A program made the translations under genes and the position numbers. This document shows positions 1 through 64,000 of a DNA stretch of 64,000 bases, one piece after another. The stretch is taken from assembly GCF_000373265.1 (NCBI RefSeq), contig NZ_KB890761.1, positions 310,001 through 374,000 on the forward strand. Direction: 5' to 3'. How positions within the stretch are numbered: position 1 is the stretch's first letter; each line of letters begins with the position of its first letter. Below the pieces are notes generated by a model. It saw nothing but the letters and a program-made list of their open reading frames with translations. It was not told the DNA's origin and searched no databases. Source of the DNA: Pontibacter roseus DSM 17521 (GTDB taxonomy: Bacteria > Bacteroidota > Bacteroidia > Cytophagales > Hymenobacteraceae).

Positions 1-455
1 TCAGCCTGGAGCTGGGAGCCATCCTGCAGGGTGCGCCCGATTCAGATGCGGAGCACCTGAAGCAATTCGGCGACAATGTGGGCATCGCCTTTCAACTGCG
101 CGACGACTTGTTGGACGTGTATGGCGACAAGGACAAGTTTGGCAAGCAGGTGGGTGGCGACATCCTTTCCGACAAGAAAACCTTCCTGATGCTGACGGCG
201 CTGGAGCAGGCCAGCCCGGAGCAGCTGCAGACCATCTTGGACTGGCGCGACAACACGGCGGCAGGTATAACCGAAGAAAAAGTACAAGCCGTGACGGCCA
301 TATACGACCAACTCCACATACGCCAGCAGACCGAGCAGCAGATTGATTTCTATTTCCAGGAGGCGTTGCGGCATCTGGAAGCCGTGCAGGTACCGGACGA
401 GCGAAAGAGTACCCTGCGCAGCCTGGCCCTGCAACTCATGGAGCGGGATTCATAA
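1..455 (+). CDS. Polyprenyl synthetase family protein, C-terminal part (cut by window edge)
   Basis: This is the last ~150 residues of a trans-isoprenyl diphosphate synthase; the reading frame is open back to base 3 and the start lies outside the window. These all-helical enzymes chain isopentenyl diphosphate onto an allylic diphosphate to make quinone or other polyprenyl precursors. The second aspartate-rich motif is visible in FQLRDDLLDVYGD, preceded by a typical helix with LGAILQGAP and followed by the conserved lysine-rich GGDILSDKKTFL segment that closes the active site. Chain length (farnesyl, geranylgeranyl, octaprenyl) cannot be told because the first DDxxD region is missing. It ends 125 bases before the rhomboid gene. 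A prenyl-using enzyme of the PcrB family is coded near 60.5 kb, but no direct link is shown. Confidence 0.93.
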   Translation, partial: SLELGAILQGAPDSDAEHLKQFGDNVGIAFQLRDDLLDVYGDKDKFGKQVGGDILSDKKTFLMLTALEQASPEQLQTILDWRDNTAAGITEEKVQAVTAIYDQLHIRQQTEQQIDFYFQEALRHLEAVQVPDERKSTLRSLALQLMERDS

Positions 456-580
456 ATTGTCTGATTACTGAATTGTTATTCCGGCGCCATAAAATTATTG
501 ATAGTCAGAGCAGTAGGCAAGGATTATACCTTTCTAACTTTTAGCTCCCAGACTTTCTAACTCTCTAACTCTTACTTCGA

Positions 581-1207
581 ATGAGCGTTACCATCATCCT
601 GATTATCCTTACGGTGGGCATCTCCTGGTATGCCTGGAAGAACCACGACCTGATGCACAACTGGATATTCCATCCATATGCCGTGGCGCGTGATAACTCC
701 TGGCACCGCTTTATCACTTCTGGCTTTCTGCATGCCGACTTCACGCACCTGTTCTTCAACATGTTTACGCTGTATTTCTTTGGCAACGCCGTGGAAATGA
801 CCTTCGGTGCCCTTTTCGGCACGACGACTGGCATACTTATCTACCTGCTGATATACCTGGGCGGCATCATCATCTCGGATATACCTACGTACCTCAAGCA
901 CCGCAACGACCCAGCCTACCGGGCTCTGGGAGCTTCGGGAGGGGTGGCCTCTGTCGTGTTCTCCAGTATCCTGTTCTACCCAACGCAGGACATTTGCCTC
1001 TACGCCATTCTCTGCATACCAGGCTTTATACTGGGTGTGCTATACCTGATGTACTCTTATTACCAGGGCAAGCGTATGGGTGACAACATCAACCACGACG
1101 CGCATTTCTACGGCGCCGTGTATGGGCTTATCATCAGCCTGGCACTGGTGCCAAAGGCAGGTCCGCTGTTCATTGAGCAAATCAGCAACTGGCGCATGTT
1201 TGGTTAA
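581..1207 (+). CDS. Rhomboid family intramembrane serine protease
   Basis: A 208-residue polytopic membrane protein. The rhomboid signature is complete: the HxxxN-type segment HLFFNMFTLYFFG (residues 56-68), the nucleophile motif GASG (117-120, Ser119) and the catalytic His in AHFYG (His175) near the C-terminus. The catalytic Ser-His pair would cut transmembrane segments of substrate proteins within the inner membrane. Length fits the minimal six-helix bacterial form with no extra domains. The ATG start directly follows a pyrimidine-rich stretch with no Shine-Dalgarno, normal for this phylum. It stands alone, 125 bases after the polyprenyl synthetase. A second, longer rhomboid lies at 16.7-17.8 kb; the two are clearly diverged, not a recent duplication. 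Substrate unknown. Confidence 0.92.
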   Translation: MSVTIILIILTVGISWYAWKNHDLMHNWIFHPYAVARDNSWHRFITSGFLHADFTHLFFNMFTLYFFGNAVEMTFGALFGTTTGILIYLLIYLGGIIISDIPTYLKHRNDPAYRALGASGGVASVVFSSILFYPTQDICLYAILCIPGFILGVLYLMYSYYQGKRMGDNINHDAHFYGAVYGLIISLALVPKAGPLFIEQISNWRMFG

Positions 1208-1307
1208 TTTTGCCATAATTGCACTTTATTAGTATCGTTTAAACCGATAGGTTTCCTCCTTCGGCAGTTCAAATCCGTATGAATGTTAGAGAGAAGCATT
1301 CATACGG

Positions 1308-1784
1308 ATGAAAACGAAACCAACATATACTGCCCTGTGGCTCCTGCTGATTGTATCATTATTTCTGTGTGCAGGGGCTGTTACAGCGCAGGACGCGGCA
1401 CAGGCGCAACGCACCACCATCATGCAGTACGCCATAGAAGAGCGGCCCGTGCTGGCAGACCTGCTGACGGCGGCAGGGCTGGCGCCCGCCCTGTCAGGCG
1501 ATACGCCCTATACCTTACTGGCGCCGCCCGAGGAAAGCCTGCGGAAACTGAAAGGGGAACCCACTGAGAAGATACGCTCCACCTTGGCCGCGCATATCAT
1601 CAAGGGCAGCTACAAAGAAAACGAGTTTAAGGAAGGGGCCGCTATACAGGACTACAGTGGCAACCAAGTGCACGTATGCCGTAAAAAAGGGCAGACCTTG
1701 CTCAATGGTGAAGGGTTGTCGGCTAACCATAGACAAATGCGCAATGGGGTGGTGCTGGAATTGAGCGGCCTGCTGGTGCCTTAA
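1308..1784 (+). CDS. Secreted fasciclin (FAS1) domain protein
   Basis: A 158-residue exported protein. Residues 1-27 form a signal peptide (basic start, leucine/valine core, ending AVTAQ). The rest is one FAS1 domain: a leading helix with LADLLTAAGLAPAL, then the hallmark H1-like segment YTLLAPPEESLRKL, the central AAHIIKGSY and a C-terminal hydrophobic strand VVLELSGLLVP. FAS1 domains are extracellular adhesion or matrix-binding modules; the partner here is unknown. Length is that of a single domain, so it probably acts as a free periplasmic or surface protein. A longer overlapping frame begins at 1283 but loses the signal peptide and all FAS1 features, so the ATG at 1308 is chosen. Confidence 0.82.
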   Translation: MKTKPTYTALWLLLIVSLFLCAGAVTAQDAAQAQRTTIMQYAIEERPVLADLLTAAGLAPALSGDTPYTLLAPPEESLRKLKGEPTEKIRSTLAAHIIKGSYKENEFKEGAAIQDYSGNQVHVCRKKGQTLLNGEGLSANHRQMRNGVVLELSGLLVP

Positions 1785-1902
1785 CCGCAAGTGCTAGGAG
1801 ATTTTCGTCTGCCTGTGTCTGCTCAGATTTATCTAAATACCCTACTCATACTTGGTTCCGTCTAAGTCAGAAATCGACTTGTTGCGTATTAGTTAAGACC
1901 CA

Positions 1903-2346
1903 ATGGAAGACGCAACCAACTATACCGCCTCAGAGAGTACCTACACGTCCATAGCCAAGAACCTGTGCTATGAGCTCTCCTATAGTGGGCTCAAAAACAG
2001 AGTATGCTTCATCATCCATGGCTTTTGGAAAAGTAGAGAGAATGTGCCGGACTTACTCAATGACTGGGACAAAGCAATCAGATTTACCCGCCCGGGTTTC
2101 ACGGTGATTACGGACATGCGCACCATGATTACGCATCCCCAAAGCCTGAATACACTGCACGAGGAGGCTCAGATTAAGGTGAAGCAGGCTGGTGTGCTGC
2201 AAGTAGCCAACATCATGCCCACCGACAACATAGCCAAACTCCAAATCGGGTCTTTAGCTGACAAGACGCTGATTCCCTCCAGAAACTTTGCGACCGTTGA
2301 AGAGGCCGAGCAGTGGCTGGACCAACTCACGCCCCGGCTTAACTAA
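1903..2346 (+). CDS. Uncharacterised STAS/SpoIIAA-like protein
   Basis: A 147-residue soluble protein with no signal peptide or membrane segment. I do not recognise a named family with certainty. The central pattern, strand (RVCFIIHGFW), helix (LLNDWDKAIRFTR), strand (FTVITDMRTM), helix (LHEEAQIKVKQAG), strand, and a final helix EEAEQWLDQL resembles the alpha/beta STAS or SpoIIAA-like fold found in many short Bacteroidota proteins. Such proteins often act as binding partners or sensors, but no ligand can be assigned. It is monocistronic by spacing: 118 bases from the FAS1 gene and 191 bases from the permease. Confidence is high that it is a gene and low for the fold. Confidence 0.75.
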   Translation: MEDATNYTASESTYTSIAKNLCYELSYSGLKNRVCFIIHGFWKSRENVPDLLNDWDKAIRFTRPGFTVITDMRTMITHPQSLNTLHEEAQIKVKQAGVLQVANIMPTDNIAKLQIGSLADKTLIPSRNFATVEEAEQWLDQLTPRLN

Positions 2347-2537
2347 GCACCCTCGTTTGACCTTCCCTACCGCTGCATGCGGCTTCATTTCCCTTAGTGT
2401 CTCCAAAATTTTGTAACCGTACGGGTATAAATAAAGTTATACCTAGCGGTTGCTGTAACGTCATCATAGTCACGGCGCTATGCCTCTTGGCCGGTGCGCT
2501 TTTGAGCAGGCCGGCTCCATCCGAAACCTGATTTTGC

Positions 2538-4316
2538 ATGACATTTGAGATAGGCGTCGTACTGGCTGTAATAGCGACTGCTGTGGTGCTTTTCGTAAGC
2601 GAGCGGCTCTCTATTGACACCACGGCCATCCTCATCATGTCTCTGTTCATGGCGCTGGGTATACTCACGCCCGCTGAGGGACTGGCCGGCTTCAGCAACC
2701 CGGCCACTATCACGGTGGCTTGCATGTTCGTCCTCAGTTCGGCCATTTTCAAGTCAGGGGCGCTCAGCAGTGTCGGTCTGCTGCTAACACGCGTCGCACG
2801 GAAGAATAGCCTTCTTTGCCTGTTGGCTGTCATGCTCATCGCAGGCCTGCTCTCCGCTTTCATCAATGATACGGCCGTGGTGGCGCTGCTTATGCCCGTC
2901 GTGATACAGGTGGCGCGCAGCACCCGCATCAGCCCTGCCAAGCTGCTGATGCCGCTTTCCTTCGGGGCGCTGCTCGGCGGCATCTGCACCCTGATTGGAA
3001 CCTCCACGAACATATTGGTGAGCGGTATAGCTGAGGCGCAGGGAGAGCCGCCTTTCGGAATGTTCGAGCTGACGGCGGCCGGCGTTGTCTTCCTGGTGGT
3101 AGGTGCTGCCTATATGCTGTTGGTGGGCCGCTTCCTGCTGCCTAGCCGCAAAATTCCCGAGGACCTGACCGAAGACTTCAACATGGGGGACTACCTCACA
3201 GAAATCATAATTCTGCCGGATTCGCCCTCAGTAGGTGTGCCGCTACGGAGCTCCAGCCTGGTGCAGAACCTGGACATAGACGTGTTGCAGATTACCCGAG
3301 ACAAGCACAGGTTGAAAGCCACTCCCTATACCATGCTGCGGGCCAACGATGTGCTCAAGGTGCGTTGCGACGTGGAGAAGCTGAAGAAGATAAAGGAAGA
3401 GAAGGGCATCGAGTTGAAATCAGAACGGAAGTCGGTTGGCAAGGAGCTGAATGGCGGCAGCTCCAAGCTTTACGAGGCACTCATCACCCCAAACTCTTAC
3501 ATAGTAGGCAAGTCGCTGAAGGAGCTGGATTTCAGGGCGCACAACCATGGTGCCACCGTAGTGGCCATCCGCCACCGCCATGAAATCCTCCACGAGAAAC
3601 TAACACATACCAAACTCTCCTCCGGTGACGTGCTGCTGATTGCCGCTGACAAGGAGCAGGCGGCGCATCTCAAGAGCAACGAAGACATCCTGCTTGTATC
3701 CGAGACAGAAAGAAGCCACTACGATTTCAGCAAAATCCTGCCTGTGCTGGCCATAGGTATAGGCGTGATCATAACAGCGGCCACAGGCCTGGCCCACATC
3801 GTGCTGAGCGCCCTGATAGGGGTGCTGCTGCTGGTGCTGTTCAAGTGCATCCGCCTGGATGAGGTATACAAGGCTATCGAGTGGAAAGTGATTTTCATGC
3901 TGGCCGGCGTGTTGTCGATGGGCACGGCACTGGAGAAGACGGGAGCTGCGAGCCTGTTGTCTGGCTTCCTGGTGAACTCCATCGGGGAGTATGGGCCGCA
4001 CGTGTTGCTCTCGGCCTTCTTTTTCATCACGTTCATGACGACGAACTTTATGTCGAACAACGCCACGGCGGCTTTGCTGGCTCCCATCGCGATTGTGACT
4101 GCCCAGGAGATGGGGGTGAGCGTGCGCCCTTTCCTGATGGCGGTCACCTTTGCCGCCTCGCTTAGCTTCATGACGCCCATGGGCTACCAGACCAACACCA
4201 TGATTTACGGCCCCGGCAACTACCGGTTCACAGATTACCTCCGGGTGGGCACACCGCTTAACATACTCCTCTGGATAGTGGCCTCCATCATCATTCCCTA
4301 CTTCTTCCCATTTTAG
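2538..4316 (+). CDS. SLC13-family permease with two RCK_C (TrkA-C) domains
   Basis: A 592-residue transporter of the DASS/SLC13 (ion transporter superfamily) type, predicted to import dicarboxylate, sulfate or similar anions across the inner membrane. The first ~200 residues are hydrophobic helices containing the sodium/substrate hairpin motif GTSTNILVSG. Residues ~205-390 are two soluble TrkA-C domains (the second with SLKELDFRAHNHGATVVAI and DVLLIAADKEQ). The second membrane half carries the mirror motif TTNFMSNNATAALLAP and ends TNTMIYGPG near the C-terminus. Inserted TrkA-C pairs are usual in the prokaryotic branch and are thought to sense ligands. Length is full. Substrate is not decidable from sequence; no assimilation genes are adjacent. 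Confidence 0.92.
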   Translation: MTFEIGVVLAVIATAVVLFVSERLSIDTTAILIMSLFMALGILTPAEGLAGFSNPATITVACMFVLSSAIFKSGALSSVGLLLTRVARKNSLLCLLAVMLIAGLLSAFINDTAVVALLMPVVIQVARSTRISPAKLLMPLSFGALLGGICTLIGTSTNILVSGIAEAQGEPPFGMFELTAAGVVFLVVGAAYMLLVGRFLLPSRKIPEDLTEDFNMGDYLTEIIILPDSPSVGVPLRSSSLVQNLDIDVLQITRDKHRLKATPYTMLRANDVLKVRCDVEKLKKIKEEKGIELKSERKSVGKELNGGSSKLYEALITPNSYIVGKSLKELDFRAHNHGATVVAIRHRHEILHEKLTHTKLSSGDVLLIAADKEQAAHLKSNEDILLVSETERSHYDFSKILPVLAIGIGVIITAATGLAHIVLSALIGVLLLVLFKCIRLDEVYKAIEWKVIFMLAGVLSMGTALEKTGAASLLSGFLVNSIGEYGPHVLLSAFFFITFMTTNFMSNNATAALLAPIAIVTAQEMGVSVRPFLMAVTFAASLSFMTPMGYQTNTMIYGPGNYRFTDYLRVGTPLNILLWIVASIIIPYFFPF

Positions 4317-4587
4317 GAGGATTATGTTCCACGTGTGACAGGGAGAAGCCGGCCGGGCAACATATGCTCGCGACGCTCCTATAGAGCTTGCGTGACTCTT
4401 GCCTTTCGGAAACGTATTCTCCGATACCGAATCAACCCTGGCAGCTAACTGCCGTAAAATCAGGTACTTTTTGGTTCGTGTTGCCGGTTTTGCTTGTAAC
4501 GGACTGCTCTATCCTCCCATGCACAGGCGCCAGAGTGTAGGCCTGGCCTGTCTGGCGTAAATGTATCTGTTCCCAAACGTATCATGT

Positions 4588-6006
4588 ATGACGATTGCGA
4601 TTATAGGAGGGGGCCTGAGCGGCACTCTGACAGCCATACACCTTCTCAACCGCGCCTCTGGCGGCACTACCGTCTACCTGATAGAGCAGGACAGGTATAG
4701 GATGAACCGCGGCGTCGCCTATTCCAGCCAGTTGGCTTTCCAGCCACTCAACGTGCCCGCCTCGGCCATGAGCCTTTTCCCAGACAAACCGCAGGATTTC
4801 TACGAGTGGATTCTGGAACATCAGCACCGGTACAAAGGACAGTTGAAAGGCACGGTAAGCGCAACAGATTTTATCTCACGCTCTATTTTCGGCGATTACC
4901 TGAAGGCCCGGCTGCAGGACGCGGAATCAGGCGCTGCAAAAGGAGTGCGGCTCGTCAGGATTTATGACGAGGCGACTGCAGTCCGGAGGGAGGGAAAGGC
5001 GTTTCAAATCACGTTTAGGAGCAATGAAGCGATAACGGTAGAGAAAGCAGTCTTGGCGCCTGGCAACTTCCCGCCGGGGCATCTGCCTATACCTACCCAG
5101 GCATTCTACGGCAACAGCCGGTATGTGGCGTCGCCCTGGGCGGCCAAGGGCCTTTCCGATTTGCCGGCCGACGCGCCGGTGCTCCTCATTGGCTCGAGCC
5201 TCACGATGGTGGACCTGGTAGGCAGCCTGCAGGCACAGGGCCATAGAGGCAAGGTATACGTCGTGTCGCGGCATGGGCTGCTGCCGCAGCCGTTCGATGT
5301 GAATACGCCGCCATACCCCAGGCTGGCTATTCCGCAAAATGCCCCCTTGTCTGCCCTGGATTTGTTCCGCTTCGTCAGGAATGAGATAGGGCAAGCCGTC
5401 GCGAATGGCTATACCTGGCGGAGTGTGCTGGATGCGATGCGGGAGGATATACCGGCTATCTGGCAGGCGCTGCCGACACAGGAGAGGGAGCGCTTCCTGC
5501 GCCATATCCGGCCTTACTGGGAAACACACCGCCACCGCATGCCCGCCGCTTCCTATGACCTGCTCCAGCGCCTGCAGGCACAGGATAAGCTGGAGGTGCT
5601 GGCGGCCACCTTGATTGATATGCAGGATACAGGCGATGCGGTTCTTGTCACCATCAAAAGAAGAGGAGAGGCTATCCAGGAGAAGCTGGCGGTATACAGA
5701 GTCATCAACTGCACAGGCCCGCAATGCGACTTCACAAAAGTAGAAATGCCGCTCATGCGCCAATTACTGGCAGATGGCCTGCTGCAGCCTGACGCTTTTC
5801 GGTTGGGGTTGCTCACGTCGCACAATGGCACCCTGCTGGATGAGCGAGGCACACCCATCACCGGTCTGTTCACGCTGGGGCCACCGCGGAAGGCGATGCT
5901 ATACGAGTCCACGGCGCTGCGCGAGATACGCCAACAGGCCCGGGAACTGGTGCAGGAGCTGCTGCAGGGGGACAATGCACTCCTCAGAGCTGTTCAGGTA
6001 GCCTGA
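4588..6006 (+). CDS. FAD/NAD(P)-binding protein (NAD_binding_9 family)
   Basis: A 472-residue flavoprotein-like enzyme. The start is set at the second ATG (4588) because the protein then opens with MTIAIIGGGLSGTL, a Rossmann GxGxxG for FAD at the extreme N-terminus; an in-frame ATG at 4561 would add nine residues. A second dinucleotide site follows near residue 205 (VLLIGSSLTMVDLVG), with VINCTGP late in the protein, as in the HcaE/YdhS-like group of putative FAD oxidoreductases. Residue MSLFPDKPQDFYEWI segment is also typical of that group. It is probably cytosolic. The reaction is unknown. It is flanked by about 270 bases on the 5' side where I see no gene, and is not in an obvious operon. 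Confidence 0.85.
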   Translation: MTIAIIGGGLSGTLTAIHLLNRASGGTTVYLIEQDRYRMNRGVAYSSQLAFQPLNVPASAMSLFPDKPQDFYEWILEHQHRYKGQLKGTVSATDFISRSIFGDYLKARLQDAESGAAKGVRLVRIYDEATAVRREGKAFQITFRSNEAITVEKAVLAPGNFPPGHLPIPTQAFYGNSRYVASPWAAKGLSDLPADAPVLLIGSSLTMVDLVGSLQAQGHRGKVYVVSRHGLLPQPFDVNTPPYPRLAIPQNAPLSALDLFRFVRNEIGQAVANGYTWRSVLDAMREDIPAIWQALPTQERERFLRHIRPYWETHRHRMPAASYDLLQRLQAQDKLEVLAATLIDMQDTGDAVLVTIKRRGEAIQEKLAVYRVINCTGPQCDFTKVEMPLMRQLLADGLLQPDAFRLGLLTSHNGTLLDERGTPITGLFTLGPPRKAMLYESTALREIRQQARELVQELLQGDNALLRAVQVA

Positions 6007-6125
6007 TACTGCTCTGGCCAACAGCAGCAGGTATAGCCTGTATAGGAACAGCATGCTTCAGTAATGCAGATTCAGAAATACGGACCGTGCCAACGCCGCC
6101 TAAACCGGTACACATTGCATAGCCT

Positions 6126-6224
6126 ATGGGAGAAGACCTGCTTTTGATTTTTCTGGCCATCCTGAGCCTCACGTCGGTGGTGCTGATTTGGCATTTCATG
6201 GCCGAAGATGATTCTGTCGATTGA
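6126..6224 (+). CDS. Possible 32-residue single-span membrane protein
   Basis: A short open frame starting at ATG 6126 encodes 32 residues: four polar residues, one ~19-residue hydrophobic helix (LLLIFLAILSLTSVVLIW) and an acidic tail ending in FMAEDDSVD. The charge pattern and clean transmembrane segment argue for a real small inner-membrane protein, but no homologue can be named and there is no ribosome binding site. It lies between two convergent genes, in a 281-base space otherwise holding only a copy of the dispersed AGGTATAG motif (6030). It could be a chance frame. Conservation in related genomes would decide it. Confidence 0.35.
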   Translation: MGEDLLLIFLAILSLTSVVLIWHFMAEDDSVD

Positions 6225-6287
6225 ACCCAGCCAACGTTCAGGGCCCGCATGCGTCACAACTGGTATAGCGCATGCCCCCAGCTATAC

Positions 6288-8144
6288 CTACAGATACCCT
6301 TTTGCCTGCAGCGCAAACAGCTCGGCGTACTTGCCGTTCTGGGCCAGCAACTCCTCATGCGAACCTAGTTCCTTCAACTGCCCCTGCTCCAGAAACAGAA
6401 TGCGGTCAGCCATGCGCACCGTGGAGAAGCGGTGGGAGATGAGCACGGCGGTCTTGCCCGCAATCAACTCCGAGAAACGGATGAACACCTCATGCTCCGC
6501 GCGTGCATCCAGCGCCGAGGTAGGCTCATCCAAAATAAGCAGCTGCGCGTCACGCATGTAGGCCCGTGCTAATGCCACCTTCTGCCATTCCCCACCCGAC
6601 AATTCCACGCCTTTGTTGAAGCGCTTGCCCAGCACCTGCTCGTACCCATCGGGAAGGCGCTGTATCACCGGGTCTGCCAGGCTCTTCTGCGCCGAGCCCT
6701 GTATGCGCTCTTTGTCGCTGATGTTGCTGATTTGCCCAATGGCGATGTTGTCGGAGGCCGTCATCTGGAAGCGCACATAATCCTGGAAGATAATGCCCAC
6801 CTGGTGTCGCAAATCGTTGAGGTCGTACTCCCGCAGGTCGATTCCATCCAATAGTATTCGCCCCTCCGTGGGTTCGTACAGCCTTGCCAGCAGCTTCACC
6901 AAAGTGGTCTTGCCGGCTCCGTTCTCGCCCACCAGCGCCAGTTTCTCCCCGGCCCGCAAGTGGAAGGAGAGGTGGCGCACTGCCCAGCGCTCGCTGTTGT
7001 GGTACTTGAAGCCGACATCCTCGAACGTGAAGCCTTCCTGGATGGGCCGCGGCACTTGCAGTGGGTTGGCAGGCGGCGTAATCTGAGGCTGCAGCTCCAG
7101 AAAGTCGAAGAGGTCCTGCAGGTATAGCGCGCTCTCGGCAATCTGAGAAAAGCGCGTCATGATGCCCTGCAACAAACCGCGCATGCTGCTGAAGGAGCCC
7201 GCCAGGAACGTGAGCGTACCCACGGTGATGGCGCCTGCCACGGTCTGGAACAAAATGAAGATGTAGGCGCCGTAGTAGGCAAGCGTACCCAAGGCGGAGA
7301 GGGCGCTGCCCCACACCGCCCGCCGCACAATCAGTCCCTTGTTCAGGTCGTAGTAACGGTCAGAGAGCTGCTTGAAGCGGCTGGAGAGGAAGCCCGAAAG
7401 GTTGAAGGTCTTGATTTCCTTAGCCGTCTCGTCGCTGGCGCCGATGTAGCGCAGGTAGTCAAGCTCGCGACGCTCGGGCGTCCAGGAGCGGGAGAGGGAG
7501 TAGGTGCGTTCGTTGAAGTGCGTCTCGCCCAGGAAGGAAGGAATCACAGCCACCAGCAGGATGAGGATGAGCCAAGGGTTGAACGCAATCAGACCCACCG
7601 CCAGAAAAGCGATGGTGACCATGTCCTGCAGTTGCGAGAGTACCTGCGACATGAGCACCACCCGCGTCACCGTCTGCCGCCGCGCCCGCTCCAGCTTATC
7701 GTAGAAGGTGGCATCCTCGAACTGCGCCAGGTCCAGCTTGGCGGCGTGCTCAATGAGGGCCACGGAGGTTCTGTTCGAGAACAAATCGCCCAGCAGGCTG
7801 TCGAGCAGGGTGATGCCGCGGTTAATCAAATCAGAAACGAGGGCCAGCCCCAGTTCCACGGCCACCAGCAGCCACAGGAAACTCAAATCCCGCTCGCCCG
7901 TCACGTCAATCAGCCGGATGACCTCATCAATAATCAGCTTGCCCACATAAAGCATGGCCAACGGCAAAGAGGCCTTAATCAGGCGCAGCAGCATGTTCCC
8001 GACGGTCATCGCCTTGCTCGTCTCCCATATCAGCCGGAAAAACTTGGGCAGGTTCCGCAGGGCGCCCATCTGCTCCCGGAAGCTCTTCTTCTCCTGGTTG
8101 GCCTTGGAGGAGGCCGCTCTTGCTCCTTTTCTGATAGAATCCAT
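6288..8144 (-). CDS. ABC transporter, fused permease and ATP-binding protein
   Basis: A 618-residue half-transporter of the exporter type, which would work as a homodimer. Residues ~35-330 form the six-helix transmembrane domain; ~360-615 form the nucleotide-binding domain with Walker A GENGAGKTTLVKL, Q-loop at IIFQDY, signature LSGGEWQKVALARA, Walker B LLILDEPTSALD and the H-loop ISHRFSTV. The Q-loop region and the long charged N-terminus are typical of the lipid/peptide/multidrug exporter group. Substrate is unknown; no peptide or polysaccharide genes flank it. It converges with the flavoprotein gene and is divergent from the lipoprotein gene at 8335, the shared 190-base space carrying two CTATACCT motif copies (8175, 8208). 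Confidence 0.93.
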   Translation of the reverse strand: MDSIRKGARAASSKANQEKKSFREQMGALRNLPKFFRLIWETSKAMTVGNMLLRLIKASLPLAMLYVGKLIIDEVIRLIDVTGERDLSFLWLLVAVELGLALVSDLINRGITLLDSLLGDLFSNRTSVALIEHAAKLDLAQFEDATFYDKLERARRQTVTRVVLMSQVLSQLQDMVTIAFLAVGLIAFNPWLILILLVAVIPSFLGETHFNERTYSLSRSWTPERRELDYLRYIGASDETAKEIKTFNLSGFLSSRFKQLSDRYYDLNKGLIVRRAVWGSALSALGTLAYYGAYIFILFQTVAGAITVGTLTFLAGSFSSMRGLLQGIMTRFSQIAESALYLQDLFDFLELQPQITPPANPLQVPRPIQEGFTFEDVGFKYHNSERWAVRHLSFHLRAGEKLALVGENGAGKTTLVKLLARLYEPTEGRILLDGIDLREYDLNDLRHQVGIIFQDYVRFQMTASDNIAIGQISNISDKERIQGSAQKSLADPVIQRLPDGYEQVLGKRFNKGVELSGGEWQKVALARAYMRDAQLLILDEPTSALDARAEHEVFIRFSELIAGKTAVLISHRFSTVRMADRILFLEQGQLKELGSHEELLAQNGKYAELFALQAKGYL

Positions 8145-8334
8145 ACGCTATTTACGTGCCTGTTCCGGCAATAGCTATACCTGCCAGCGTGCACATTGTT
8201 CACGCCGCTATACCTGCCGCTGCACGCTTGAATATAGTATTTCGCTATATTTATTCACGGGCAGGCAGCAACAGACGCAATGCTGCACGATGTTTGAGGT
8301 CCAACCGTTCATCATCCACCCTGACAACCCGAAT

Positions 8335-9273
8335 ATGAAAAAACACTTACGCATAACCCTGTCGCTGACAGCCCTTTTGCTGGCAGGTTGCACCAGCGAC
8401 TTCTACCCGGCCGTGGACGAGCGGCTCACCACTCTACCTGTGCAACCCCATAACAAGGAAGTGGAAGTGTTCTTCGCGGGGGAGTGGCCGAAAGAGGAGT
8501 ATGTGAAGCTGGCTGCACTAGAAGCCCGAGGCGGTGAGAGCACTCCCTACATCACCTTGATTAACGACCTGAAAGCCAGAGCAAATGCCCATGGAGCCGA
8601 TGCGCTGGTGGTGCAGGGGAAAGGCCACATCACCGACGTGCACTCCTCCGCCGACCATATGGTGAGCACCACAGCCACCAGCACCCTGACAGGTATAGCC
8701 ATCAAGTACAGAAAGAACCTGGACCTGGGGCTGATGCCTAAGTTGCAACACATAGAACTGTATGATTCCAAAGTCCAGGCTTTCAAGCCACTGCTGAACC
8801 TGCAGCTGGGCGTAGGGGGCGACATCACAGGAAAAGAAGAACTGCTCCAGAATGCCTTTAACTTCTACAAGGTATACGTGCAGGAGTACACCCCGCGCAA
8901 CCTGTTGCAGGAGCACGGCCGCAATTGGCAGGAGCGGCGGCAGGAAGGCTTTGTTGTGGAGCGGCAGCTATCCTTCGACGGCATTTTGCAGAAGCGCATG
9001 CGGTTCAACTACAACGCGCACCGGCAGTTGCAGCAGGTGGTTATAGAAAAATCGGGCAGGCAGCCAGAGGAGGTGCAGTATACCTATAATGAGGCCGGGC
9101 AGCTCACAACGCGCAGCATCAACCGGGATAAGAAGCCATACCTGCGCGAGGACTATACCTACGATGCGGACGGCAAGGTAAGCGAGGTGCAGCTTCACAT
9201 CGCCACGAAGAACGGGCAGGAGCCGCTGCTGAGAAGCACCTTCGCCTACTACACCTGGGAAGAAATCCGATAG
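8335..9273 (+). CDS. Lipoprotein with YD-like repeat strands
   Basis: A 312-residue predicted lipoprotein. The start at 8335 is fixed by a lipoprotein signal peptide: MKKHLRITLSLTALLLAGC, with the lipobox LAGC and Cys19 as lipidated residue. An in-frame extension to 7954 overlaps the divergent ABC gene and would bury the signal, so it is rejected. The first half is an unknown globular domain; the second half has antiparallel-type repeats resembling YD/RHS strands (RMRFNYNAHRQLQ, VQYTYNEAGQLTTR, DYTYDADGKVSEV). Such repeats often sit in surface proteins of this phylum. Function unknown. It starts a run of exported-protein genes on the same strand (YwqK/TonB-C at 9.4 kb, NTF2-like at 10.2 kb). 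Confidence 0.78.
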   Translation: MKKHLRITLSLTALLLAGCTSDFYPAVDERLTTLPVQPHNKEVEVFFAGEWPKEEYVKLAALEARGGESTPYITLINDLKARANAHGADALVVQGKGHITDVHSSADHMVSTTATSTLTGIAIKYRKNLDLGLMPKLQHIELYDSKVQAFKPLLNLQLGVGGDITGKEELLQNAFNFYKVYVQEYTPRNLLQEHGRNWQERRQEGFVVERQLSFDGILQKRMRFNYNAHRQLQQVVIEKSGRQPEEVQYTYNEAGQLTTRSINRDKKPYLREDYTYDADGKVSEVQLHIATKNGQEPLLRSTFAYYTWEEIR

Positions 9274-9398
9274 GTTATACCTGCCAGGCCAACGTACGGT
9301 ACTTCTTTTTCGGAGAGGCTATACCTGTGTGCTGTCGTAGTGTGGAAAGAATCTATATATTTAGCCTGCAATATCAGGATATAACTATTCAACAGATT

Positions 9399-10229
9399 TT
9401 GAAAGCGAAGAGAGTAGCGCAGGCGGTGCTTTTATTGGCCGCATTTGTTGGTTGGACCTCGGCACAGGCGCAGAAGCAGGAGCTAAGGTATGTGAACGAG
9501 AGGTACAAGGAAGTAGCCAAAGAGGAGGCCCGCTTCTTCGAGCGGATAGACATCCGGGCCGATGGCACAGCGGAGATTTCCCGTTATACCATAGACAGCA
9601 CCTTGGTAAACGTCACCAACTACAAAGATTTCGAGAAAAACCGGGAATGGGTGTGGGTGAGGTCTGGTCCCTACAAAGTGTGGCACCCAAACGGGCAGCT
9701 GGCGAGCGAGGGGAACTACATCAACAACAAGCAGGAAGGCGCCTCTACCTCTTGGTTCGAGAACAGTCAAATCAAATACAGCAGCTTCCACCGGAATGGT
9801 ATGCTGGAAGATACGCTGAAAGGCTATTATGAGAACGGTGCCTTGCGCAGGCTGGAGGTATACGCGACTGGCAAAATGCTGAAAGGGGAGGTGTTCGCAC
9901 CGGATGGCACCCCGCAGGCTTTCTACCCATCGCAGGAGTTGCCCCAGTTCCCGGGAGGGGAGGCAGTGATGCTGAGCTACCTTTCCAGCAACATCAAGTT
10001 CCCTAAATCAGCTCGCAAGGCGAAGGTAAACGGCTTGGTGGTCATCTCGTTTGTGGTGGAAAAGGACGGGAGCATAAACAGGCTGGAAGTGGTAAAGCCG
10101 CTGCAAGCGGATGCTGACGCCGAAGCGCTGCGCGTGGTGAACAGCATGCCCAGATGGCAGCCCGGAAAGCAGGAGGGTGAAGTGGTTCCGGTTTCCTATG
10201 TGCTTCCTATTCGGTTTTCATTCAGATAA
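9399..10229 (+). CDS. YwqK-type repeat protein with C-terminal TonB domain
   Basis: A ~276-residue exported protein. After a signal peptide ending WTSAQAQ come YwqK/MORN-like repeats of the form GPYKVWHPNGQLASEGNY, then QGA/KGYYENGALRRLEVY, and a C-terminal TonB-type domain of about 80 residues with VNGLVVISFVVEKDGSI and ending SYVLPIRF. The two modules together are common in Bacteroidota; the TonB-C half would sit in the periplasm, and YwqK repeats are linked in databases to antitoxin annotation that is not well founded. I prefer the TTG at 9399, which places the basic n-region of the signal peptide at the start; an ATG frame opens at 9327 but its first 24 residues look like leader DNA. 18 bases separate it from the next gene. 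Confidence 0.75.
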   Translation: MKAKRVAQAVLLLAAFVGWTSAQAQKQELRYVNERYKEVAKEEARFFERIDIRADGTAEISRYTIDSTLVNVTNYKDFEKNREWVWVRSGPYKVWHPNGQLASEGNYINNKQEGASTSWFENSQIKYSSFHRNGMLEDTLKGYYENGALRRLEVYATGKMLKGEVFAPDGTPQAFYPSQELPQFPGGEAVMLSYLSSNIKFPKSARKAKVNGLVVISFVVEKDGSINRLEVVKPLQADADAEALRVVNSMPRWQPGKQEGEVVPVSYVLPIRFSFR

Positions 10230-10247
10230 TTATCAACCCATATACCT

Positions 10248-10760
10248 ATGAAGAAGCCTCTGCTTGCCCTGCTGTTTACCATTGGCCTAATCTATACCTC
10301 CTTCGCCCAGGCAAAAGTGCCGGCTGAGGACGTCGCCACCATAGAGGCCATCACGGCTGCCGGCCTGAAGATAATCTCTGGTCCGAAGGGGCAGAAGCGG
10401 GACATGGAGCAGTTCAAGGCGCTTTTCCTACCCGATGCCCAGATGGGTGGCGTGTTCCACCGGGGCGACAGCAGCTTTGTGCGCATCACCACCGTGGCTC
10501 AGTTCGCGGAGCGCAACGGACCTTTTTATGAGCAGAATGGCTTTTATGAGAGCCAGCTGGGGCTGCGCATCGAGCGCTTTGGTAACCTAGCCACCGCCTT
10601 CCAGACGTATGACACTCGCTATACCCCGCAAGGGAAGGTAGAGGCCCGTGGCGTCAACACCTACCAGTTGGTGTATGACAAGGGCCGCTGGTGGATTGCC
10701 AGCCTGCTCTTCACCCCCGAGACGCCGCAGCAGCCTATACCTGAAAAGTATCTGAAATAG
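10248..10760 (+). CDS. Secreted NTF2-like (SnoaL-fold) protein
   Basis: A 170-residue exported protein. Residues 1-20 are a signal peptide ending SFAQA. The mature part matches the NTF2-like cone fold: an N-terminal helix region (EAITAAGLKIISGPKGQKR), a helix with MEQFKALFLPDAQ, strands around RIERFGNLATAFQTYDTRY and the final GRWWIASLLFTPE strand, which is diagnostic for this superfamily. Members act as small-molecule binding proteins or isomerase-like enzymes; none of the catalytic residues that would identify a reaction can be named. It is 18 bases downstream of the TonB-C gene, so probably co-transcribed, and 22 bases before the next membrane protein. Confidence 0.82.
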   Translation: MKKPLLALLFTIGLIYTSFAQAKVPAEDVATIEAITAAGLKIISGPKGQKRDMEQFKALFLPDAQMGGVFHRGDSSFVRITTVAQFAERNGPFYEQNGFYESQLGLRIERFGNLATAFQTYDTRYTPQGKVEARGVNTYQLVYDKGRWWIASLLFTPETPQQPIPEKYLK

Positions 10761-10782
10761 GATTTCAGCAGTATAGTACCGT

Positions 10783-11235
10783 ATGACGCGGTACCTGTTC
10801 TTCTTCCTGACCGGCTTTGCCCACGCCCTCATCATCCTGCTCTACTTTGATTTGTCGGGCGAGGACGCCTTGTTCTACCGCACAGTCGGGTTGGCGGGAG
10901 CCGTTCCATTGTTCGCGCTGGCTTCGTGGCTGACGCTGTTCAGTATGCGGGCCGGTGCCGCAGTTGCCTCTGTCTGCCTGCTTGTGCTGCTCTACTGGAA
11001 CGTGGCCGCCGCCCAACAAACGCTGCAGTGGGGCGCTTCCCTTGACACCATCTTACTGATGATACACGTGGTGCTCGGGGCGCTGGCCTTGGTGGCCTTC
11101 ATCACCAGCCTCCGCTATACCTTCCGGAGCAGGCTCTCCTGGCTGACAGGCACACCTAGGCCCAGCTATGTGCTCAAAGTGCTGCTGGCCGCTATACCTG
11201 TCACAGTAGCCGTAGCCTATTTCCTGTACGCCTGA
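10783..11235 (+). CDS. Four-helix integral membrane protein, unknown
   Basis: A 150-residue protein that is almost wholly hydrophobic, with four predicted membrane helices (around residues 1-20, 35-55, 58-80 and 85-105) plus a fifth weak segment at the C-terminus (LAAIPVTVAVAYFLYA). No family is recognised. It follows the NTF2-like gene by 22 bases and ends the exported-protein run. A hairpin starts just after the stop codon. Codon usage is like the neighbours, and two motif copies (CTATACCT near 11118 and 11192) fall within the gene. Being short and lacking polar signature residues, no function can be proposed. Confidence 0.75.
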   Translation: MTRYLFFFLTGFAHALIILLYFDLSGEDALFYRTVGLAGAVPLFALASWLTLFSMRAGAAVASVCLLVLLYWNVAAAQQTLQWGASLDTILLMIHVVLGALALVAFITSLRYTFRSRLSWLTGTPRPSYVLKVLLAAIPVTVAVAYFLYA

Positions 11236-11238
11236 AAT

Positions 11239-11275
11239 GAGAAAAGCCCCGTCAAAATGACTGGGGCCTTCTCTC
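11239..11275. terminator. Hairpin after the four-helix protein gene
   Basis: Beginning four bases after the stop codon, GAGAAAAGCCCC can pair with GGGGCCTTCTC around a small inner stem GTCA-AAA-TGAC, with one bulge each side. There is no long T run after it on the plus strand, so it may be a weak terminator or a transcript-end stabiliser. The next gene downstream is on the other strand. Confidence 0.5.
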
Positions 11276-11505
11276 ACCTTAAAACAAACTAATCTAAACT
11301 TTAACTAACCTTATCTTTGGCCTGCTGCGGCAGGAATTTTGACTTTGTATGATAAGCCGGCACTTGGCGGCGACAATATTTTTCAAAAAAAATCAGAGCG
11401 AGGACTTGCGGGGCTAAAATATATTTCTCATATTAGCTTTCCCAAAAATTTCCTTCTCTTAATTCGGGTGCAAAACTACGATTTTGTTTTTCTATTAAAA
11501 AGAAA

Positions 11506-11538
11506 AATACAGAAATATTTTTGCAATATTTCTGTATT
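11506..11538. repeat. Perfect AT-rich inverted repeat (14-bp arms, 5-base loop)
   Basis: AATACAGAAATATT and its exact reverse complement AATATTTCTGTATT are separated by TTTGC. The structure lies in an AT-rich block (about 11330-11620) that has no convincing gene. It could be a hairpin in a transcript or an operator for a dimeric regulator; no downstream gene is near enough to decide. Confidence 0.6.
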
Positions 11539-11836
11539 GCTGATAGCCAATCACTTATTGCAAACCAGCACTCCTACACCATATTGTAACCGAGGTATAT
11601 CTGTTAAGTGTAAGGCTTAAGTAGCGACTTTCCTGCCTCCATTTGCGCTATTGAAATTTTTCTATCAACGCCGTTTCGCCGGATTTAGGTACTCCCTTGC
11701 CTACTTGTCTTTTGCAAGTTGCTTATACCCATAAGATAGGCATTGTAGTAACAGCTAAAGCACTGCACCCCTTATGGATTGACCCGCCCTGCTCCCTCTT
11801 GAGTAGGGACTCCTACTGCACTAACTGTCATTCCTG

Positions 11837-12051
11837 CGTTCTGTCATTTCGACGATAGGAGAAATCTTATACCCGACGGGCCGCACATCCAGCGCCAGCG
11901 CAGATGCGGCTTTTGTCAGTATGGCGAGGAAGGGAACAGAGGAAAACGCCAGGTATAGATTGTCCCGCATGTCTCACCGCTGGTTACCGCTGCGTTCGCA
12001 CCGGCGGTGGCTGTGGTAACAGATTCCTCCTATCGTCGGAATGACAGAACG
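11837..12051. repeat. 215-bp element with 32-bp imperfect inverted ends (REP/MITE-like)
   Basis: The left end (11837-11868) begins CGTTCTGTCATTTCGACGAT and the right end (12020-12051) is its reverse complement at 29 of 32 positions. The interior has no open frame worth calling and carries one AGGTATAG copy. A related single arm occurs at 50241-50266, so the end sequence is dispersed. No transposase is present and no target duplication is evident. It fits a non-autonomous or palindromic repeat family. Confidence 0.7.
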
Positions 12052-12250
12052 TGTATGGGGATGACCGGGTCCAACCACCCCTGCCCCTCCTCGTCATTTT
12101 CGAGGGCCCTACCCCCAGGCGGGGAGTCTGCCTTAACTGCTGGTAAGGAATAGGCGTAGTAGTAGCTGCTGCTAATGACCGATGGGAGGTATAGCAAGAC
12201 ATACTTATAACCACTACTATGCAAACTGCCAATGGCTGCAAGCCTGCTTC

Positions 12251-13300
12251 CTATATCATCGCAACAGTCTTGTTATCTATCTGGACGCCGTACGTCTTCT
12301 TGTAGTGTACTTTCCGTTCCAGTGTCTCGATGATGGGCACCGAGAAATCCACGCCTTTCATCTCCGTGATATCAGACAGTCCGCCGGGGCTGAAGACGTT
12401 TATCTCCATCAACTTGTCGCCCACAATGTCGAGGCCTACCATGAACATGCCGTCTTGGATGAGTTTGGGGCGCACCAGCTCCACCAGGTCCAGCATGGTC
12501 TGGTCCACCTCCACGGCCTGCGCTGAGCCGCCCGCGTGCATGTTGCTCCGGATATCGTCTTTGGCACCTACGCGGCGCATCGCACAGTACTTGCCCTTGT
12601 ATTGCAATGCCTCGCCGTTGACCACGAACAGGCGCACATCGCCTTCAGAGGCCTGTGGCAGGTACTCCTGCGCAATCACGTAACCGTCGCGGCTGATGGC
12701 CTCCACTATCTGGTTCAGGTTGGTGGCGTCGTTCTTTTTCACCATGAACACGCCGGAGCCGCCGGAGCCCTGCAGGGGCTTGAGGATGATGTTGTTCTTT
12801 TGCTCGCGGAAGAACTCCTTTATCTCCTCCTTGTCGCGGGTGATGAGGGTGCGGGGGCGCACCGCCTCCGGGAAGTGCTGGAAGTACATCTTGTTTACGG
12901 CGTCGGAGAGCGAGGTGGGGTCGTTGAGCACAATCACCCCGTGGCGCAGGGCCAGCTGCCCGAAGATGATGCCGGCGTTCTGTGCCCAGGCCCTGCCTTC
13001 CCCTTCGGCGGAGGGGTCGTTGCGCAACATGAGCACGTCCAGGTCGGGGGCGGTCACACGTACGGTGATGGCTTTTTCGCTCTGTATGGCCTCCAGGTAG
13101 GTGGCCGGCGATTTGTACTTATGCTTGGGGTCGGCTTGTACGGCAGTGGCCCCCATATAGCCGTCGGGATAATAGGCCAGGTCACCTACGCCCATCAGGA
13201 AAACGGTGTGTCCCAGGTTGTGCATGCATTGCGCCAGGAAGATGGTGGCATAGCCAGGGCCTTCGGTCTTTATGTTGTTTACTACGAATCCAATAGTCAT
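12251..13300 (-). CDS. GshB-like ATP-grasp ligase (glutathione synthase family)
   Basis: A 349-residue ATP-grasp enzyme starting MTIGFVVNN; upstream in-frame codons to 13396 would overlap the preceding gene and are not chosen. The N-terminal ~130 residues form the pre-ATP-grasp domain; the ATP-grasp follows with the phosphate-binding loop ILKPLQGSGGSGVF, adenine strand VIAQEYLPQ, and metal-site segment LMEINVFSPGGL, the last being very close to the EINVxSPTG of glutathione synthetase. The family joins a carboxylate to an amine with ATP. No gshA is in the window, so the product may be another gamma- or alpha-linked peptide. It is the third gene of a minus-strand unit, 70 bases after the QEGLA peptidase gene. 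Confidence 0.85.
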   Translation of the reverse strand: MTIGFVVNNIKTEGPGYATIFLAQCMHNLGHTVFLMGVGDLAYYPDGYMGATAVQADPKHKYKSPATYLEAIQSEKAITVRVTAPDLDVLMLRNDPSAEGEGRAWAQNAGIIFGQLALRHGVIVLNDPTSLSDAVNKMYFQHFPEAVRPRTLITRDKEEIKEFFREQKNNIILKPLQGSGGSGVFMVKKNDATNLNQIVEAISRDGYVIAQEYLPQASEGDVRLFVVNGEALQYKGKYCAMRRVGAKDDIRSNMHAGGSAQAVEVDQTMLDLVELVRPKLIQDGMFMVGLDIVGDKLMEINVFSPGGLSDITEMKGVDFSVPIIETLERKVHYKKTYGVQIDNKTVAMI

Positions 13301-13370
13301 GGGTGCTGGAATGGTATGTGAGTGTTTTGATTGAATGATTGGTGGTTGAAGGAAGTTGTACCGGTTTCCG

Positions 13371-15221
13371 TCAAATAAGGTTGAATACTGATACACCCGC
13401 CTTCAGTTTGTCGAGCTTTGGTTTCACGGCAGGGTCCAAGAGGTAGCGCGGCTTGATGGGCACCGGCCGCAGCACGTTGCGGTATATCAGCTCCTGGATA
13501 ATCGGGATGTACTCCTGCCGGATTTTGCCGATGAGGAGCGGCTCCAAATCGTTGCCCTCCTTGAGGTACTGCAGCAGGTGCACCAGCCCGCGCAGGTATA
13601 CGGCGTCTTTGGTGAGACCGCCGCCGCGGTGTACGCGCATGGTCACGTCAAAGGCCGTCTCCTCGTCGAAATGGTGCTGTTCCCTCAGGCGCTGGAAATT
13701 ATCCGTGAAGCTGCAGCCCTGGATGAGGTGATGCACCGCCACGACGCGGGCAGCCAGTATGCGGAGCCTGTCCTGGTCGAGTCCGCCCACCAGATACTCG
13801 CTCAGCACGGCCAGCCCTTCCTGCAGCTCCTCGTAGCCTGGTACGCCTACGTACAGCTGCTGGAGGGGCTGTGCCTTGCCGTTGTAATAGGTGAGGATGT
13901 GGGTGCCCACCTCATGCTGTATGAGCGCCTGCGCCCGACTGCGCGGTATCTTAGCCTCCGTGCCTATGTTGAGCCTGCCTTTGGAGACAATCAGCCCTAC
14001 GATGTCCTTGCGTATGTCCACTCCAGAGTCGAGTGGCGGATATTGGCTCCGGAGAAAAGCGATTTCCTGTTCGGCCAGTGCCGCGAACTCCGCTACAGGT
14101 ATAAGCGGGGCGTCTTCGTCGCGTGCGGGTTCCGGCAGGGCGGCCAGTATACCTTCTGCCAGCTTCAGCAACTGCTCATCCACGCCCCCAAACAGCTGCA
14201 GACTGCTGTAGAGGAAGTCAGGTGTATTGCGGTCGGCAAGCATGGTCAGCATTTTGTCCAACTCGTGGCGCTTGTCCCGGAACAGAAAGGCCAGGGTAGG
14301 GTCCTCCACTTTCTCGATGGGGATGTTATAGAGGCGGCGCTTGAGCAGGTCAGCATCTATGGGCATCAGGCGGTAGCGGAAGGAGGGGACCTGTTTGAAT
14401 TTCTTGCTTTTGAATTCTTCCCATGCCTCTTCCGCATTGACGGGCGTGACCAGCAGCAGGAAACGGAATTGGTCGCTGATGGCCGTCAGTTGCTTATCGA
14501 TGCGCCAGACGGCAGGCACCACGGCTTGCCGGCCAAGCGCCTGGAAATGCTTGGGTTGGTGGCTCGTCTGTACCCGCACAAAGTCGAATACCGCCTTCTT
14601 GATAGCGTTGGAGACACTGGCGCGGAGGGTGCGCAGGAGCAGGGGGTATACCTGGCCGCTGCCGCTTTGCCGGTACACGGGTTGCAGTTCCAGCCCAAGC
14701 ATGAGGCAACTCATCTGTTTCAGTTCCTCTTCGCTCAGCAGGCTGCCAGGCCCCTCCAGCAGCGCCTGGTTAGAGGCAGTGGCCACGGTGGCAGGTATGT
14801 AGTTTATCTTTATTTTCAACAGCTCCTCTTTGAGCACGCGTATGGTGGCGGGCAGCGCCTGCTCCGGTCCCAGCACCCGGAACGTGGGGCTATCGGCGGC
14901 GGCGATGGCCGGTGCTGCGAAAATCTCCAGCACCAGGAAGGCCCCGAACTCATCTGACATGGCCTTGGCTATCTCCCGTATCAGCGTCCGCAGCTCCGGT
15001 GTCTGTCCTTCCTGAGCGATGATGTAGGCCGCCTCTGCCTTCACAAAGTTAGCAGTGGCGTGGTCTGGGGCGCCACTTGGGTGGCGGAACAGGACAAGGA
15101 AAGGCAGGGGTCTGTCGAGGTGCACCAGCCCGCCTTCCGGTAGCCGGCGGCGCACCTTTTTCCCCTTCTTTAGGCTGCGGACTATGTCCTGGATGAAGCT
15201 GTCGGAAATGGAGTCAGTCAT
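13371..15221 (-). CDS. QEGLA-motif metallopeptidase (DUF1704 / TIGR02421, MATCAP-like)
   Basis: A 616-residue protein of the family annotated as flavohemoglobin expression-modulating QEGLA motif protein. The zinc motif HEVGTH is at residues 436-441 and the third ligand region QEGLA at 467-471, matching the HExxxH plus glutamate arrangement of this clan, whose eukaryotic members include the MATCAP tubulin tyrosine carboxypeptidases. The ATG at 15221 is chosen because it gives a four-base ATGA overlap with the amidohydrolase stop; an upstream TTG at 15239 is less likely. The long helical N-terminal half is family-typical. Expected role: removal of a C-terminal residue from a peptide or protein tail. 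The flavohemoglobin link is historical; no such gene is here. Confidence 0.88.
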   Translation of the reverse strand: MTDSISDSFIQDIVRSLKKGKKVRRRLPEGGLVHLDRPLPFLVLFRHPSGAPDHATANFVKAEAAYIIAQEGQTPELRTLIREIAKAMSDEFGAFLVLEIFAAPAIAAADSPTFRVLGPEQALPATIRVLKEELLKIKINYIPATVATASNQALLEGPGSLLSEEELKQMSCLMLGLELQPVYRQSGSGQVYPLLLRTLRASVSNAIKKAVFDFVRVQTSHQPKHFQALGRQAVVPAVWRIDKQLTAISDQFRFLLLVTPVNAEEAWEEFKSKKFKQVPSFRYRLMPIDADLLKRRLYNIPIEKVEDPTLAFLFRDKRHELDKMLTMLADRNTPDFLYSSLQLFGGVDEQLLKLAEGILAALPEPARDEDAPLIPVAEFAALAEQEIAFLRSQYPPLDSGVDIRKDIVGLIVSKGRLNIGTEAKIPRSRAQALIQHEVGTHILTYYNGKAQPLQQLYVGVPGYEELQEGLAVLSEYLVGGLDQDRLRILAARVVAVHHLIQGCSFTDNFQRLREQHHFDEETAFDVTMRVHRGGGLTKDAVYLRGLVHLLQYLKEGNDLEPLLIGKIRQEYIPIIQELIYRNVLRPVPIKPRYLLDPAVKPKLDKLKAGVSVFNLI

Positions 15222-16033
15222 AGCGAGAGCGTTTGACAAACCCGCTCACGTGCCGCCAATACCGGTTGTATGGTGCTTTGCAGGGCCTTTTTGATTTCCT
15301 GTACCTGGTTCTCATCTGGCGTTCCCGTCCATTCGTCCATGAAGAACTTCTTGAACTCGATGGAAATCGCGCATACCCGGTCAGGGAAAGTGTCGTGTAG
15401 CCAGCGCATGAAGTGGCCGCCCTCGAACTTCACGTTCTCACGCACGTCGAGGCGCCGTCCCTGGTAATCGTAGCCCTGCAGGGTTTGGGTGAAGGCATCC
15501 ACCACCGGTGCCCACAGCTGCCGGTTCATGTTGCCGGTGCCCAGGTTCACTTCGGGATTTTCCTTTGGGTCAGCCTCGGGGCCTTCGGCACCTTCACGCT
15601 TGTGGTTGTAGGTATGAAGGTCGTACACCACCAGGCAGCCGTGCCGGTCTATAGACTTTTGCAGCATGCGTCTCACCGCCTCATAGAACCGGTCATACTG
15701 CGCCAACGACTCCTCGACCAGTTTTTCCGGCAGTTCGTCCTTCCACACCTGCAGGCCCCACGCGTCTTCGGGTTTGCGGTAGATGGCCTTGTGGCGGGGG
15801 CGGTTCAGGTCCAGTTCGAAGCGGGAGTTTAAACCTATTATCTGGTTATCGGTTATACTTGTCCAAGTGGCTGTAAAAGGGTCCTCCTCGCGGAGCCGGT
15901 CCTGCTCAGACAGGGCGCAAAGGCTGTTGACGTTGTCGCGGATGCTGTGCCCATCGTGGATGGCAGTGGCTACCAAGGGGCTTTCTCCCTCATGGATGAT
16001 GAAGTAGGAGCTGGTTTGGTCTGTTTCAGGCAT
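15218..16033 (-). CDS. N-formylglutamate amidohydrolase family protein
   Basis: A 271-residue zinc-dependent amidohydrolase of the FGase fold, related to M14 carboxypeptidases. Visible family marks are IHDGHSIRDN near the N-terminus, the NRPRHKAIY loop, the metal/substrate segment VVYDLHTYNHKR, and EGGHFMRWLH towards the C-terminus. Classical members hydrolyse N-formyl-L-glutamate in histidine breakdown, but no hut genes are near. The ATG at 16033 is used rather than a GTG at 16084. It is the first gene of a unit whose next gene starts within its stop codon (ATGA), strongly suggesting joint translation with the QEGLA peptidase. Together with the downstream ATP-grasp ligase, this looks like a make-and-trim peptide pathway. 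Confidence 0.87.
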   Translation of the reverse strand: MPETDQTSSYFIIHEGESPLVATAIHDGHSIRDNVNSLCALSEQDRLREEDPFTATWTSITDNQIIGLNSRFELDLNRPRHKAIYRKPEDAWGLQVWKDELPEKLVEESLAQYDRFYEAVRRMLQKSIDRHGCLVVYDLHTYNHKREGAEGPEADPKENPEVNLGTGNMNRQLWAPVVDAFTQTLQGYDYQGRRLDVRENVKFEGGHFMRWLHDTFPDRVCAISIEFKKFFMDEWTGTPDENQVQEIKKALQSTIQPVLAARERVCQTLSL

Positions 16034-16207
16034 TGGGTTTTTGGTAGGGTGTACCCGATAAAGAGGAGGAAGGTTATCGGGCACTCGGCAGAAAAGCCTC
16101 TGATATACTTGCAGAATAAACCAGAATGCCTAACTTTAAAATACCATAACTAATTTATAAACTACCAAGTATAGCGATATATGAATTTTGCACCACACCT
16201 GTAAAAC

Positions 16208-16393
16208 ATGCCTATGCGCCAATTCTACAAAAATACGCTTTACGCCACCCTCGTATTCCTTCTGATGGTGCTGATGCAATACCTGCGGCTTGAGGCAGTG
16301 TCTGTAAACAGCCTGCTCTCGTTGGGTATGCTGTACGGCACAGGTATAGCGGGAGCCGCGCTGGGCAGCTCGCTGATTGCAGACGCCAAGTAG
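16208..16393 (+). CDS. Small two-helix membrane protein
   Basis: A 61-residue protein starting MPMRQFYKN, with hydrophobic segments at about residues 10-25 and 34-57 (SLLSLGMLYGTGIAGAALG) and a short polar tail. It reads as a real small inner-membrane protein with typical codon use, although no family is recognised. It is transcribed divergently from the amidohydrolase operon, with 174 bases between them. The first or second in-frame ATG (16208 or 16214) could be used. The glycine/alanine-rich second helix is the sort that packs against another helix. Function unknown. Confidence 0.6.
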   Translation: MPMRQFYKNTLYATLVFLLMVLMQYLRLEAVSVNSLLSLGMLYGTGIAGAALGSSLIADAK

Positions 16394-16471
16394 GAGAACA
16401 GCCGCCACCTGCCTGTGTGCCTTGGTTTGTGAGGAGCAATCCCTAACTTTACCAAGAGTACGAAACAGCAG

Positions 16472-16666
16472 TTGGAAAACAGATACGCAGCAGCCGTCTC
16501 CGGAAAAGGGGACGCGGAACTGCTACAGATACTGCGGGAGCGCGCAGGCTATGAGGCAGAGGCCATACTAGCCGCAGCGGACGAAGCAGAGCGAAGAAAC
16601 CTTCCGGTCCCGAATCTGGGGCATATAAAGCAGGATGCCCTGCACCAATACACCCTGCAGCAGTAG
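16472..16666 (+). CDS. Small soluble helical protein before the rhomboid gene
   Basis: A 64-residue protein beginning at TTG 16472 (no in-frame ATG exists upstream before a stop). It contains the pattern AELLQILRERAGYEAEAILAAADEAERRNLP, split here as LLQILRERAGYEAEAILAA and ADEAERR: a repeated feature of short Bacteroidota proteins in which a tyrosine-initiated helix precedes an E-x-x-R-R-N-L end. The role is unknown. It sits immediately upstream of the rhomboid gene on the same strand (15-48 bases apart depending on the start), so the two are likely co-expressed. Confidence 0.6.
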   Translation: MENRYAAAVSGKGDAELLQILRERAGYEAEAILAAADEAERRNLPVPNLGHIKQDALHQYTLQQ

Positions 16667-16714
16667 GCCGAGGCGGAAGCCGTGCCATCAACCTCCACTT
16701 CCTATTCCGATAAA

Positions 16715-17800
16715 ATGAACTCCTTTTGGGCGTTTTTCGTGCCGCAGCGGCACTACTTCATCACGCCCATCCTGATAAATCTTAACTTGTTGGTATTCGT
16801 GGCGCTGGCCCTGACTGGCGTGCACGTGCTATCCCCGGAAGGGGAGGACCTGGTGGCGGCAGGCGCGAACTTCGGCCCCTATACCTTGACCGGTGAGTGG
16901 TGGCGGCTGTTCAGTTCCATGTTTCTGCACATCGGCCTCATACACCTGCTGGTGAACATGTATGCCTTGGCCAGCATTGGCGGGGTGCTGGAGCCGCTGG
17001 TAGGGCGAAAGCAGTTTACCATGGCCTATATCCTATGCGGTCTGGCGGGCAGCCTGGCCAGCCTGTGGTGGGACCAGCAGCGCATAAGCGCCGGTGCCTC
17101 CGGGGCCATTTTCGGGATGTTTGGCATGTTCATGGCGGTGATGCTGCTGGAGCGGGAGATGGATTGGAAAGAGAAGAAGGGCATGGTGCTCAACATGGTG
17201 TGGGTGATTGGCTTCAACCTGCTGTTCGGCCTGCAGAGCGGCATAGACAACGCCGCCCATACCGGCGGTCTGTTACTGGGCATTGGCTATGGAAGTGTCC
17301 TGTTGCTGCGCTCGGACAGGTATATCACGCACAGCTACAGTGCGGTGGGCAACATCGTGACGGTGCTGGTGATAGGGGCTGCGTTTGTAGGTATGGCTTT
17401 TCAGGTACCTGCCTCCCAGGCAAAGTACCTGACCACGCTGGAGCGCTTCGGGGAGCGGGAGCAGGTGGCGATGGCTGTGATGCAGGACATAAAGGGAGCA
17501 GACGTTAAGGCCGATGAAGCCCGGTTCACGGGTCCGCTCGAACAAGGTATAGCGCTGTGGGACGAAAGCATAGTGGAACTGGAGGAACTGCAGGACCTGC
17601 CAGAGCACGAGGCGAAGGAGGTGGACATCTTGCTGAACTACGCCCGGCTCCGCAAAAAGTCCTTTGAGATGCTGCTCCAGGACATTCAGAGCAACGAGCC
17701 TTGGTTGAACACCGAACAACAGCAGGTACTTCTGACTATCGGCAGCTATGTGGAGGAACTGAAAAGCCTGCGCCAAGCCAAGGGAGACGCGGAGGAGTAG
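16715..17800 (+). CDS. Rhomboid family intramembrane serine protease with long C-terminal tail
   Basis: A 361-residue protein. The rhomboid core fills residues ~15-240: HLLVNMYALASIGG, the nucleophile motif GASGAIFG (127-134, Ser129) and the catalytic His in AAHTGG (His182). It differs from the first rhomboid by a ~130-residue soluble helical tail (LTTLERFGEREQVAMAVM to the C-terminus) rich in Glu, Lys and Leu that may bind a partner. The ATG at 16715 is preferred; a GTG at 16682 would add eleven polar residues. It lies just after the 64-residue helical gene. Membrane protease; substrate unknown. Confidence 0.9.
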   Translation: MNSFWAFFVPQRHYFITPILINLNLLVFVALALTGVHVLSPEGEDLVAAGANFGPYTLTGEWWRLFSSMFLHIGLIHLLVNMYALASIGGVLEPLVGRKQFTMAYILCGLAGSLASLWWDQQRISAGASGAIFGMFGMFMAVMLLEREMDWKEKKGMVLNMVWVIGFNLLFGLQSGIDNAAHTGGLLLGIGYGSVLLLRSDRYITHSYSAVGNIVTVLVIGAAFVGMAFQVPASQAKYLTTLERFGEREQVAMAVMQDIKGADVKADEARFTGPLEQGIALWDESIVELEELQDLPEHEAKEVDILLNYARLRKKSFEMLLQDIQSNEPWLNTEQQQVLLTIGSYVEELKSLRQAKGDAEE

Positions 17801-18086
17801 CAATCAACCGGAACCCTGTAATCGCATATAGGCAGGGTGCGCTGGCACAACTCCCAAACGTCTTGTGTCCCCAGTACATCTCGCAATGAAAGCCTTCCTG
17901 CCACTGACAGGCGTTGCCAAGGTATAGCCTGTCTTCTGCCGCTCCGGCAGGTATGGCTTATGGAAATCTCCATCGTAAATTTTTTTAGGGCTTGAGGCAA
18001 CCATTGCCGATTTTCAGCATCTTTTAGTCAGATTCCGGTTCCAAGGCAGAGAACCCCCTCATGAAGAAACCTTAACCAAAACCACT

Positions 18087-18815
18087 ATGAAGATTATCAA
18101 ATTCTACACCACCACATTAGCCGTCCTGGTTCTGGCCCTCCTGCTGGCAGACCTGCCCGCCATGGCGCAACGGAACCAAATCCAGGGAGAAGGCGAACTC
18201 AAGTCACAGACCCGGAATGTGTCGGGCTTCAAAGGCATTGACGTGAGCGGCGGCTTCGCGGTAGAGCTCACGCAGGGCAGCCAAGAAGGCGTGCGTATAG
18301 AGGCGCAGGAGAACCTGCTCAACAACATCAAGACCGAGGTGAAGAATGGGGTGCTGCACATCTACAACGAGGGCAGCATCAGCACCAACAAGGGCATGAA
18401 AGCCTACATCACCGTCAGGGAGCTGAACAAGGTGGACATCAGCGGCGGTGTGAAGGTGACGGGCAAATCCACTTTCAAGGCCGACGCCTTTACCCTGGAC
18501 CTGAGCGGCGGCTCCAAAGTGACGCTCGCCATCAACACCAAGAAGCTGAATGCCGATTTGAGCGGCGCCAGCAAAGTGGAAATCACGGGTCGTGCAGATG
18601 AGATGGTCATGGACCTTTCGGGGGCGTCCAGCGTGAACATGAGCGAACTTGAGGCCAAAACAGCCCGCATAGACGCCAGCGGCGCTAGCAAGGTGCGTGT
18701 GTTCGCGAAAGACAGACTGGACATCAACGCCTCAGGCGCCTCCAAAGTAGAATACAAAGGCAGTCCGCAGGTAAGCTCCAATGTGTCGGCTGCGGCCAAA
18801 ATCTCAAAGATGTAA
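18087..18815 (+). CDS. Head-GIN domain (DUF2807) secreted protein
   Basis: A 242-residue exported protein. Residues 1-26 are a signal peptide ending MAQ. The rest is the DUF2807 'head GIN' beta-helix: it opens with NVSGFKGIDVSGGFAVELTQ and then shows repeated rungs such as DISGGVKVTGKS, LDLSGGSKVTLA, DLSGASKVEITG, DLSGASSVNMSE, DASGASKVRVFA and NASGASKVEYKG. This right-handed beta-helix forms putative surface adhesin or polysaccharide-binding structures. The repeats are clear at protein level but diverged at DNA level. A hairpin terminator lies ~40 bases after the stop. The gene stands alone. Confidence 0.9.
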   Translation: MKIIKFYTTTLAVLVLALLLADLPAMAQRNQIQGEGELKSQTRNVSGFKGIDVSGGFAVELTQGSQEGVRIEAQENLLNNIKTEVKNGVLHIYNEGSISTNKGMKAYITVRELNKVDISGGVKVTGKSTFKADAFTLDLSGGSKVTLAINTKKLNADLSGASKVEITGRADEMVMDLSGASSVNMSELEAKTARIDASGASKVRVFAKDRLDINASGASKVEYKGSPQVSSNVSAAAKISKM

Positions 18816-18851
18816 GCTAGTATATCTACTACCTACTACCTAATAACCGTT

Positions 18852-18889
18852 CAGAAAAGCAACTCCTCATAGGGTTGCTTTTCTGTTTT
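18852..18889 (+). terminator. Terminator after the head-GIN gene
   Basis: CAGAAAAGCAAC pairs exactly with GTTGCTTTTCTG across a ten-base loop, and TTTTG follows. It lies 37 bases after the stop codon. Confidence 0.8.
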
Positions 18890-18966
18890 GCCGCCGGGCT
18901 ATACCCTGTCTGTTGTGGTTCGTATAGCCTATACATGATTTCCGAACCTTTAACCAGAGCAAAACG

Positions 18967-19233
18967 ATGAGCGAAGCTAAGAAAACAACAAACCACAAGG
19001 AGATTCAGGAATGGGCCGAGAAGCATGGCGGCGTTCCGTCCATCATCAAAGGCACCGAGAAAGACGGCAGCGGAGAAGGCCTCCTACGCATACATTTCCC
19101 CGGCAAGAGCGACAGCAACGATACCTTCGAGGAGGTCAGTTGGGAGGAGTTCTTCAAGGAGTTTGACAACAGCAAGCTCGCCCTGCTCCACGACCCCAAC
19201 GGTAACTTCAACAAGTTGGTAAACAGAGACTAA
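18967..19233 (+). CDS. Conserved small acidic protein
   Basis: An 88-residue soluble protein. The sequence pattern IQEWAEKHGGVPSIIKGTE, LLRIHFPGKS, VSWEEFFKEFDNSKLALLH matches a short conserved family found across many bacteria, often labelled hypothetical. The spacing of the aromatic residues (W17, F around 47, W58) suggests a small alpha/beta fold. Function is unknown, and no enzyme active site is seen. It stands alone: the preceding terminator at 18852 isolates it, and a perfect shared terminator at 19242 lies between it and the convergent M28 peptidase gene. Confidence 0.75.
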   Translation: MSEAKKTTNHKEIQEWAEKHGGVPSIIKGTEKDGSGEGLLRIHFPGKSDSNDTFEEVSWEEFFKEFDNSKLALLHDPNGNFNKLVNRD

Positions 19234-19241
19234 ATCACACT

Positions 19242-19287
19242 AAACAGAAGAGGCCGGTGCTATTTACAGCACCGGCCTCTTCTGTTT
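19242..19287. terminator. Perfect bidirectional terminator
   Basis: A 20-bp arm AAACAGAAGAGGCCGGTGCT pairs exactly with its partner around the loop ATTTAC. Arms begin with AAA and end with TTT, so it can serve both convergent genes (the small acidic protein and the M28 peptidase). Confidence 0.92.
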
Positions 19288-19303
19288 ATACCTATGGCTA
19301 TAC

Positions 19304-20680
19304 CTAGCGCACCGGCACCGGCAGCACTGGCAGACTGGTATGGCCTTGCGCGTCGGTGGCCTGCACCGCAAAGAAATAGTTGTCCTTGGAGTAAGGCAGC
19401 GTCACTTTAGTGTCCTTCACGAAGAACTTCTTGTCCCAGGTAGGGCTGTTGGTTTCGCGCATGAGCACATAGTAACCGGTTGGTTTCTTGCCTTTAGAGG
19501 AGGCCTCCCACTGCAGGTCGGTTTTGTTCGTCAGGCCAGAGGTCAGCACGCCCACTTTTTGGGGCGCCGCAGGCGCCATACCCAAGTTCGCCATCGTGGC
19601 CAGGTTCACGGCTGTGTTCTTGCGCAGGTACTCGAAGTCCATGAACTCAATCAAGTCGCCGTACTGCTTTCCATTTTCTTTGCGCACGTCCTGGTGCTGG
19701 TGGTCGAAGTCCTCGTTCATCTCGCTCATGCGCACAGCCGCGTAGCCCTGCTGGTTGAAGGGTGTGTGGTCGCCGCCACGCAGGAAACGGTCCGGACGGT
19801 AACCTAGAATCACCTCAATCTGGTCCACATAAGCTTCTCCGGCCATTTTCATGTAGCGGGCCAGGTTGCGACTCGGGCCGTCGTTCTCAGAGCCCAGGGT
19901 GCGGCGCAGACGTGCCTGCTCTTCTGTCTCGTTGGATGGTGTGGCCTCGCTGAACACGCGCACGCGAGTATTGTCGTGTGTGCCCATTTCGGCGGAGTAG
20001 GAGTTGCCCACGATGTCGTTGTTGAGCACCGCCACCAGGTTCCAGCCTTCCTTCTTCACGCGCTCAGCCATGTGGCGGGAGCCGTACAGCCCCTGTTCCT
20101 CGCCTTGGAAAGCGACGAACACGAGCGTAGCCGGGAACTGGCGAGAAGCCATCACACGGGCCATCTCCATCACGATGGCCACGCCGGAAGCGTCGTCATT
20201 CGCGCCGGGAGCCTTGCTTTTGGCGTCCATCACGTCGGTGGCGCGGGAGTCGAGGTGGCCGCTCACGATGATGACGCGGTCGTCAGTCGGGTCAGTTCCT
20301 TTGAGTGTGGCCACCACGTTGGCCATTTCCACGTCCTGCGGGATGCGGCGGCCGTCGGCTTTTACGGTATAGCGGTCCATGTCCACGGTCATGCGGCCTC
20401 CGGAGGCCTTGGCGTATTTCTCAAACTCGGACTTCACCCACTCGCGGGCGGCGCCTATACCTGTTTTTTTGCTGGTGGTCGTGCTCAGGGTATGGCGTGT
20501 CTCAAAGTCGACCATGCGCTGCACCAGCGCCCGCAGGTTCTCCGCCGACACCTCGTTTACCATCTTCTGGATTTCATCGTCGTGGGTGGAAGGCGCCTGG
20601 GCGGCAACGGTTTGGGTCAGGTATAGCCCTGCCAGCATGCAAAGCGCCAGCAGTCGGGTGAGTTTGGTTTTGTAGGTCAT
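19304..20680 (-). CDS. Exported M28-family metallopeptidase with C-terminal Fn3-like domain
   Basis: A 458-residue secreted aminopeptidase-type enzyme. A signal peptide occupies residues 1-27 (ending TVAAQ). All five di-zinc ligands of the M28 clan are recognisable: His in VSGHLDSR, bridging Asp in GANDDASG, the catalytic/ligand glutamates in FQGEEQGLYGS, Asp in LNNDIVGNS and His in GGDHTPFNQQG. A short Fn3-like domain follows residue ~385 (DLQWEASSKGKKPTGYYVL). It would release amino acids from peptide N-termini in the periplasm or outside. Monocistronic; the start codon ATG 20680 heads a clean signal. Confidence 0.92.
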   Translation of the reverse strand: MTYKTKLTRLLALCMLAGLYLTQTVAAQAPSTHDDEIQKMVNEVSAENLRALVQRMVDFETRHTLSTTTSKKTGIGAAREWVKSEFEKYAKASGGRMTVDMDRYTVKADGRRIPQDVEMANVVATLKGTDPTDDRVIIVSGHLDSRATDVMDAKSKAPGANDDASGVAIVMEMARVMASRQFPATLVFVAFQGEEQGLYGSRHMAERVKKEGWNLVAVLNNDIVGNSYSAEMGTHDNTRVRVFSEATPSNETEEQARLRRTLGSENDGPSRNLARYMKMAGEAYVDQIEVILGYRPDRFLRGGDHTPFNQQGYAAVRMSEMNEDFDHQHQDVRKENGKQYGDLIEFMDFEYLRKNTAVNLATMANLGMAPAAPQKVGVLTSGLTNKTDLQWEASSKGKKPTGYYVLMRETNSPTWDKKFFVKDTKVTLPYSKDNYFFAVQATDAQGHTSLPVLPVPVR

Positions 20681-20765
20681 TTGTGTTGGGTGAGGGTATA
20701 CGTGCGTAGTAGATTAGAATGAGGTTCTAAATATAGGGAGCAATTGGGAGGAATGAAAAAGCAGC

Positions 20766-21323
20766 CTATACAAAGGTAAGTTTACAGCGCTCTCCTGCCA
20801 GTTTGTAGAGTTCCTGTTCTACGGCGAGCACGTTTTTGGCCTCCGTGAACTCCGATTGGTAGCGTTGGGCCAGCTCGCGGCGCTTAAGGGCCTCCAGAAA
20901 GCGGCGTGCGTCATCGCGGTCTTCCAGAATAAGGCCAGGCACCTGGGTGGGTTTGTCATCGTCGCCTTTGGCCACCATCGTGAAATAGGAGGTGTTCGTG
21001 TGCTTGACCATACCTGTCTTGACGTTCTCGGCAATCACCTTTATACCTACCATGAGCGAAGTGTTGCCCACGTAGTTGACCGAGGCCATGAGCGATACCA
21101 GTTCGCCCACCTCCACGGGCTGCAGGAAGTTAACGCCATCCACGGTGACGGTGACGCAGTAGTTGCCGGCATGCTTGGCCGAGCAGGCATAGGCCACTTT
21201 GTCCATGAGCGAGAGCAGGATGCCACCATGTATTTTGCCGCCGAAGTTGGCATAGCTCGGAATCATGAGTTCGGTGAGGGTGGTGCGGGAGTAGGAGACG
21301 GGCCGGAAATCAGGAGTAGTCAT
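20766..21323 (-). CDS. Acyl-CoA thioesterase (hotdog fold, YciA-like)
   Basis: A 185-residue cytosolic thioesterase. The hotdog signature is clear: PSYANFGGKIHGGILLSLMDKVAYACS, cited here in parts as NFGGKIHGGILLSLMDK (catalytic Asp) and VNFLQPVEVGELVSL, then GNTSLMVGIKV and HTNTSYFTMVA. The family hydrolyses medium or long acyl-CoA to free acid and CoA and is typically hexameric. The C-terminal ~55 residues (from DRDDARRFLEALKRR) form a helical tail. It lies between the M28 and DUF721 genes and is probably separate from both. Substrate chain length cannot be inferred. Confidence 0.9.
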   Translation of the reverse strand: MTTPDFRPVSYSRTTLTELMIPSYANFGGKIHGGILLSLMDKVAYACSAKHAGNYCVTVTVDGVNFLQPVEVGELVSLMASVNYVGNTSLMVGIKVIAENVKTGMVKHTNTSYFTMVAKGDDDKPTQVPGLILEDRDDARRFLEALKRRELAQRYQSEFTEAKNVLAVEQELYKLAGERCKLTFV

Positions 21324-21400
21324 AGAGGCTGTTTAGGTATACGTGTGGTGTATACGTAGCCAGTACCGCAGAAAGATGTTCGTAGAATCAGGTATAGCGC

Positions 21401-21724
21401 CTACAGAAACACCACTTCTTTCACCACCTCGTCGCCCATGGTGCGGTTCAGAAGCTCCACCACCTTGCTTTTGCTCATGTTGAGTTCGTGCTTGAGCGGG
21501 GCGGAGGTGAGGCGCACAAACAGCTTCTGGTCCCGGAAGTATAGTTCCTTGGTTTTCATGGCAATGGGTTTGCCCATGATTTCCTCCCAGCGCTGCACCA
21601 GGTCCACCTCGTTGAGCTTGCCCTGCAGCCGGTACGCCTTCAGCAGCCCTTTGATGCTGTCGCCAATGGTCTGCACGTCGGCCTTTCGCTTCGCAATCTC
21701 CTCTTTCTTCTTGTAGTAGCGCAC
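21401..21724 (-). CDS. DUF721 protein (DciA-like)
   Basis: A 107-residue protein with a basic helical N-terminus (RYYKKKEEIAKRKADVQTIG) and the DUF721 core: IKGLLKAYRL, VDLVQRWEEIMGKPIAMKT, the strand ELYFRDQKLFVRLTSAPLKHEL and KVVELLNRTMG. DUF721 proteins are often coded next to recF or dnaA-region genes; some members (DciA) load the replicative helicase. Here it is downstream of recF on the same strand, but a foreign-looking gene (21773-22702) now separates them. The bacterial Bacteroidota members have not been assigned a proven role as far as I know. Confidence 0.85.
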   Translation of the reverse strand: MRYYKKKEEIAKRKADVQTIGDSIKGLLKAYRLQGKLNEVDLVQRWEEIMGKPIAMKTKELYFRDQKLFVRLTSAPLKHELNMSKSKVVELLNRTMGDEVVKEVVFL

Positions 21725-21772
21725 GGGGGTATGTTATGGATGAGTGAGTGATTTTTATAATGATAATATAGT

Positions 21773-22702
21773 TTAAGAAACGCTCTTCGCTATCCTTTTT
21801 ACTAGCTCTTCGGATTCAAGTATCTTATCATACTTTTCCTTCCGAATCTCTCTACTAGTTATATCAACTTTAATCCTTTTCAAGAAGTCTTCAAAGTCTT
21901 TATTCATTGCTAGCTTATTGATAGTTTCCCAATCTAGGTTTTCTCTGAACTTTGCTGGGAGAATGATTTCCGTAGAATTTGGGTCTTCGATATTTAATTT
22001 GATAACACCAATTCCAAAAGCGGAAGAAAGCCGCGTTAACTCGTTCATAAAATCCTCATCTTTGGAAATTTCAGAGGCAACCAAATAGCCCTCGTTTGCC
22101 CACGAAGAGTTTGAAACGGTTTGAAAAAAGCTTTCTCTTAAATTAGAGAAGCTCAATTGTCTCTTGAGTTCAAATGATAAGATTCGTATAGATATGTTGC
22201 CAATTGCAGAACTAAGTTCTAAGACATGGTTTTTCCATTCATCTATAGGAAAGTAGCACCCAACGATGTCAGGGTGAACCCATTCGCCGAACTCCTTTTT
22301 CCCAGATGTTGAATGATTAATTGTTTTTGTATAACATCTTAAGAAAAAGAAAGCATAGTAAGTAAGAAATGCGTGAAGGTCCTTTTCTAGATATGAAGAT
22401 TTGTATGGTCTCTCTAAAGGCACATTCTCTTGAATATCTTCGTACTTCTTCAAATCAATTTGAGACTTCAACTTCTTGAGATAAAATCTTTTAGGCCTAG
22501 TGCCTACAACATCAAAAGGTGTTTTATTATTATCCCTGGCATTGACATATATTTGAGCACCTAATGTAGCCCAAGGAGTTTTGCCATTACTGTTAAGCAA
22601 TTGGTCGTAACCTTTATCAGTTGCGAATTGCCAAATCTCATTTGCTGTTAAAGGCTGCTTTTGTTCAGCTAGTACTTTTTCGGCCAATTCAATAAATGTC
22701 AT
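21773..22702 (-). CDS. HARE-HTH / PD-(D/E)XK nuclease-like protein (HrgA, COG2958 type)
   Basis: A 309-residue protein. Residues 1-75 are a HARE-HTH domain (ELAEKVLAEQKQPLTANEIW and a glycine-turn-TPWATLGAQIY), shared by HrgA-like proteins and some restriction enzymes. The rest resembles a PD-(D/E)XK nuclease: HPDIVG (Pro144-Asp145) and, after a helical spacer, SFELKRQ with Glu178-x-Lys180. The region is much more AT-rich than its neighbours and uses AAT, ATT, TTA, AGA and AAA codons heavily, a mark of acquisition. It sits between recF and DUF721 in the same direction. A palindromic TTGATT-TAAT-AATCAA (22712-22727) lies just upstream of its ATG. I infer a DNA-modification or defence role. Confidence 0.75.
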   Translation of the reverse strand: MTFIELAEKVLAEQKQPLTANEIWQFATDKGYDQLLNSNGKTPWATLGAQIYVNARDNNKTPFDVVGTRPKRFYLKKLKSQIDLKKYEDIQENVPLERPYKSSYLEKDLHAFLTYYAFFFLRCYTKTINHSTSGKKEFGEWVHPDIVGCYFPIDEWKNHVLELSSAIGNISIRILSFELKRQLSFSNLRESFFQTVSNSSWANEGYLVASEISKDEDFMNELTRLSSAFGIGVIKLNIEDPNSTEIILPAKFRENLDWETINKLAMNKDFEDFLKRIKVDITSREIRKEKYDKILESEELVKRIAKSVS

Positions 22703-22711
22703 CGGGATTTC

Positions 22712-22727
22712 TTGATTTAATAATCAA
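22712..22727. promoter_or_regulatory. Inverted repeat upstream of the HARE gene
   Basis: TTGATT-TAAT-AATCAA lies 10 bases before the HARE-gene ATG and within 36 bases that separate it from the recF stop. Its position on the promoter side of a gene that looks acquired suggests a small operator site or promoter element. Only six-base arms; the claim is tentative. Confidence 0.3.
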
Positions 22728-22738
22728 TAATTTAATAG

Positions 22739-23845
22739 CTAATTAATCACCTTCACCGCCCCCTCCTTTACTTCAAATCTACGGATACTTTCTGAGAGGC
22801 CGGAGAGTATTTTATCTGTCCGCTCCAGGTGGGTATCGGTCAGGAAAATCTGGCCGAAGGTATGGGCAGCGACCATTTGCATGAGTTGGGTGATGCGCTT
22901 CTCGTCGAGGCGGTCAAAGATGTCGTCGAGGAGGAGGAGGGGCTTGTGGTGTTGGCGCTCGGCCATTACCTCGAAGTGAGCCAGTTTCAGGGCAATCACG
23001 TAGCTCTTTTGCTGGCCCTGCGAACCAAAGTTCTTCACCGGGTTGCCGTCCATCAGGAACACGAAGTCGTCCTTATGAGTGCCCACGGTGGTGCGCTGCA
23101 GGGCACGGTCCTTCTGTTCGGCCTGCTCCAGCAGCTGGGCAAAGTCGGCGCCGGGCAGTTGGCTTTTGTAGGTGAGCGTTACCGTCTCGCTGCTGTCCGA
23201 TATGTGGCGGTAGTGCTTCTGGAAAACCGGCTCAAAACCCTTTAGGAAAGCCATACGCTCCTGCGCCAGTTGCTCCCCCAGTGGCACCAACTGCTCGTTA
23301 AGGATGTGCAGGTAGTCACGATCGTAGTAGCGGCGCTCGGCAAACTGCTTGAGCAACGAGTTGCGCTGCTTGAGGATGTAGTTGTACTGGATGAGCCGCT
23401 CCAGGTAGGTATGGTCGAGCTGTGAGATGAGGCTGTCGAAGTACTTGCGGCGCTCTTCGCTGCCCTCGCGTATTAAATCCGTATCGTAAGGCGATATCAG
23501 CACCACCGGAAACCGGCCGATGTGGTCGCTCATCTTCTCATAAGCCACTTTGTTATGCACCACAGTCTTCTTCTGGCCTTGCTTGAGGCTACACGTAACG
23601 GTATGCTTCTCCTCGTCAATCACGAAGCGGCCTTTCACCATGAAATACTCCTCGCCCTGCTTGATGTTGAGCGCGTCGGAGCTGTTGAAGGCGCTCCGGG
23701 TCATGGAGAGGTAATGTATGGCGTCGAGCAGGTTGGTCTTGCCGCTGCCGTTGTCGCCGATGAAGCAATTGATGTGAGGCGAGAAACTAATGGAAGCATC
23801 GTCGTAGTTCTTGAAAAACAGCAGACTTAGATTTTCGAGGAGCAT
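22739..23845 (-). CDS. recF: DNA replication and repair protein RecF
   Basis: A 368-residue SMC-like ATPase that loads RecA with RecO and RecR at single-strand gaps. It begins LENLSLLFFKNY (the usual L-x-N-F-K/R-N-Y motif) with Walker A GDNGSGKTNLLDAI at ~30-43, the mid-domain VVLISPYDTDLIREGSEERRKYFD region, a helical arm with LERLIQYNYILKQRNSLLK, the signature-like region GSQGQQKSYVIALKLAH and Walker B PLLLLDDIFDRLD. Length is normal. Its minus-strand ATG is 99 bases from the plus-strand pdhA GTG/ATG, so the two are divergent. The HARE gene follows it on the same strand. Confidence 0.97.
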   Translation of the reverse strand: MLLENLSLLFFKNYDDASISFSPHINCFIGDNGSGKTNLLDAIHYLSMTRSAFNSSDALNIKQGEEYFMVKGRFVIDEEKHTVTCSLKQGQKKTVVHNKVAYEKMSDHIGRFPVVLISPYDTDLIREGSEERRKYFDSLISQLDHTYLERLIQYNYILKQRNSLLKQFAERRYYDRDYLHILNEQLVPLGEQLAQERMAFLKGFEPVFQKHYRHISDSSETVTLTYKSQLPGADFAQLLEQAEQKDRALQRTTVGTHKDDFVFLMDGNPVKNFGSQGQQKSYVIALKLAHFEVMAERQHHKPLLLLDDIFDRLDEKRITQLMQMVAAHTFGQIFLTDTHLERTDKILSGLSESIRRFEVKEGAVKVIN

Positions 23846-23977
23846 TAGTTTCTTCTTTGATTTCTTTTTTCTTAATTTCGCATGCTAAAACCCGTCAGTA
23901 ACCTGATTTGCCGCCCATTTTGGCCCGAATCACGCTGAAACGCTGTGCGGGCATTCATAACGATACAACAAATACCC

Positions 23978-25024
23978 ATGGCTGATACGAAAGAAAAGGC
24001 AAGAGCGAAGTCGCAGAAAGCAAAGGTACAGGCTGAACCAACATTTTCAAAAGAGACTTACATGTGGTGGTATGAGAACATGAAACTCATCCGCCGCTTC
24101 GAAGAGAAAACCGGCCAGCTCTATGGCCAGCAGAAAATAAAAGGCTTTTGCCACCTTTACATCGGCCAGGAAGCCTGCGTGGCAGGTGCCGTGACAGCCC
24201 TTGAAAAAGGCGACAAATGGATTACCGCTTACCGTGACCACGCCCACCCACTTGCCCTTGGCACATCGCCAGGAGCAGTAATGGCCGAAATGTACGCCAA
24301 ATCAACCGGTTGCTCCAAAGGTAAAGGAGGCTCCATGCACATGTTCGACAAAGAAGTGAACTTCGTAGGTGGACACGGTATTGTGGGTGGTCAGGTGCCC
24401 CTGGGTGCAGGCCTTGCCTTCGCTGAGAAGTATAACAAGACGGGCAAACTGTGCATCTGCTACATGGGTGACGGTGCCGTGCGCCAGGGTGCGTTCCACG
24501 AGGCCCTGAACATGGCCATGACCTGGAAATTGCCGGTGATTTTCGTGATTGAGAACAACGGCTACGCAATGGGTACCTCCGTAACGCGTACCTCCAACGT
24601 GAACGACCTGTACAAACTGGGTCACGCCTACGAGATGCCATCTGAGCCGGTAGAGGCGATGAGCGTGGAGAACGTGCACGAAGCCGTAGCAAGAGCCGCT
24701 GAGCGCGCCCGTGCCGGCGAGGGTCCAACCCTGCTGGAGTTCAAGACCTACCGCTACAAGGGACACTCCATGTCGGACCCTGCCAAGTACAGAACCAAAG
24801 AAGAACTGGAAGACTACAAAGGCCGCGACTCGATAGAGGCTGTGAAGGCGACCATCCTGCTGAACGGCTGGGCGACAGAAGAAGAACTGGAGCAGATTGA
24901 CGAGAAGCAGAAGCAAATCGTGGCTGATGCCGTGAAGTTTGCCGAGGATTCTCCTTTCCCTGACCCTTCTGAACTGTATACCGACATCTACGTCGAGCCG
25001 GACTATCCTTACATAATGGACTAA
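23978..25024 (+). CDS. pdhA: Pyruvate dehydrogenase E1 component, alpha subunit
   Basis: A 348-residue thiamine-diphosphate enzyme subunit. The ATG at 23978 begins MADTKEKARAKSQ; a GTG at 23945 would add eleven residues and is not used. Motifs: EACVAGAVTALEKGDKW, GKGGSMHMFDKEVNFVGGHG, the ThDP motif GDGAVRQGAFHEALNMA...IENNGYAMGT, and the phospho-loop-like region YRYKGHSMSDPAKYR. The alpha subunit pairs with a beta subunit (pdhB, not in the window) to decarboxylate pyruvate and reductively acetylate lipoyl-E2, feeding acetyl-CoA to the TCA cycle. A ~100-base AT-rich spacer follows before the TPR gene. Confidence 0.97.
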   Translation: MADTKEKARAKSQKAKVQAEPTFSKETYMWWYENMKLIRRFEEKTGQLYGQQKIKGFCHLYIGQEACVAGAVTALEKGDKWITAYRDHAHPLALGTSPGAVMAEMYAKSTGCSKGKGGSMHMFDKEVNFVGGHGIVGGQVPLGAGLAFAEKYNKTGKLCICYMGDGAVRQGAFHEALNMAMTWKLPVIFVIENNGYAMGTSVTRTSNVNDLYKLGHAYEMPSEPVEAMSVENVHEAVARAAERARAGEGPTLLEFKTYRYKGHSMSDPAKYRTKEELEDYKGRDSIEAVKATILLNGWATEEELEQIDEKQKQIVADAVKFAEDSPFPDPSELYTDIYVEPDYPYIMD

Positions 25025-25141
25025 ACTCTAAATAATTAAGGATTAGGAATTAAAAAATGTAAATTTGATGTTCTGGTCTTGTGAGATTTGGAACAAATCA
25101 TTTTTAATTCCTATTTTTGAGTTCTTATTTCAATTAAACTA

Positions 25142-25855
25142 ATGGCAAAAGAGACAGTAAAGAAGCACAGCGAGTTTGAGGAGCTGGTAGAGAATCCGGA
25201 TGTGTTGGCTGACCGCCTGGCGCAGTCGGAGGACTTTGTGAAGAAAAACAAGACCAAGCTGCTCGGTGTGTTTGCCGCCATTGCCGCACTTATCGTTGCA
25301 GGATTCCTGTACTACAACCACCGCACCACCCAGAACCAGGACGCACAAGAGGCCATGTTCCAGGCGGTGTACTACTTTGAGGCCGACTCATTGGGCAAAG
25401 CCCTCAACGGTGATGGACAGTACGACGGTTTGTTGAAGATTGCGGATGAGTACAGCGGAACCGATGCCGGCAACCTGGCCAACTTTTACGCTGGCGTGGC
25501 TTTACTGAAGCAGGGGCAGTTTGCCGAGGCGCAGTCCCACCTAGAGGACTTCAAATCCGATGACTACCTGATGCAGGCTCGTGCCTACAGCCTGACCGGT
25601 GATGCCCTATCAGAGCAAGGCAAGTACAAGGAAGCGGCAGACATGTATAACAAAGCCGCTGAGCATAACGCCAACCAGTACTTCTCGCCACAGTACCTGA
25701 TGAAAGCAGGTATAGCCTACGAAGCCGCTAATGACTACCAGGCAGCCGCCAGCTCCTATGACAAAATCATCAAGGGCTATGTGGCATCTGCCGAAGTAGC
25801 AGACGCGAAAAAATACAAGGCCCGTGCCGAAATGCTGGCAGGTGGCAAAAACTGA
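25142..25855 (+). CDS. TPR protein with one membrane span (YfgM-like)
   Basis: A 237-residue protein: a ~38-residue acidic/basic cytosolic head, one transmembrane helix (TKLLGVFAAIAALIVAGFLYY), and a periplasmic domain with several TPR helices (NLANFYAGVALLKQGQFAEA, YSLTGDALSEQGKYKEAADM, LMKAGIAYEAANDYQAAAS). The layout matches YfgM/ancillary SecYEG translocon subunit, thought to help newly exported proteins; membership is inferred from architecture. It is coded alone between pdhA and ribH, and a hairpin terminator lies 31 bases beyond the stop. It carries one AGGTATAG copy at about 25707. Confidence 0.85.
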   Translation: MAKETVKKHSEFEELVENPDVLADRLAQSEDFVKKNKTKLLGVFAAIAALIVAGFLYYNHRTTQNQDAQEAMFQAVYYFEADSLGKALNGDGQYDGLLKIADEYSGTDAGNLANFYAGVALLKQGQFAEAQSHLEDFKSDDYLMQARAYSLTGDALSEQGKYKEAADMYNKAAEHNANQYFSPQYLMKAGIAYEAANDYQAAASSYDKIIKGYVASAEVADAKKYKARAEMLAGGKN

Positions 25856-25886
25856 GCTATAGCCAGGCGAATGCCTCACCCATAAC

Positions 25887-25924
25887 AAGCGCTTTTGTCT
25901 GTCCGGCAAAAGCGCTTCTTTTTT
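25887..25924 (+). terminator. Terminator after the TPR membrane protein gene
   Basis: AAGCGCTTTTG pairs exactly with CAAAAGCGCTT around a nine-base loop, followed by CTTTTTTAG on the plus strand, about 30 bases after the stop codon. Confidence 0.9.
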
Positions 25925-26022
25925 AGCACGTAGGGCTAAATGCACATGCGCTATACCTTTGGGGGCCAGTGCTATACCTGCGGGAGCAACAACCAACAAT
26001 CTAAACAAGCAACAATCACAAG

Positions 26023-26499
26023 ATGGCTACTTCCCTAAAGAACCTCAACGACTACAAGAAGGACAGCTTCACTGACATTTCAGATAAGAAATTTGGCATT
26101 GTAGTGGCCGAGTGGCACAACGAAATCACGGATGTGCTGTGCGCCGGTGCTATAGATACGCTGCTGCAGCACGGGGCCAAGAAGGAGAACATCTTCCGCA
26201 ACACCGTGCCCGGTAGCTTCGAGCTGACGCTGGGAGCGCAGTTCCTGGCGCTGCAGGAGGAAATCGATGCCGTCATCTGCATCGGGGTGGTTATCAAAGG
26301 CGATACCAAGCACGACGACTACATCAACCATGCCGTGGCCAATGGCCTGACCAACGTGTCGCTGAAGTTCAACAAGCCGGTCTCTTTTGGCCTGGTGACC
26401 ACGAACACACTGGAGCAGGCGCTAGACCGGGCGGGAGGGAAGCACGGCAACAAAGGCGTGGAGGCAGCCGCAGCGGCCATCCATATGCTGAGCTTCTAA
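26023..26499 (+). CDS. ribH: 6,7-dimethyl-8-ribityllumazine synthase
   Basis: A 158-residue enzyme of riboflavin synthesis that condenses 5-amino-6-ribitylamino-uracil with 3,4-dihydroxy-2-butanone 4-phosphate; it assembles into a pentamer or 60-mer capsid. Key segments: FGIVVAEWHNEIT (N-terminal substrate strand), GAIDTLLQHGA, VPGSFELTLGAQFLA, DAVICIGVVIKGDTKHDDYI (phosphate site) and PVSFGLVTTNTLEQALDRAGG. Length is normal and all active-site landmarks are present. It has its own 5' space after the preceding terminator and ends just before a perfect bidirectional hairpin shared with the convergent outer membrane protein gene. Confidence 0.96.
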   Translation: MATSLKNLNDYKKDSFTDISDKKFGIVVAEWHNEITDVLCAGAIDTLLQHGAKKENIFRNTVPGSFELTLGAQFLALQEEIDAVICIGVVIKGDTKHDDYINHAVANGLTNVSLKFNKPVSFGLVTTNTLEQALDRAGGKHGNKGVEAAAAAIHMLSF

Positions 26500-26544
26500 A
26501 AAAACACAGGCCCCTGCTCTTGACAAGCAGGGGCCTGTGTTTTT
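26500..26544. terminator. Perfect bidirectional terminator, ribH / outer membrane protein
   Basis: AAAAACACAGGCCCCTGCT pairs exactly with its reverse complement across the loop CTTGACA, with A-rich and T-rich flanks. It starts at the ribH stop and sits between convergent genes. Two overlapping AGGTATAG copies follow at 26545 and 26551. Confidence 0.95.
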
Positions 26545-26572
26545 AGGTATAGGTATAGGAGGTCAGGAAAGA

Positions 26573-27169
26573 CTAAAAATTGTACCCGATGGTCAGGCCT
26601 GGTCGGAGGCCAAAACCGCTGCCGATAATCATGTCGCCGATGATGCCTGTATCAAAGTCTTCCTCCGTACCCGTATTCACTTTCAGGCTGCCGCCATTGT
26701 AGCCGGCCCCTAGGAACACATCCAGCGATATGCCGCTGTTAAAAATCCATTGGTTGCCGATGGCCACACCCGCGCCAACCGGGGCATAGGTGGCACTGTA
26801 GTCACTTCCCTCTTCATCTTTGTTCTTCACCGTAAGCTTGAAATTCTGGATGCGGCCATAACCGGCCAGGTATGGACCTGCGGGAGCCGTCTTGTTATCG
26901 GAGAAATAATACCGCACCTCCGGCGTGAAGCCATAGCCCTTGAACTTCACATCAGAGACAGAAATGCCCGTTGTGAAGGCTCCAAACTGGGCGCTGACCC
27001 TATCCGTGACAGCATACTCCAGAAAGCCGGAACCGGTGAGGGCAAAGGGGCTGAGCACGTTCACTTTGATAACGGCGCGCTTCGGCTGTTGCGCCTGAGC
27101 GACTGTTTCTTGAAAGGGAACCGCTGCAAATAGGGCAGCGGCAAAGACGGAGAGAAGAAATTTTTTCAT
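26573..27169 (-). CDS. Outer membrane beta-barrel protein
   Basis: A 198-residue exported barrel protein. Residues 1-25 are a signal peptide (leading MKKFLLSVFAAALFAAVPF, ending TVAQA). The body has alternating hydrophobic/polar strands with aromatic girdle residues (RAVIKVNVLSPFALTGSGFLEYAV; YGFTPEVRYYF; GPYLAGYGRIQNFKL; YSATYAPVGAGVAIG; FLGAGYNGGSL) and ends in the usual aromatic residue of a porin-like barrel (TIGYNF). About eight strands, OmpA- or OmpW-like size, fits DUF3575-type or outer membrane beta-barrel domain 2 families. Function unknown. Transcribed towards ribH. Confidence 0.8.
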   Translation of the reverse strand: MKKFLLSVFAAALFAAVPFQETVAQAQQPKRAVIKVNVLSPFALTGSGFLEYAVTDRVSAQFGAFTTGISVSDVKFKGYGFTPEVRYYFSDNKTAPAGPYLAGYGRIQNFKLTVKNKDEEGSDYSATYAPVGAGVAIGNQWIFNSGISLDVFLGAGYNGGSLKVNTGTEEDFDTGIIGDMIIGSGFGLRPGLTIGYNF

Positions 27170-27516
27170 GGATGTAACATCTGGTTAAGGCAGCTGCTAT
27201 GGCCGCATTCAGGCAGCAAGATAGCAACTACCATTCCAGAAAAGATAGGTTCAAAAGGAAAAAGCGCGCCGGAAAATAAAAATTAAAATAAACAAGGTAG
27301 GTAGCAAAGAATAAATATAACTGCTATTTTTGCACGAAATTTAGCTGGAATAACATCCTGAACTCTAAGTGGTTCGGTTTTTGGTTAAATAATTTCTGTA
27401 ATAAACTAAATCAATCCTGATGCTGTTGATACGCACATAACACGGTGTATCATGAGCGGGAATGGTTTTTTAACTAGCAAGTTCAAAAAACTATAACGTA
27501 GTTCTAAGATAGCATA
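27170..27516. other. 347-base divergent spacer
   Basis: Between the outer membrane protein (minus) and the DksA-like gene (plus). AT-rich, with a TAnnTTTG-type box TATTTTTG at 27325-27332 that points to the plus-strand gene, but nearly 185 bases from its ATG, implying a long leader or a second promoter. Nothing else is identified in it. Confidence 0.5.
27325..27332 (+). promoter_or_regulatory. -7 box TATTTTTG, probable promoter
   Basis: The octamer fits the Bacteroidota -7 consensus TAnnTTTG. No good -33 TTTG is seen at the standard distance, so the call rests on the -7 box only. Confidence 0.4.
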
Positions 27517-27906
27517 ATGAATACAAACGAAGAGAAACAGCGGTATTCCAGAGAGGAATTGGCAGAGTTTGAGGCAATCATTGTTGAGAAGCTTACAAAT
27601 GCGCGTAGGGAAGTGGCGTTCATCAAAGAGACCCTGAGCCGTCGCAACGACTCCGGCACGGATAACACAGCCTCTCCTACGAAGGTATTGGAAGATGGTG
27701 CTGACACGGCAGAGAAGGAAAGCCTGAACCAACTGGCTTCCCGCCAGATGAAGTTCATCCAGCAGTTGGAGAACGCCCTTATCCGCATCAAAAACGGCAC
27801 CTACGGTGTTTGCATCGTGACTGGCAAACTGATACCGAAGGAAAGACTTCGCGCCGTGCCGCACACGCAGCACACAATAGAAGCCAAACTTCAGCGTAAC
27901 GACTAG
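27517..27906 (+). CDS. TraR/DksA-family protein
   Basis: A 129-residue coiled-coil protein. Helix 1 (REELAEFEAIIVEKLTNARREVAF) and helix 2 (EKESLNQLASRQMKFIQQLENALIRI) form a DksA-type coiled coil with acidic tip region ...DGADTAEKE. The C-terminal segment GTYGVCIVTGKLIPKERLRAVPHT matches the DksA zinc-finger region, but only one cysteine remains; the expected other ligands are Thr/Gly, Val and Pro/His. This cysteine-poor version appears to be normal in the phylum. It would bind RNA polymerase's secondary channel and tune stable-RNA promoters. Gene ends 12 bases before scpB; probably co-transcribed. Confidence 0.88.
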   Translation: MNTNEEKQRYSREELAEFEAIIVEKLTNARREVAFIKETLSRRNDSGTDNTASPTKVLEDGADTAEKESLNQLASRQMKFIQQLENALIRIKNGTYGVCIVTGKLIPKERLRAVPHTQHTIEAKLQRND

Positions 27907-27918
27907 TAAACCTATACC

Positions 27919-28479
27919 TTGAATATACTGCAGAACCACATCCAGGCACTGGTTTTTTGTGCCCAGTCGCCCATCAGCATTGAGGAGATACAGCGCTGCC
28001 TTACGGAGGCGCTAGGTATGGAGGTGCTGGTAAGTGACGTGCTGGAGGCCATTGAGGAAATCAATGCGCAGCTGGCAGCGGCTGGTTTTGCTTTCCAGAT
28101 ATACGCTATCGGGGGCGGGTATCAATTTCTGACCAAACCCGAGTATCAGGATACAGTGAGTCTGTACCTGAAGCATAAGTCCAAAAAGAAATTGTCAGCG
28201 TCTTCTCTGGAGACGCTGGCAATCATTGCTTACAAGCAGCCGATTACCCGCTCGGCAGTTGAGCAGATACGAGGCGTGGGCTGTGACTACGCCATCCACA
28301 AACTGCTGGAGAAAGAACTCATCGAAATAAAAGGCAAGGCCGAGACCATAGGAAGACCCGTGCTGTACGGCACGTCCCAGAAATTCATGGACTACTTCGG
28401 CATCAACCACATCAAAGACCTACCCCAGCTAAAGGATTTCGCCTCAGAAGAGAATATGATAGGCGAAGTGGCTGATTAG
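27919..28479 (+). CDS. scpB: SMC-ScpAB complex subunit ScpB
   Basis: A 186-residue winged-helix protein that pairs with ScpA and SMC in chromosome condensation and segregation. It starts at TTG 27919 (there is no ATG before the conserved N-terminus NHIQALVFCAQSPISIEEI), twelve bases after the DksA-like stop; the TTG falls inside a CTATACCTTG motif copy. Family marks are YQFLTKPEYQ, SLETLAIIAYKQPITRSAVEQIRGV and LLEKELIEIKGKAETIGRPVLYG, cited here in parts. No scpA is within the window. Length is usual. Confidence 0.93.
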   Translation: MNILQNHIQALVFCAQSPISIEEIQRCLTEALGMEVLVSDVLEAIEEINAQLAAAGFAFQIYAIGGGYQFLTKPEYQDTVSLYLKHKSKKKLSASSLETLAIIAYKQPITRSAVEQIRGVGCDYAIHKLLEKELIEIKGKAETIGRPVLYGTSQKFMDYFGINHIKDLPQLKDFASEENMIGEVAD

Positions 28480-28568
28480 CGAACCCCCACTGGCTAGATT
28501 AGTATATAATTCAATACTTACTGCACACACAGGTACAGTAGCGATACTGCATCATTAATATTTATACA

Positions 28569-29927
28569 ATGGCAAAAGATAACGAAAGACCAGCCCGCGA
28601 CAACGATAGCGAAGGAGCTGGCAGAAGAGAAACTGGCAGAGATTCATCTGACAGACCTTACAACGACCGCGGAGAGAAAAAAATCTTTAACAGAAGAGAT
28701 AAGGGCGAAGGAAGAGACGGCGGAGAGCGCCGCTCCTACGGAGACAGAGATAGAAGAGAAGGAGGCGAACGCAAACCCTACGGCGACCGCCGCGAGGGAG
28801 GCGAGCGCCGCAGCTTCGGCGGCGACAGAGAGCGCAAGCCCTACAGCGACCGCCGTGAGGGCGAGGACCGTGGCGAGCGCAAACCGTATGGTGACCGCAG
28901 AGAGGGCGGAGAACGTCGCTCTTTTGGTGGAGACCGCGAGCGCAAACCGTACGGCGACCGCAGAGAGGGCGGAGAACGTCGCTCTTTTGGTGGAGACCGC
29001 GAGCGCAAGCCCTATGGTGACCGTCGTGAAGGTGGAGAGCGCAAAAGCTTCGAACGCAGAGATAACAAATTCAGCAAGGGAGGCGATGAGCGCAAAGGAC
29101 GTAGCTACGACCGTGACCGCGATGGAGAAAGCAATCCGGAGACGCCGAACTACAACCTGAGCCGCTACAAGGACAACCCACGCATCAAGAAGACCAACCG
29201 CAAGGAGGCTGATGAAGATGGAACTATCCGTCTGAACCGTTACATCGCCAATGCTGGCGTATGCTCCCGTCGCGAGGCGGATGAGTTGATTTTAGCAGGT
29301 GAAATCAAGGTGAACGGAGAGGTGGTGACAGAAATGGGCTTCAAAGTACAGCCTTCTGACACAGTACAGTATGGTAAAAAGCTGCTGAACCGTGAGAAAC
29401 TCGTATACGTGCTGCTGAACAAGCCAAAAGACTTCATCACGACAACGGAGGACCCTGAGGGCAGAAAGACCGTGATGAGCCTGGTGGAGAAAGCCTCTAG
29501 CGAGCGCATCTTCCCAGTAGGCCGCTTGGACCGCAACACAACCGGACTATTGCTGTTCACCAACGACGGAGAATTGGCCCAGAAGCTGACGCACCCTTCT
29601 AACGAAATCAGGAAGATATACCAGGTAGAGCTGGACAAGCCCATCACCAAGGATGACTTCCAAAAAGTGGCAGAAGGTTTGGAACTGGAAGACGGCAAAG
29701 CGGAAGTGGACGACGTAGCCATGATTGGCGATTCAAAGAAGTTCCTAGGTATAGAGATACACATCGGCCGTAACCGCATCGTGCGTCGCATTTTCGAGCA
29801 CTTGGGCTATGAGGTAGTGTCGCTGGACCGCGTACAGTACGCTGGACTGACTAAAAAAGACCTGCCGCGCAGCGAGTGGCGCTACCTGTCTGAGAAAGAG
29901 GTAATCCGTCTCAAATACTTCATGTAA
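28569..29927 (+). CDS. rluB: 23S rRNA pseudouridine synthase (RluB/RsuA type) with RG-rich repeat tail
   Basis: A 452-residue protein. The first ~200 residues are a disordered, highly charged Arg/Glu/Gly tail built on a 21-residue unit (GGERRSFGGDRERKPYGDRR and variants). The S4 RNA-binding domain follows (IRLNRYIANAGVCSRREADEL, cited in part), then the catalytic domain with the pseudouridine synthase motif GRLDRNTTGLLLFTNDGELA (catalytic Asp) and RNRIVRRIFEHLGYEV. It converts a uridine in 23S (RluB-like) or 16S (RsuA-like) rRNA to pseudouridine. The tail would add RNA affinity. It sits ahead of coaX (7 bases), so they are co-transcribed. Confidence 0.9.
   Translation: MAKDNERPARDNDSEGAGRRETGRDSSDRPYNDRGEKKIFNRRDKGEGRDGGERRSYGDRDRREGGERKPYGDRREGGERRSFGGDRERKPYSDRREGEDRGERKPYGDRREGGERRSFGGDRERKPYGDRREGGERRSFGGDRERKPYGDRREGGERKSFERRDNKFSKGGDERKGRSYDRDRDGESNPETPNYNLSRYKDNPRIKKTNRKEADEDGTIRLNRYIANAGVCSRREADELILAGEIKVNGEVVTEMGFKVQPSDTVQYGKKLLNREKLVYVLLNKPKDFITTTEDPEGRKTVMSLVEKASSERIFPVGRLDRNTTGLLLFTNDGELAQKLTHPSNEIRKIYQVELDKPITKDDFQKVAEGLELEDGKAEVDDVAMIGDSKKFLGIEIHIGRNRIVRRIFEHLGYEVVSLDRVQYAGLTKKDLPRSEWRYLSEKEVIRLKYFM
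28740..29050 (+). repeat. In-frame tandem repeat, 63-bp unit
   Basis: Within the pseudouridine synthase tail, a 63-base unit encoding GDRREGGERRSFGGDRERKPY repeats; two copies at about 28892 and 28955 are near identical, flanked by diverged copies. The unit length keeps the reading frame, so copy-number change alters only tail length. Confidence 0.85.
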
Positions 29928-29934
29928 TCAACCT

Positions 29935-30654
29935 ATGCGAAGCCTCGTCATTGATATAGGTAACACAGGGGTGAAGTATGGCATCTTCGAGGAGGATGCC
30001 ATCACTGCCCAAGGCTATTTCAAGGAACAGGAGGGGTTGCCGCAAGTGCTGACTTCCCAAACCTTCGACCATGCCATTGTGGCCTCCGTGTCTGGTGAGT
30101 TGGAGAGTATAAAAGCAGGGCTGTCAGTGTCCGGAAGCATCCTAGAGCTTTCGGCGCAGACAGCCCTGCCTGTTTCCAACGACTATAAATCACCTGAGAC
30201 GCTGGGCGCAGATCGTATTGCGGCGGCCGTAGGAGCCCATTACTTCTTCCCGGAGCGCAACTGTCTGGTCATAGACGCCGGTACGGCCATCACCTATGAC
30301 TTCATCAACGCAGCAGGCCACTATCAGGGAGGAGGTATAGCACCAGGCATCCACATGAAGTTTAAGGCCCTGCATACTTTTACAGGCCGCCTGCCGTTAG
30401 TACAGGAAATCAAAGCAGAATTCCCCCTAATTGGCCAGACTACGCAGGAGTCACTGGAGAGTGGCGTTTTGGCAGGCACCCTAGCCGAAGTGGAAGGTAT
30501 AATCCGGGCCTACAGGCGAAAAACAGAGCGCCTGTTGGTTATACTTTGCGGAGGAGATGCAGGATTTTTTGAAAGTACGCTAAAAGACCCCATCTTTGTG
30601 ATTCCTGAATTGGTCCTGATTGGACTCCATAGAATATTGAAGCATAATGTATAA
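29935..30654 (+). CDS. coaX: Type III pantothenate kinase
   Basis: A 239-residue ASKHA-fold kinase that phosphorylates pantothenate in the first step of coenzyme A synthesis; the type III form is not feedback-inhibited by CoA and often needs a monovalent cation. Motifs: N-terminal phosphate loop VIDIGNTGVKYGIFE, then SPETLGADRIAAAVGAHYFF, LVIDAGTAITYDFI (catalytic Asp) and GGIAPGIHMKFKALH. Length is normal. It starts eight bases after the pseudouridine synthase stop and its last bases overlap the outer membrane protein gene by eight bases, so the three are one unit. With panC-panD near 55 kb, the CoA precursor route is well represented. Confidence 0.96.
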   Translation: MRSLVIDIGNTGVKYGIFEEDAITAQGYFKEQEGLPQVLTSQTFDHAIVASVSGELESIKAGLSVSGSILELSAQTALPVSNDYKSPETLGADRIAAAVGAHYFFPERNCLVIDAGTAITYDFINAAGHYQGGGIAPGIHMKFKALHTFTGRLPLVQEIKAEFPLIGQTTQESLESGVLAGTLAEVEGIIRAYRRKTERLLVILCGGDAGFFESTLKDPIFVIPELVLIGLHRILKHNV

Positions 30655-31939
30655 AACGCTACGTTTACTTATTTGCGCATCTGTACTGTGCCTGGCACAG
30701 GCTGTGCAGGCGCAAAGCATTGGTAACTCGCCTTACTCCCGCTATGGTCTGGGAGAGCTCAACACCAACCTCGGCAACATCCGCACAGCGGGTATGGGGG
30801 GGCTGGGTGTGAGTGCAGGCAGTAGCTTCCACCCCAACACAGCCAACCCGGCCTTGCTCTACTACAACAGCATCACGACTTTCGATGTAGGGGTGGCGGG
30901 CCAGTACAAGACCATCAAGAACAGCAACCAATCGCAGCGTGATGGCGATGCCAACCTGAGCAACCTAACATTGGCTGTGCCTATCTCAAAGCGCTGGAGC
31001 TCTGCCCTTAGCCTGAGGCCATACAGCACCGTGGACTACCAAATCAGCAGTGTGCAGTCGTTGCCAGGCAGACAGGAAGCCGTCATCGTCAACGAATATA
31101 AAGGAGAGGGCGGCATTTCTGAGCTCAACTTCGGTCACGGGTTCCGGATTACGAACGGACTGACGGTAGGAGCCAGTGCATCCTACCTGTTTGGTACCAT
31201 CATTCAGGAGTCTTCTTCGGTGGTGGCTGACACGACCGTGAGCGACATGAACCTGCAGCGTGTTGTATACAGCGAGCGCACCCGCTACAGCGACCTGCTC
31301 TTCAGAGCCGGGGCGAACTATCGCAAAAAGGTGACCGAGAAAGGCTACCTGAGCGCAGGCGTAGTCTACGACCTTAGCGCCGACTTGGGTGCCAAGCGTA
31401 AGACGGCCTATGAGCGCCGCACACTCTCCGATGGTTCGTTGGGCGCACCGTTGCTGCCAGATAGTGTGGAAGGGTCTGTGAACGTGCCGGCAAGCCTGCG
31501 GGCGGGCCTGAGCTACGACAACGGCAGCAACCTGACCATCGGGGCAGAGCTCTTCACCCAGGACTGGTCCTCCTATGAAAACTTGGATGGGGAAAGAGAA
31601 CTCGGCAACAGCTACAAAGTAGCACTGGGAGCTGAATACACGCCCAATGCCAATGCCATTGACAGCTATTTCGAGCGCATCACTTACCGGGGCGGCCTTA
31701 ACTATGGCAAAACGCCCTATACCATCAACGGCACCGAAATAAAAGACATGGCCGTTACAGGTGGTTTGACCTTCCCCATCGGACGCGGCTCCTTCTATGA
31801 GTTGTACCAACTGAACACCGCTTTCGCCTATGGCCGCCGCGGCACCACAGACAATGGGCTGATTGCAGAGAACTACTTCCAATTCAGTGTGGGAGTGACC
31901 ATCAACAGCCGCTGGTTCATAAAACGCCGCATAGAGTAA
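30647..31939 (+). CDS. Outer membrane protein, porin/FadL-like barrel
   Basis: A 430-residue exported protein with an N-terminal signal peptide (ending VQAQ) followed by the segment IGNSPYSRYGLGELN typical of Bacteroidota outer membrane transport-like proteins, then many amphipathic strands with Tyr/Phe/Trp girdles (e.g. LNFGHGFRITNGLTVGASASY, cited in part, and FSVGVTINSRWFIKRRIE). A GMGGLGVS turn near residue 45 resembles the FadL-like hatch region. Function unknown. It overlaps coaX by eight bases, which implies translational coupling, and a strong hairpin follows 22 bases after the stop. Confidence 0.83.
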   Translation: MYKTLRLLICASVLCLAQAVQAQSIGNSPYSRYGLGELNTNLGNIRTAGMGGLGVSAGSSFHPNTANPALLYYNSITTFDVGVAGQYKTIKNSNQSQRDGDANLSNLTLAVPISKRWSSALSLRPYSTVDYQISSVQSLPGRQEAVIVNEYKGEGGISELNFGHGFRITNGLTVGASASYLFGTIIQESSSVVADTTVSDMNLQRVVYSERTRYSDLLFRAGANYRKKVTEKGYLSAGVVYDLSADLGAKRKTAYERRTLSDGSLGAPLLPDSVEGSVNVPASLRAGLSYDNGSNLTIGAELFTQDWSSYENLDGERELGNSYKVALGAEYTPNANAIDSYFERITYRGGLNYGKTPYTINGTEIKDMAVTGGLTFPIGRGSFYELYQLNTAFAYGRRGTTDNGLIAENYFQFSVGVTINSRWFIKRRIE

Positions 31940-31961
31940 ACCAATCCGACATAAAAAGCAT

Positions 31962-32002
31962 TATGTAAAAAAGACCGTTCATGTAACGGTCTTTTTTACA
32001 TA
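31962..32002. terminator. Perfect terminator after the outer membrane protein
   Basis: TATGTAAAAAAGACCGTT pairs exactly with AACGGTCTTTTTTACATA across the loop CATGT. It is 22 bases beyond the stop and flanked by A- and T-runs in both directions. Confidence 0.93.
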
Positions 32003-32072
32003 AAGTGGTACAGGCAAGGTGTTTGCTTTATAGAAGTGCCACATGACAATTTTTTACTAACTTCACTCTGAA

Positions 32073-32624
32073 ATGTGTAACAGAGGTATACCGAAAACTT
32101 TTTTCTTCCTCCTCATAGCGGCCGTAGGCTTCTTGGCCACCGGGTGCGGAAGAGATTTGAAAGACCCTGACAAAGAGGAAAAACACATTGGCCCGTTCAG
32201 GCAGACAGAGAACGTGCTGACGCTGTACAGCGACTCTGCCAAGGTGCTCATCAAGCTGCAGGCGCCGGTGCAGGAGGATTATGAAAACGGCGACATGGTT
32301 TTCCCGAAGGGCATCAACGTGGAGTTCTACGAGCAGGGAGGGGCCGTTACTTCCACGCTGCGGGCCAACTACGGCAAGCAGGAGCGCAACAAAGACATAT
32401 ACCTGGTGCGGGGGAACGTGGTGGTGCACAACCTGGTGAAGCAGGAGAAGCTGGAGACAGAAGAACTCTACTGGAACAAGAACAAAGCGCAAATATATAC
32501 CGATAAGTTCGTGAAGATAACGACGCCGGAGGAGATACTGATGGGCCACGGCTTGCAGGCCAACCAAGATTTCTCTAACTACAAAATCAGAAAAGTGACG
32601 GGCGTATTCAGCCTACAGGAATAA
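32073..32624 (+). CDS. lptC: LPS export protein LptC
   Basis: A 183-residue lipoprotein-like exporter component. N-terminus FFFLLIAAVGFLATGCG is a signal/lipobox (Cys25 lipidation possible), then the LptC beta-jellyroll: VLTLYSDSAKVLIKLQAPV, MVFPKGINVEFYEQGG, LYLVRG-like IYLVRGNVVVHNL, TEELYWNKNKAQIYTDKFV and ILMGHGLQANQDFSNYKI. It anchors in the inner membrane and hands lipopolysaccharide from LptBFG to LptA in the periplasm. The gene ends in TAATG overlapping the next small membrane-protein gene by one base. lptB is 8.7 kb downstream at 41.3 kb. Confidence 0.92.
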   Translation: MCNRGIPKTFFFLLIAAVGFLATGCGRDLKDPDKEEKHIGPFRQTENVLTLYSDSAKVLIKLQAPVQEDYENGDMVFPKGINVEFYEQGGAVTSTLRANYGKQERNKDIYLVRGNVVVHNLVKQEKLETEELYWNKNKAQIYTDKFVKITTPEEILMGHGLQANQDFSNYKIRKVTGVFSLQE

Positions 32625-32794
32625 TGAACCCAAAACTGGTCAACTCCATACTATTAGCATTGGCTTTTGTGGCCATGGTCATCGGCATACACAGAAGCAT
32701 AGAAGAATCCGACATAGGGCGCAACTACTGGATTTTCATGATAGGCATCATGCTATACCTGGTGTATAACTATCGGAAAAGGAAGAGCGCCTGA
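32624..32794 (+). CDS. Small two-helix membrane protein coupled to lptC
   Basis: A 56-residue protein whose ATG shares one base with the lptC stop (TAATG), a classic coupling arrangement. It has two hydrophobic stretches (NSILLALAFVAMVIGIH and WIFMIGIMLYLVYNY) and ends with a basic tail RKRKSA, so both ends face the cytosol by the positive-inside rule. It is too short for default ORF length cut-offs. It sits 18 bases before the CNNM-family gene. A stable association with lptC across relatives would suggest a role in envelope or LPS export; this is an inference, not shown. The motif copy CTATACCT at 32752 falls within it. Confidence 0.8.
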   Translation: MNPKLVNSILLALAFVAMVIGIHRSIEESDIGRNYWIFMIGIMLYLVYNYRKRKSA

Positions 32795-32812
32795 ACTCGT
32801 CTGTAACATAAC

Positions 32813-34105
32813 ATGATAGACCCCAGTCAGATACTTTTGCTGTTCATCGCGCTGCTGAGCTGTGCCTTCTTTTCAGGTATAGAGATAGCCTTCATGGCCG
32901 CTAACAGGCTTCAGATAGAGCTGGACGAAAAAAACAATGTGCTGTCTGGCCGCATCCTCACGCACCTGCTGCAGCACCCTTCCCGCCTGATGGGCACCGC
33001 GCTCGTTGGCTATACCATCTCCCTGGTCTTGTATGGCTTTGTGATAGCAGGCCTGCTGCACAGCCTGCTGCGGTTCTTCCTGCCCGATACGCTGCAGCTT
33101 GCCCCGCTCATCCTGGTGCTGCAGGTGCTGGCCGCCTCCATTGTCGTGTTGCTGACGGCGGAGTTCCTGCCCCGCAGTCTCTTTGCCATCAACCCGAACC
33201 GTATGCTGCATATCCTAGCAGTTCCCGTTCTGGTGCTCCACTACCTGCTGTCGCCGGTGGTATACCTGCTGGTGGGCGTGAGCAAGTGGGTAGCCGAGCG
33301 GGTGCTGAAAATCGAGTTCCCTGACGATAAGCCCATATTTGGCTTCACGGATTTGAACGCTTATATCAAAAACCGGCTCTACCACCCGGTGGAGGAGGGC
33401 GCGCCGGAGGTGAACCAGGAGATATTCCACAACGCGCTGGAATTCAAGAAAGTACGGGTGAAGGAGTGTATGGTGCCCCGCACCGAAGTGGAGGCCGTGG
33501 AGGTGAACGAGCCGGTAGAGGCACTGCGCGACGCCTTCATCAAGACGGGTCATTCCAAGATACTCGTCTACCAGGACAGCATTGACAACATCATCGGCTA
33601 CTGCCACCAATTGGCTATGTTCCAGCAGCCCAAGCAAATAGCCGAAATACTGGCGCCGGTAAGCCTGGTGCCGGAGAGCATGCTGGCCAGCGAGCTGTTT
33701 TTGCGTTTCGGCACCGAGCACCGCACTGTGGCCGTGGTGGTGGACGAGTTTGGAGGCACGTCCGGCATCGTGACGGTAGAGGACGTGATAGAGGAGATTT
33801 TCGGGGAGATAGAGGACGAGTACGACTACGACGCGCTGCTGGAGCAGGTGTTCCCTGAGAAGCAGCTATACCTGTTCAGTGCCCGCCACGAGATAGACTA
33901 CCTCAACTCCAAATACAGCCTTGAGCTGCCCGAGGGCGACTACGAGACCCTGGGCGGCCTGATATTCTCAGTGCTGGGCGAGATACCAAAGGCGGGCGAC
34001 GTGGTGAAGCTGCCGCCGCTGACCATCACCATCCTGTCCATGGACGAGAACCGGGTGAATGCGGTGAAGCTGGTGAAAGACACAGACTTCCAGGCAGATG
34101 CCTGA
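32813..34105 (+). CDS. CNNM/CorC-type membrane protein (DUF21-CBS-CorC_HlyC)
   Basis: A 430-residue protein of the hemolysin C/CNNM family. Order: four-helix DUF21 domain with [21 protein letters not shown]-type segment (cited in part), a linker with [31 protein letters not shown], two CBS motifs ([45 protein letters not shown]), then a C-terminal CorC_HlyC domain ([25 protein letters not shown]). Family members handle Mg2+ or are implicated in gliding (GldE). Here no gld genes are near, so the general name is kept. It follows the coupled lptC unit by 18 bases, so it is likely in the same transcript. Confidence 0.9.
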
Positions 34106-34128
34106 TTTGAAACAGTTGCACACAAAAT

Positions 34129-34159
34129 TTTGAATTTTTGCACGATTAACCTTATTTTG
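34129..34159 (+). promoter_or_regulatory. Promoter of the PpiD-like gene (TTTG-N19-TTATTTTG)
   Basis: A -33 TTTG (34129-34132) is followed after exactly 19 bases by TTATTTTG (34152-34159), seven of eight matches to the -7 consensus TAnnTTTG. The inferred start of transcription is near 34166, about 21 bases before the ATG at 34187. Confidence 0.55.
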
Positions 34160-34186
34160 CACATCCTTTATTAAGTTGTATAACAA

Positions 34187-36298
34187 ATGGCATTAATTAA
34201 CAAGATTAGAGAAAAGTCGGGTTGGGCTATCGGCGCCATCGCCATAGGGCTTGGCATATTTGTGGTAGGTGGCGACCTGTTGGGGCCAAACTCCAGACTT
34301 TTGGGTAACGATGCAGCCACTGTAGGTGAGATTGCTGGCGAGAAGATTGATTTCCAGCGTTTTGACCAGGTGTTCCAGCAGATAAAAGCCAATTACGAAG
34401 GCCAGATAGGCCGTGCAGCCACCGAAAGCGAGCTGGCTATGATTCGTGAGCAGGCTTGGAACCAGCTAATCTTCCAAATAGCCTTACAGAAAGAATACGA
34501 CCGCCTTGGCATTGAGGTGACAGAAGAAGAACTGGCTGACATGGTACAGGGTAACAACATCCACCCATCTGTGCAGCAGGCTTTCACCAATCCGCAGACT
34601 GGTCAGTTTGACCGCGCCCAAGTGTTGCAGTACCTGCAGAACCTAGACCAGATGGGCCCTGAGGCTCGCCCAATGTGGGTGAACTTCGAGCAGAGCATCC
34701 TGTCTGACCGCATCCAGTCCAAGTTCAGCAACCTGCTCAGCAAGTCGGTATACGTGACCACGGCTGAGGCCAAAAACCATTTCGAGGCGCAGAATACCAC
34801 TGCCAGCCTGAAAGTATTGTATGTTCCTTACTTCTCTATAGCAGACTCAGCGGTTAAGGTGACGGATGCCCAGCTGAAGGACTACTATGAGCGCAACAAA
34901 GACCTGTATAAAGTAGAGGAAGGCCGTTCTGTAGAGTTTGTGACCATACCTGTGGCCGCTTCTACCGAAGACAGAGACTACGTCCAAAACGAGATAACCA
35001 CACTTACTGAGCAGTTCAAGGCCACCACCAACGACTCTGCTTTCGTGAACACCAACTCGGATGTTCCTTACGACAATGCCTACCTGCACGCAGGTGAGTT
35101 GCCAGAGCAGCTGCGCAGCAACCTGCCGCTGGAGCAAGGCAAGGTATACGGCCCGTTCACGCAGGACGAGACATACACCATTTACAAAGTGGTAGATGTG
35201 CGAGATGGTAGCGCTAACACGGTAAGAGCCAGCCACATCCTGATTAAACCTGAGAACGACTCCCCAGAGGCGAAAGCCGCTGCGCTGGCCAAAGCGAAAG
35301 ACGTGCTGGCTCAGATTCAGAAAGGTGCTGACTTCGCTGCCATGGCGGCACAGCACGGAACAGACGGTACTGCCTCCGTAGGTGGCGACCTGGGTTACTT
35401 CACCGAAGGCCGCATGGTACCAGCTTTTGAGAAAGCCGTTTTCGGTGCCACTGCTGAAGGGCTGCTGCCAGCACCGGTTGAGACAGAGTATGGCTACCAC
35501 ATCATCAAAGTGACTGCTCCAAAGTCCAAGCGTACCTACAAATTAGCTACCGTACAGCGCTCTATCGAAGCGAGCGAGACCACACGCGACTTGGCTTACT
35601 CCGTAGCTGATGAACTGGCAGGCACCAGTGAGAACCTGGAAGACTTCAGAGCAAACGTGGCTAAAAACGAATCGCTTGTAAAGGAGGAGGCCTCAAACAT
35701 AGGCAAGAACAACATCCTGGTGGGTAACTTGAACGACGCCCGTGAACTGGTTCGCTGGACTTATGCCAAAGACACAAAAGTAGGCGACGTTTCCCCGGTA
35801 TTTGAAATCAACGACCAGTACGTAGTGGCCGTCCTGACAGGCAAGCGTGAGAAAGGCTATGCCAAGGTAGAGGACGTGAAGGAGGAGCTGACAGCTGCCG
35901 TTCGCAACGAAGTGAAAGCCAAGCAGATTATCGAGAAGCTACAGGGCGGCAAAGGCTCTTTGGATGAGATAGCAGCTAATTACGGCCCAGACGCGATGGT
36001 AAGAACGGCTGATGACGTGAACTTCGCCTCGGGTGCTATACCTGGCTTGGGCTTGGAGCCAGTAGCTATTGGCAAGGCGTTCGGTCTGAAACAAGGTGGC
36101 CGTACCGCTCCTTTCGAAGGCCAAGGCGGTGTGGTGATGGTGGAACTGGTGCAGAAAACCCCAGCTCCTGAGGCACAAGACCTGTCTGGCGTAAAGGCGC
36201 AACTGGTAAATACCCGTGCATCCCGTATCGAGACAAACGCTTTTGAAGCGATAAAAGAGAAAGCAGACATCAAGGACAATCGCGTAAGGTTCTTCTAA
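34187..36298 (+). CDS. Peptidylprolyl isomerase, SurA/PpiD-like chaperone
   Basis: A 703-residue membrane-anchored folding helper. One N-terminal transmembrane helix (WAIGAIAIGLGIFVVGGDLL), a SurA-type N-terminal domain (EIAGEKIDFQRFDQVFQQIK), a parvulin rotamase domain with RASHILIKPEND, GGDLGYFTEGRMVPAFEKAVF and VETEYGYHIIKVT (residues ~335-440), and a further C-terminal chaperone region ending RVRFF. The single rotamase and N-terminal anchor fit PpiD, which faces the periplasm near the Sec translocon and assists exported proteins. It has its own promoter and a terminator after the stop at 36321. Length agrees with family (~620-710). Confidence 0.92.
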   Translation: MALINKIREKSGWAIGAIAIGLGIFVVGGDLLGPNSRLLGNDAATVGEIAGEKIDFQRFDQVFQQIKANYEGQIGRAATESELAMIREQAWNQLIFQIALQKEYDRLGIEVTEEELADMVQGNNIHPSVQQAFTNPQTGQFDRAQVLQYLQNLDQMGPEARPMWVNFEQSILSDRIQSKFSNLLSKSVYVTTAEAKNHFEAQNTTASLKVLYVPYFSIADSAVKVTDAQLKDYYERNKDLYKVEEGRSVEFVTIPVAASTEDRDYVQNEITTLTEQFKATTNDSAFVNTNSDVPYDNAYLHAGELPEQLRSNLPLEQGKVYGPFTQDETYTIYKVVDVRDGSANTVRASHILIKPENDSPEAKAAALAKAKDVLAQIQKGADFAAMAAQHGTDGTASVGGDLGYFTEGRMVPAFEKAVFGATAEGLLPAPVETEYGYHIIKVTAPKSKRTYKLATVQRSIEASETTRDLAYSVADELAGTSENLEDFRANVAKNESLVKEEASNIGKNNILVGNLNDARELVRWTYAKDTKVGDVSPVFEINDQYVVAVLTGKREKGYAKVEDVKEELTAAVRNEVKAKQIIEKLQGGKGSLDEIAANYGPDAMVRTADDVNFASGAIPGLGLEPVAIGKAFGLKQGGRTAPFEGQGGVVMVELVQKTPAPEAQDLSGVKAQLVNTRASRIETNAFEAIKEKADIKDNRVRFF

Positions 36299-36320
36299 GA
36301 CCGCTCTGCAACATCACAGG

Positions 36321-36351
36321 AAAGGCTGCCCCACCACAGGCAGCCTTTTTC
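36321..36351 (+). terminator. Terminator after the PpiD-like gene
   Basis: AAAGGCTGCC pairs exactly with GGCAGCCTTT around an eight-base loop, followed by TTCTTT. It is 22 bases after the stop codon. Confidence 0.9.
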
Positions 36352-36439
36352 TTTGGTGGGTCATAAAAAAATATTGGCTATCTTCATTTTCAGGAGAAAC
36401 CCTAAAATCAAATTGGTTCTAATCACGTTGTTATAGGTG

Positions 36440-38266
36440 ATGCACATACCTGCCAAATTCCTACACACGCTGTTTCTGATGCTGGTTCTTCTGCTGGCCG
36501 TTCCCGCTGCCATGGCGCAGAACCAGGAGCTGGCATTGGCGCGCGAGTACTTCAGCAAAGGAGAGTACCAGAAGGCCGAGGCCATTTATGGCAAATTGAT
36601 AGATGACCCACGTCTGTTCAACGCGGTCTACCCGGACTACCTCAAGACGCTACTGGCACAGAACAACTTCAAGGAGGCGGAGAAACTGGTCAAGAAAACC
36701 ATAAAACGGCAGCCGGGACAAATCAACTATTCCGTGGACCTGGGTATAGTTTACCAGGCGGCAGGCGACAAAGCAGCGGCAGAGAAGCACTATGACAAAC
36801 TCATCTCGCAGCTGGCGGCAGAGGACGTGATAGTGGCCTCCAGCGCCTTCATCCAGCACGAGTTGTACGATTACGCCGAGAAAGCATACCTGCGGGGACG
36901 TGAATTGAGCAAAAACCCATACGAACACAACCGCTCGCTGATTGCCCTCTATACCTACAGGCGGAAGCATGAGGATTTGATAAAAGAGGCGTTGAACCTG
37001 CTGCAGGAGAATGAGCAGGAGCTGGTATACGTGCAGAACATGCTGCAGAACAGCCTGCAGGAAGAAGAGACGCAGGATGCACTGGAAAAGGAACTGATTA
37101 TGCGGGTGCAGCAGAACCCCGACCTGCTCGCCTATAATGAGCTGCTGATATGGCTATACATCCAGCGCAGGGACTTTTATAGCGCCTTGTTGCAGGCACG
37201 CTCTGTGGACAAGCGCACGCGCAGCGGCGGCACGCGTGTGATGGAGCTAGGTGCCATCAGTGCCAACAACCAGGACTACCAGGGAGCTATTGAAGCATTC
37301 GAATACATCATCAAGGAATATCCCGGAGGGCCGTACTACCTGGTGGCGCGGCAGCGGCTGATTAATGCCCGTGAGGAGCAGGTAGAGAATACCTATCCCG
37401 TCGATTTAGAAAAGATTCGGATGCTGATTACTGATTACGAGGCGCTGCTGTCGGAGGTGGGCCGAAACGTGCAGACCGTGGAGGTGCTGCAGCACATGGC
37501 GAACCTCTATGCCTTCCACCTGGACGACAAGAACAAGGCCATCGAGCTGCTGCAGGAGGCCATCGGCATGCCGCGCGCCAACCCTGATTTTGTGGCAGAG
37601 AGCAAACTTATCTTGGGTGATATCTACCTGCTGAAAGGGGAACCGTGGGAATCTACGCTGCTGTACTCACAAGTAGAGAAATCACACAAGGAAACCACCA
37701 TTGGGCACGAGGCGAAGCTGCGCAATGCGCGGCTCAACTACTACAAAGGCGACTTTGAACTGGCACAGGCGCATTTGGATATCCTCAAGCTGGCTACAAG
37801 CCGCGAGATAGCCAACGATGCCATGGACCTGAGCCTGCTCATCACCGACAACACCGGCCTGGACACCTCCACCACGGCTATGGAAGAATATGCCGCCATC
37901 GAACTCCTCATCTTCCAGAACAAAATGCAGGAGGCGCAGGCAAAGCTGGATGGCATGCTACAGGCGTACCCCGGCCACAGCCTCACCGATGAAATCTATT
38001 TCCAGAAGGCGGCCATACATGAGCGTGCCGGTGAGTTCGACAAAGCCGTAGCCCACCTGCAGCAGGTGGTGAACGCCCCGCCTGATATCCTAAGTGATGA
38101 CGCTTTGTACAAGATGGCCTTCATCTATGAAGAGAACCTGAAAGACACGCAGAAGGCCCAACAACTCTACAATGATTTTCTGGTGAAGCACAAAGGCAGC
38201 ATCTACGTAGCGGAGGCAAGGAAGCGCTTCCGGAAGTTGCGCGGCGATGCGCCTCCAGCTAACTGA
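36440..38266 (+). CDS. Exported tetratricopeptide repeat protein
   Basis: A 608-residue exported protein. A signal peptide covers ~1-26 (LMLVLLLAVPAAMAQ), followed by many helical TPR pairs along the length (LAREYFSKGEYQKAEAIYGKLI-type units, split here, FKEAEKLVKKTIKRQPGQ, IEAFEYIIKEYPGGPYYL, FDKAVAHLQQVVNAPP). The ATG at 36440 is used; a GTG three bases before is in frame. Such long TPR proteins in Bacteroidota are peri- or extracellular protein-protein scaffolds, often near envelope-biogenesis genes; here it lies between the PpiD-like gene and recJ. Function otherwise unknown. Confidence 0.87.
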   Translation: MHIPAKFLHTLFLMLVLLLAVPAAMAQNQELALAREYFSKGEYQKAEAIYGKLIDDPRLFNAVYPDYLKTLLAQNNFKEAEKLVKKTIKRQPGQINYSVDLGIVYQAAGDKAAAEKHYDKLISQLAAEDVIVASSAFIQHELYDYAEKAYLRGRELSKNPYEHNRSLIALYTYRRKHEDLIKEALNLLQENEQELVYVQNMLQNSLQEEETQDALEKELIMRVQQNPDLLAYNELLIWLYIQRRDFYSALLQARSVDKRTRSGGTRVMELGAISANNQDYQGAIEAFEYIIKEYPGGPYYLVARQRLINAREEQVENTYPVDLEKIRMLITDYEALLSEVGRNVQTVEVLQHMANLYAFHLDDKNKAIELLQEAIGMPRANPDFVAESKLILGDIYLLKGEPWESTLLYSQVEKSHKETTIGHEAKLRNARLNYYKGDFELAQAHLDILKLATSREIANDAMDLSLLITDNTGLDTSTTAMEEYAAIELLIFQNKMQEAQAKLDGMLQAYPGHSLTDEIYFQKAAIHERAGEFDKAVAHLQQVVNAPPDILSDDALYKMAFIYEENLKDTQKAQQLYNDFLVKHKGSIYVAEARKRFRKLRGDAPPAN

Positions 38267-38277
38267 GGAGCCGTGGG

Positions 38278-38388
38278 TTAGGAGAAAAAGATAAAGAGTA
38301 TCAGCAGGAAGACAATGAAGAAGCCATACATTATCAAATCCAGCGAGTAGTTTTTATACTTCTCAAAAGTTTCTCTGAATCGTTTCAT
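38278..38388 (-). CDS. Small 36-residue single-span protein
   Basis: A 36-residue frame on the minus strand, MKRFRETFEKYKNYSLDLIM followed by an extremely hydrophobic tail ending FSstop: positively charged head then one membrane helix. A -7 box CAAAAGTA (TACTTTTG in its direction) at 38411-38418 is placed correctly to start a transcript about 15 bases before its ATG. The pattern resembles a short conserved Bacteroidota protein I recall without a name. It is convergent with the TPR gene (12 bases between ends). It would be missed by default length filters. A longer frame from 38475 adds an implausible N-terminus. Confidence 0.7.
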   Translation of the reverse strand: MKRFRETFEKYKNYSLDLIMYGFFIVFLLILFIFFS

Positions 38389-38410
38389 GGGCTGAAGTGT
38401 TATGCTGCTG

Positions 38411-38418
38411 CAAAAGTA
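38411..38418 (-). promoter_or_regulatory. -7 box for the 36-residue protein gene
   Basis: TACTTTTG on the minus strand matches TAnnTTTG and lies 22 bases before the small gene's ATG. No TTTG is seen at the usual -33 distance. Confidence 0.45.
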
Positions 38419-38482
38419 CAAAAAAACAGGGAAAGGGAGTGGGCATTGTGCTATACCTGCCCCAAAATCCTGCATAATTGAC

Positions 38483-38490
38483 TACCTTTG
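38483..38490 (+). promoter_or_regulatory. -7 box upstream of recJ
   Basis: TACCTTTG matches TAnnTTTG, 27 bases before the ATG at 38518. This also argues against a TTG at 38488 being the true recJ start, because that codon lies inside this box. Confidence 0.5.
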
Positions 38491-38517
38491 CAGTCGGTTT
38501 TATTTGTGAAGCAGCAT

Positions 38518-40224
38518 ATGGTGAAAAGGTGGGTATACAACAAAGAGGCAGCGCCGGGAGTGGTAAACAACCTGGCGGATTCGCTCAAGATAAGCCCTAC
38601 GCTGGCTAGCATTCTCTGCCAACGCTCCATCTGCACCTTCGAGGAGGCCAAGGCCTTCTTCCGCCCCAGCCTGCTCGACCTACACGACCCTTTCCTGATG
38701 AAGGACATGGACCGCGCCGTCAACCGGCTGGCGGAGGCCCTGCATGGCGCTGAAAAGATACTAGTGTATGGTGATTACGACGTGGATGGCACCACCTCTG
38801 TGGCCCTCATGTACAGCTTCCTGCGCCAGTACACTCACCAGATAGAATACTACATCCCGGACAGGTATAAGGAAGGGTATGGCGTCTCCACGCAAGGTAT
38901 AGACTATGCGGCCGAGCATGGTTTTAAACTCATCATCAGCCTCGACTGTGGTATCAAATCTGCCGACAAGGTGGCTTATGCGTCCAGCCTAGGTATAGAC
39001 TTCATCATCTGCGACCACCACTTACCAGACGAGGACGTGCCGCAGGCGGTGGCCGTGCTCGACCCCAAGCGGGTGGACTGCCCATACCCTTACAAAGAAC
39101 TCTCCGGCTGTGGTGTAGGCTTCAAACTGGTGCAGGCGTTCTGTCTGCAGCAAGGTATACCGCAGGAGGAGGCCTACAAGCTGCTGGACCTGCTGGTGGT
39201 AAGTATAGCCGCCGACATTGTGCCCATCACAGGTGAGAACCGCATACTGGCACACTTTGGCCTCAAGCTCATCAACGGGCCGGAACCGACGCGGCCGGGA
39301 CTGGCGGCGCTGCAGGAACTGGCAGGTATAACCACCGAGATGGACATCACGAGCATCGTCTTCGGCTTTGCTCCCCGCATCAACGCGGCGGGTCGTATGG
39401 GCGATGCCAAGCGTTCGGTGAGCATGCTGCTGGCCCAGACCAAGGAAGAAGCCTTCCGGATGGCCGACATCATCAACGAGTCCAATAAAGAACGCCGCGA
39501 TAAAGACTCCAACATCACCAAGGAGGCGCTGCAGATGATTGCTGAGGATGAGTTTCTGAAAAATGCGAGCTCCACGGTGCTTTACAAAGAGAACTGGCAC
39601 AAAGGCGTGATTGGCATCGTGGCATCGCGCTGCATCGAGAAGTACTATCGGCCCACTATCATCCTGACGCAGTCCAACGGCAAAGCCTCCGGCTCGGCCC
39701 GTTCTGTGCATGGCTTCAACGTGCACGATGCCATTGAGAGTTGCTCCGACCTGCTCGACCAGTTTGGTGGACACATGTATGCAGCCGGATTGACGCTGCC
39801 CGTAGAGAACGTGCCGGCTTTCAGACAGCGCTTCGAGGAGGTGGTGGCCAACACCATCACCGAAGACCAGAAAATCCCACAAATAGAAGTGGATGGGCGC
39901 ATCAGCCTCAACCAAATCACCCGCAACTTCTACAACATCGTGCGGCAAATGGAGCCGTTCGGCCCAGGCAACATGAAACCCGTGTTTGTATCCGAGTTGG
40001 TGTATGATACGGGGGCGGTGCGTGTGGTTGGCGACAGCCACCTGAAGCTGCGCCTCACGCAGGATGGCTACTACGACATCGACGCCATCGGCTTCGGGCT
40101 GGGCGACTACTTCCGGTATATCTCCAAAGGCATACCGTTTGACGTGTGCTATACCATAGAGGAGAACGAATACCGGGGCAACGTGACGCTGCAGCTGCGC
40201 ATCAAAGACATCCGCATGAAATAA
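38518..40224 (+). CDS. recJ: Single-stranded-DNA-specific exonuclease RecJ
   Basis: A 568-residue DHH-family 5'-3' exonuclease used in recombination, mismatch and gap repair. DHH motifs: VYGDYDVDGTTSVALMYSFL (motif I), LIISLDCGIKSADKV (II), DFIICDHHLPDEDVP (III) and later VSIAADIVPI (IV). The DHHA1 domain contains KGVIGIVASRCIEKYYRPT with the glycine-rich loop GKASGSARSVHGFNVHDAI and DQFGGHMYAAGLTL. The C-terminal OB domain follows (PGNMKPVFVSELVYDTGAV). The ATG at 38518 is preferred as a -7 box covers the upstream TTG. Downstream is a perfect terminator. With RecF it serves the RecFOR route. Confidence 0.97.
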   Translation: MVKRWVYNKEAAPGVVNNLADSLKISPTLASILCQRSICTFEEAKAFFRPSLLDLHDPFLMKDMDRAVNRLAEALHGAEKILVYGDYDVDGTTSVALMYSFLRQYTHQIEYYIPDRYKEGYGVSTQGIDYAAEHGFKLIISLDCGIKSADKVAYASSLGIDFIICDHHLPDEDVPQAVAVLDPKRVDCPYPYKELSGCGVGFKLVQAFCLQQGIPQEEAYKLLDLLVVSIAADIVPITGENRILAHFGLKLINGPEPTRPGLAALQELAGITTEMDITSIVFGFAPRINAAGRMGDAKRSVSMLLAQTKEEAFRMADIINESNKERRDKDSNITKEALQMIAEDEFLKNASSTVLYKENWHKGVIGIVASRCIEKYYRPTIILTQSNGKASGSARSVHGFNVHDAIESCSDLLDQFGGHMYAAGLTLPVENVPAFRQRFEEVVANTITEDQKIPQIEVDGRISLNQITRNFYNIVRQMEPFGPGNMKPVFVSELVYDTGAVRVVGDSHLKLRLTQDGYYDIDAIGFGLGDYFRYISKGIPFDVCYTIEENEYRGNVTLQLRIKDIRMK

Positions 40225-40242
40225 CAAACTGTACTAGAATAC

Positions 40243-40285
40243 AAACGAGCGGGGGCTCCTGTTTTACAGGAGCCCCCGCTCGTTT
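40243..40285. terminator. Perfect bidirectional terminator, recJ / GH25 hydrolase
   Basis: The 20-base arm AAACGAGCGGGGGCTCCTGT pairs exactly with its partner across a three-base TTT loop. It lies between convergent genes and is 18 bases from each stop. Confidence 0.95.
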
Positions 40286-40302
40286 AGGCCATGTTATAGA
40301 AC

Positions 40303-41244
40303 TCATTTCGCCACCTCTAACTGCTCTAGCTCAGCCAGGATGAGTTGCTCGGAGTAGGGCAGCAATTTAGGCGGCACGCACATCATGTTCAAGGAGTTCC
40401 AGTCGCCGACAAAGAAGTTTAGGTCGATGTTCGCGTTTACACCTGGTATTCTGCCTCTGTCCGTATACTGCCAAAACAGCCATTTATCCTCCTGGTCGAT
40501 GTCTGGCTCAACGGTGCTGTAGCGGGCTATCCAAAAATGGTATTCCTTGAAATGCCCCTGCAGCCAGCGGCGGTAGAAGTTCTGATTGGTATAGATAATC
40601 GGCTTCACGCCATAATGCTCCGTAACGGCCTCCAACCACTTGTGCATGCCTCGACGCAGCTCGGCTCCGGAGGTATGCTTGTCAATCACCTCCACATCCA
40701 GCACGGGCGGCAAATCACCGGCCTCCAGTTGCACCGTGTTAATGAAAAAGTCAATCTGGCTCTGCACCGGTGCGGCAGGTATGTAGAAATGGTATGCGCC
40801 GCGTTTGATGCCCACGCGCTTGGTCTCCTCCCAGTTCCGTCCGAAAAACGGGTCTAAGCGATAGTCATCCTGTGTTGCCTTCACGAAAGCGAACGTGACA
40901 TCAGACTGCTTCAGTTGGTCCCAGTCCACCTCTTTCTGCCACTTCGACACATCCACCCCTTTAAGGCTGGAGGAGGTAATCATGGTCGTTTTGACAGCGG
41001 CATCCGTGCTTTTGGAGCCACTTGGCGTGTTGCTTGTACCTTCAGGATTGTTGATGGCAATGCCCGCAAGCCAAGCCAGAAGCATAAGGTTTGTGTAGGC
41101 CAGTTTTTGGACTGCCAGGTAGAGTAAAGGTAGCATCATGTAAAGGCTGGTTAATCGGAAATCCAAGCTAAGCAGAAGAAGGCACATAAACAAAGCCGGG
41201 GCACAGAAAAAAATCGGCGCGAATATAAATTTTTGAATATTCAC
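40303..41244 (-). CDS. Glycoside hydrolase family 25 (lysozyme-type muramidase)
   Basis: A 313-residue membrane-anchored muramidase-like enzyme. Two N-terminal hydrophobic segments ([21 protein letters not shown], shortened, and the next [22 protein letters not shown]) give it an inner-membrane anchor; the GH25 barrel follows residue ~100 with [43 protein letters not shown] (catalytic Asp/Glu pair in the DxE motif), [13 protein letters not shown] and [10 protein letters not shown]. It would cut the beta-1,4 bond of peptidoglycan. Minus strand, convergent with recJ and divergent from lptB. Confidence 0.92.
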
Positions 41245-41341
41245 CCCTGCCTGTCACTCCTGGAATACAGCCCAGGCAGGTGCAAAACTTGGCCGAATGC
41301 CTGCATTGCAGGACGGGTGCAGAATGCGTAACTTTAGCCCG

Positions 41342-42073
41342 ATGATACTACGAGCAGAACATCTATTCAAGAAATATAAATCGCGCATGGTCGTGAATGA
41401 CGTGAGCGTAGAGGTGAATCAAGGAGAGATTGTAGGACTGCTGGGTCCCAACGGAGCTGGCAAGACCACGTCCTTCTACATGATTGTTGGGCTGGTGAAG
41501 CCCAACAGCGGGAAGATATACCTGGATAAAGAAGAAATTACGGATTTGCCCATGTATCAGCGGGCGAAGCGTGGAGTAGGGTACCTGGCGCAGGAGGCTT
41601 CTGTGTTCAGGCAACTCACGGTGGAGGAGAACATCCTGGCGCCGCTGGAGATGACCAATCGACCTAAGAAAGAGCAATTGGAGAAAGTGGAGGAGCTGCT
41701 GGAGGAATTCTCGCTGACGCACGTGCGTAAGAACAAAGGCATTGTGCTGAGTGGAGGGGAGCGCCGCCGCACCGAAATCGCCCGCGCCCTGGCCGTAGAC
41801 CCCAAGTTCGTGCTGCTCGATGAGCCCTTTGCCGGCGTGGACCCCATCGCGGTGGAGGAAATCCAGAGCATCGTGGCCAAACTCAAAAGCAAGAACATCG
41901 GCATCCTCATTACCGACCACAACGTAAACGAGACCCTGTCCATCACAGACCGCGCCTATCTGTTGTTCGAAGGAAAAATCCTGAAGTCTGGTACCGCTGA
42001 GGAACTGGCCGCCGACGAGCAGGTGCGCCGCGTATACCTGGGTAAGCACTTTGAATTGAAGCGTAAGATTTAG
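41342..42073 (+). CDS. lptB: LPS export ABC transporter ATP-binding protein LptB
   Basis: A 243-residue ATPase of the LptBFG lipopolysaccharide extractor. Visible: [20 protein letters not shown], Walker [22 protein letters not shown]-loop [17 protein letters not shown], signature [17 protein letters not shown], Walker [17 protein letters not shown] and H-loop [10 protein letters not shown]. Start at 41342 begins directly with the usual [10 protein letters not shown]; an upstream GTG/ATG frame (from 41297) has no support. The other Lpt parts in the window are only lptC, so LptB is recruited by LptFG coded elsewhere. The gap to the GH25 gene (98 bases) carries the divergent promoters; a TAACTTTA at 41329 is a possible -7 for lptB with almost no leader. 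Confidence 0.95.
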
Positions 42074-42117
42074 TCTGCAATAGCCGTTTATCAATTTAGC
42101 CCTTAAGCCATCAGCCC

Positions 42118-43650
42118 TTGGAAATAATTAACTCGATTGTGACGTGGGTCATGAAGAAGCGGATTCATGACATTGATTTGTTTCGGAAGTACCCGCATGA
42201 AGTGCAGAACGAGCTCTTTCAGGGACTCATCAGCACGGCCAAGGGAACGGAGTTCGGGAAGAAGTATGGCTTCAGCGATATGAAGTCAGTGAAGACGTTC
42301 CAGGAGCGTGTACCCATTGCCGCTTACGAAGACCTATACCCGTACATTGAGCGGGTGATGAAGGGGGAGCAGAACATCCTGTGGCCCAGCAAAATCGAGT
42401 GGTTCGCCAAATCTTCCGGCACCACCAACGCCCGTAGCAAGTACATTCCTGTCAGCCCCGAGTCTTTGGAAGACTGCCACTACAAGGGCGGCAAGGACAT
42501 GCTCTCCATCTACGTCAACAACTACCCAGACACCAAGCTCTTCACGGGCAAGGGGCTCTCCATTGGGGGCAGCCACCACCCGAACGAGTTCAATGCCAAG
42601 ACATCCTGCGGCGACGTGTCGGCGGTGATTATGCAAAACCTACCTATCTGGGCGGAGGCCATGCGCACGCCGCCGCTCAAAGTGGCGCTCATGGATAAGT
42701 GGGAGGAGAAGATAGAGAAGATGGTGCAGGTGACCGTGCCGGAGAACGTGACCAGTCTGAGCGGCGTGCCTACCTGGACCTACGTGCTCCTGAAGCGCAT
42801 ACTGGAGGTGACCGGCAAAAAAGACATTACGGAGGTATGGCCGAACCTGGAACTGTTCACGCACGGCGCAGTGGCCTTTGGGCCTTACCGACAGCTGTTC
42901 AAAGAGATTATACCTAGCAAAAAGATGCATTACATGGAGGTATACAACGCCTCCGAAGGCTTCTTCGGCATACAGGACCAGCGCGACACCGAAGACGAGA
43001 TGCTGCTCATGCTCGATTACGGCGTGTATTACGAGTTCATCCCGATGGACCAACTGGAAGAGGAGAGCCCCAAGACGCTGACGCTGGACCAGGTAGAACT
43101 GGGCAAGAACTACGCCATCGTCATCTCCACCAACGCCGGCCTGTGGCGCTACAAGATTGGTGACACCGTAAGGTTTACTAATCTTAGCCCATACCGCATC
43201 AAGATATCAGGGCGAACGAAGCACTTCATCAACGCTTTCGGCGAAGAGGTGATTGTGGAGAATGCCGAAGTGGCTATTACGAAGGCCTGTGAGGCAACTG
43301 GAGCCATCATCTCGAACTTCACGGCCGCACCTGTTTATATGGAGAGCGGCAAGCGGGGCGGGCACGAATGGCTGATAGAATTCGAAAAAGAGCCTGATAA
43401 TCTGCAGCGCTTCACGCAGGTGTTGGATGCGACCCTGCGTGAGGTCAATTCCGATTACGACGCCAAGCGTCAGAACGACATTGCACTTCAAGAGCCCATC
43501 GTGCATGCGGCGCCTCAGGGTACGTTTATGAAGTGGCTGAGCCACAAAGGCAAGCTAGGAGGACAGCACAAGGTGCCTCGCCTCAGCAACACCCGTGAGC
43601 ACCTGGAGGAAATCATGCAGGTGAGTGGAATGGTGGTAAAGAGCAAATAG
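42118..43650 (+). CDS. GH3 family (auxin-responsive promoter type) acyl-adenylating protein
   Basis: A 510-residue ANL-type adenylating enzyme. Family marks: VPIAAYEDLYPYIERVMKGE, SKIEWFAKSSGTTNARSKYI (ATP/P-loop), LSGVPTWTYVLLKRIL, the acid cluster and the AMP-binding YNASEGFFGIQD, TNAGLWRYKIGDTVRFT and KHFINAFGEEVIVENAEVAI. Eukaryotic plant members make amino-acid conjugates of hormones; bacterial ones are uncharacterised but common in Bacteroidota. It starts at TTG 42118 because the family begins with the motif I-NS-V-W-MKKRIH and no earlier ATG is in frame; the first ATG at 42151 would drop it. A perfect terminator is 42 bases downstream. Confidence 0.9.
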   Translation: MEIINSIVTWVMKKRIHDIDLFRKYPHEVQNELFQGLISTAKGTEFGKKYGFSDMKSVKTFQERVPIAAYEDLYPYIERVMKGEQNILWPSKIEWFAKSSGTTNARSKYIPVSPESLEDCHYKGGKDMLSIYVNNYPDTKLFTGKGLSIGGSHHPNEFNAKTSCGDVSAVIMQNLPIWAEAMRTPPLKVALMDKWEEKIEKMVQVTVPENVTSLSGVPTWTYVLLKRILEVTGKKDITEVWPNLELFTHGAVAFGPYRQLFKEIIPSKKMHYMEVYNASEGFFGIQDQRDTEDEMLLMLDYGVYYEFIPMDQLEEESPKTLTLDQVELGKNYAIVISTNAGLWRYKIGDTVRFTNLSPYRIKISGRTKHFINAFGEEVIVENAEVAITKACEATGAIISNFTAAPVYMESGKRGGHEWLIEFEKEPDNLQRFTQVLDATLREVNSDYDAKRQNDIALQEPIVHAAPQGTFMKWLSHKGKLGGQHKVPRLSNTREHLEEIMQVSGMVVKSK

Positions 43651-43692
43651 TGCTTCTTCGCATGTCGTACTCACTCATATTTGAGGGAACAT

Positions 43693-43728
43693 AAAAAAGC
43701 CCGGCAGGTATACCTGCCGGGCTTTTTT
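43693..43728. terminator. 36-bp perfect palindromic terminator
   Basis: AAAAAAGCCCGGCAGGTA is followed by its exact reverse complement, with no unpaired loop bases in theory. It terminates the GH3 gene (plus) and the minus-strand small membrane genes beyond. The centre reads AGGTATACCT, a palindromic relative of the dispersed octamer. Confidence 0.93.
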
Positions 43729-43773
43729 GCTCTAGGCTATATCTCAAGGTATAGCACATATCTTCTAGATGAA

Positions 43774-43980
43774 CTACGGGTTCAGCAGCTTGTAAATGCC
43801 AGCATATACCGCAAGACCTAAGAACAACAAGAGCAGCACATTGAAATAAATAGGTATTGTCTTGCCCTTGACTTCTTTGTAATCGAAGCCCTGAGCGGTC
43901 AGCACCATAAACAGGAACAGGTTGATGATAGTCAGCACCTTGTTGACAGTGTTCCAAATATTCTTGATTTCTAAGGTCAT
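43774..43980 (-). CDS. Small two-helix membrane protein
   Basis: A 68-residue protein: an amphipathic start (MTLEIKNIWNTVNKVLTIIN), one membrane span (LTIINLFLFMVLTAQGF), a short polar loop DYKEVKGKTIP and a second span (YFNVLLLLFLGLAVYAGIY). Clean start, codon use like its neighbours and good hydrophobic design support it as real. It faces the GH3 terminator. Upstream, 138 bases separate it from the next small membrane gene on the same strand. No family recognised; a role in membranes only. Confidence 0.65.
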   Translation of the reverse strand: MTLEIKNIWNTVNKVLTIINLFLFMVLTAQGFDYKEVKGKTIPIYFNVLLLLFLGLAVYAGIYKLLNP

Positions 43981-44118
43981 CGTGCAAATTTAGGTATAGT
44001 GCCAGAATGTATACTTCCGATGGATAAATATAGTATAAAAAGCCTATATCGAGAATTTCTTATGTGTTCTGGCAATGTGGCAAGAATTAAGTATGCATCA
44101 GACTGGCAAATTCAACTC

Positions 44119-44493
44119 TTATACAGCCAGCTTTCGCATATTCGTAATTGTCAAGACAGCTCCCAGAGCCAACCCGCATAAAGAAAGCACTGAGCCAACA
44201 GCTAGCAACTGTATAGCGCTCTGAGTAACAACTTCAAAATCATTGAACTCTGAGAGAGTTGCTAAAAAGGCTACGAAGCTAATCAGAGCAGTGAATAAGC
44301 CTAAGCTGATTCCTACTACACGATTCTGCCATACAACCTGAACAGTGAGTGCGACTATGATTGCCAAGGCTGCAAAACTGACGTTCTGCTTCTCCACCAA
44401 ATCCCCAAAAAACCAGAATGCTGCTAAGGCCAGAAAGTAGAGATAAGGTATAACGTCACTTTTATAGTCGCTAAATCTGAGTTGTTTCTCCAT
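44119..44493 (-). CDS. Four-helix membrane protein
   Basis: A 124-residue hydrophobic protein with four predicted spans (PYLYFLALAAFWFFGDLV, FAALAIIVALTVQVVW, VVGISLGLFTALISFVAFL and LLAVGSVLSLCGLALGAVLTI) and a basic C-terminus (NMRKLAV). The topology is N-in, C-in. I recognise no family. Both this and the 68-residue neighbour are somewhat more AT-rich than the surrounding genes, possibly a small insertion. It is 59 bases from the AIM24-family gene on the same strand. Confidence in being a gene is good; function is unknown. Confidence 0.7.
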   Translation of the reverse strand: MEKQLRFSDYKSDVIPYLYFLALAAFWFFGDLVEKQNVSFAALAIIVALTVQVVWQNRVVGISLGLFTALISFVAFLATLSEFNDFEVVTQSAIQLLAVGSVLSLCGLALGAVLTITNMRKLAV

Positions 44494-44552
44494 TTTTAGA
44501 AGCTGTTTTGGTTGCTGCTTTGTTTAAACCAAATCGAGGGAATAATTCAGGT

Positions 44553-45320
44553 TTACTCCAGGAAGCTGCTCAGCATGCCGCCTTCCTTCTTGGCGTTCTC
44601 GCCGTGCGGCATGAGCGCCTGAATCAGCTTCTTCACCGGCATAGACTGCAGCCATACCTTGCCTGTGCCGCGCAACGTGGCCAGGAACAGGCCTTCGCCG
44701 CCGAAAATCATGGACTTAAGACCGCCTGCCTGCTGCACGCTGAAATCTATACCTTGCTCAAAGGCCACCACACAGCCAGTGTCCACGCGCAGGGTCTCGT
44801 TGTTGAGGTCCTTCTCAACGATGGTACCGCCGGCATGCAAAAAGGCCAGTCCGTCGCCGGTGAGCCGCTGCAGAATGAAACCCTCGCCACCGAACAGACC
44901 AGAACCTAGCTTCTGATTGAAGTGCATGGCCAGCTTGGTTCCCAGTGCCGCCGCCAGAAAGGCATCCTTCTGTGCTATCAGCGTATTGCCGCGTACCTGC
45001 ATCAAGTCAATGGGCAGGATGGTGCCAGGGTAAGGGGCCGAAAAGGCTACCCGGCTCTTGCCATACCCACGGTGCGTGAAGTGTGTCATGAACAGCGACT
45101 CACCTGTGATGAGGCGGCTGCCCGCCGACATCAGCTTGCCCAGGAAGCCTTGGCTGGGATTGGAGCCGTCACCCATTTTGGTCTGGAAATCAATGCCTTC
45201 CTCCATGTATACCATGGCGCCCGCCTCGGCAATCACGGTCTCGTTGGGGTCCAATTCTATCTCCAGCACCTGTATGTCGTTGCCGAAGATTCTGAAGTCA
45301 ATTTCGTGTGCGTTTCTCAT
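44553..45320 (-). CDS. TIGR00266 / AIM24-family protein
   Basis: A 255-residue beta-rich protein of the AIM24 (TIGR00266) family. Pattern: [28 protein letters not shown], split here as [20 protein letters not shown], then [66 protein letters not shown] and [20 protein letters not shown]. Family function in bacteria is uncertain, linked by context to envelope stress; the mitochondrial homologue is AIM24. Start ATG 45320 begins NAHEIDFRI with no signal peptide, so it is likely cytosolic. It lies upstream of the four-helix membrane gene on the minus strand. Confidence 0.88.
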
Positions 45321-45364
45321 AGTTTAGGAGTGTTGATGTTCTGAGAGACAATATAGTTATTTCT

Positions 45365-45727
45365 CTAATCCTCTTCAGCATCCTCCTCCTCTTCAGCACT
45401 TTTTTTTCTGCGGGCCTTTGGCAGGTCTTTGTCATCCTCGTCATCCGAAACCGAACTGGTGCCTTTCACAAAGTCCTCGTCAGTCTCTTCCACCTCCTCG
45501 CCTTCCTCTATGTGAAACTCTTCTTCCTCTTTCTTGGCACGTTCGGCGGCGTCGCGCTTCACCAGTTTCTTGTCCTCCACGTTCTTGTTCAAAAACTCGT
45601 TTATCTTATCGATGGAGTAGTTGGAGGTGATTTCGCCCTGTTGGTTTACCTTTATCTCGAAGCCCTCGAGGTCTTTGTGTACCCGCGTCTTCTTAGAGCT
45701 TTTGTTCTCTTTTTTATTCTTAGCCAT
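45365..45727 (-). CDS. Charged protein with acidic C-terminal tail
   Basis: A 120-residue protein. It opens basic (MAKNKKENKSSKKTRVHK), then a short ordered part (DLEGFEIKVNQQGEITSNYSIDKINEFLNKN), cited here in shorter parts, and ends in an Asp/Glu-rich tail (VSDDEDDKDLP, RRKKSAEEEEDAEED). Ordered middle contains the FEIKVNQQGEI strand and SIDKINEFLN helix. The layout resembles small regulators or chaperone-like proteins found beside gltX in relatives, but no name applies. The ATG at 45727 (or 45742) is chosen; longer frames run back into the gltX 3' end. Function unknown. Confidence 0.72.
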   Translation of the reverse strand: MAKNKKENKSSKKTRVHKDLEGFEIKVNQQGEITSNYSIDKINEFLNKNVEDKKLVKRDAAERAKKEEEEFHIEEGEEVEETDEDFVKGTSSVSDDEDDKDLPKARRKKSAEEEEDAEED

Positions 45728-45813
45728 AGGATTGGTCTTCATGGTTCTCCCTGAAGTATAAGGCGAATCGGCCAAATGGTTACAGGCAGGTATGGCAGCA
45801 GGGGGTAAAAACG

Positions 45814-45849
45814 AAGAGCGGCTGCCTCTGCTGAGGTAGCCGCTCTTTT
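45814..45849. terminator. Terminator at the gltX 3' end
   Basis: AAGAGCGGCTGCCTC pairs with GAGGTAGCCGCTCTT (one G-T pair) around TGCT, with TTTTG on one side. It serves the minus-strand gltX transcript and could act towards the charged-protein gene. Confidence 0.8.
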
Positions 45850-45869
45850 GCACGCGTAGGTATGCTGCC

Positions 45870-47411
45870 TTATGCGGAAGCGTACTGGCTGAGGGCACCG
45901 ATGGCGGCGTCTATTCTGCTTTCCGTCTCTCCGCGTCCAATCACCTCAATAATCTGCATCAGGTCAGGGCCTGCCTCGGCACCAGTCACCGCCAGGCGCA
46001 GCGCCTGCAGCACCTGTCCGATTTTCATGCCGTGGCGCTCCAGGATGCTCACCAACAGGTCTTTCACAGCGTCGGCATTGAAGTCGGCCAGGGTGGACAG
46101 CTCATTGCGGAAATCCGTGAAAACGGCCACGGCCTGGCTGTTCCACTTTTTGGAGGCTACCTTCTCATTATACTCAGTAGGAGCCACGAAGAAATAGGCC
46201 GCCTCACGCCAGAACTCCTGCGGGAAGCTCACGCGCTCCTTCATCAGGCCGGCAATTTTCTCAGCTTTCTCAGGTGAGCAAGAGATGTTGTGCTCTTCCA
46301 AGGCCTTGAGCAGATAGTCTGCTAACTCGGCGTCTGGCTTGGCGCGCAGGTACTGCTCGTTGAACCAACGGGCCTTCTGTATATCGAAACGGGTACCGGA
46401 CTTGCCGATGCGCTCAATGGTGAATTCGTTAGCCAGTTCCTCCATAGAGAAGATTTCCTGCTGCGTGCCCGGGTTCCAGCCCAAAAAGGCCAGGAAGTTG
46501 ATGAACGCTTCCGGAATGTAACCCGCCTCGCGGTAGCCAGAAGAAACCTCACTCGTAAACGGGTCTACCCAGCGGAGCGGGAAAACAGGGAAGCCCAGCT
46601 TGTCGCCGTCGCGCTTGCTCAGCTTGCCGTTTCCGTCTGGCTTGAGCAAAAGCGGCAGGTGCGCGAACTCGGGCATGGTGTCTTCCCAGCCCAGATAGCG
46701 GTATAGTAACACGTGCAGCGGCGCCGATGGCAACCATTCTTCGCCACGAATCACGTGCGTGATTTTCATCAGGTGGTCGTCTACGATGTTAGCCAGGTGG
46801 TACGTCGGCATACCGTCTGACTTCATCAATACTTTATCGTCGATGGCAGAAGAGTGTACCATTACCCAACCACGAATCAGGTCTTTCAACCGAACCTCTT
46901 CCTTTCGCGGCACTTTCAGGCGGATGACGTATGGCTCGCCAGACTCCAGACGCTTCTTCACCTCGTCCTCTGGCAGGGTGAGGGAGTTTTTCATCGTCAT
47001 GCGGGTGATGGCGTTGTACTGCGGCGTGGCTACTTTGGCAGCCTTCAGGCGCTCGCGCATTTCCTCCAGTTCCTCAGACGTATCGAAGGCGTAGTAGGCA
47101 TGGCCGCTCTCAATGAGTTGCATGGCGTACTGCATGTACATGGGCTTGCGCTCCGACTGGCGGTATGGGGCGTAAGGGCCACCGTTCCATGGGCTCTCGT
47201 CCAGCTCAATGCCGCACCACTCCAGCGACTCGCGTATGTAGTCCTCAGCCCCGGGCACAAAGCGGTTCTGGTCTGTGTCCTCGATGCGCAGAATCATCTT
47301 GCCGCCGGTCTTCCTGGCCAGCAAAAAATTGTAAAGGGCCGTGCGGACACCGCCGATATGGAGAGGCCCTGTCGGGCTCGGGGCAAAGCGTACTCTAACT
47401 TCTCTTTCCAT
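45870..47411 (-). CDS. gltX: Glutamate--tRNA ligase
   Basis: A 513-residue class I aminoacyl-tRNA synthetase that charges tRNA-Glu. The class signature APSPTGPLHIGGVRTALYNF includes HIGG, and KLSKRDG is the KMSKS motif. The zinc-free version is complete: EDTDQNRFVPGAEDYI, VIRGEEWLPSAPLHVLLY and an all-alpha anticodon-binding domain at the C-terminus. Length is normal. It is coded on the minus strand and ends just before the charged-protein gene; its start is 165 bases from the plus-strand YihY gene. Essential in translation; glutamyl-tRNA may also serve tetrapyrrole synthesis. Confidence 0.97.
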   Translation of the reverse strand: MEREVRVRFAPSPTGPLHIGGVRTALYNFLLARKTGGKMILRIEDTDQNRFVPGAEDYIRESLEWCGIELDESPWNGGPYAPYRQSERKPMYMQYAMQLIESGHAYYAFDTSEELEEMRERLKAAKVATPQYNAITRMTMKNSLTLPEDEVKKRLESGEPYVIRLKVPRKEEVRLKDLIRGWVMVHSSAIDDKVLMKSDGMPTYHLANIVDDHLMKITHVIRGEEWLPSAPLHVLLYRYLGWEDTMPEFAHLPLLLKPDGNGKLSKRDGDKLGFPVFPLRWVDPFTSEVSSGYREAGYIPEAFINFLAFLGWNPGTQQEIFSMEELANEFTIERIGKSGTRFDIQKARWFNEQYLRAKPDAELADYLLKALEEHNISCSPEKAEKIAGLMKERVSFPQEFWREAAYFFVAPTEYNEKVASKKWNSQAVAVFTDFRNELSTLADFNADAVKDLLVSILERHGMKIGQVLQALRLAVTGAEAGPDLMQIIEVIGRGETESRIDAAIGALSQYASA

Positions 47412-47576
47412 TTATGGTTCTATCAAAAAGGCATTGCAAATGATGGCACAAAGGTACAAAATAAATTCTCGTTTCGGTAAGGTGTTGCGTGCTGTAACCT
47501 ATACCTGTACGTGGCGCAGGTATAAACATAACCTTTCATCTGCGTATCAGTTTTAGGATAATATCCCTACCTCCCC

Positions 47577-48599
47577 ATGCCCCGCAAGACGCTGATAAAG
47601 ATATGGTGCCTGCTCAAGGAGGCTGGCCTTGAGTTTATCGAGAATAACTCCTTTCAAAAAGGGGCGGCGCTGGCTTATTACACCATTTTTGCGCTGCCGC
47701 CTATCCTGCTCATCATCATCAACGCCACGGGGTATTTCTTTGGGGAGAAGGCCGTGTCGGGGGAGGTATACTACCAAATCAAGGAACTCATTGGGTCGGA
47801 GGGTGCCTTTGAGGTGCAGCGGATGGTGGAGAACATCAACGAGATAACAGGATTCAACCTGGCCACCGTCATAGTGTTGGTCACGCTCTTCATAGCCGCC
47901 ACCGGCGTTTTCGTGTCGCTGCAGGATTCCCTCAACGAGGTATGGTATGTGCGGCCTGCACCCAAGCGGGGCTATCTGAAGCTGATTCTGGACCGGTTCC
48001 TGTCTTTTGGAATGATTCTGGCCATCGCCATCCTGCTGATTTTGTCGCTGCTGGCGAACACCATTTTGGTAGCTGTGGGCGACTTTCTCGATTCCCGCTT
48101 TTCGGGATGGGTGGTATACGTGCTGCGTGGGGGTAACCTGGTAACGGGCTTTGTGATGATGACCTTCCTGTTCGCCTGCATCTACAAGTACCTGCCCGAT
48201 GCCAAAATCAAGTGGCGCGATGTGTGGGTGGGGGCGCTGGTGACGGCCATCCTCTTCAACATTGGTCGGGAGGTGATTGGCCTATACCTGGGCACGAGCA
48301 ACATCACCTCCATATACGGGGCGGCGGGCTCCGTGATTGTCATCCTGTTGTGGGTGTTCTATACCTCCCAAATCATCTTTTTCGGGGCCGTGTTCACGTT
48401 CGTCTACTCCCGCAAGTATGGCTTCAACATCTATCCGGCCGAGTATGCCGTGCGTTTCATCCGGCAGGAGGTGGAGGTGGGGCATACCGCCGTGAACGCC
48501 GAGCCGGGTAAGTTCACCAAGGACATCTATGGGGAACAGGAGGCCAAGGAGGCAGCCGCGGAGCATGAAGGAGACAAATCAGCCGGGGAGAACATTTGA
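47577..48599 (+). CDS. YihY/virulence factor BrkB family protein
   Basis: A 340-residue polytopic membrane protein. Family pattern: FIENNSFQKGAALAYYTIFALPPILLIIIN (cited in part), FGEKAVSGEVYYQIKELIGSEGAFEVQRMVEN, FIAATGVFVSLQDSLNEVW, LSLLANTILVAVGDFL, YKYLPDAKIKWRDVWVGALV and AGSVIVILLWVFYTSQIIFFGAVFTFVYSRKYG, each shown here as pieces below twenty residues where long. It has six spans and a charged cytosolic C-terminus. BrkB/YihY members are poorly understood inner-membrane proteins, earlier annotated ribonuclease BN in error. Start ATG 47577 is well placed. Confidence 0.9.
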   Translation: MPRKTLIKIWCLLKEAGLEFIENNSFQKGAALAYYTIFALPPILLIIINATGYFFGEKAVSGEVYYQIKELIGSEGAFEVQRMVENINEITGFNLATVIVLVTLFIAATGVFVSLQDSLNEVWYVRPAPKRGYLKLILDRFLSFGMILAIAILLILSLLANTILVAVGDFLDSRFSGWVVYVLRGGNLVTGFVMMTFLFACIYKYLPDAKIKWRDVWVGALVTAILFNIGREVIGLYLGTSNITSIYGAAGSVIVILLWVFYTSQIIFFGAVFTFVYSRKYGFNIYPAEYAVRFIRQEVEVGHTAVNAEPGKFTKDIYGEQEAKEAAAEHEGDKSAGENI

Positions 48600-48647
48600 G
48601 TTAAGGGGTGGTGGGAGTAGGACCTTCAGCGGCCTTGTCTATTTTGT

Positions 48648-48929
48648 CTAAAACGGGTAGAGAAAGATAAGGGTCAGGATGCAGATTCCCATGCCAAACA
48701 GACCTATTTTCTGCCGATACCTTCTGTAGGATACGAAGCCTAACACGGCTCCCGCAGTTTCGCCGATAGCTAAAACCATTCTGCTAGTCGCGCCCATGAA
48801 GTATGGCGTTACCGTATCCTGCAGCTCTCCTAACTCCTGCTGGTTCAGATTGAACTGATAGGTATAGTAGGTCACTAAAATCAGTCCTGTAATGCCAATC
48901 AATGCCGAAACGATTCCTATCTTCCTCAT
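48648..48929 (-). CDS. Small three-helix membrane protein
   Basis: A 93-residue protein with three predicted spans: VSALIGITGLILVTYYTY, MVLAIGETAGAVLGFVSYRRY and LFGMGICILTLIFLYPF, with basic residues on one side between the second and third. Clear start MRKIGI and no shadow of another gene make it plausible. No family recognised. It lies between the YihY gene (convergent end 48 bases away) and the RidA gene (minus strand, 103 bases upstream). Function unknown. Confidence 0.65.
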   Translation of the reverse strand: MRKIGIVSALIGITGLILVTYYTYQFNLNQQELGELQDTVTPYFMGATSRMVLAIGETAGAVLGFVSYRRYRQKIGLFGMGICILTLIFLYPF

Positions 48930-49032
48930 GCTGCATCAGCCACGACTATTGAACAATGCCTGCCATACCTTGAGTCCGCCCCTAGGCAAGAGCCGGAGGC
49001 GGACTTAGGCTGCTGTTGATTGCTATACCTGC

Positions 49033-49413
49033 TTATAGCGCCGCGATGCAGGAAATCTCCACGTTCACGTCCTTTGGCAGGCGGCTCACCTCCACCGTCT
49101 CGCGGGCAGGCGGGCTTTGTCGGAAATAGCTGCCGTAAGTCTCGTTTATCTTGCCGAAGTTGTTGAGGTCTTTCACGAAGATGGTGCACTTGAGCACGTT
49201 CTCGAAGCCCATCCCTGCCTCTTGCAGTATGGCAAACAGGTTCTTCATGACCTGGTGTGTTTCCTCCTCAATGCTGCCGCTCACTAGTTCGCCGCTTTGT
49301 GGGTCCAGTGGGATTTGCCCGGACACGTACATGGTGCCGTTGTGAAGCGTCGCCTGGCTGTAGGGCCCTATAGCGGCTGGTGCATTGGCGGATGTGATGA
49401 TGCTGTGCGTCAT
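49033..49413 (-). CDS. RidA family protein (enamine/imine deaminase)
   Basis: A 126-residue RidA/YjgF/L-PSP protein. Markers: N-terminal APAAIGPYSQATLHNGTMYVSGQIPLDP split as PAAIGPYSQATLHNG and MYVSGQIPLDP; GELVSGSIEEETHQVMKNL; VLKCTIFVKDLNNFGKINETY; and the arginine-containing active-site segment PPARETVEVSRLPKDVNVEI ending in the usual ISCIAAL. It deaminates reactive enamines such as 2-aminoacrylate; normally a homotrimer. Start ATG at 49413 gives a family-normal size; a longer frame from 49689 is an artefact. Minus strand, divergent from the dehydrogenase-like gene. Confidence 0.92.
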   Translation of the reverse strand: MTHSIITSANAPAAIGPYSQATLHNGTMYVSGQIPLDPQSGELVSGSIEEETHQVMKNLFAILQEAGMGFENVLKCTIFVKDLNNFGKINETYGSYFRQSPPARETVEVSRLPKDVNVEISCIAAL

Positions 49414-49446
49414 AGTCTGAATGGTTTTAATATGTATCTTTACCAT

Positions 49447-49454
49447 CAAAAGTA
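49447..49454 (-). promoter_or_regulatory. -7 box of the RidA gene
   Basis: CAAAAGTA on the plus strand (TACTTTTG in the gene's direction) sits 33 bases before the RidA start and matches TAnnTTTG; no clear -33 is seen. Confidence 0.4.
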
Positions 49455-49461
49455 CAGAAAT

Positions 49462-50145
49462 ATGCACATACTTGTTTTGTCTGGAGCCGAAATGGCCGCT
49501 GAGTTCAGGCAGAAGTTTCCGGAAGGGAGCCATGGCAACACCTATACCTTTCTGCACAGCCACAACCTGACTGATGAGCAACTCAAGCCCTCTGACGTGG
49601 TGTTTGACTTTCTGCTGCACGAGCAGCCGGAGCGCCTGAGCTATTATGCCCCGGAGCAGGTGGTGTTCTGCCACGCCGTGACGAAGCAACTGGCGGCGCT
49701 GGTGCGCGAATCGGGGGTGGAGACCTGCTGTACCCTTTTTGGATTCAATGGCTTACCTACCCTGTTCAACCGTCCGCTGCTGGAAGTGAGCCTTTACAGG
49801 GCAAGCGAAGCCGAAAAGCTCCGCAGCGTATGCGAACAGTTGGGCACAGACTACCAGGTAGTAGACGACCGCGTAGGTATGGCTACGCCCCGCATCATCA
49901 GTATGATTATCAACGAGGCCTGCTATACCTTGCAGGAAGGAACGGCCTCCATCCGGGACATCGACCTGGGCATGAAGCTGGGCACCAACTACCCAAAAGG
50001 ACCCTTTGAATGGGCCAATGGAATAGGTATAGCAAACGTGTACAACGTGCTGGAGGCGGTGTATGAAGACACCAAAGAAGAGCGCTACAAAATCTGCTCA
50101 CTGCTGAAGACGAAGTACCTGAAAGGAGAGAAGTTTGAGGTATAG
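49462..50145 (+). CDS. Hydroxyacyl-CoA dehydrogenase C-terminal-domain protein lacking a Rossmann fold
   Basis: A 227-residue protein. The last ~90 residues match the 3-hydroxyacyl-CoA dehydrogenase C-terminal domain: GMATPRIISMIINEACYTLQEG, ASIRDIDLGMKLGTNYPKGPFEW, and ANGIGIANVYNVLEAVYED-type helices, cut here into short pieces. In place of the NAD-binding Rossmann domain it has a ~110-residue, differently patterned N-terminus (HILVLSGAEMAAEFRQKF; TYTFLHSHNLTDE; DVVFDFLLHE) without GxGxxG. NAD-dependent dehydrogenation is therefore doubtful. It may be a binding or structural subunit. The start is ATG 49462, 48 bases from the divergent ridA-like gene. Confidence 0.82.
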   Translation: MHILVLSGAEMAAEFRQKFPEGSHGNTYTFLHSHNLTDEQLKPSDVVFDFLLHEQPERLSYYAPEQVVFCHAVTKQLAALVRESGVETCCTLFGFNGLPTLFNRPLLEVSLYRASEAEKLRSVCEQLGTDYQVVDDRVGMATPRIISMIINEACYTLQEGTASIRDIDLGMKLGTNYPKGPFEWANGIGIANVYNVLEAVYEDTKEERYKICSLLKTKYLKGEKFEV

Positions 50146-50240
50146 CGCTGCCTTTTTGAATCCCGAACCTGTTCAGTATTCGTTTGGTAGCTAGGCTTGC
50201 TAAGAGACAAAACATAGCTTCCTGGTCCGGTATCATTTCT

Positions 50241-50266
50241 GATTTCTCCCAATGGTCGAAATGACA
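50241..50266. repeat. Second copy of the dispersed inverted-end sequence
   Basis: GATTTCTCCCAATGGTCGAAATGACA is aligned with the right arm at 12021-12046 (same length, about 20 of 26 identical). It lies in the 185-base space after the dehydrogenase-like gene. Its mate arm cannot be placed. This supports a repeated element family in the genome. Confidence 0.5.
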
Positions 50267-50278
50267 ATGAAGGAAACA

Positions 50279-50311
50279 AAAAGGGGGAAGCTGATTGGCT
50301 TCCCCCTTTTG
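50279..50311. terminator. Terminator near the glmS 3' end
   Basis: AAAAGGGGGAAGC pairs exactly with GCTTCCCCCTTTT across TGATTG. It lies between the plus-strand dehydrogenase-like gene and the minus-strand glmS gene and can serve both. Confidence 0.88.
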
Positions 50312-50330
50312 TCAGAATATATTACTGTGC

Positions 50331-52166
50331 TTACTCTACCGTCACAGACTTCGCCAGGTTGCGGGGCTGGTCTACGTTGCAACCGCGCATCACCGCGATG
50401 TGGTAAGACAGGAGTTGCAACGGAATAACCGACAACAACGGCACCAGGTGCTCGCTTGTCTCCGGAATCTCAATTACATAGTCCGCCATGGCTGGTATAG
50501 TGGTATCGCCTTCGGTCACAATGGCTATGATTCTGCCTTTGCGCGCCTTCACCTCCTGTATGTTCGACACGATTTTCTCGTATGAGCTGTCCTTGGTAGC
50601 AATCACCACCACCGGCATATGCTCGTCAATCAAAGCGATTGGGCCATGCTTCATCTCAGCAGCCGGGTAGCCTTCCGCGTGTATATAGGAAATCTCTTTC
50701 AGCTTGAGTGCGCCTTCCAGGGCAACCGGGAAGTTGTACCCACGGCCCAGGTATAGGAAGTTGGTCGCATCTTTGAAGGTTGCCGAAATCTCCTGAATCT
50801 GCACGTCAAGCAGCAAGGCACGCTCCACTTTAGCCGGGATGCTCTCCAGTTCCACCATCAGTTGGTGCAGCTTGGTCGTCTCCAGGGTGCCGCGCTTGCT
50901 TCCGATAATCATGGCAATCAGGGACAGCACCGTTACCTGTGCTGTGAAGGCCTTCGTGCTGGCAACGCCAATCTCCGGACCGGCGTGGGTATAGGCACCC
51001 GCATCGGTGGCGCGGGCAATAGAGGAACCCACCACGTTGCAGATGCCGAAGATGGTGGCGCCTTTGGACTTCGCTAATTCAAGGGCTGCCAGGGTGTCAG
51101 CGGTTTCACCAGACTGTGAAATGGCAATCACGATGTCACGCTCGCTGATGATGGGATTACGATAGCGGAACTCAGAGGCATATTCTACCTCCACAGGTAT
51201 ACGCGCCAGGTCCTCAATCAGGTATTCGGCTACCAGACCGGCATGCCAGGAAGTACCGCAGGCCACAATGAGGATACGCTCCGCATTCACGAACTTGTTT
51301 TCGAACTCGCGGATGCCGCCCATCATCAGGTGGTTGCTTTCGGCAATCATGCGGCCGCGCATGCTGTCCAGGATGGAGCGTGGCTGCTCAAAAATCTCTT
51401 TCAGCATGAAATGCGGGTAACCACCTTTCTCGATGGACTCGAGGGCCATTTCCAGGCGCTGCACATAAGGCGTCTGCACCACGTCTTCCTTCGTACGTAT
51501 TTCCAACTCACCGTCACGGATAACCACCAGTTCAAAGTCGTTCACATACACTACGTCATTGGTGTATTCAATGATAGGAGTGGCGTCAGAGGCCAGGAAG
51601 TACTCGCCTTCGCCTATGCCTACCACCAGCGGGCTGCCTTTGCGGGCGGCAATCAGGGTGTTCTGGTCTTCTTTGGAAAGCACCACGATGGCGTAGGCGC
51701 CTACCACCTCATGCAATGCCAGGCGAACCGCCTCTGGCAGGGAGCACTTGCTGTTTTGCTGGATGTCTTCAATCAGGTTGATGAATACCTCCGAGTCCGT
51801 CTCTGACTGGAAGGTATGTCCTTTCTCTAGTAGAAGTGTTTTTAGGGCTGCGTAGTTTTCAATGATGCCGTTATGGATAATCGCTATTCGCTTAGAGCTC
51901 GAGTAATGCGGGTGTGCATTCACATCGTTCGGCTCCCCGTGTGTGGCCCAACGGGTATGGCCCATGCCTATGTGGCCATGTACATCCTTGTCTACAATGA
52001 ATTCCTCAAGGTCGCTTACCTTGCCTTTTCTTTTGTAGACGCTCAGGTCTCCGTTCATCAGTGCTATGCCTGCGCTGTCATAGCCCCTGTACTCAAGTCG
52101 TTTCAAGCCTTTCAAAATGATAGGGCAAGCGTCTCTATGCCCTACGTAAGCTACAATTCCACACAT
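50331..52166 (-). CDS. glmS: Glutamine--fructose-6-phosphate transaminase (isomerising)
   Basis: A 611-residue enzyme that makes glucosamine-6-phosphate for peptidoglycan and LPS. The N-terminal glutaminase has the catalytic Cys2 in MCGIVAYVGH, GMGHTRWATHGEPN and GTHPH-like HPHYSSSKRIAIIHNGIIENY; two SIS domains follow (ILIVACGTSWHAGLVAEYLI; DIVIAISQSGETADTLAAL; ALKLKEISYIHAEGYPAAEMKHGPIALI). The end ..NLAKSVTVE is typical. Length normal. A terminator lies on each side: one at 50279 and one at 52192 that ends the DUF4270 transcript running into it. glmS ribozyme riboswitch is not expected in this phylum and none is seen. Confidence 0.97.
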   Translation of the reverse strand: MCGIVAYVGHRDACPIILKGLKRLEYRGYDSAGIALMNGDLSVYKRKGKVSDLEEFIVDKDVHGHIGMGHTRWATHGEPNDVNAHPHYSSSKRIAIIHNGIIENYAALKTLLLEKGHTFQSETDSEVFINLIEDIQQNSKCSLPEAVRLALHEVVGAYAIVVLSKEDQNTLIAARKGSPLVVGIGEGEYFLASDATPIIEYTNDVVYVNDFELVVIRDGELEIRTKEDVVQTPYVQRLEMALESIEKGGYPHFMLKEIFEQPRSILDSMRGRMIAESNHLMMGGIREFENKFVNAERILIVACGTSWHAGLVAEYLIEDLARIPVEVEYASEFRYRNPIISERDIVIAISQSGETADTLAALELAKSKGATIFGICNVVGSSIARATDAGAYTHAGPEIGVASTKAFTAQVTVLSLIAMIIGSKRGTLETTKLHQLMVELESIPAKVERALLLDVQIQEISATFKDATNFLYLGRGYNFPVALEGALKLKEISYIHAEGYPAAEMKHGPIALIDEHMPVVVIATKDSSYEKIVSNIQEVKARKGRIIAIVTEGDTTIPAMADYVIEIPETSEHLVPLLSVIPLQLLSYHIAVMRGCNVDQPRNLAKSVTVE

Positions 52167-52191
52167 ACGTTTTAAATTACATTAAAAAAAT

Positions 52192-52217
52192 AAAGGTACC
52201 CGTAAAGGTACCTTTTT
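52192..52217 (-). terminator. Minus-strand terminator after the DUF4270 gene
   Basis: On the minus strand AAAGGTACC and GGTACCTTT form a hairpin around a six-base loop, followed by a T-rich run (ATTTTTTTAAT) reading towards glmS. It sits 21 bases after the DUF4270 stop. Confidence 0.8.
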
Positions 52218-52237
52218 CCCTAGAAAGTATAAAATTT

Positions 52238-53614
52238 CTATTGAAGTTTTGAGTAGTAGAGAAGGAGCTTCACCGGCTGCGCCTCGGTGTTGGTGATGAT
52301 AGCGCGGTATGGGTTCAACTGTGCACTGATTAGGCGCGTACGGGACTGCTGGTCAGCCGTTACGATGGCCGCGCCCAACAATAGTCCGTCGTTCTGTTTC
52401 TGGCCAAGCAAAAGTGCCTGCAGGTAAGACGTTATGTTGATGTTGTAGTAGCCCTTCGTCTTGTTATATGCAATTGCTGCCGGGTTGTCTGTAAGCGCTA
52501 CTGGGGCGCCATCTATCTGTACGGCGCGTGGTGTGCCTGTGGCATCTGTCAGAATACGGTTGGAGCCGTTTGTCTCATACAGCACCAGTTGCGGCGGCAC
52601 CGGGAGGTTGTTTCCGGTAGAGGAGGCCTTCACAGGTATAAGCAGCTCTGCACGGTTGATGATGAGGTTGCCCTGCAGGGTTTTCAGTTGCTCCAAATGT
52701 GGTAAATTCAACTTTGTCAGAAGCTGGGCGCCCGCCTGGACGTAAGTGTCACCCCCAGTCTCAGTTGATGGCACAAAGCTGCCCTTGGTCTGCAGGTTGG
52801 CAATGGCTGTGCCTGAGCGGTCTGTGGTTATGCGGCTAAAGTAACCGCCTGAGCCAATCACGAAGACGTGCGTCTTCTTTGTGCCGTCTCCTGCCGTGTA
52901 GTGCAGCGTGAGGTTAGAGCTGTTTGAGTTCAGGTTCAGACCCAACACGCTGGCATTGGCACCGTCAGGCGACATGATGGCCACTCCCCTGAAAAAGTTG
53001 AGGAAGCTGGTTTGGTTGGTGAAAGTCGGTTGACCTGACTGGGCCACAAACTGGTTCGCCAACTCAGGGCTCAGCTTGATACTCAGGATTTTGGTTTTCT
53101 TAGTGGAAGTGCCGTCCACTGTCACTACTTCTACTCTTGGTTTGAAGGCCTTGGTGCCGAGTGGTGCCGGCTCGAAGGCTATTTCAGAGCTGGTGAAGTA
53201 AGATGTTTTCTCATCGAAGGCGCCCGTGAGACGGTGCACCTGCACCTGCAGGTCCTGCAGTGTGTCGGCATACTTGAAGCTATAGTCCAGGTTGAGCACC
53301 AGCGAGTCGGCCTTGGCGTTGTTGCCAAACGTCACGTTGGTCCCGCCCAGCCCTATCTCTGCAAAGGTAGCGGCGCTTGTCACGCCCAGCACAGGGTCGG
53401 CGTAGCGGCCCACCAAAGCGGTGGCGGCGCGGTACGATACGATGGAATCGCTCTGTAGCACAGTTCCGGTCTGGATGGTAACCGTGTCAGTGAATTCGGT
53501 GCCTATCAGGTTCTCGTCCTGTAGTTCCAGTCCAATGTCTGTAGGGTCTTCGCAGGCTGTAAGGGCGGCAAATGAGAAGAAGAAGAGGAATAATCTTCTA
53601 ACGGCTGAGTTCAT
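52238..53614 (-). CDS. DUF4270 lipoprotein
   Basis: A 458-residue exported lipoprotein of the DUF4270 family, found mostly in Bacteroidota. Signal peptide and lipobox: MNSAVRRLFLFFFSFAALTAC, with Cys21; this fixes the start at 53614. The following region DPTDIGLELQDENLIGTEFTDTVTIQTG is the conserved start of the family (cut here to DIGLELQDENLIGTEF). Later segments include ADSLVLNLDYSFKYADTLQ and RAELLIPVKASSTGN. Function is unknown; placement on the outer face of the outer membrane is likely. It overlaps the glgA-like gene by 17 bases on the same strand, and a terminator follows. Confidence 0.9.
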   Translation of the reverse strand: MNSAVRRLFLFFFSFAALTACEDPTDIGLELQDENLIGTEFTDTVTIQTGTVLQSDSIVSYRAATALVGRYADPVLGVTSAATFAEIGLGGTNVTFGNNAKADSLVLNLDYSFKYADTLQDLQVQVHRLTGAFDEKTSYFTSSEIAFEPAPLGTKAFKPRVEVVTVDGTSTKKTKILSIKLSPELANQFVAQSGQPTFTNQTSFLNFFRGVAIMSPDGANASVLGLNLNSNSSNLTLHYTAGDGTKKTHVFVIGSGGYFSRITTDRSGTAIANLQTKGSFVPSTETGGDTYVQAGAQLLTKLNLPHLEQLKTLQGNLIINRAELLIPVKASSTGNNLPVPPQLVLYETNGSNRILTDATGTPRAVQIDGAPVALTDNPAAIAYNKTKGYYNINITSYLQALLLGQKQNDGLLLGAAIVTADQQSRTRLISAQLNPYRAIITNTEAQPVKLLLYYSKLQ

Positions 53615-54413
53615 TATATAAGTTGAAGTATGAATCACACAGGTTGTCGTCGGCACTGATGGTATTGATATGCTTGTTTGTCCCCACAAACTCATTGAAC
53701 ATTTCGTTGATGTTCTCGCTGAAGTTCTCGTTCGTTTTGATGACAGAGTCCGCATACTCCATGCCTATCTTGATAAAGCTGTCCAGGTCAGCCGACTGAA
53801 GGTGCGTCAGCATGCTGTCTTCGATATCAAGCATTTTCACTTTCTCCAGCAAGTCGCCGTCGAATTTGTGTTTGTACTCGTGGTTGTATACCGTGAAAAT
53901 AGACTTGGCATCCTTGAAGATGGGGTCTTTCTTGTAGGTCGTCTTCATGTACATCGGTATCAGGCCAGTCATCCAATCGTTGCAATGTACGATGTCTGGC
54001 TGCCAGCCCAGTTTCTTCACTGTCTCCAGCACGCCTTTGCAGAAAAAAATGGCCCGCTCGTCGTTGTCTTGGTGAAAGTTGTTATTCTTGTCAACGAAAA
54101 CGGACTTTCTGTGAAAATAGTCTTCGTTATCTATAAAATATACCTGTAGTTTCGCATTCGGAATAGAGGCCACTTTAATCACCAACGGTTTCTCGTCATC
54201 ACCGACAGCTATGTTGATGCCTGACAGGCGGACAACTTCATGCAAACGGTTCTTGCGCTCGTTTATTATGCCAAACTTTGGAACAAAGATACGGATTTCC
54301 ATACCTCGCTCTTGCATCCCCTGTGGCAACGTGTTCAGAAATTCTGCTACTTTGGTGGTCTGTAAGAAAGGAAGGATTTCGGTGGCGGCGTAAAGGATTC
54401 GCAATTTTGACAT
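53598..54413 (-). CDS. Glycogen/starch synthase GT5-type N-terminal domain protein
   Basis: A 271-residue protein matching the GT5 catalytic (ADP-glucose) N-terminal domain of glycogen synthase: MSKLRILYAATEILPF, TKVAEFLNTLPQGMQERGMEI, GINIAVGDDEKPLVIKVASIP, YFIDNEDYFHRKSVF and PDIVHCNDWMTGLIPMYMKT. It stops before the C-terminal GT-B lobe that binds the nucleotide sugar, so enzymatic activity alone is doubtful. Stand-alone GT5 proteins of this length recur in Bacteroidota next to DUF4270. Overlaps the DUF4270 gene by 17 bases. Promoter on the minus strand at 54456-54486. Confidence 0.88.
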   Translation of the reverse strand: MSKLRILYAATEILPFLQTTKVAEFLNTLPQGMQERGMEIRIFVPKFGIINERKNRLHEVVRLSGINIAVGDDEKPLVIKVASIPNAKLQVYFIDNEDYFHRKSVFVDKNNNFHQDNDERAIFFCKGVLETVKKLGWQPDIVHCNDWMTGLIPMYMKTTYKKDPIFKDAKSIFTVYNHEYKHKFDGDLLEKVKMLDIEDSMLTHLQSADLDSFIKIGMEYADSVIKTNENFSENINEMFNEFVGTNKHINTISADDNLCDSYFNLYNELSR

Positions 54414-54455
54414 GATATGTAGTTAAAAATTAAAGGCAAAGAGTAATGGGACGTG

Positions 54456-54486
54456 CAAAATTAGCATTTTTTATTCTAATTTTCAA
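54456..54486 (-). promoter_or_regulatory. Promoter of the glgA-like gene (ATTG-N20-TAATTTTG)
   Basis: In the gene's direction a TTG element is followed by 20 bases and then TAATTTTG, which is an exact TAnnTTTG match. It is 43 bases before the ATG at 54413. Confidence 0.55.
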
Positions 54487-54503
54487 TTTAATCTTCTGTG
54501 ACC

Positions 54504-54511
54504 TACTTTTG
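54504..54511 (+). promoter_or_regulatory. -7 box upstream of panC
   Basis: TACTTTTG fits TAnnTTTG, 38 bases before the panC ATG at 54550. At the -33 distance is TTTC, three of four to TTTG. It forms a divergent promoter pair with the glgA-like gene. Confidence 0.5.
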
Positions 54512-54549
54512 TCGGCTTTCACCAATTGCACAAATTTAGACCCTCTTAC

Positions 54550-55404
54550 ATGCAAGTTATAGAACAGGTCGCGTCAATCAGAACCATTGTGCAGGCGTTG
54601 CGCTGCAGCGGCAAGCGCATCGGCTTCATCCCTACCATGGGTGCACTGCACGAGGGGCACCTGCAGCTGATGCGTGCTTCGGCCCGCGAGAACCACGTGA
54701 CCATCTGCAGCATCTTCGTGAACCCCACTCAGTTCAACAACGCCTCCGACTATAAGCTATACCCCCGCACGTTGGAACAGGATACCAGCCTGCTGCAGAC
54801 CGTAGGCTGCGATTACCTGTTCGCTCCGTCTGCGGAGGAGGTATACCCACAACAGTCGCTGCTGCGCTTTAGTTTCGGGGAGCTGGAGACGGTAATGGAG
54901 GGCACGCACCGGCCGGGGCACTTCCATGGCGTGGCCACCATCGTAGGCAAGCTCTTCAACCTGGTGCAGCCGCACAAGGCCTACTTCGGGCAGAAGGACC
55001 TGCAGCAGGTGGCGGTGGTGCGGCAACTGGTGCAGGGCCTGGGCTTTGACCTGGAGCTGGTGTGCCACCCGACGGTGCGCGAGGCTGATGGGCTAGCCAT
55101 GTCGTCGCGCAACAAGCGGCTCAACCCGGCGCAGCGGCAGCTCGCTACGCAGCTTTACAAAGTGCTGCAGCTGGCCAAGCAGGATTTGAAGCAGAAGCCG
55201 CTGGCAGGTATAAAAAGTGAGGTGGCTCATTACATGCAGCAGGTGGACGAGCTTTCGCTGGAGTACTTTGAGATTGCCGACCCCTATACCTTGCAGCCGG
55301 TGGAGGACCTGGGCCAGCGGGACGAGGTGGCGCTCTGCATTGCCGCTTATGTGGGGGAGGTGCGGCTCATCGACAACATCGTGGTGAATCTAAACGAAAT
55401 ATAA
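54550..55404 (+). CDS. panC: Pantoate--beta-alanine ligase (pantothenate synthetase)
   Basis: A 284-residue enzyme of pantothenate synthesis that joins pantoate and beta-alanine with ATP. Motifs: GFIPTMGALHEGHLQLMRA (ATP-binding HEGH), NPTQFNNASDYKLYPRTL, AYFGQKDLQQVAVVRQLV and EADGLAMSSRNKRLNP (KMSKS-like). The ATG at 54550 is used; a TTG at 54526 is in frame but overlaps the promoter region. panD follows 99 bases later, giving the vitamin unit panC-panD. Coenzyme A from this route continues through coaX at 29.9 kb. Confidence 0.96.
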   Translation: MQVIEQVASIRTIVQALRCSGKRIGFIPTMGALHEGHLQLMRASARENHVTICSIFVNPTQFNNASDYKLYPRTLEQDTSLLQTVGCDYLFAPSAEEVYPQQSLLRFSFGELETVMEGTHRPGHFHGVATIVGKLFNLVQPHKAYFGQKDLQQVAVVRQLVQGLGFDLELVCHPTVREADGLAMSSRNKRLNPAQRQLATQLYKVLQLAKQDLKQKPLAGIKSEVAHYMQQVDELSLEYFEIADPYTLQPVEDLGQRDEVALCIAAYVGEVRLIDNIVVNLNEI

Positions 55405-55503
55405 GTTGTTTTGGCTTGTAAAGGCACCACAGGTTGTGCAGAGGAGTTGGTAGTTAATCTGCAGCATATTGCATAACTTTGCGGCCTGTTACAAAAACAA
55501 ACC

Positions 55504-55851
55504 ATGTATATTGAGGTTTTAAAATCCAAAATCCACCGTTGCAGGGTCACGCAGGCCGAGCTCCACTATGTGGGCAGCATCACCATTGATGAGGACCTGA
55601 TGGATGCCGCCAATGTGGTGGAGAACGAGAAAGTGCAAATCGTGAACATCAACAATGGGGAGCGCTTCGAGACCTATGTGATTAAAGGTGAGCGCGGAAC
55701 CGGTACGGTGTGCCTGAACGGCCCTGCGGCACGCAAAGTGCAGGTAGGGGATATTGTGATTGTCATCTCTTACTGCTCAATCAAGTTTGAGGACGCGAAG
55801 GAGCACAAACCTACGCTGGTGTTCCCTGACCAGCATAACCGCCTGGTGTAA
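55504..55851 (+). CDS. panD: Aspartate 1-decarboxylase
   Basis: A 115-residue pyruvoyl enzyme that makes beta-alanine from aspartate. The self-cleavage site is in [18 protein letters not shown] between Gly and Ser (GS at 24-25). Other marks: [40 protein letters not shown] and VIVISYC. Length is typical. Transcribed with panC and nine bases ahead of the flippase-like gene. The protein self-cleaves to beta and alpha chains with the Ser becoming the pyruvoyl group; nothing abnormal is visible. Confidence 0.96.
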
Positions 55852-55859
55852 GCCACTCG

Positions 55860-56903
55860 ATGAGAAAACTGCTCTCCTTTCTGAAGTATAGCCTGCTTTT
55901 GGGGCTCTCCGCATTCTTGATGTGGTATGCGCTGAAGGAGCTTGACTTTGAGAAACTGTGGGCAGAACTGCAGAGCATCAGCTACGGTTGGCTGCTCCTG
56001 TCGCTGTTGCTGGGTGTGGCGGCCTATTTGAGCCGGGCCTACCGGTGGTACATGCAAATAAAGCCTACGGGCTACTCCCCCTCGCTTAGAAATACTTACA
56101 ATGCCATGATGGTGGGCTATGTGGCCAATCTGGTGCTACCGCGCATGGGAGAGGTGGTGCGTTGCAGCATGTTGCGCCGTACAGACGGCCTGCCCGTCAA
56201 CAAAGGCTTTGGCACGGTCATAGCCGAGCGCCTCATCGACATGGTCATGCTGGCCATCTTCCTGGGGCTGACCTTCCTGCTGGAGCTCGAACGCGTGCGC
56301 AACTTCCTCTTGGGCCTCTTCACTGACAAGTACGACAGCATGGAGCAGAGCCTTGGGTCGCTATACTTAGTGGGCGGCATCGTGATGGCGGTAGGGCTGG
56401 TGTTTCTGGCGCTGGGCCTGCTATACCTCAAAAAGCTGCAACAGAACGCCTTCTTCATGAAAGCGGTGGGCTTTGTGAAAGGTATGCTGCAGGGGGTGTT
56501 CAGCATCTCCAAAATAGACAACCAGTTCGTCTTTTGGGGCCATACCATCTTCGTGTGGGGGATGTATTACGGCATGAGCCTCGTGGTGTTCTACGCCATG
56601 CCGGCCACCTCCGGCCTTTCGCCTGTGGCGGGGCTGTCGGTGCTGGTGGTAGGCAGTTTAGGTATGGCGGCGCCGGTGCAAGGTGGCGTGGGCGTATACC
56701 ACTTGCTTGTGCAGACCACCTTGCTACTGTATGGAGTTCCCAAGGAGGCGGGCATGGCCTATGCCCTGGTGGCCCATACCTCGCAGACACTTTTGGTTGT
56801 TGTGATGGGAGTGATTAGCTTTATGTCCATCATGCTGCAGCGCCCAGTGGCTGCAGGTGAAGTCGCTGAAGCTAACGCACACATCCATGAATACGAAAGA
56901 TAA
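55860..56903 (+). CDS. Flippase-like membrane protein (lysylphosphatidylglycerol synthase TM region, UPF0104)
   Basis: A 347-residue polytopic membrane protein with about eight spans. Hallmarks are [76 protein letters not shown] and the final [15 protein letters not shown], all typical of the flippase-like half of LPG synthases. It has no C-terminal synthetase domain, so it is a stand-alone flippase or lipid-handling protein. It follows panD by eight bases and its end overlaps rfaE2 by 17 bases, so panC-panD-flippase-rfaE2 form one operon. Confidence 0.9.
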
Positions 56904-57375
56904 AATCTATACTCTTCCTCAACTGCGGCAACAGCTGCAGGCATGGCGCGCACAGGGCCAGAAGGTGGTTTTCACCAATGGCTGCTTTGATTTGCTGCAC
57001 CTGGGCCACGTCGATTACCTCGAAAAATCCAGACAACTTGGCGATAAACTGGTGCTCGGTCTTAACACGGATGCGTCAATAAGCCGTATAAAAGGTCCAA
57101 ACCGCCCGCTTCAGGACGAAATGTCACGTGCGCGGGTTATGGCATCCTTGTTGTTTGTTGATGCTGTAGTATTGTTCGATGAGGATACGCCGCTGGAACT
57201 GATTAAGGCTTTGCAGCCCGACATACTGGTGAAAGGCGATGATTATTCCATCGAAAATATTGTGGGGCAGGACGTCGTTACAGCAAGGGGAGGCGAGGTG
57301 AGAACCGTCCCGCTTGTGAAAGGCTACTCCACCACCAACATTGTTAAGAAAATAGAAAACCAAAACAAGTTCTAA
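56887..57375 (+). CDS. rfaE2: D-glycero-beta-D-manno-heptose 1-phosphate adenylyltransferase
   Basis: A 162-residue nucleotidyltransferase that activates heptose-1-phosphate to ADP-heptose for the LPS core. Motifs: [20 protein letters not shown] (HxGH nucleotide site), [56 protein letters not shown] and [12 protein letters not shown]. Start is ATG 56887, overlapping the flippase-like gene by 17 bases; a GTG at 56857 is rejected. This is the stand-alone half of the HldE pair; the HldA kinase is not in the window. It shows the strain builds a heptose-containing envelope. Confidence 0.95.
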
Positions 57376-57389
57376 GTTAGAAGAAAGCT

Positions 57390-58070
57390 ATGGCTGGAAT
57401 ATATTTAATAGGTATCCTTTTCATGGCCCTCAGCATGTGGGTGAGCTGGCGCCTGAAGAGCAAGTTCAAAAAGTACTCAGAGATTCCGCTGCAGTCAGGC
57501 TATACCGGCCGTGAAATTGCGGAGATGATGCTGGCCGACAATGGCATCCACGATGTGAAAGTGATATCGGTGGCCGGTAGGCTGACAGACCACTACAACC
57601 CGGCTGACAAGACCGTGAACCTGAGTGAATATGTATACGAGGCGCGCAGTGCCGCTGCGGCTGCCGTTGCAGCGCACGAATGTGGTCACGCGGTGCAGCA
57701 TGCTAAGGCGTATAGCTTCCTCAAGTTCCGTTCGGCTATGGTTCCGGCCTTGAGCATTGCCTCGCGCTACATGCAGTGGATTATCCTGATAGGCATCCTC
57801 ATGCTGCAGACCACGCCTATTCCACTGACGATTGGAGTGGCGCTCTTTGGCCTGACGACTATCTTCAGCTTTGTAACACTGCCCGTAGAGTTTGACGCTA
57901 GTAAGCGTGCGCTTGCCTGGATTAGCTCCAACAACGTGGTGACGCAGCAGGAGCTGGTAATGTCGAAGGACGCACTCAAATGGGCTGCCCTGACCTACGT
58001 GGTAGCCGCACTGGGCTCTCTGGCTACGCTGTTGTACTACGTGTCACTGCTGATGGGCCGTCGTGACTAA
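57390..58070 (+). CDS. Zinc metallopeptidase, YugP family
   Basis: A 226-residue membrane metalloprotease-like protein. The active-site helix HECGHAVQHA (HExxH) follows AAVAA and is preceded by membrane span 1 (YLIGILFMALSMWVSW) and followed by two further spans (WIILIGILMLQTTPIPLTIG; AALTYVVAALGSLATLLYY). The SGYTGREIAEMMLADNGIHDVKV stretch before the active site is family-typical. Function is not established. It begins 14 bases after rfaE2 and so probably is the last gene of the operon, with a terminator 30 bases past its stop. Confidence 0.9.
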   Translation: MAGIYLIGILFMALSMWVSWRLKSKFKKYSEIPLQSGYTGREIAEMMLADNGIHDVKVISVAGRLTDHYNPADKTVNLSEYVYEARSAAAAAVAAHECGHAVQHAKAYSFLKFRSAMVPALSIASRYMQWIILIGILMLQTTPIPLTIGVALFGLTTIFSFVTLPVEFDASKRALAWISSNNVVTQQELVMSKDALKWAALTYVVAALGSLATLLYYVSLLMGRRD

Positions 58071-58099
58071 CTCAAAATTGTATCAAATCTGCCTATAGT

Positions 58100-58142
58100 A
58101 TAGCGCCACCTGCTCTTTATGAGCGGGTGGCGCTATTTTTTT
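58100..58142 (+). terminator. Terminator after the YugP-family gene
   Basis: ATAGCGCCACCTGCTC pairs with GAGCGGGTGGCGCTAT (one T-G pair) across TTTAT and is followed by seven T's. It closes the panC-to-YugP run. Confidence 0.92.
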
Positions 58143-58249
58143 ATACTATCTTAACTCAATAACATCGTATAAAGAGTTAGTGTATAACATGGAATCCAAC
58201 CTAACAAATATTAGTTAGGCAGGTTATATGAATAATACTATTGAATTTT

Positions 58250-58257
58250 TAATTTTG
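58250..58257 (+). promoter_or_regulatory. -7 box upstream of the acyl-CoA dehydrogenase
   Basis: TAATTTTG is an exact TAnnTTTG match 42 bases before the ATG at 58300. No clear TTTG appears at the -33 position. Confidence 0.45.
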
Positions 58258-58299
58258 CACTATAAAGTCTTTTAATCACATTCTTTTACATATAGAAGC

Positions 58300-59439
58300 A
58301 TGAATTTCCAATTAACAGAAGAACACTTGGCAGTACAGGCTGCCGCCCGTGAATTTGCACAGACAGAGCTGTTGCCAGGCGTGATAGAACGTGATGAGCA
58401 TCAGAAATTCCCTGCTGAGCAAATCAAGAAGATGGGAGAGCTAGGATTCCTAGGTATGATGGTTGACCCCAAGTATAATGGGGGCGGCATGGATACCATT
58501 TCCTATGTATTGGCCATGGAAGAAATCTCCAAAGTGGATGCTTCCGCTTCTGTAGTAATGTCTGTGAACAACTCGCTTGTGTGCTGGGGCCTGGAGAAAT
58601 ATGGCAATGAGGAGCAGAAGCAGAAGTACCTGACCCGCCTGGCAACAGGCGAAATCATAGGCGCCTTCTGCCTTTCTGAACCGGAGGCTGGTTCTGACGC
58701 CACTTCACAGCGTACCACCGCTGAGGACAAAGGTGACTACTACCTGCTCAACGGCACCAAGAACTGGATTACCAACGGCAGCACAGCCTCAGTATACCTG
58801 GTAATTGCCCAGACGGATGTGGCGAAAGGCCACCGCGGCATCAACGCCCTCATTGTAGAGCGTGGCATGGAAGGCTTCCAGATTGGCCCGAAAGAGAACA
58901 AACTGGGAATACGCGGCTCCGACACGCATTCTTTGATGTTCACTGACGTAAAAGTACCAAAGGAGAACCGCATTGGCGAAGATGGTTTCGGCTTCAAGTT
59001 CGCCATGTCTACGCTGGCGGGTGGCCGCATCGGTATAGCGGCGCAGGCGCTAGGTATAGCATCAGGCGCCTATGAGCTGGCCGTGAAGTATTCCAAAGAG
59101 CGCAAGGCGTTCGGTGTGGAGATTGCGAAGCACCAGGCCATTCAGTTCAAACTGGCCGATATGGCAACCAACATTGAGGCGGCTCGCCTCCTGTGCCTGC
59201 AGGCAGCCCATGACAAGGACATGCACCAGGATTATGGCAAATCAGGAGCTATGGCGAAACTATTTGCATCCAAGGTAGCCATGGATACAACCATAGAGGC
59301 GGTGCAGGTACACGGCGGCTACGGTTTTGTGAAAGAATACCATGTGGAGCGTTTAATGCGTGATGCCAAAATTACACAAATCTACGAAGGCACTTCTGAG
59401 ATACAGAAAATAGTAATTTCAAGAGAATTGTTAAAGTAA
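58300..59439 (+). CDS. Acyl-CoA dehydrogenase
   Basis: A 379-residue FAD-dependent enzyme that starts fatty-acid beta-oxidation by alpha,beta-dehydrogenation of acyl-CoA. Signature FCLSEPEAGSD (FAD/ substrate), NGTKNWITNG, GRIGIAAQALGIASGAYELAV and the C-terminal YEGTSEIQKIVISREL fit the short-/medium-chain group; the catalytic glutamate lies in the late IYEGTSEI region in this subgroup. Length typical. It is monocistronic with its own promoter; a ~160-base AT-rich spacer follows. Chain-length preference cannot be stated. Confidence 0.95.
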   Translation: MNFQLTEEHLAVQAAAREFAQTELLPGVIERDEHQKFPAEQIKKMGELGFLGMMVDPKYNGGGMDTISYVLAMEEISKVDASASVVMSVNNSLVCWGLEKYGNEEQKQKYLTRLATGEIIGAFCLSEPEAGSDATSQRTTAEDKGDYYLLNGTKNWITNGSTASVYLVIAQTDVAKGHRGINALIVERGMEGFQIGPKENKLGIRGSDTHSLMFTDVKVPKENRIGEDGFGFKFAMSTLAGGRIGIAAQALGIASGAYELAVKYSKERKAFGVEIAKHQAIQFKLADMATNIEAARLLCLQAAHDKDMHQDYGKSGAMAKLFASKVAMDTTIEAVQVHGGYGFVKEYHVERLMRDAKITQIYEGTSEIQKIVISRELLK

Positions 59440-59597
59440 TTTGGCACTTAAATGCTTGTGTCTGTGTTGATTAGGCTTAAGATAGGGTTTTTCTAATTAA
59501 AATTAAATATTTAAAATATTTTGAATTTTACGAAGATTAGCCTTAGCTTTAGGCCAAATTAAAGGGTTTATAGTATAAAAGTTAGTTGGTAACACAC

Positions 59598-60521
59598 ATG
59601 GAAGATTACAATAAAATTATTGAGTCGCTTGGGGTGCGGTTCATTAAAGCTAAAAATCTGGTGTTGCAGCAGCCGTTTTCGGTGCGTAATTACTACGACG
59701 TTGGCAACAACCTGATTCTGCTTCATAAAGGTACTATTTTCTTTGGCGAAGAGGAGCAAATGGTAGAGGAGGGTGAACTGCTGTTTATTCCGGGTGGACG
59801 TAGCACGAAAGTGACGTACGGCTCCGGAGAGGGCAGAACCATCTCGAACGATGACCTCATCACCAACAGAGAGAAGTTCTTTAAGAGCAACAACGACCTC
59901 GACCTGATTGGCGACGCAGAAGAGAGCCACAGCTATGTGAGCTTCGAAGCCAAGGTATTTGACTCCGTTAACTTCTTTGCATCACTGGACCTGCCGGCGT
60001 TCCTGATTTCAGGCAACAACAAGCTGGCCAACCTGGTCATCAAAGTGGTGGAAGAGAGCATGCAGGACCTGCCAGGCAAAGAGCGCCTCATCAGCATCTA
60101 CACCGAGAACATCGTGGTGGAGATTGTGCGCCACATCCTGCGTAACAAGATGTTTGTAGAGCAACTGGCCACGAACAGCACGTACTTCAAGGATCCACGC
60201 CTCATCGACCTGTTCAACTACATCAAGGAGAACCTGGGTGGCGATTTGTCCAACAAGGTGCTTTCTAACGTAGCGAACGTGTCAGAGGATTACGTAGGCC
60301 AGTACTTCAAAATGCTGACTGGCATCAACCCACAGGACTACATTGAGTATCAGCGCATGGAGCGCGCCGTGTTCCTGCTTCGCACAACGAAGAAGAGCAT
60401 CCGCGAAATCGGTAAGGACGTAGGCTACAAAGACACAGCTTACTTCTGCCGCCGCTTCAAGATGATGTTTGGTATACCTGCCGGTAAGATGCGTCGTCGC
60501 GAATCAGCGATGAACATTTAA
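59598..60521 (+). CDS. AraC-family regulator with cupin-like N-terminus
   Basis: A 307-residue transcription factor. Residues ~25-120 show a cupin-type sensor pattern (VGNNLILLHKGTIFFGEEEQ, GELLFIPGGR); the last 90 hold the double HTH: SNKVLSNVANVSEDYVGQYFKML (HTH1), PQDYIEYQRMERAVFLLR and SIREIGKDVGYKDTAYFCRRFKMMFG (HTH2). Residues at each HTH turn fit AraC. ATG 59598 is chosen over a TTG at 59586. The target is unknown; the adjacent acyl-CoA dehydrogenase or PcrB gene are candidates. Its 3' end overlaps convergent pcrB-like gene by 18 bases and its terminator lies inside that gene. Confidence 0.92.
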   Translation: MEDYNKIIESLGVRFIKAKNLVLQQPFSVRNYYDVGNNLILLHKGTIFFGEEEQMVEEGELLFIPGGRSTKVTYGSGEGRTISNDDLITNREKFFKSNNDLDLIGDAEESHSYVSFEAKVFDSVNFFASLDLPAFLISGNNKLANLVIKVVEESMQDLPGKERLISIYTENIVVEIVRHILRNKMFVEQLATNSTYFKDPRLIDLFNYIKENLGGDLSNKVLSNVANVSEDYVGQYFKMLTGINPQDYIEYQRMERAVFLLRTTKKSIREIGKDVGYKDTAYFCRRFKMMFGIPAGKMRRRESAMNI

Positions 60522-61271
60522 GGCAACATTATAAGAAGCAATCAAGTGAGAAACCTCGGCCAGAAAGCCGGGGTTTTTTTCTATGTGGTTGCCTATGACC
60601 AGCACGTCGGCGCCCGCCTCCAGTGCGGCCGCTGCTTTATCGGCAGTGTTAATGCCGCCCCCCACTATCACCGGCACGTCCACCACCTCGCGCACGGCCT
60701 TTATCATATCGGCACTGATGGGGTGCATGGCACCGCTCCCGCCGTCGAGGTAGATGTAGCGCAGGCCCAGCAGTTCGCCAGCCATGGCGGTGCAGGCGGC
60801 AATGCCGGGTTTGTCATACGGTATAGGCGTGGTGCCGCTCATGTACGAAGCAGTGGTCTGACGGCCGGTGTCCACCAGCATGTAGCCGGTAGGGTACACC
60901 TGCAGTTGGCTCGTCTTGAGTATGGGGGCTGACAGCACGTGCTGCCCGATGAGAAAATCCGGGTTGCGGCCCGAGATGAGGGAGAGGAGCAGAATACCAT
61001 CGGCCTGCTTGTCGATGTGCAGGCTGTTGCTTGGGAAAAGGATAACAGGTATGCTGCTGTTCTCTTTGATAAGCCGGATGATGGAGGCTTGATTATCGGT
61101 GGTGATGAGGCTGCCTCCCACAAAGAAGAAGTCAACCTGGTGTGTTTCGCTCAGGGCAAGCAGGTTCAGGCAGGAAGCCTCGTCAAGGTTGTCGGGGTCG
61201 AGCAGTACCGCGAAGTGCTTCCTGCCTGGTTCATGTTGCTTTTGTCTGTTGCGAAGGTTGTTAAACGGCAT
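60504..61271 (-). CDS. Geranylgeranylglyceryl/heptaprenylglyceryl phosphate synthase family (PcrB)
   Basis: A 255-residue TIM-barrel prenyltransferase that joins a polyprenyl diphosphate to sn-glycerol-1-phosphate. Motifs: HFAVLLDPDNLDE, DFFFVGGSLITTD, IPVILFPSNSLHIDKQADGI, GYMLVDTGRQTTASYMSGT and IYLDGGSGAMHPISADMIKAV, GGGINTADKAAAALEAGAD. In archaea this makes ether lipid; in bacteria a heptaprenyl version is known. ATG 61271 gives an 11-base overlap with the upstream gene. A polyprenyl synthetase at the window start could be a supplier, but the loci are far apart. Convergent with AraC. Confidence 0.93.
   Translation of the reverse strand: MPFNNLRNRQKQHEPGRKHFAVLLDPDNLDEASCLNLLALSETHQVDFFFVGGSLITTDNQASIIRLIKENSSIPVILFPSNSLHIDKQADGILLLSLISGRNPDFLIGQHVLSAPILKTSQLQVYPTGYMLVDTGRQTTASYMSGTTPIPYDKPGIAACTAMAGELLGLRYIYLDGGSGAMHPISADMIKAVREVVDVPVIVGGGINTADKAAAALEAGADVLVIGNHIEKNPGFLAEVSHLIASYNVALNVHR
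60551..60580 (+). terminator. Terminator of the AraC gene, inside the convergent gene
   Basis: AAACCTCGGC pairs with GCCGGGGTTT (one T-G pair) across CAGAAA and runs into seven T's. It lies 30 bases beyond the AraC stop and within the last codons of the minus-strand PcrB gene, so the same bases code for a protein on one strand and end a transcript on the other. Confidence 0.85.
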
Positions 61272-61833
61272 CCTCTTGTGGAACGGTATACTCAATGGTT
61301 TCTATTTCAGTCACCTCAATGGGTGCTGCTGCAATATCGCTATTTTTAGAAACACTGTTTAAGTATTCTTCCACCTTTTTGGTCATGTACAGGAGCAGCA
61401 GCGTGGTGAGTTGCTGCGTGAGCATCTGCGCCATCTCTGATTTCATGAAGCCTTGCGCCCTGCCTGTTGGATGCCCCCGCTCCGCCAAGGTATAGTTCAT
61501 GCGCTCAGAAGCCAAGGTATAGTCATCTTCCTGCTCATGTATGAGGGAATCATATTGTACCCTGCCCGCCGACGGGGTGTAGTAGCTACCTTTCAGACTG
61601 GCCTCTTCGTTTCTCTTGAGCTTTTTGCTTTTTTTTTTGCTGCCGCCGAACATGCTCCGGATGAGCAGGCCCGCCACCAGGATGCCGCCGGCTATGGCTA
61701 CTTTCTTGCCAATCTGCTGGCCCTGGCTTTTGATTTGGTTCACATCACCCATCAAGGCGTTTTTGTACTCTTCTTTCTGGCGCTCTAGCAATTCCCGTTC
61801 GCTGTCAAACAAGGGGTTCTTTGTCTCGCTCAT
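61261..61833 (-). CDS. YqjD-like membrane-anchored protein
   Basis: A 190-residue protein. A charged helical N-terminus (ERELLERQKEEYKNALMGDV) leads to one membrane span (VAIAGGILVAGLLIRSMF), a strongly basic patch SKKKSKKLKRNEE and a low-complexity middle. A hydrophobic C-terminal helix follows (LTTLLLLYMTKKVEEYL). The pairing with the following holin-like gene looks like the YqjD/YqjE pair, which in other bacteria are ribosome- and membrane-associated. It overlaps pcrB by 11 bases and the YqjE-like gene by four, so it lies in a three-gene unit. Function is unproven. Confidence 0.72.
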   Translation of the reverse strand: MSETKNPLFDSERELLERQKEEYKNALMGDVNQIKSQGQQIGKKVAIAGGILVAGLLIRSMFGGSKKKSKKLKRNEEASLKGSYYTPSAGRVQYDSLIHEQEDDYTLASERMNYTLAERGHPTGRAQGFMKSEMAQMLTQQLTTLLLLYMTKKVEEYLNSVSKNSDIAAAPIEVTEIETIEYTVPQEDAV

Positions 61834-62210
61834 ATCGCTTTGTCTCGTTTGTCTGTTTTATATATTGTGTTGTCAAAAGTCTTGTCGGCCACGTTCTGGA
61901 ACACCTTTTTGTCAAGCCCTATGAAAAGAATCACCAGGACAGCCACATAGAACAGCGCCACGATGCCAAACCCCCAGAAGGAGCTGTCGAGGAGGTGATT
62001 GAGCAGCAGGCCCAGGAAGATGCTCACAAACAGCACGCTCATCAGCCCGAAGAAACCCAGGAGCACGGCATGCAACGTGCTTACGAATGAGGCCTTCAGC
62101 TTTTCCTGTATCTCCAGGCGTATAATGTCTATGCGGGTATCTACATAACCCGTCAGGTTCTCGATGAGGTTGGGGCTCTTTTCTTTTGTGAAATTATCCT
62201 GGTCAGCCAT
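61830..62210 (-). CDS. Phage-holin-family (YqjE-like) membrane protein
   Basis: A 126-residue membrane protein with two close spans (VLLGFFGLMSVLFVSIFLGLL and FGIVALFYVAVLVILFIGL) after an amphipathic leader (LTGYVDTRIDIIRLEIQEKL), the typical form of the YqjE / holin-like PF07332 family. The name 'phage holin' is a family label; no phage genes are near. It overlaps the YqjD-like gene by four bases (ATGA). The pair is transcribed towards pcrB. Proposed role is in membrane organisation, unproven. Confidence 0.85.
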   Translation of the reverse strand: MADQDNFTKEKSPNLIENLTGYVDTRIDIIRLEIQEKLKASFVSTLHAVLLGFFGLMSVLFVSIFLGLLLNHLLDSSFWGFGIVALFYVAVLVILFIGLDKKVFQNVADKTFDNTIYKTDKRDKAI

Positions 62211-62359
62211 AGTGCTCAGCTTTTTTAGTGCTTTTTCTGTATACGGTAGTAGATTGAAAAATTTGCGATTCTATTCTGTTAGAGTTGTAGTACGGAATTT
62301 GCGGTATATTGTCCGTGTTTACTTAACTTAAGTAGAACTTTTTTGTTACAGCAGCCCCC

Positions 62360-63457
62360 TTGGATCACAATTTATATACCATCCTCGGCGTTAGCCACAC
62401 CGCCTCGGCACAGGAGATAAAACTGGCTTACAAGCGCCTGGCGTTGAAGTACCACCCTGACCGCAACCCAGGCGACACGCGCTCCGAGGAACTGTTCAAG
62501 ATAGTGAACGCCGCTTACCAGACCCTGTCCGACCCGAGCAAGCGGGCCAGGTATGACCTGCGGTTGCAGTACCTGCGGGAGCAGCGGCAGGCCATACAGC
62601 AGCACCAGGCGTACCACAACCCGCGCTACCGCCAAACCCGCGAGCCAGCCCCCGTATCAGAGCGCTATTACCAGAACATCCCGCGCCGGGAGGAGCGCCG
62701 CTTCAGCCGGAAAGACGTGTACATCACACTTGGCTTTTTCGCCGTCATCCTCGTTTTCAGCCTGCTGCTCAAGTCCACGATGGACTACATCACAGGACAG
62801 GACAGGTATAAGACGGCGCTCACCTACATCGAACATGGCAAGTACACCAGTGCGCACAGCCTGCTCACCGAGGCCATTTACTTCAGGCCCAAGCACGCCG
62901 ATGCCTATTTGACCCGTGCCAGCCTCGAGATGCACGTGAATGAGAATTTCAGGTCTGCCGTAGAAGATTTAAACCAATTCATCCTGCTGCACGAAAAGCC
63001 GTCGGCGGAGGCATACCTGATGCGCGGAAAGTGCCATGCCAAGCTAAACAACTACCGCCAGGCGGAACTCGACTTTGGGCAGGCGCTGGCGCTGGACAGC
63101 ACCATGTATACGGCACAGTTGGACAGGGGGGAGGTACGCCTTTTCTACCTGAAGAAATACCAGCAGGCCATAGCCGACTTCTCTGACTTCCTGAGCCATA
63201 CCCAGCGTGGCGAATCCTGGGCGAACGCGCTTACCTTCAGAGGATTTGGATATTATAAAACGGGGGATTATACCGCATCGGAGCAGGACTACAGGCGCGT
63301 GCTGCAAGCCGATGGCAACAACGGACGGGTGTTCTACCTGCTGGGCCGCACCGAGTTAAGGCAGGCGCAACCTGATTCCGCTTGCGCCCATTTCAACGAG
63401 GCTTACCGGTTAGGCTACTCCGCCGCCCTGCTGGAACTGAGGGCCAACTGCCGCTAG
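62360..63457 (+). CDS. J-domain, membrane span and TPR protein
   Basis: A 365-residue co-chaperone-like protein. A J-domain fills residues 1-70: [30 protein letters not shown] (HPD motif) and [18 protein letters not shown] basic low-complexity linker leads to one membrane span ([19 protein letters not shown]), then a TPR-rich C-terminus ([60 protein letters not shown]). The TTG start at 62360 is the only start that keeps the J-domain. The J-domain faces the cytosol to recruit DnaK; the TPR part would be periplasmic. Stands alone, 149 bases after the YqjE gene (divergent). Confidence 0.9.
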
Positions 63458-63654
63458 GAAAACCTTTAAAACCCTTCTTGCATCCTGTAGGTTATACCTG
63501 CTGAAAAGACTCTCTACCAAGCGCTCTTCATGGACTAAGAATCTATTTGAAAGAGAAAAGCCTCGCATTTCGGGCAAATGAATAGGATGGGAATGCTTTG
63601 TGGCAACCGGCGGGCGGAAATAAAGTATAGGTCTGCAGTGAGCAGAAAGAGTGC

Positions 63655-63689
63655 AAAAACAAAAAACCCTTACCGGTTAGGGTAAGGGT
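63655..63689 (-). terminator. Terminator of tRNA-Phe
   Basis: In the tRNA direction ACCCTTACC pairs with GGTAAGGGT across CTAACC, followed by a long T run (TTTTTTG). It is 7 bases from the tRNA's 3' end. Confidence 0.85.
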
Positions 63690-63695
63690 CCAAGC

Positions 63696-63771
63696 TGGTG
63701 GTGATGATTGGAATCGAACCAACGACACATGGATTTTCAGTCCATTGCTCTACCAACTGAGCTACATCACC
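63696..63771 (-). tRNA. tRNA-Phe (anticodon GAA)
   Basis: A complete 76-nt cloverleaf on the minus strand: acceptor arm GGTGATG/CATCACC, D-arm with GTAGCTCAGTTGGTAGAGCA, anticodon arm ATGGA-CTGAAAA-TCCAT with GAA at the wobble-to-third position, and TψC arm GTTGG-TTCGAATC-CCAAT. The sequence also encodes the discriminator A and CCA. No intron. The promoter at 63807-63837 is well formed. Confidence 0.98.
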
Positions 63772-63806
63772 AGCTCTATTGTTACCCCGTCTTCCGAAAG
63801 GGTATG

Positions 63807-63837
63807 CAAAAGTAGTAACCAAAACGGAAGGCGCAAA
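63807..63837 (-). promoter_or_regulatory. tRNA-Phe promoter (TTTG-N19-TACTTTTG)
   Basis: In the tRNA direction TTTG is followed by exactly 19 bases and then TACTTTTG, a full match to TTTG-N19..21-TAnnTTTG of Bacteroidota sigma-70. The -7 box ends 35 bases before the mature tRNA 5' end. This is the cleanest promoter in the window and a guide to the rest. Confidence 0.82.
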
Positions 63838-63939
63838 CTTTATGATAAAAATATTTTAAAAAAGGTGCCCTGTAAACGTTTGTTCTCACTTTTCTGCTAT
63901 CTTTATCTATAAATTGGTATGTATAACGAATAATTTGCC

Positions 63940-64000
63940 GTGATTCAACTCGAGAATATCATCTTCCTTATAGTGGCAGGTTTGGGTATAGGCCTGTTTG
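63940..64000 (+). CDS. Start of an unidentified membrane protein (cut by window edge)
   Basis: The last 61 bases begin at GTG 63940 and give VIQLENIIFLIVAGLGIGLF, a plausible N-terminal membrane helix. I recall this resembling the start of Fe-S-binding heterodisulfide reductase-like membrane proteins common in Bacteroidota, but 20 residues cannot identify it. A gggtatag (GGGTATAG) variant of the motif is at the end. Confidence 0.4.
   Translation, partial: MIQLENIIFLIVAGLGIGLF

Follow-up and report, generated by a model that had tools for sequence, protein, structure and literature searches.

A short over-represented word in Pontibacter roseus that changes between species of its genus

Introduction

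Sequence-tagged DNA uptake is described as established in the Neisseriaceae and the Pasteurellaceae. The tags of both families are read by type IV pilus-type machinery, and to our knowledge every proven DUS or USS system uses machinery of that type. Chi and KOPS are over-represented, species-specific octamers that are oriented along replication. The published account of the Neisseriaceae DUS gives 943 to 5,918 copies per genome and describes two dialects in the one genome of S. muelleri (PMC3630211). Within the Bacteroidota, Riemerella columbina is reported to prefer its own DNA, and the k-mer search presented by the authors yielded only A-rich words (PMC7965970).

Here we describe the word AGGTATAG in Pontibacter roseus DSM 17521, starting from a stretch of 64,000 nucleotides, hereafter the window (contig NZ_KB890761.1, positions 310,001 to 374,000). 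The main finding is that species of the same genus carry different forms of the word. Like the Neisseriaceae DUS as that account presents them, it is a short non-palindromic word that recurs about once per kb and numbers in the hundreds to thousands, its variants lie one or a few bases apart and follow the species tree, two dialects occur in one genome in places, and some relatives are without any (PMC3630211). Unlike the DUS, it belongs to another phylum, is another word and probably has no ComP-type receptor, and a role in uptake is one that we infer for it.

Abundance of the word in the window and the genome

An exact count of the window gave 62 copies (Table 1), 29 of AGGTATAG in forward orientation and 33 of CTATACCT, in agreement with an earlier sequence-only reading of the window, whereas 100 dinucleotide shuffles gave a mean of 1.02 and a maximum of 4. 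The order-3 Markov expectation is 6.03, so that the excess is 10.3-fold rather than near 1, and it is the highest among window octamers with at least 15 occurrences. The longer form CAGGTATAGC occurs 19 times against a shuffle mean of 0.14. The 4.58-Mb genome holds 4,500 copies (2,304 forward and 2,196 reverse), which rules out an artefact of the window or a motif restricted to it and bears out the balanced orientation noted earlier; the reversed word is found 108 times (57 and 51). The sequence-only reading had put the enrichment at roughly 30-fold, and the strong excess holds, but that figure rests on base composition, the excess being 10-fold by the order-3 model and about 42-fold genome-wide against the reversed word. 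Its pairs at 8175/8208 and 26545/26551 are where it placed them, while the pair given as 25960-25980 starts at 25951 and 25972 and the copy given as 38452 starts at 38451. The word lies on both strands at about 1 copy per kb, a density far above expectation, and it is non-palindromic, the palindromic form AGGTATACCT occurring just 10 times in the sampled part of the window genome (G000). One small contig of this genome, which read as N, and another of 5.4 kb were both excluded from the sampled-stretch counts.

Table 1. Copies of the word AGGTATAG in the window, by position and strand.
Position	Strand	Remarks
1040..1047	-	
1508..1515	-	
3755..3762	+	
4693..4700	+	
5087..5094	-	
5409..5416	-	
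6029..6036	+	outside called genes
6282..6289	-	3' end of ABC-transporter-like gene 6288-8144
7120..7127	+	
8175..8182	-	paired with 8208
8208..8215	-	paired with 8175
8691..8698	+	
9153..9160	-	
9319..9326	-	outside called genes
10292..10299	-	
10735..10742	-	
11115..11122	-	
11192..11199	-	
11951..11958	+	outside called genes
12187..12194	+	outside called genes
16342..16349	+	
16879..16886	-	
17545..17552	+	
17920..17927	+	outside called genes
19298..19305	-	3' end of gene 19304-20680
20455..20462	-	
20619..20626	+	
21390..21397	+	outside called genes
25708..25715	+	
25951..25958	-	outside called genes; paired with 25972
25972..25979	-	outside called genes; paired with 25951
26545..26552	+	tandem, overlaps 26551
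26551..26558	+	tandem, overlaps 26545
27912..27919	-	outside called genes
29747..29754	+	window genome only, among genomes aligned there
30333..30340	+	retained in 11/12 dialect-A genomes
32753..32760	-	window genome only
32875..32882	+	inside GldE-like gene
33866..33873	-	inside GldE-like gene; site is AAGTATAA in G003, G007
36036..36043	-	inside PpiC-like gene; retained in 11/12 dialect-A genomes
36949..36956	-	site is AAGTATAA in sister species G005, G043
38451..38458	-	outside called genes; window genome only
38895..38902	+	inside recJ; retained in 12/12 dialect-A genomes
38991..38998	+	inside recJ
43747..43754	+	outside called genes
43992..43999	+	outside called genes
44747..44754	-	
47499..47506	-	outside called genes
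48282..48289	-	
48359..48366	-	
48860..48867	+	outside called genes
49023..49030	-	outside called genes
49542..49549	-	
49923..49930	-	
50025..50032	+	
50138..50145	+	
50749..50756	+	
55284..55291	-	
56421..56428	-	
59052..59059	+	
61488..61495	+	
61515..61522	+	

Dialects in Pontibacter and other genera

Fifty Pontibacter genomes were assigned to dialects by whole-genome counts combined with words discovered in samples of 20 to 60 kb from each (counts only for G049, and 20 kb each for G027 and G041); the G006 assembly is 87% complete. AGGTATAG (dialect A) is strong in 12 of the 50, AAGTATAA (dialect B) in 20 and AACTATAG (dialect C) in 5; AAGTATAA and AACTATAG occur together in 2, and a strong word is absent from 11. 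Any two dialects are two bases apart. The dialects follow the species tree: in a tree built from five proteins dialect A forms a single clade (support 100) and dialect B is present on both main branches. AAGTATAA looks like the ancestral word, and to account for the genomes without a strong word the tree needs three changes or more. Genomes lacking a strong word have a mean size of 5.71 Mb (n=11, range 4.9-6.5) versus 4.59 Mb for those with one (n=39, range 3.8-5.5), a difference with p 4e-6 from rounded sizes and with phylogeny ignored. Two of the genomes counted as having no strong word, G036 and G042, show weak other words.

Among 49 relatives from other genera, both Pontibacter words reach counts at most about 2.4-fold those of the reversed word; in the three named Hymenobacter genomes, a comparison that the earlier reading had proposed, another word was the only one searched for. 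Word discovery in samples of 20-60 kb did find other words in some of these relatives, and similar words are present in Spirosoma terrae and Fibrivirga algicola (TGCTACGT, AGGTACGT) and in one other genus of the family (CCCTAGGTC). No description of the octamer, or of uptake words in Bacteroidetes or Pontibacter, was found among the matches listed in the literature searched, outside which lay preprints and most subscription journals.

Placement relative to genes and replication

In 364 kb sampled from the window genome, window included, 203 of 350 copies lie inside called genes, on both strands, and 147 outside, as expected from the earlier observation of copies in genes and gaps, on both strands and in different frames. 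All six strand-and-frame classes are used, one with 4 copies and the others with 14 to 71 each. Codon usage alone is therefore insufficient to explain the word, and we consider it very improbable that the word is either a by-product of codon usage or a dispersed mobile repeat (REP/RAYT, MITE). Some copies form overlapping tandems (offset 6) or close pairs, as a mobile repeat might, but the flanks share little sequence beyond 1-2 bases on each side, and no conserved unit longer than the word and gained by insertion was found.

Relative to called genes, the DNA outside them carries the word at 2.2 and 4.3 times the density in the two sampled genomes. Genes there were called by a simple script based on ORFs and codon usage that overlooks some genes, so these intergenic densities are somewhat inflated. 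By type of gap, density is highest between convergent gene pairs and lowest between divergent ones. Orientation relative to GC skew was compared in 20 stretches of G030, a dialect C genome and the single relative tested, where no replication-strand bias was found (365 versus 345 copies, or 246 versus 226 without 119 palindromic copies); the window genome's own balance is an overall figure for both replication arms together.

These results bear on two other explanations. The word could be a Chi-like site at which a RecBCD/AddAB-type nuclease acting on the cell's own DNA is halted or redirected, marking self in repair, with dialects following the reading subunit. An intact PF12705 gene (frame about 970-1,018 aa), probably AddB-like to judge from its size and domain, is present in 50/50 genomes, so a possible Chi-like reader exists. 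E. coli Chi, however, is several times sparser than this word and is not enriched outside genes as here. With its copies balanced in G030 and intergenic DNA favoured, the word resembles Chi and KOPS in being an over-represented, species-specific octamer but differs from them in placement; the AddB-like genes remain intact where no word is strong, and we regard the Chi-like explanation as unlikely.

As a binding site, required in large numbers by a nucleoid-associated or segregation protein, the word would have a suitable density of roughly 1 copy per kb over the sampled chromosome, and the palindromic form AACTATAGTT, common in dialect C (132), would suit a dimer. Against this, the lack of replication-strand polarity in G030 argues against KOPS-like roles, and it would be strange for a core nucleoid site to lack a strong form in 11 of 50 genomes. 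Nor are the copies more evenly spaced than at random, the ratio of variance to mean being 1.03 to 1.34 in dialects A and B and 2.62 in C (the counts for spacing, flanks and palindromes exclude the island stretch L015). We think such a binding site improbable.

Origin and maintenance of the sites

Site origin and constraint were examined in one 20-kb region. In gapless coding alignments the sites arise by substitution without insertion, which again speaks against a mobile repeat, and 6 of 18 window-genome sites are private to that genome. The B word occupies 7 of 47 A-word columns in B genomes, versus 0.3% at shifted columns. In the consensus of the B genomes at 15 well-kept sites, 7 of the 8 positions differ from those of the A word, by 9 kinds of change.

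Word copies resist synonymous change. The same codon is used at a frequency of 0.85 for the A word in A genomes (0.56 expected, 26 sites) and 0.65 for the B word in B genomes (0.47 expected, 40 sites). In the controls the A word in B genomes gave 0.41 against 0.39 expected (13 sites); the B word in A genomes was above expectation too (0.88 against 0.46), with just 4 sites. L015, the sole island annotated in the window genome, is a mobile island with an integrase and an MmeI-type R-M system and carries 2 copies in 20 kb; low-GC 5-kb tiles (n=7, some of them from L015) average 1.0 copies versus 5.5. A Chi site would likewise be scarce in foreign DNA.

The variety of changes at the well-kept sites matters for a HIP1-like origin, in which a methyltransferase acts in the word and methyl-directed mismatch repair or mutation bias raises its number without functional selection. 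The cyanobacterial HIP1 is likewise over-represented at about one per kb, and the published account describes single strains in which other words have taken its place (PMC4390886). The earlier comparison with HIP1, like that with KOPS, was fair. HIP1 is nevertheless palindromic, tied to methyltransferases and constant over its phylum, and its replacements are described as sporadic (PMC4390886), whereas the Pontibacter word is not a palindrome, varies within a genus in dialects that persist as clades, and differs between A and B genomes by more than one directed change. For these reasons a HIP1-like origin has little probability in our view.

The Pontibacter sites resemble the Pasteurellaceae USS, for which accumulation by mutation and biased uptake has been argued (PMC1939737), and near-matches of the word are enriched too. 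The two differ in the word itself, the Pontibacter one being known from sequence alone.

Uptake machinery and candidate readers

In contrast to the Pasteurellaceae, whose USS is served by type IV pilus machinery, the 50 Pontibacter genomes yielded no full type IV pilus/T2SS ATPase (PF00437) when up to 31 first-look candidates per genome were scored. Matches are partial, covering 38 to 66 of 370 model positions, and 3/50 genomes lie just above the cut-off compared with 13/14 control genomes above it. A Neisseria-type receptor or ComP-type pilin is thus unlikely as the reader.

ComEC and HHH families are present in 50/50 genomes. The ComEC frame has an internal stop in G008 and G021 and is shorter (561 aa) in G017; the HHH frame of 304-346 aa is, among the matches listed, intact in 49/50 and broken in G021. 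Among the 20 B genomes the B-word ratio is lowest (12.9; the next is 22.0) in G021, in which both ComEC and the 314-residue-type HHH gene are broken. G008 carries the A word 5,041 times despite the stop in its ComEC frame. In the 11 genomes that lack a strong word both genes are likewise intact (HHH among the matches listed), so the competence genes do not track presence of the word. As ComEC, HHH_3 and the AddB-like nuclease occur in 50/50 genomes, their presence does not discriminate as a genetic switch.

Pontibacter resembles Riemerella in belonging to the Bacteroidota and in having ComEC and an HHH protein with no well-known uptake machinery (PMC8459023, PMC7965970). Unlike in Pontibacter, the authors of the Riemerella work report no strong genome word there (PMC7965970). 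The Riemerella surface-protein domain DUF5689 is patchy in Pontibacter (22/50) and, differing from Riemerella in this, does not track the word, which rejects it as a switch; judging from translations, short-protein DUF5689 loci with readable neighbours lie beside SusD-like, SusC-like or glycan-like genes. No reader of the word was found among the families searched in the 50 genomes, nor a Pontibacter uptake experiment in the literature searched.

A proposed chromosomal self-tag

The pattern matches DUS/USS with dialects better than HIP1, Chi, KOPS, codon usage or a mobile repeat. We lean, with slightly better than even confidence, to the word being a chromosomal self-tag of the DNA-uptake-sequence kind, most likely read by a protein of the uptake apparatus; the reader presumably acts in DNA uptake. 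Four roles had been put forward from the window: an uptake-like tag, a self-spreading bias, a nucleoid-protein site and a methylase site. The first is favoured because the dialects follow the tree, sites arise by substitution in place, synonymous change is constrained, the island is poor in copies and strand polarity is absent in one relative; such a tag is itself a self-spreading bias, and the nucleoid and methylase roles are less favoured. The density and strand balance of the copies, their concentration between convergent genes, ComEC in 50/50 genomes, the low B-word ratio of G021 and the own-DNA preference of R. columbina also speak for the tag. On the other side stand the failure to find a reader or a full pilus ATPase in the 50 genomes, competence genes that do not track the word, the patchy DUF5689, the many copies in G008, the 4-site control above expectation, the 6 sites private to the window genome and the A-rich words of R. 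columbina.

The self-tag would have the core AGGTATAG and a full preference of about CAGGTATAGC. A DNA-binding protein, most likely in the DNA-uptake apparatus, would prefer word-bearing fragments, which would enter and recombine more often; point mutations giving better copies would spread and losses would be replaced, holding about 1 copy per kb. A shift in the reader's preference would rewrite the genome copy by copy into a new dialect, from AAGTATAA to AGGTATAG in one clade and from AAGTATAA to AACTATAG in another, and if the preference were lost the words would decay. Its reader would then be part of a route without pili, as in Riemerella.

A wider reading, which we hold at a little under even confidence, is that Bacteroidota tag their own DNA, in dialects and without type IV pili, through a surface or periplasmic reader that recognises a clade-specific word and favours kin DNA. 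Within one genus this reader would have changed its preference two or more times and been lost or weakened on several occasions, with CCCTAGGTC, TGCTACGT and AGGTACGT as further words in other genera. If true, self-tagging evolved more than once, with another reader. Across 50 sequenced species, Pontibacter offers a rare natural series, where an ancestral-looking word stands beside two derived dialects, two genomes of mixed dialect and several in which no word is strong; here the reader can be sought by gene-content comparison and tested by word swaps. A self-tag could explain limited gene flow between close species, and the word may help to transform bacteria that are hard to manipulate.

Abundance of the word in P. 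roseus

The sequence-only reading of the window put the octamer AGGTATAG at about 62 copies, 29 forward and 33 reverse, and an exact count gives the same figures. The strong over-representation stands: 100 dinucleotide shuffles of the window give a mean of 1.02 and an order-3 Markov model gives 6.0, where the earlier reading had expected about 2 copies. Under the Markov model the word has the top enrichment among window octamers with at least 15 occurrences. The whole genome (4.58 Mb, 12 contigs) contains 2,304 forward and 2,196 reverse copies compared to 57 and 51 of the reversed word; this rules out restriction to the window and bears out the balanced orientation that had been claimed. An enrichment near 1 after Markov correction was not seen, with 351 copies against 32 expected in a 371 kb sample of the genome. 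In the same sample there is little base preference more than 2 bases away from the octamer, and the two top decamers are listed in the table.

Dispersed words and a spaced array, with copies observed and the comparison used.
Word or feature	Genome (DNA stretches)	Coordinates	Copies	Comparison
CAGGTATAGC, top decamer	P. roseus, 371 kb sample		101	3.7 expected
AGGTATAGCC, top decamer	P. roseus, 371 kb sample		76	2.5 expected
AGGTATAG, dialect A	12 of 50 Pontibacter		2,823 to 5,222	23 to 79 times reversed word
AAGTATAA, dialect B	20 of 50 Pontibacter		2,246 to 7,030	
AACTATAG, dialect C	5 of 50 Pontibacter		6,288 to 8,208	
WGSTACGT	Spirosoma terrae		4,137	637 reversed pattern
WGSTACGT	Fibrivirga algicola		4,276	573 reversed pattern
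CCCTAGGT	G052 (L245, L286, L287)		40 in 60 kb	1.5 expected
CGCATGCG, palindrome	G050 (L243, L290)		12 in first 20 kb	0.4 expected
Copies at intervals that are multiples of 264 bases	P. roseus	contig C1, 168983-170574	several	

Dialects and their history

A search for the same word in 50 Pontibacter genomes found it strong in the dialect A genomes, and in the remaining 38 it does not exceed 6 times the reversed-word count. Word discovery was run on all the non-A genomes except G049, and two further words, AAGTATAA and AACTATAG, are strong within the genus. Each pair among these words is separated by two base differences. G026 and G032 hold both AAGTATAA and AACTATAG, and G046, a dialect C genome, retains 2,125 copies of AAGTATAA. 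Eleven genomes (G002, G006, G023, G024, G025, G027, G033, G036, G041, G042 and G045) have no strong word, with weak words present in G036 (GGTATGGC) and G042 (ATATATGG); these genomes are bigger on average (5.71 vs 4.59 Mb), in a comparison that ignores phylogeny and in which the ranges overlap. The perfect palindrome AACTATAGTT is frequent in dialect C (132 in 460 kb of G030), and palindromic forms are scarce elsewhere (AGGTATACCT, 10 in the A sample; AAGTATACTT, 12 in the B sample).

A tree was made from five proteins of the 50 Pontibacter and three outgroups by a quick method, with SH-aLRT values as support. On it the 12 AGGTATAG genomes group together as a single clade (support 100), which adjoins the AAGTATAA genomes G005 (81) and G043 (95). 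Genomes with AAGTATAA are also basal (fork above G029, support 93) and occur on the other main branch, and the AACTATAG and mixed genomes form a single clade of seven (support 100). On this tree AAGTATAA would most simply be ancestral, followed by two switches and a few losses. The eleven genomes with no strong word require at least three changes on the tree.

In 49 relatives from other genera, neither AGGTATAG nor AAGTATAA goes above roughly 2.4 times the reversed-word count. Other words are dispersed there: TGCTACGT was seen in Spirosoma terrae (stretch L041) and AGGTACGT in Fibrivirga algicola (L067). The pattern WGSTACGT, abundant in both, is at 0.5 to 2.1 times the reversed pattern in eleven other named genomes searched, and is near background in S. 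luteum and S. fluviale, both the other Spirosoma searched. In G052, from another genus of the same family, the best nonamer is CCCTAGGTC and the flanks are unrelated among copies; CCCTAGGT was not seen in 20 kb of its congener G057. The results for Spirosoma, Fibrivirga and G052, set against those for their relatives, indicate that these words vary from one genus to another and also inside a genus. G050 has, besides its palindrome, a repeat containing AAAACGCTAT.

Placement along the chromosome

In 364 kb of the P. roseus genome, 147 of 350 copies lie outside called genes, at 1.6 per kb compared to 0.74 per kb inside (the simple gene-calling script misses some genes, and intergenic densities are somewhat inflated), in line with the intergenic frequency and use of both strands and different frames described earlier. 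Copies inside genes number 89 sense and 114 antisense, every frame is used, and the Gly-Ile frame holds 71 of the sense copies. G030, a single-contig dialect C genome, has 800 copies in 460 kb, with a similarly inflated 4.5 per kb outside called genes and 1.0 inside; the gaps separating convergent genes are the richest in copies (6.4 per kb), those separating divergent genes the poorest (2.4 per kb). Chi and KOPS are oriented words, whereas the replication-arm comparison, made for G030 and dialect C only, gave 365 vs 345 copies (20 stretches split by GC skew) and 246 vs 226 once 119 palindromic copies were removed, and therefore no clear strand polarity there.

Counts per 5-kb tile follow a nearly Poisson distribution in dialects A and B, while dialect C shows clustering (variance/mean 2.62). 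A 20-kb stretch of P. roseus with 40% GC has just 2 copies and codes for an integrase, primase-like proteins, an MmeI-type restriction-modification protein and a cytosine methylase. The seven tiles of this genome with the lowest GC, among which are tiles of that stretch, have a mean of 1.0 copies vs 5.5 for typical tiles, even though the word itself is AT-rich; G030 shows a smaller difference (5.0 to 5.5 vs 9.0). The spacing within contig C1 (table) suggests a gene with 88-residue repeats. In pooled dialect B stretches, terminator-like hairpins lie between the two words of some inverted pairs (one spacing is 34 bases), an arrangement known among Neisseria uptake sequences.

Origin and upkeep of copies

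A 20-kb alignment of 21 genomes was used to lay out 18 P. roseus word sites, of which 12 are common to at least six dialect A genomes and 6 are found in P. roseus alone. Most shared sites fall where coding sequences align without gaps; other genomes have near-words there, and the adjoining codons vary. Fifteen well-kept sites, compared with the dialect B consensus, show changes of nine kinds at 7 of the 8 positions. In 7 of 47 columns the A word in A genomes is matched by the B word in B genomes, compared to 0.3% for shifted columns, indicating that some sites were rewritten in place. Where the amino acid is unchanged, codons inside the word are kept more often than the same codons elsewhere, both for the A word in A genomes (0.85 vs 0.56, 26 sites) and for the B word in B genomes (0.65 vs 0.47, 40 sites). 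The foreign-dialect control had no effect in one direction (0.41 vs 0.39, 13 sites) and an excess too in the other (0.88 vs 0.46, only 4 sites).

Candidate uptake machinery and meaning of the word

In a family search of the 50 Pontibacter genomes no complete ATPase of the type IV pilus or type II secretion kind was found, the matches being only partial (38 to 66 of 370 model positions), and 13 of 14 control genomes were above the cut-off. The ComEC family, HHH_3 proteins and an AddB-like nuclease (PF12705) are present in all 50. The ComEC frame has an internal stop in G008 and G021 and is shorter in G017, and 49 of 50 genomes keep an unbroken HHH frame of 304 to 346 residues. The exception is again G021, a single-contig genome (stretches L273 and L274) in which ComEC and the 314-residue-type HHH gene are both broken. 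Among the 20 dialect B genomes the AAGTATAA ratio is smallest in G021 (12.9; the next is 22.0), and its weak word and broken uptake genes are as expected if words decay after uptake is lost. Contrary to this expectation, the count in G008 stays high despite its ComEC stop. The domain DUF5689, known from a protein for transformation in Riemerella (PMC8459023), occurs in 22 of the 50 genomes and does not match word presence.

The set of properties fits DNA uptake sequences (DUS) with dialects more than HIP1, Chi, KOPS, a mobile repeat or codon usage. HIP1 is palindromic and methyltransferase-linked (PMC4390886), which makes it a poorer match for the Pontibacter word than DUS. The likeness to DUS (PMC3630211) is that of an uptake-type word with dialects; the difference lies in the pilus machinery of DUS/USS, which was not found in our search, and we would not claim membership of that class for the AGGTATAG system. 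Riemerella columbina favours its own DNA, though the k-mer search made by the authors of that study gave A-rich words only (PMC7965970). As the properties match DUS with dialects and a pilus-free DNA uptake route exists in Riemerella (PMC8459023), we lean, with some reserve, towards AGGTATAG being a self-tag that would work like DUS and would probably be read by a pilus-free uptake system.
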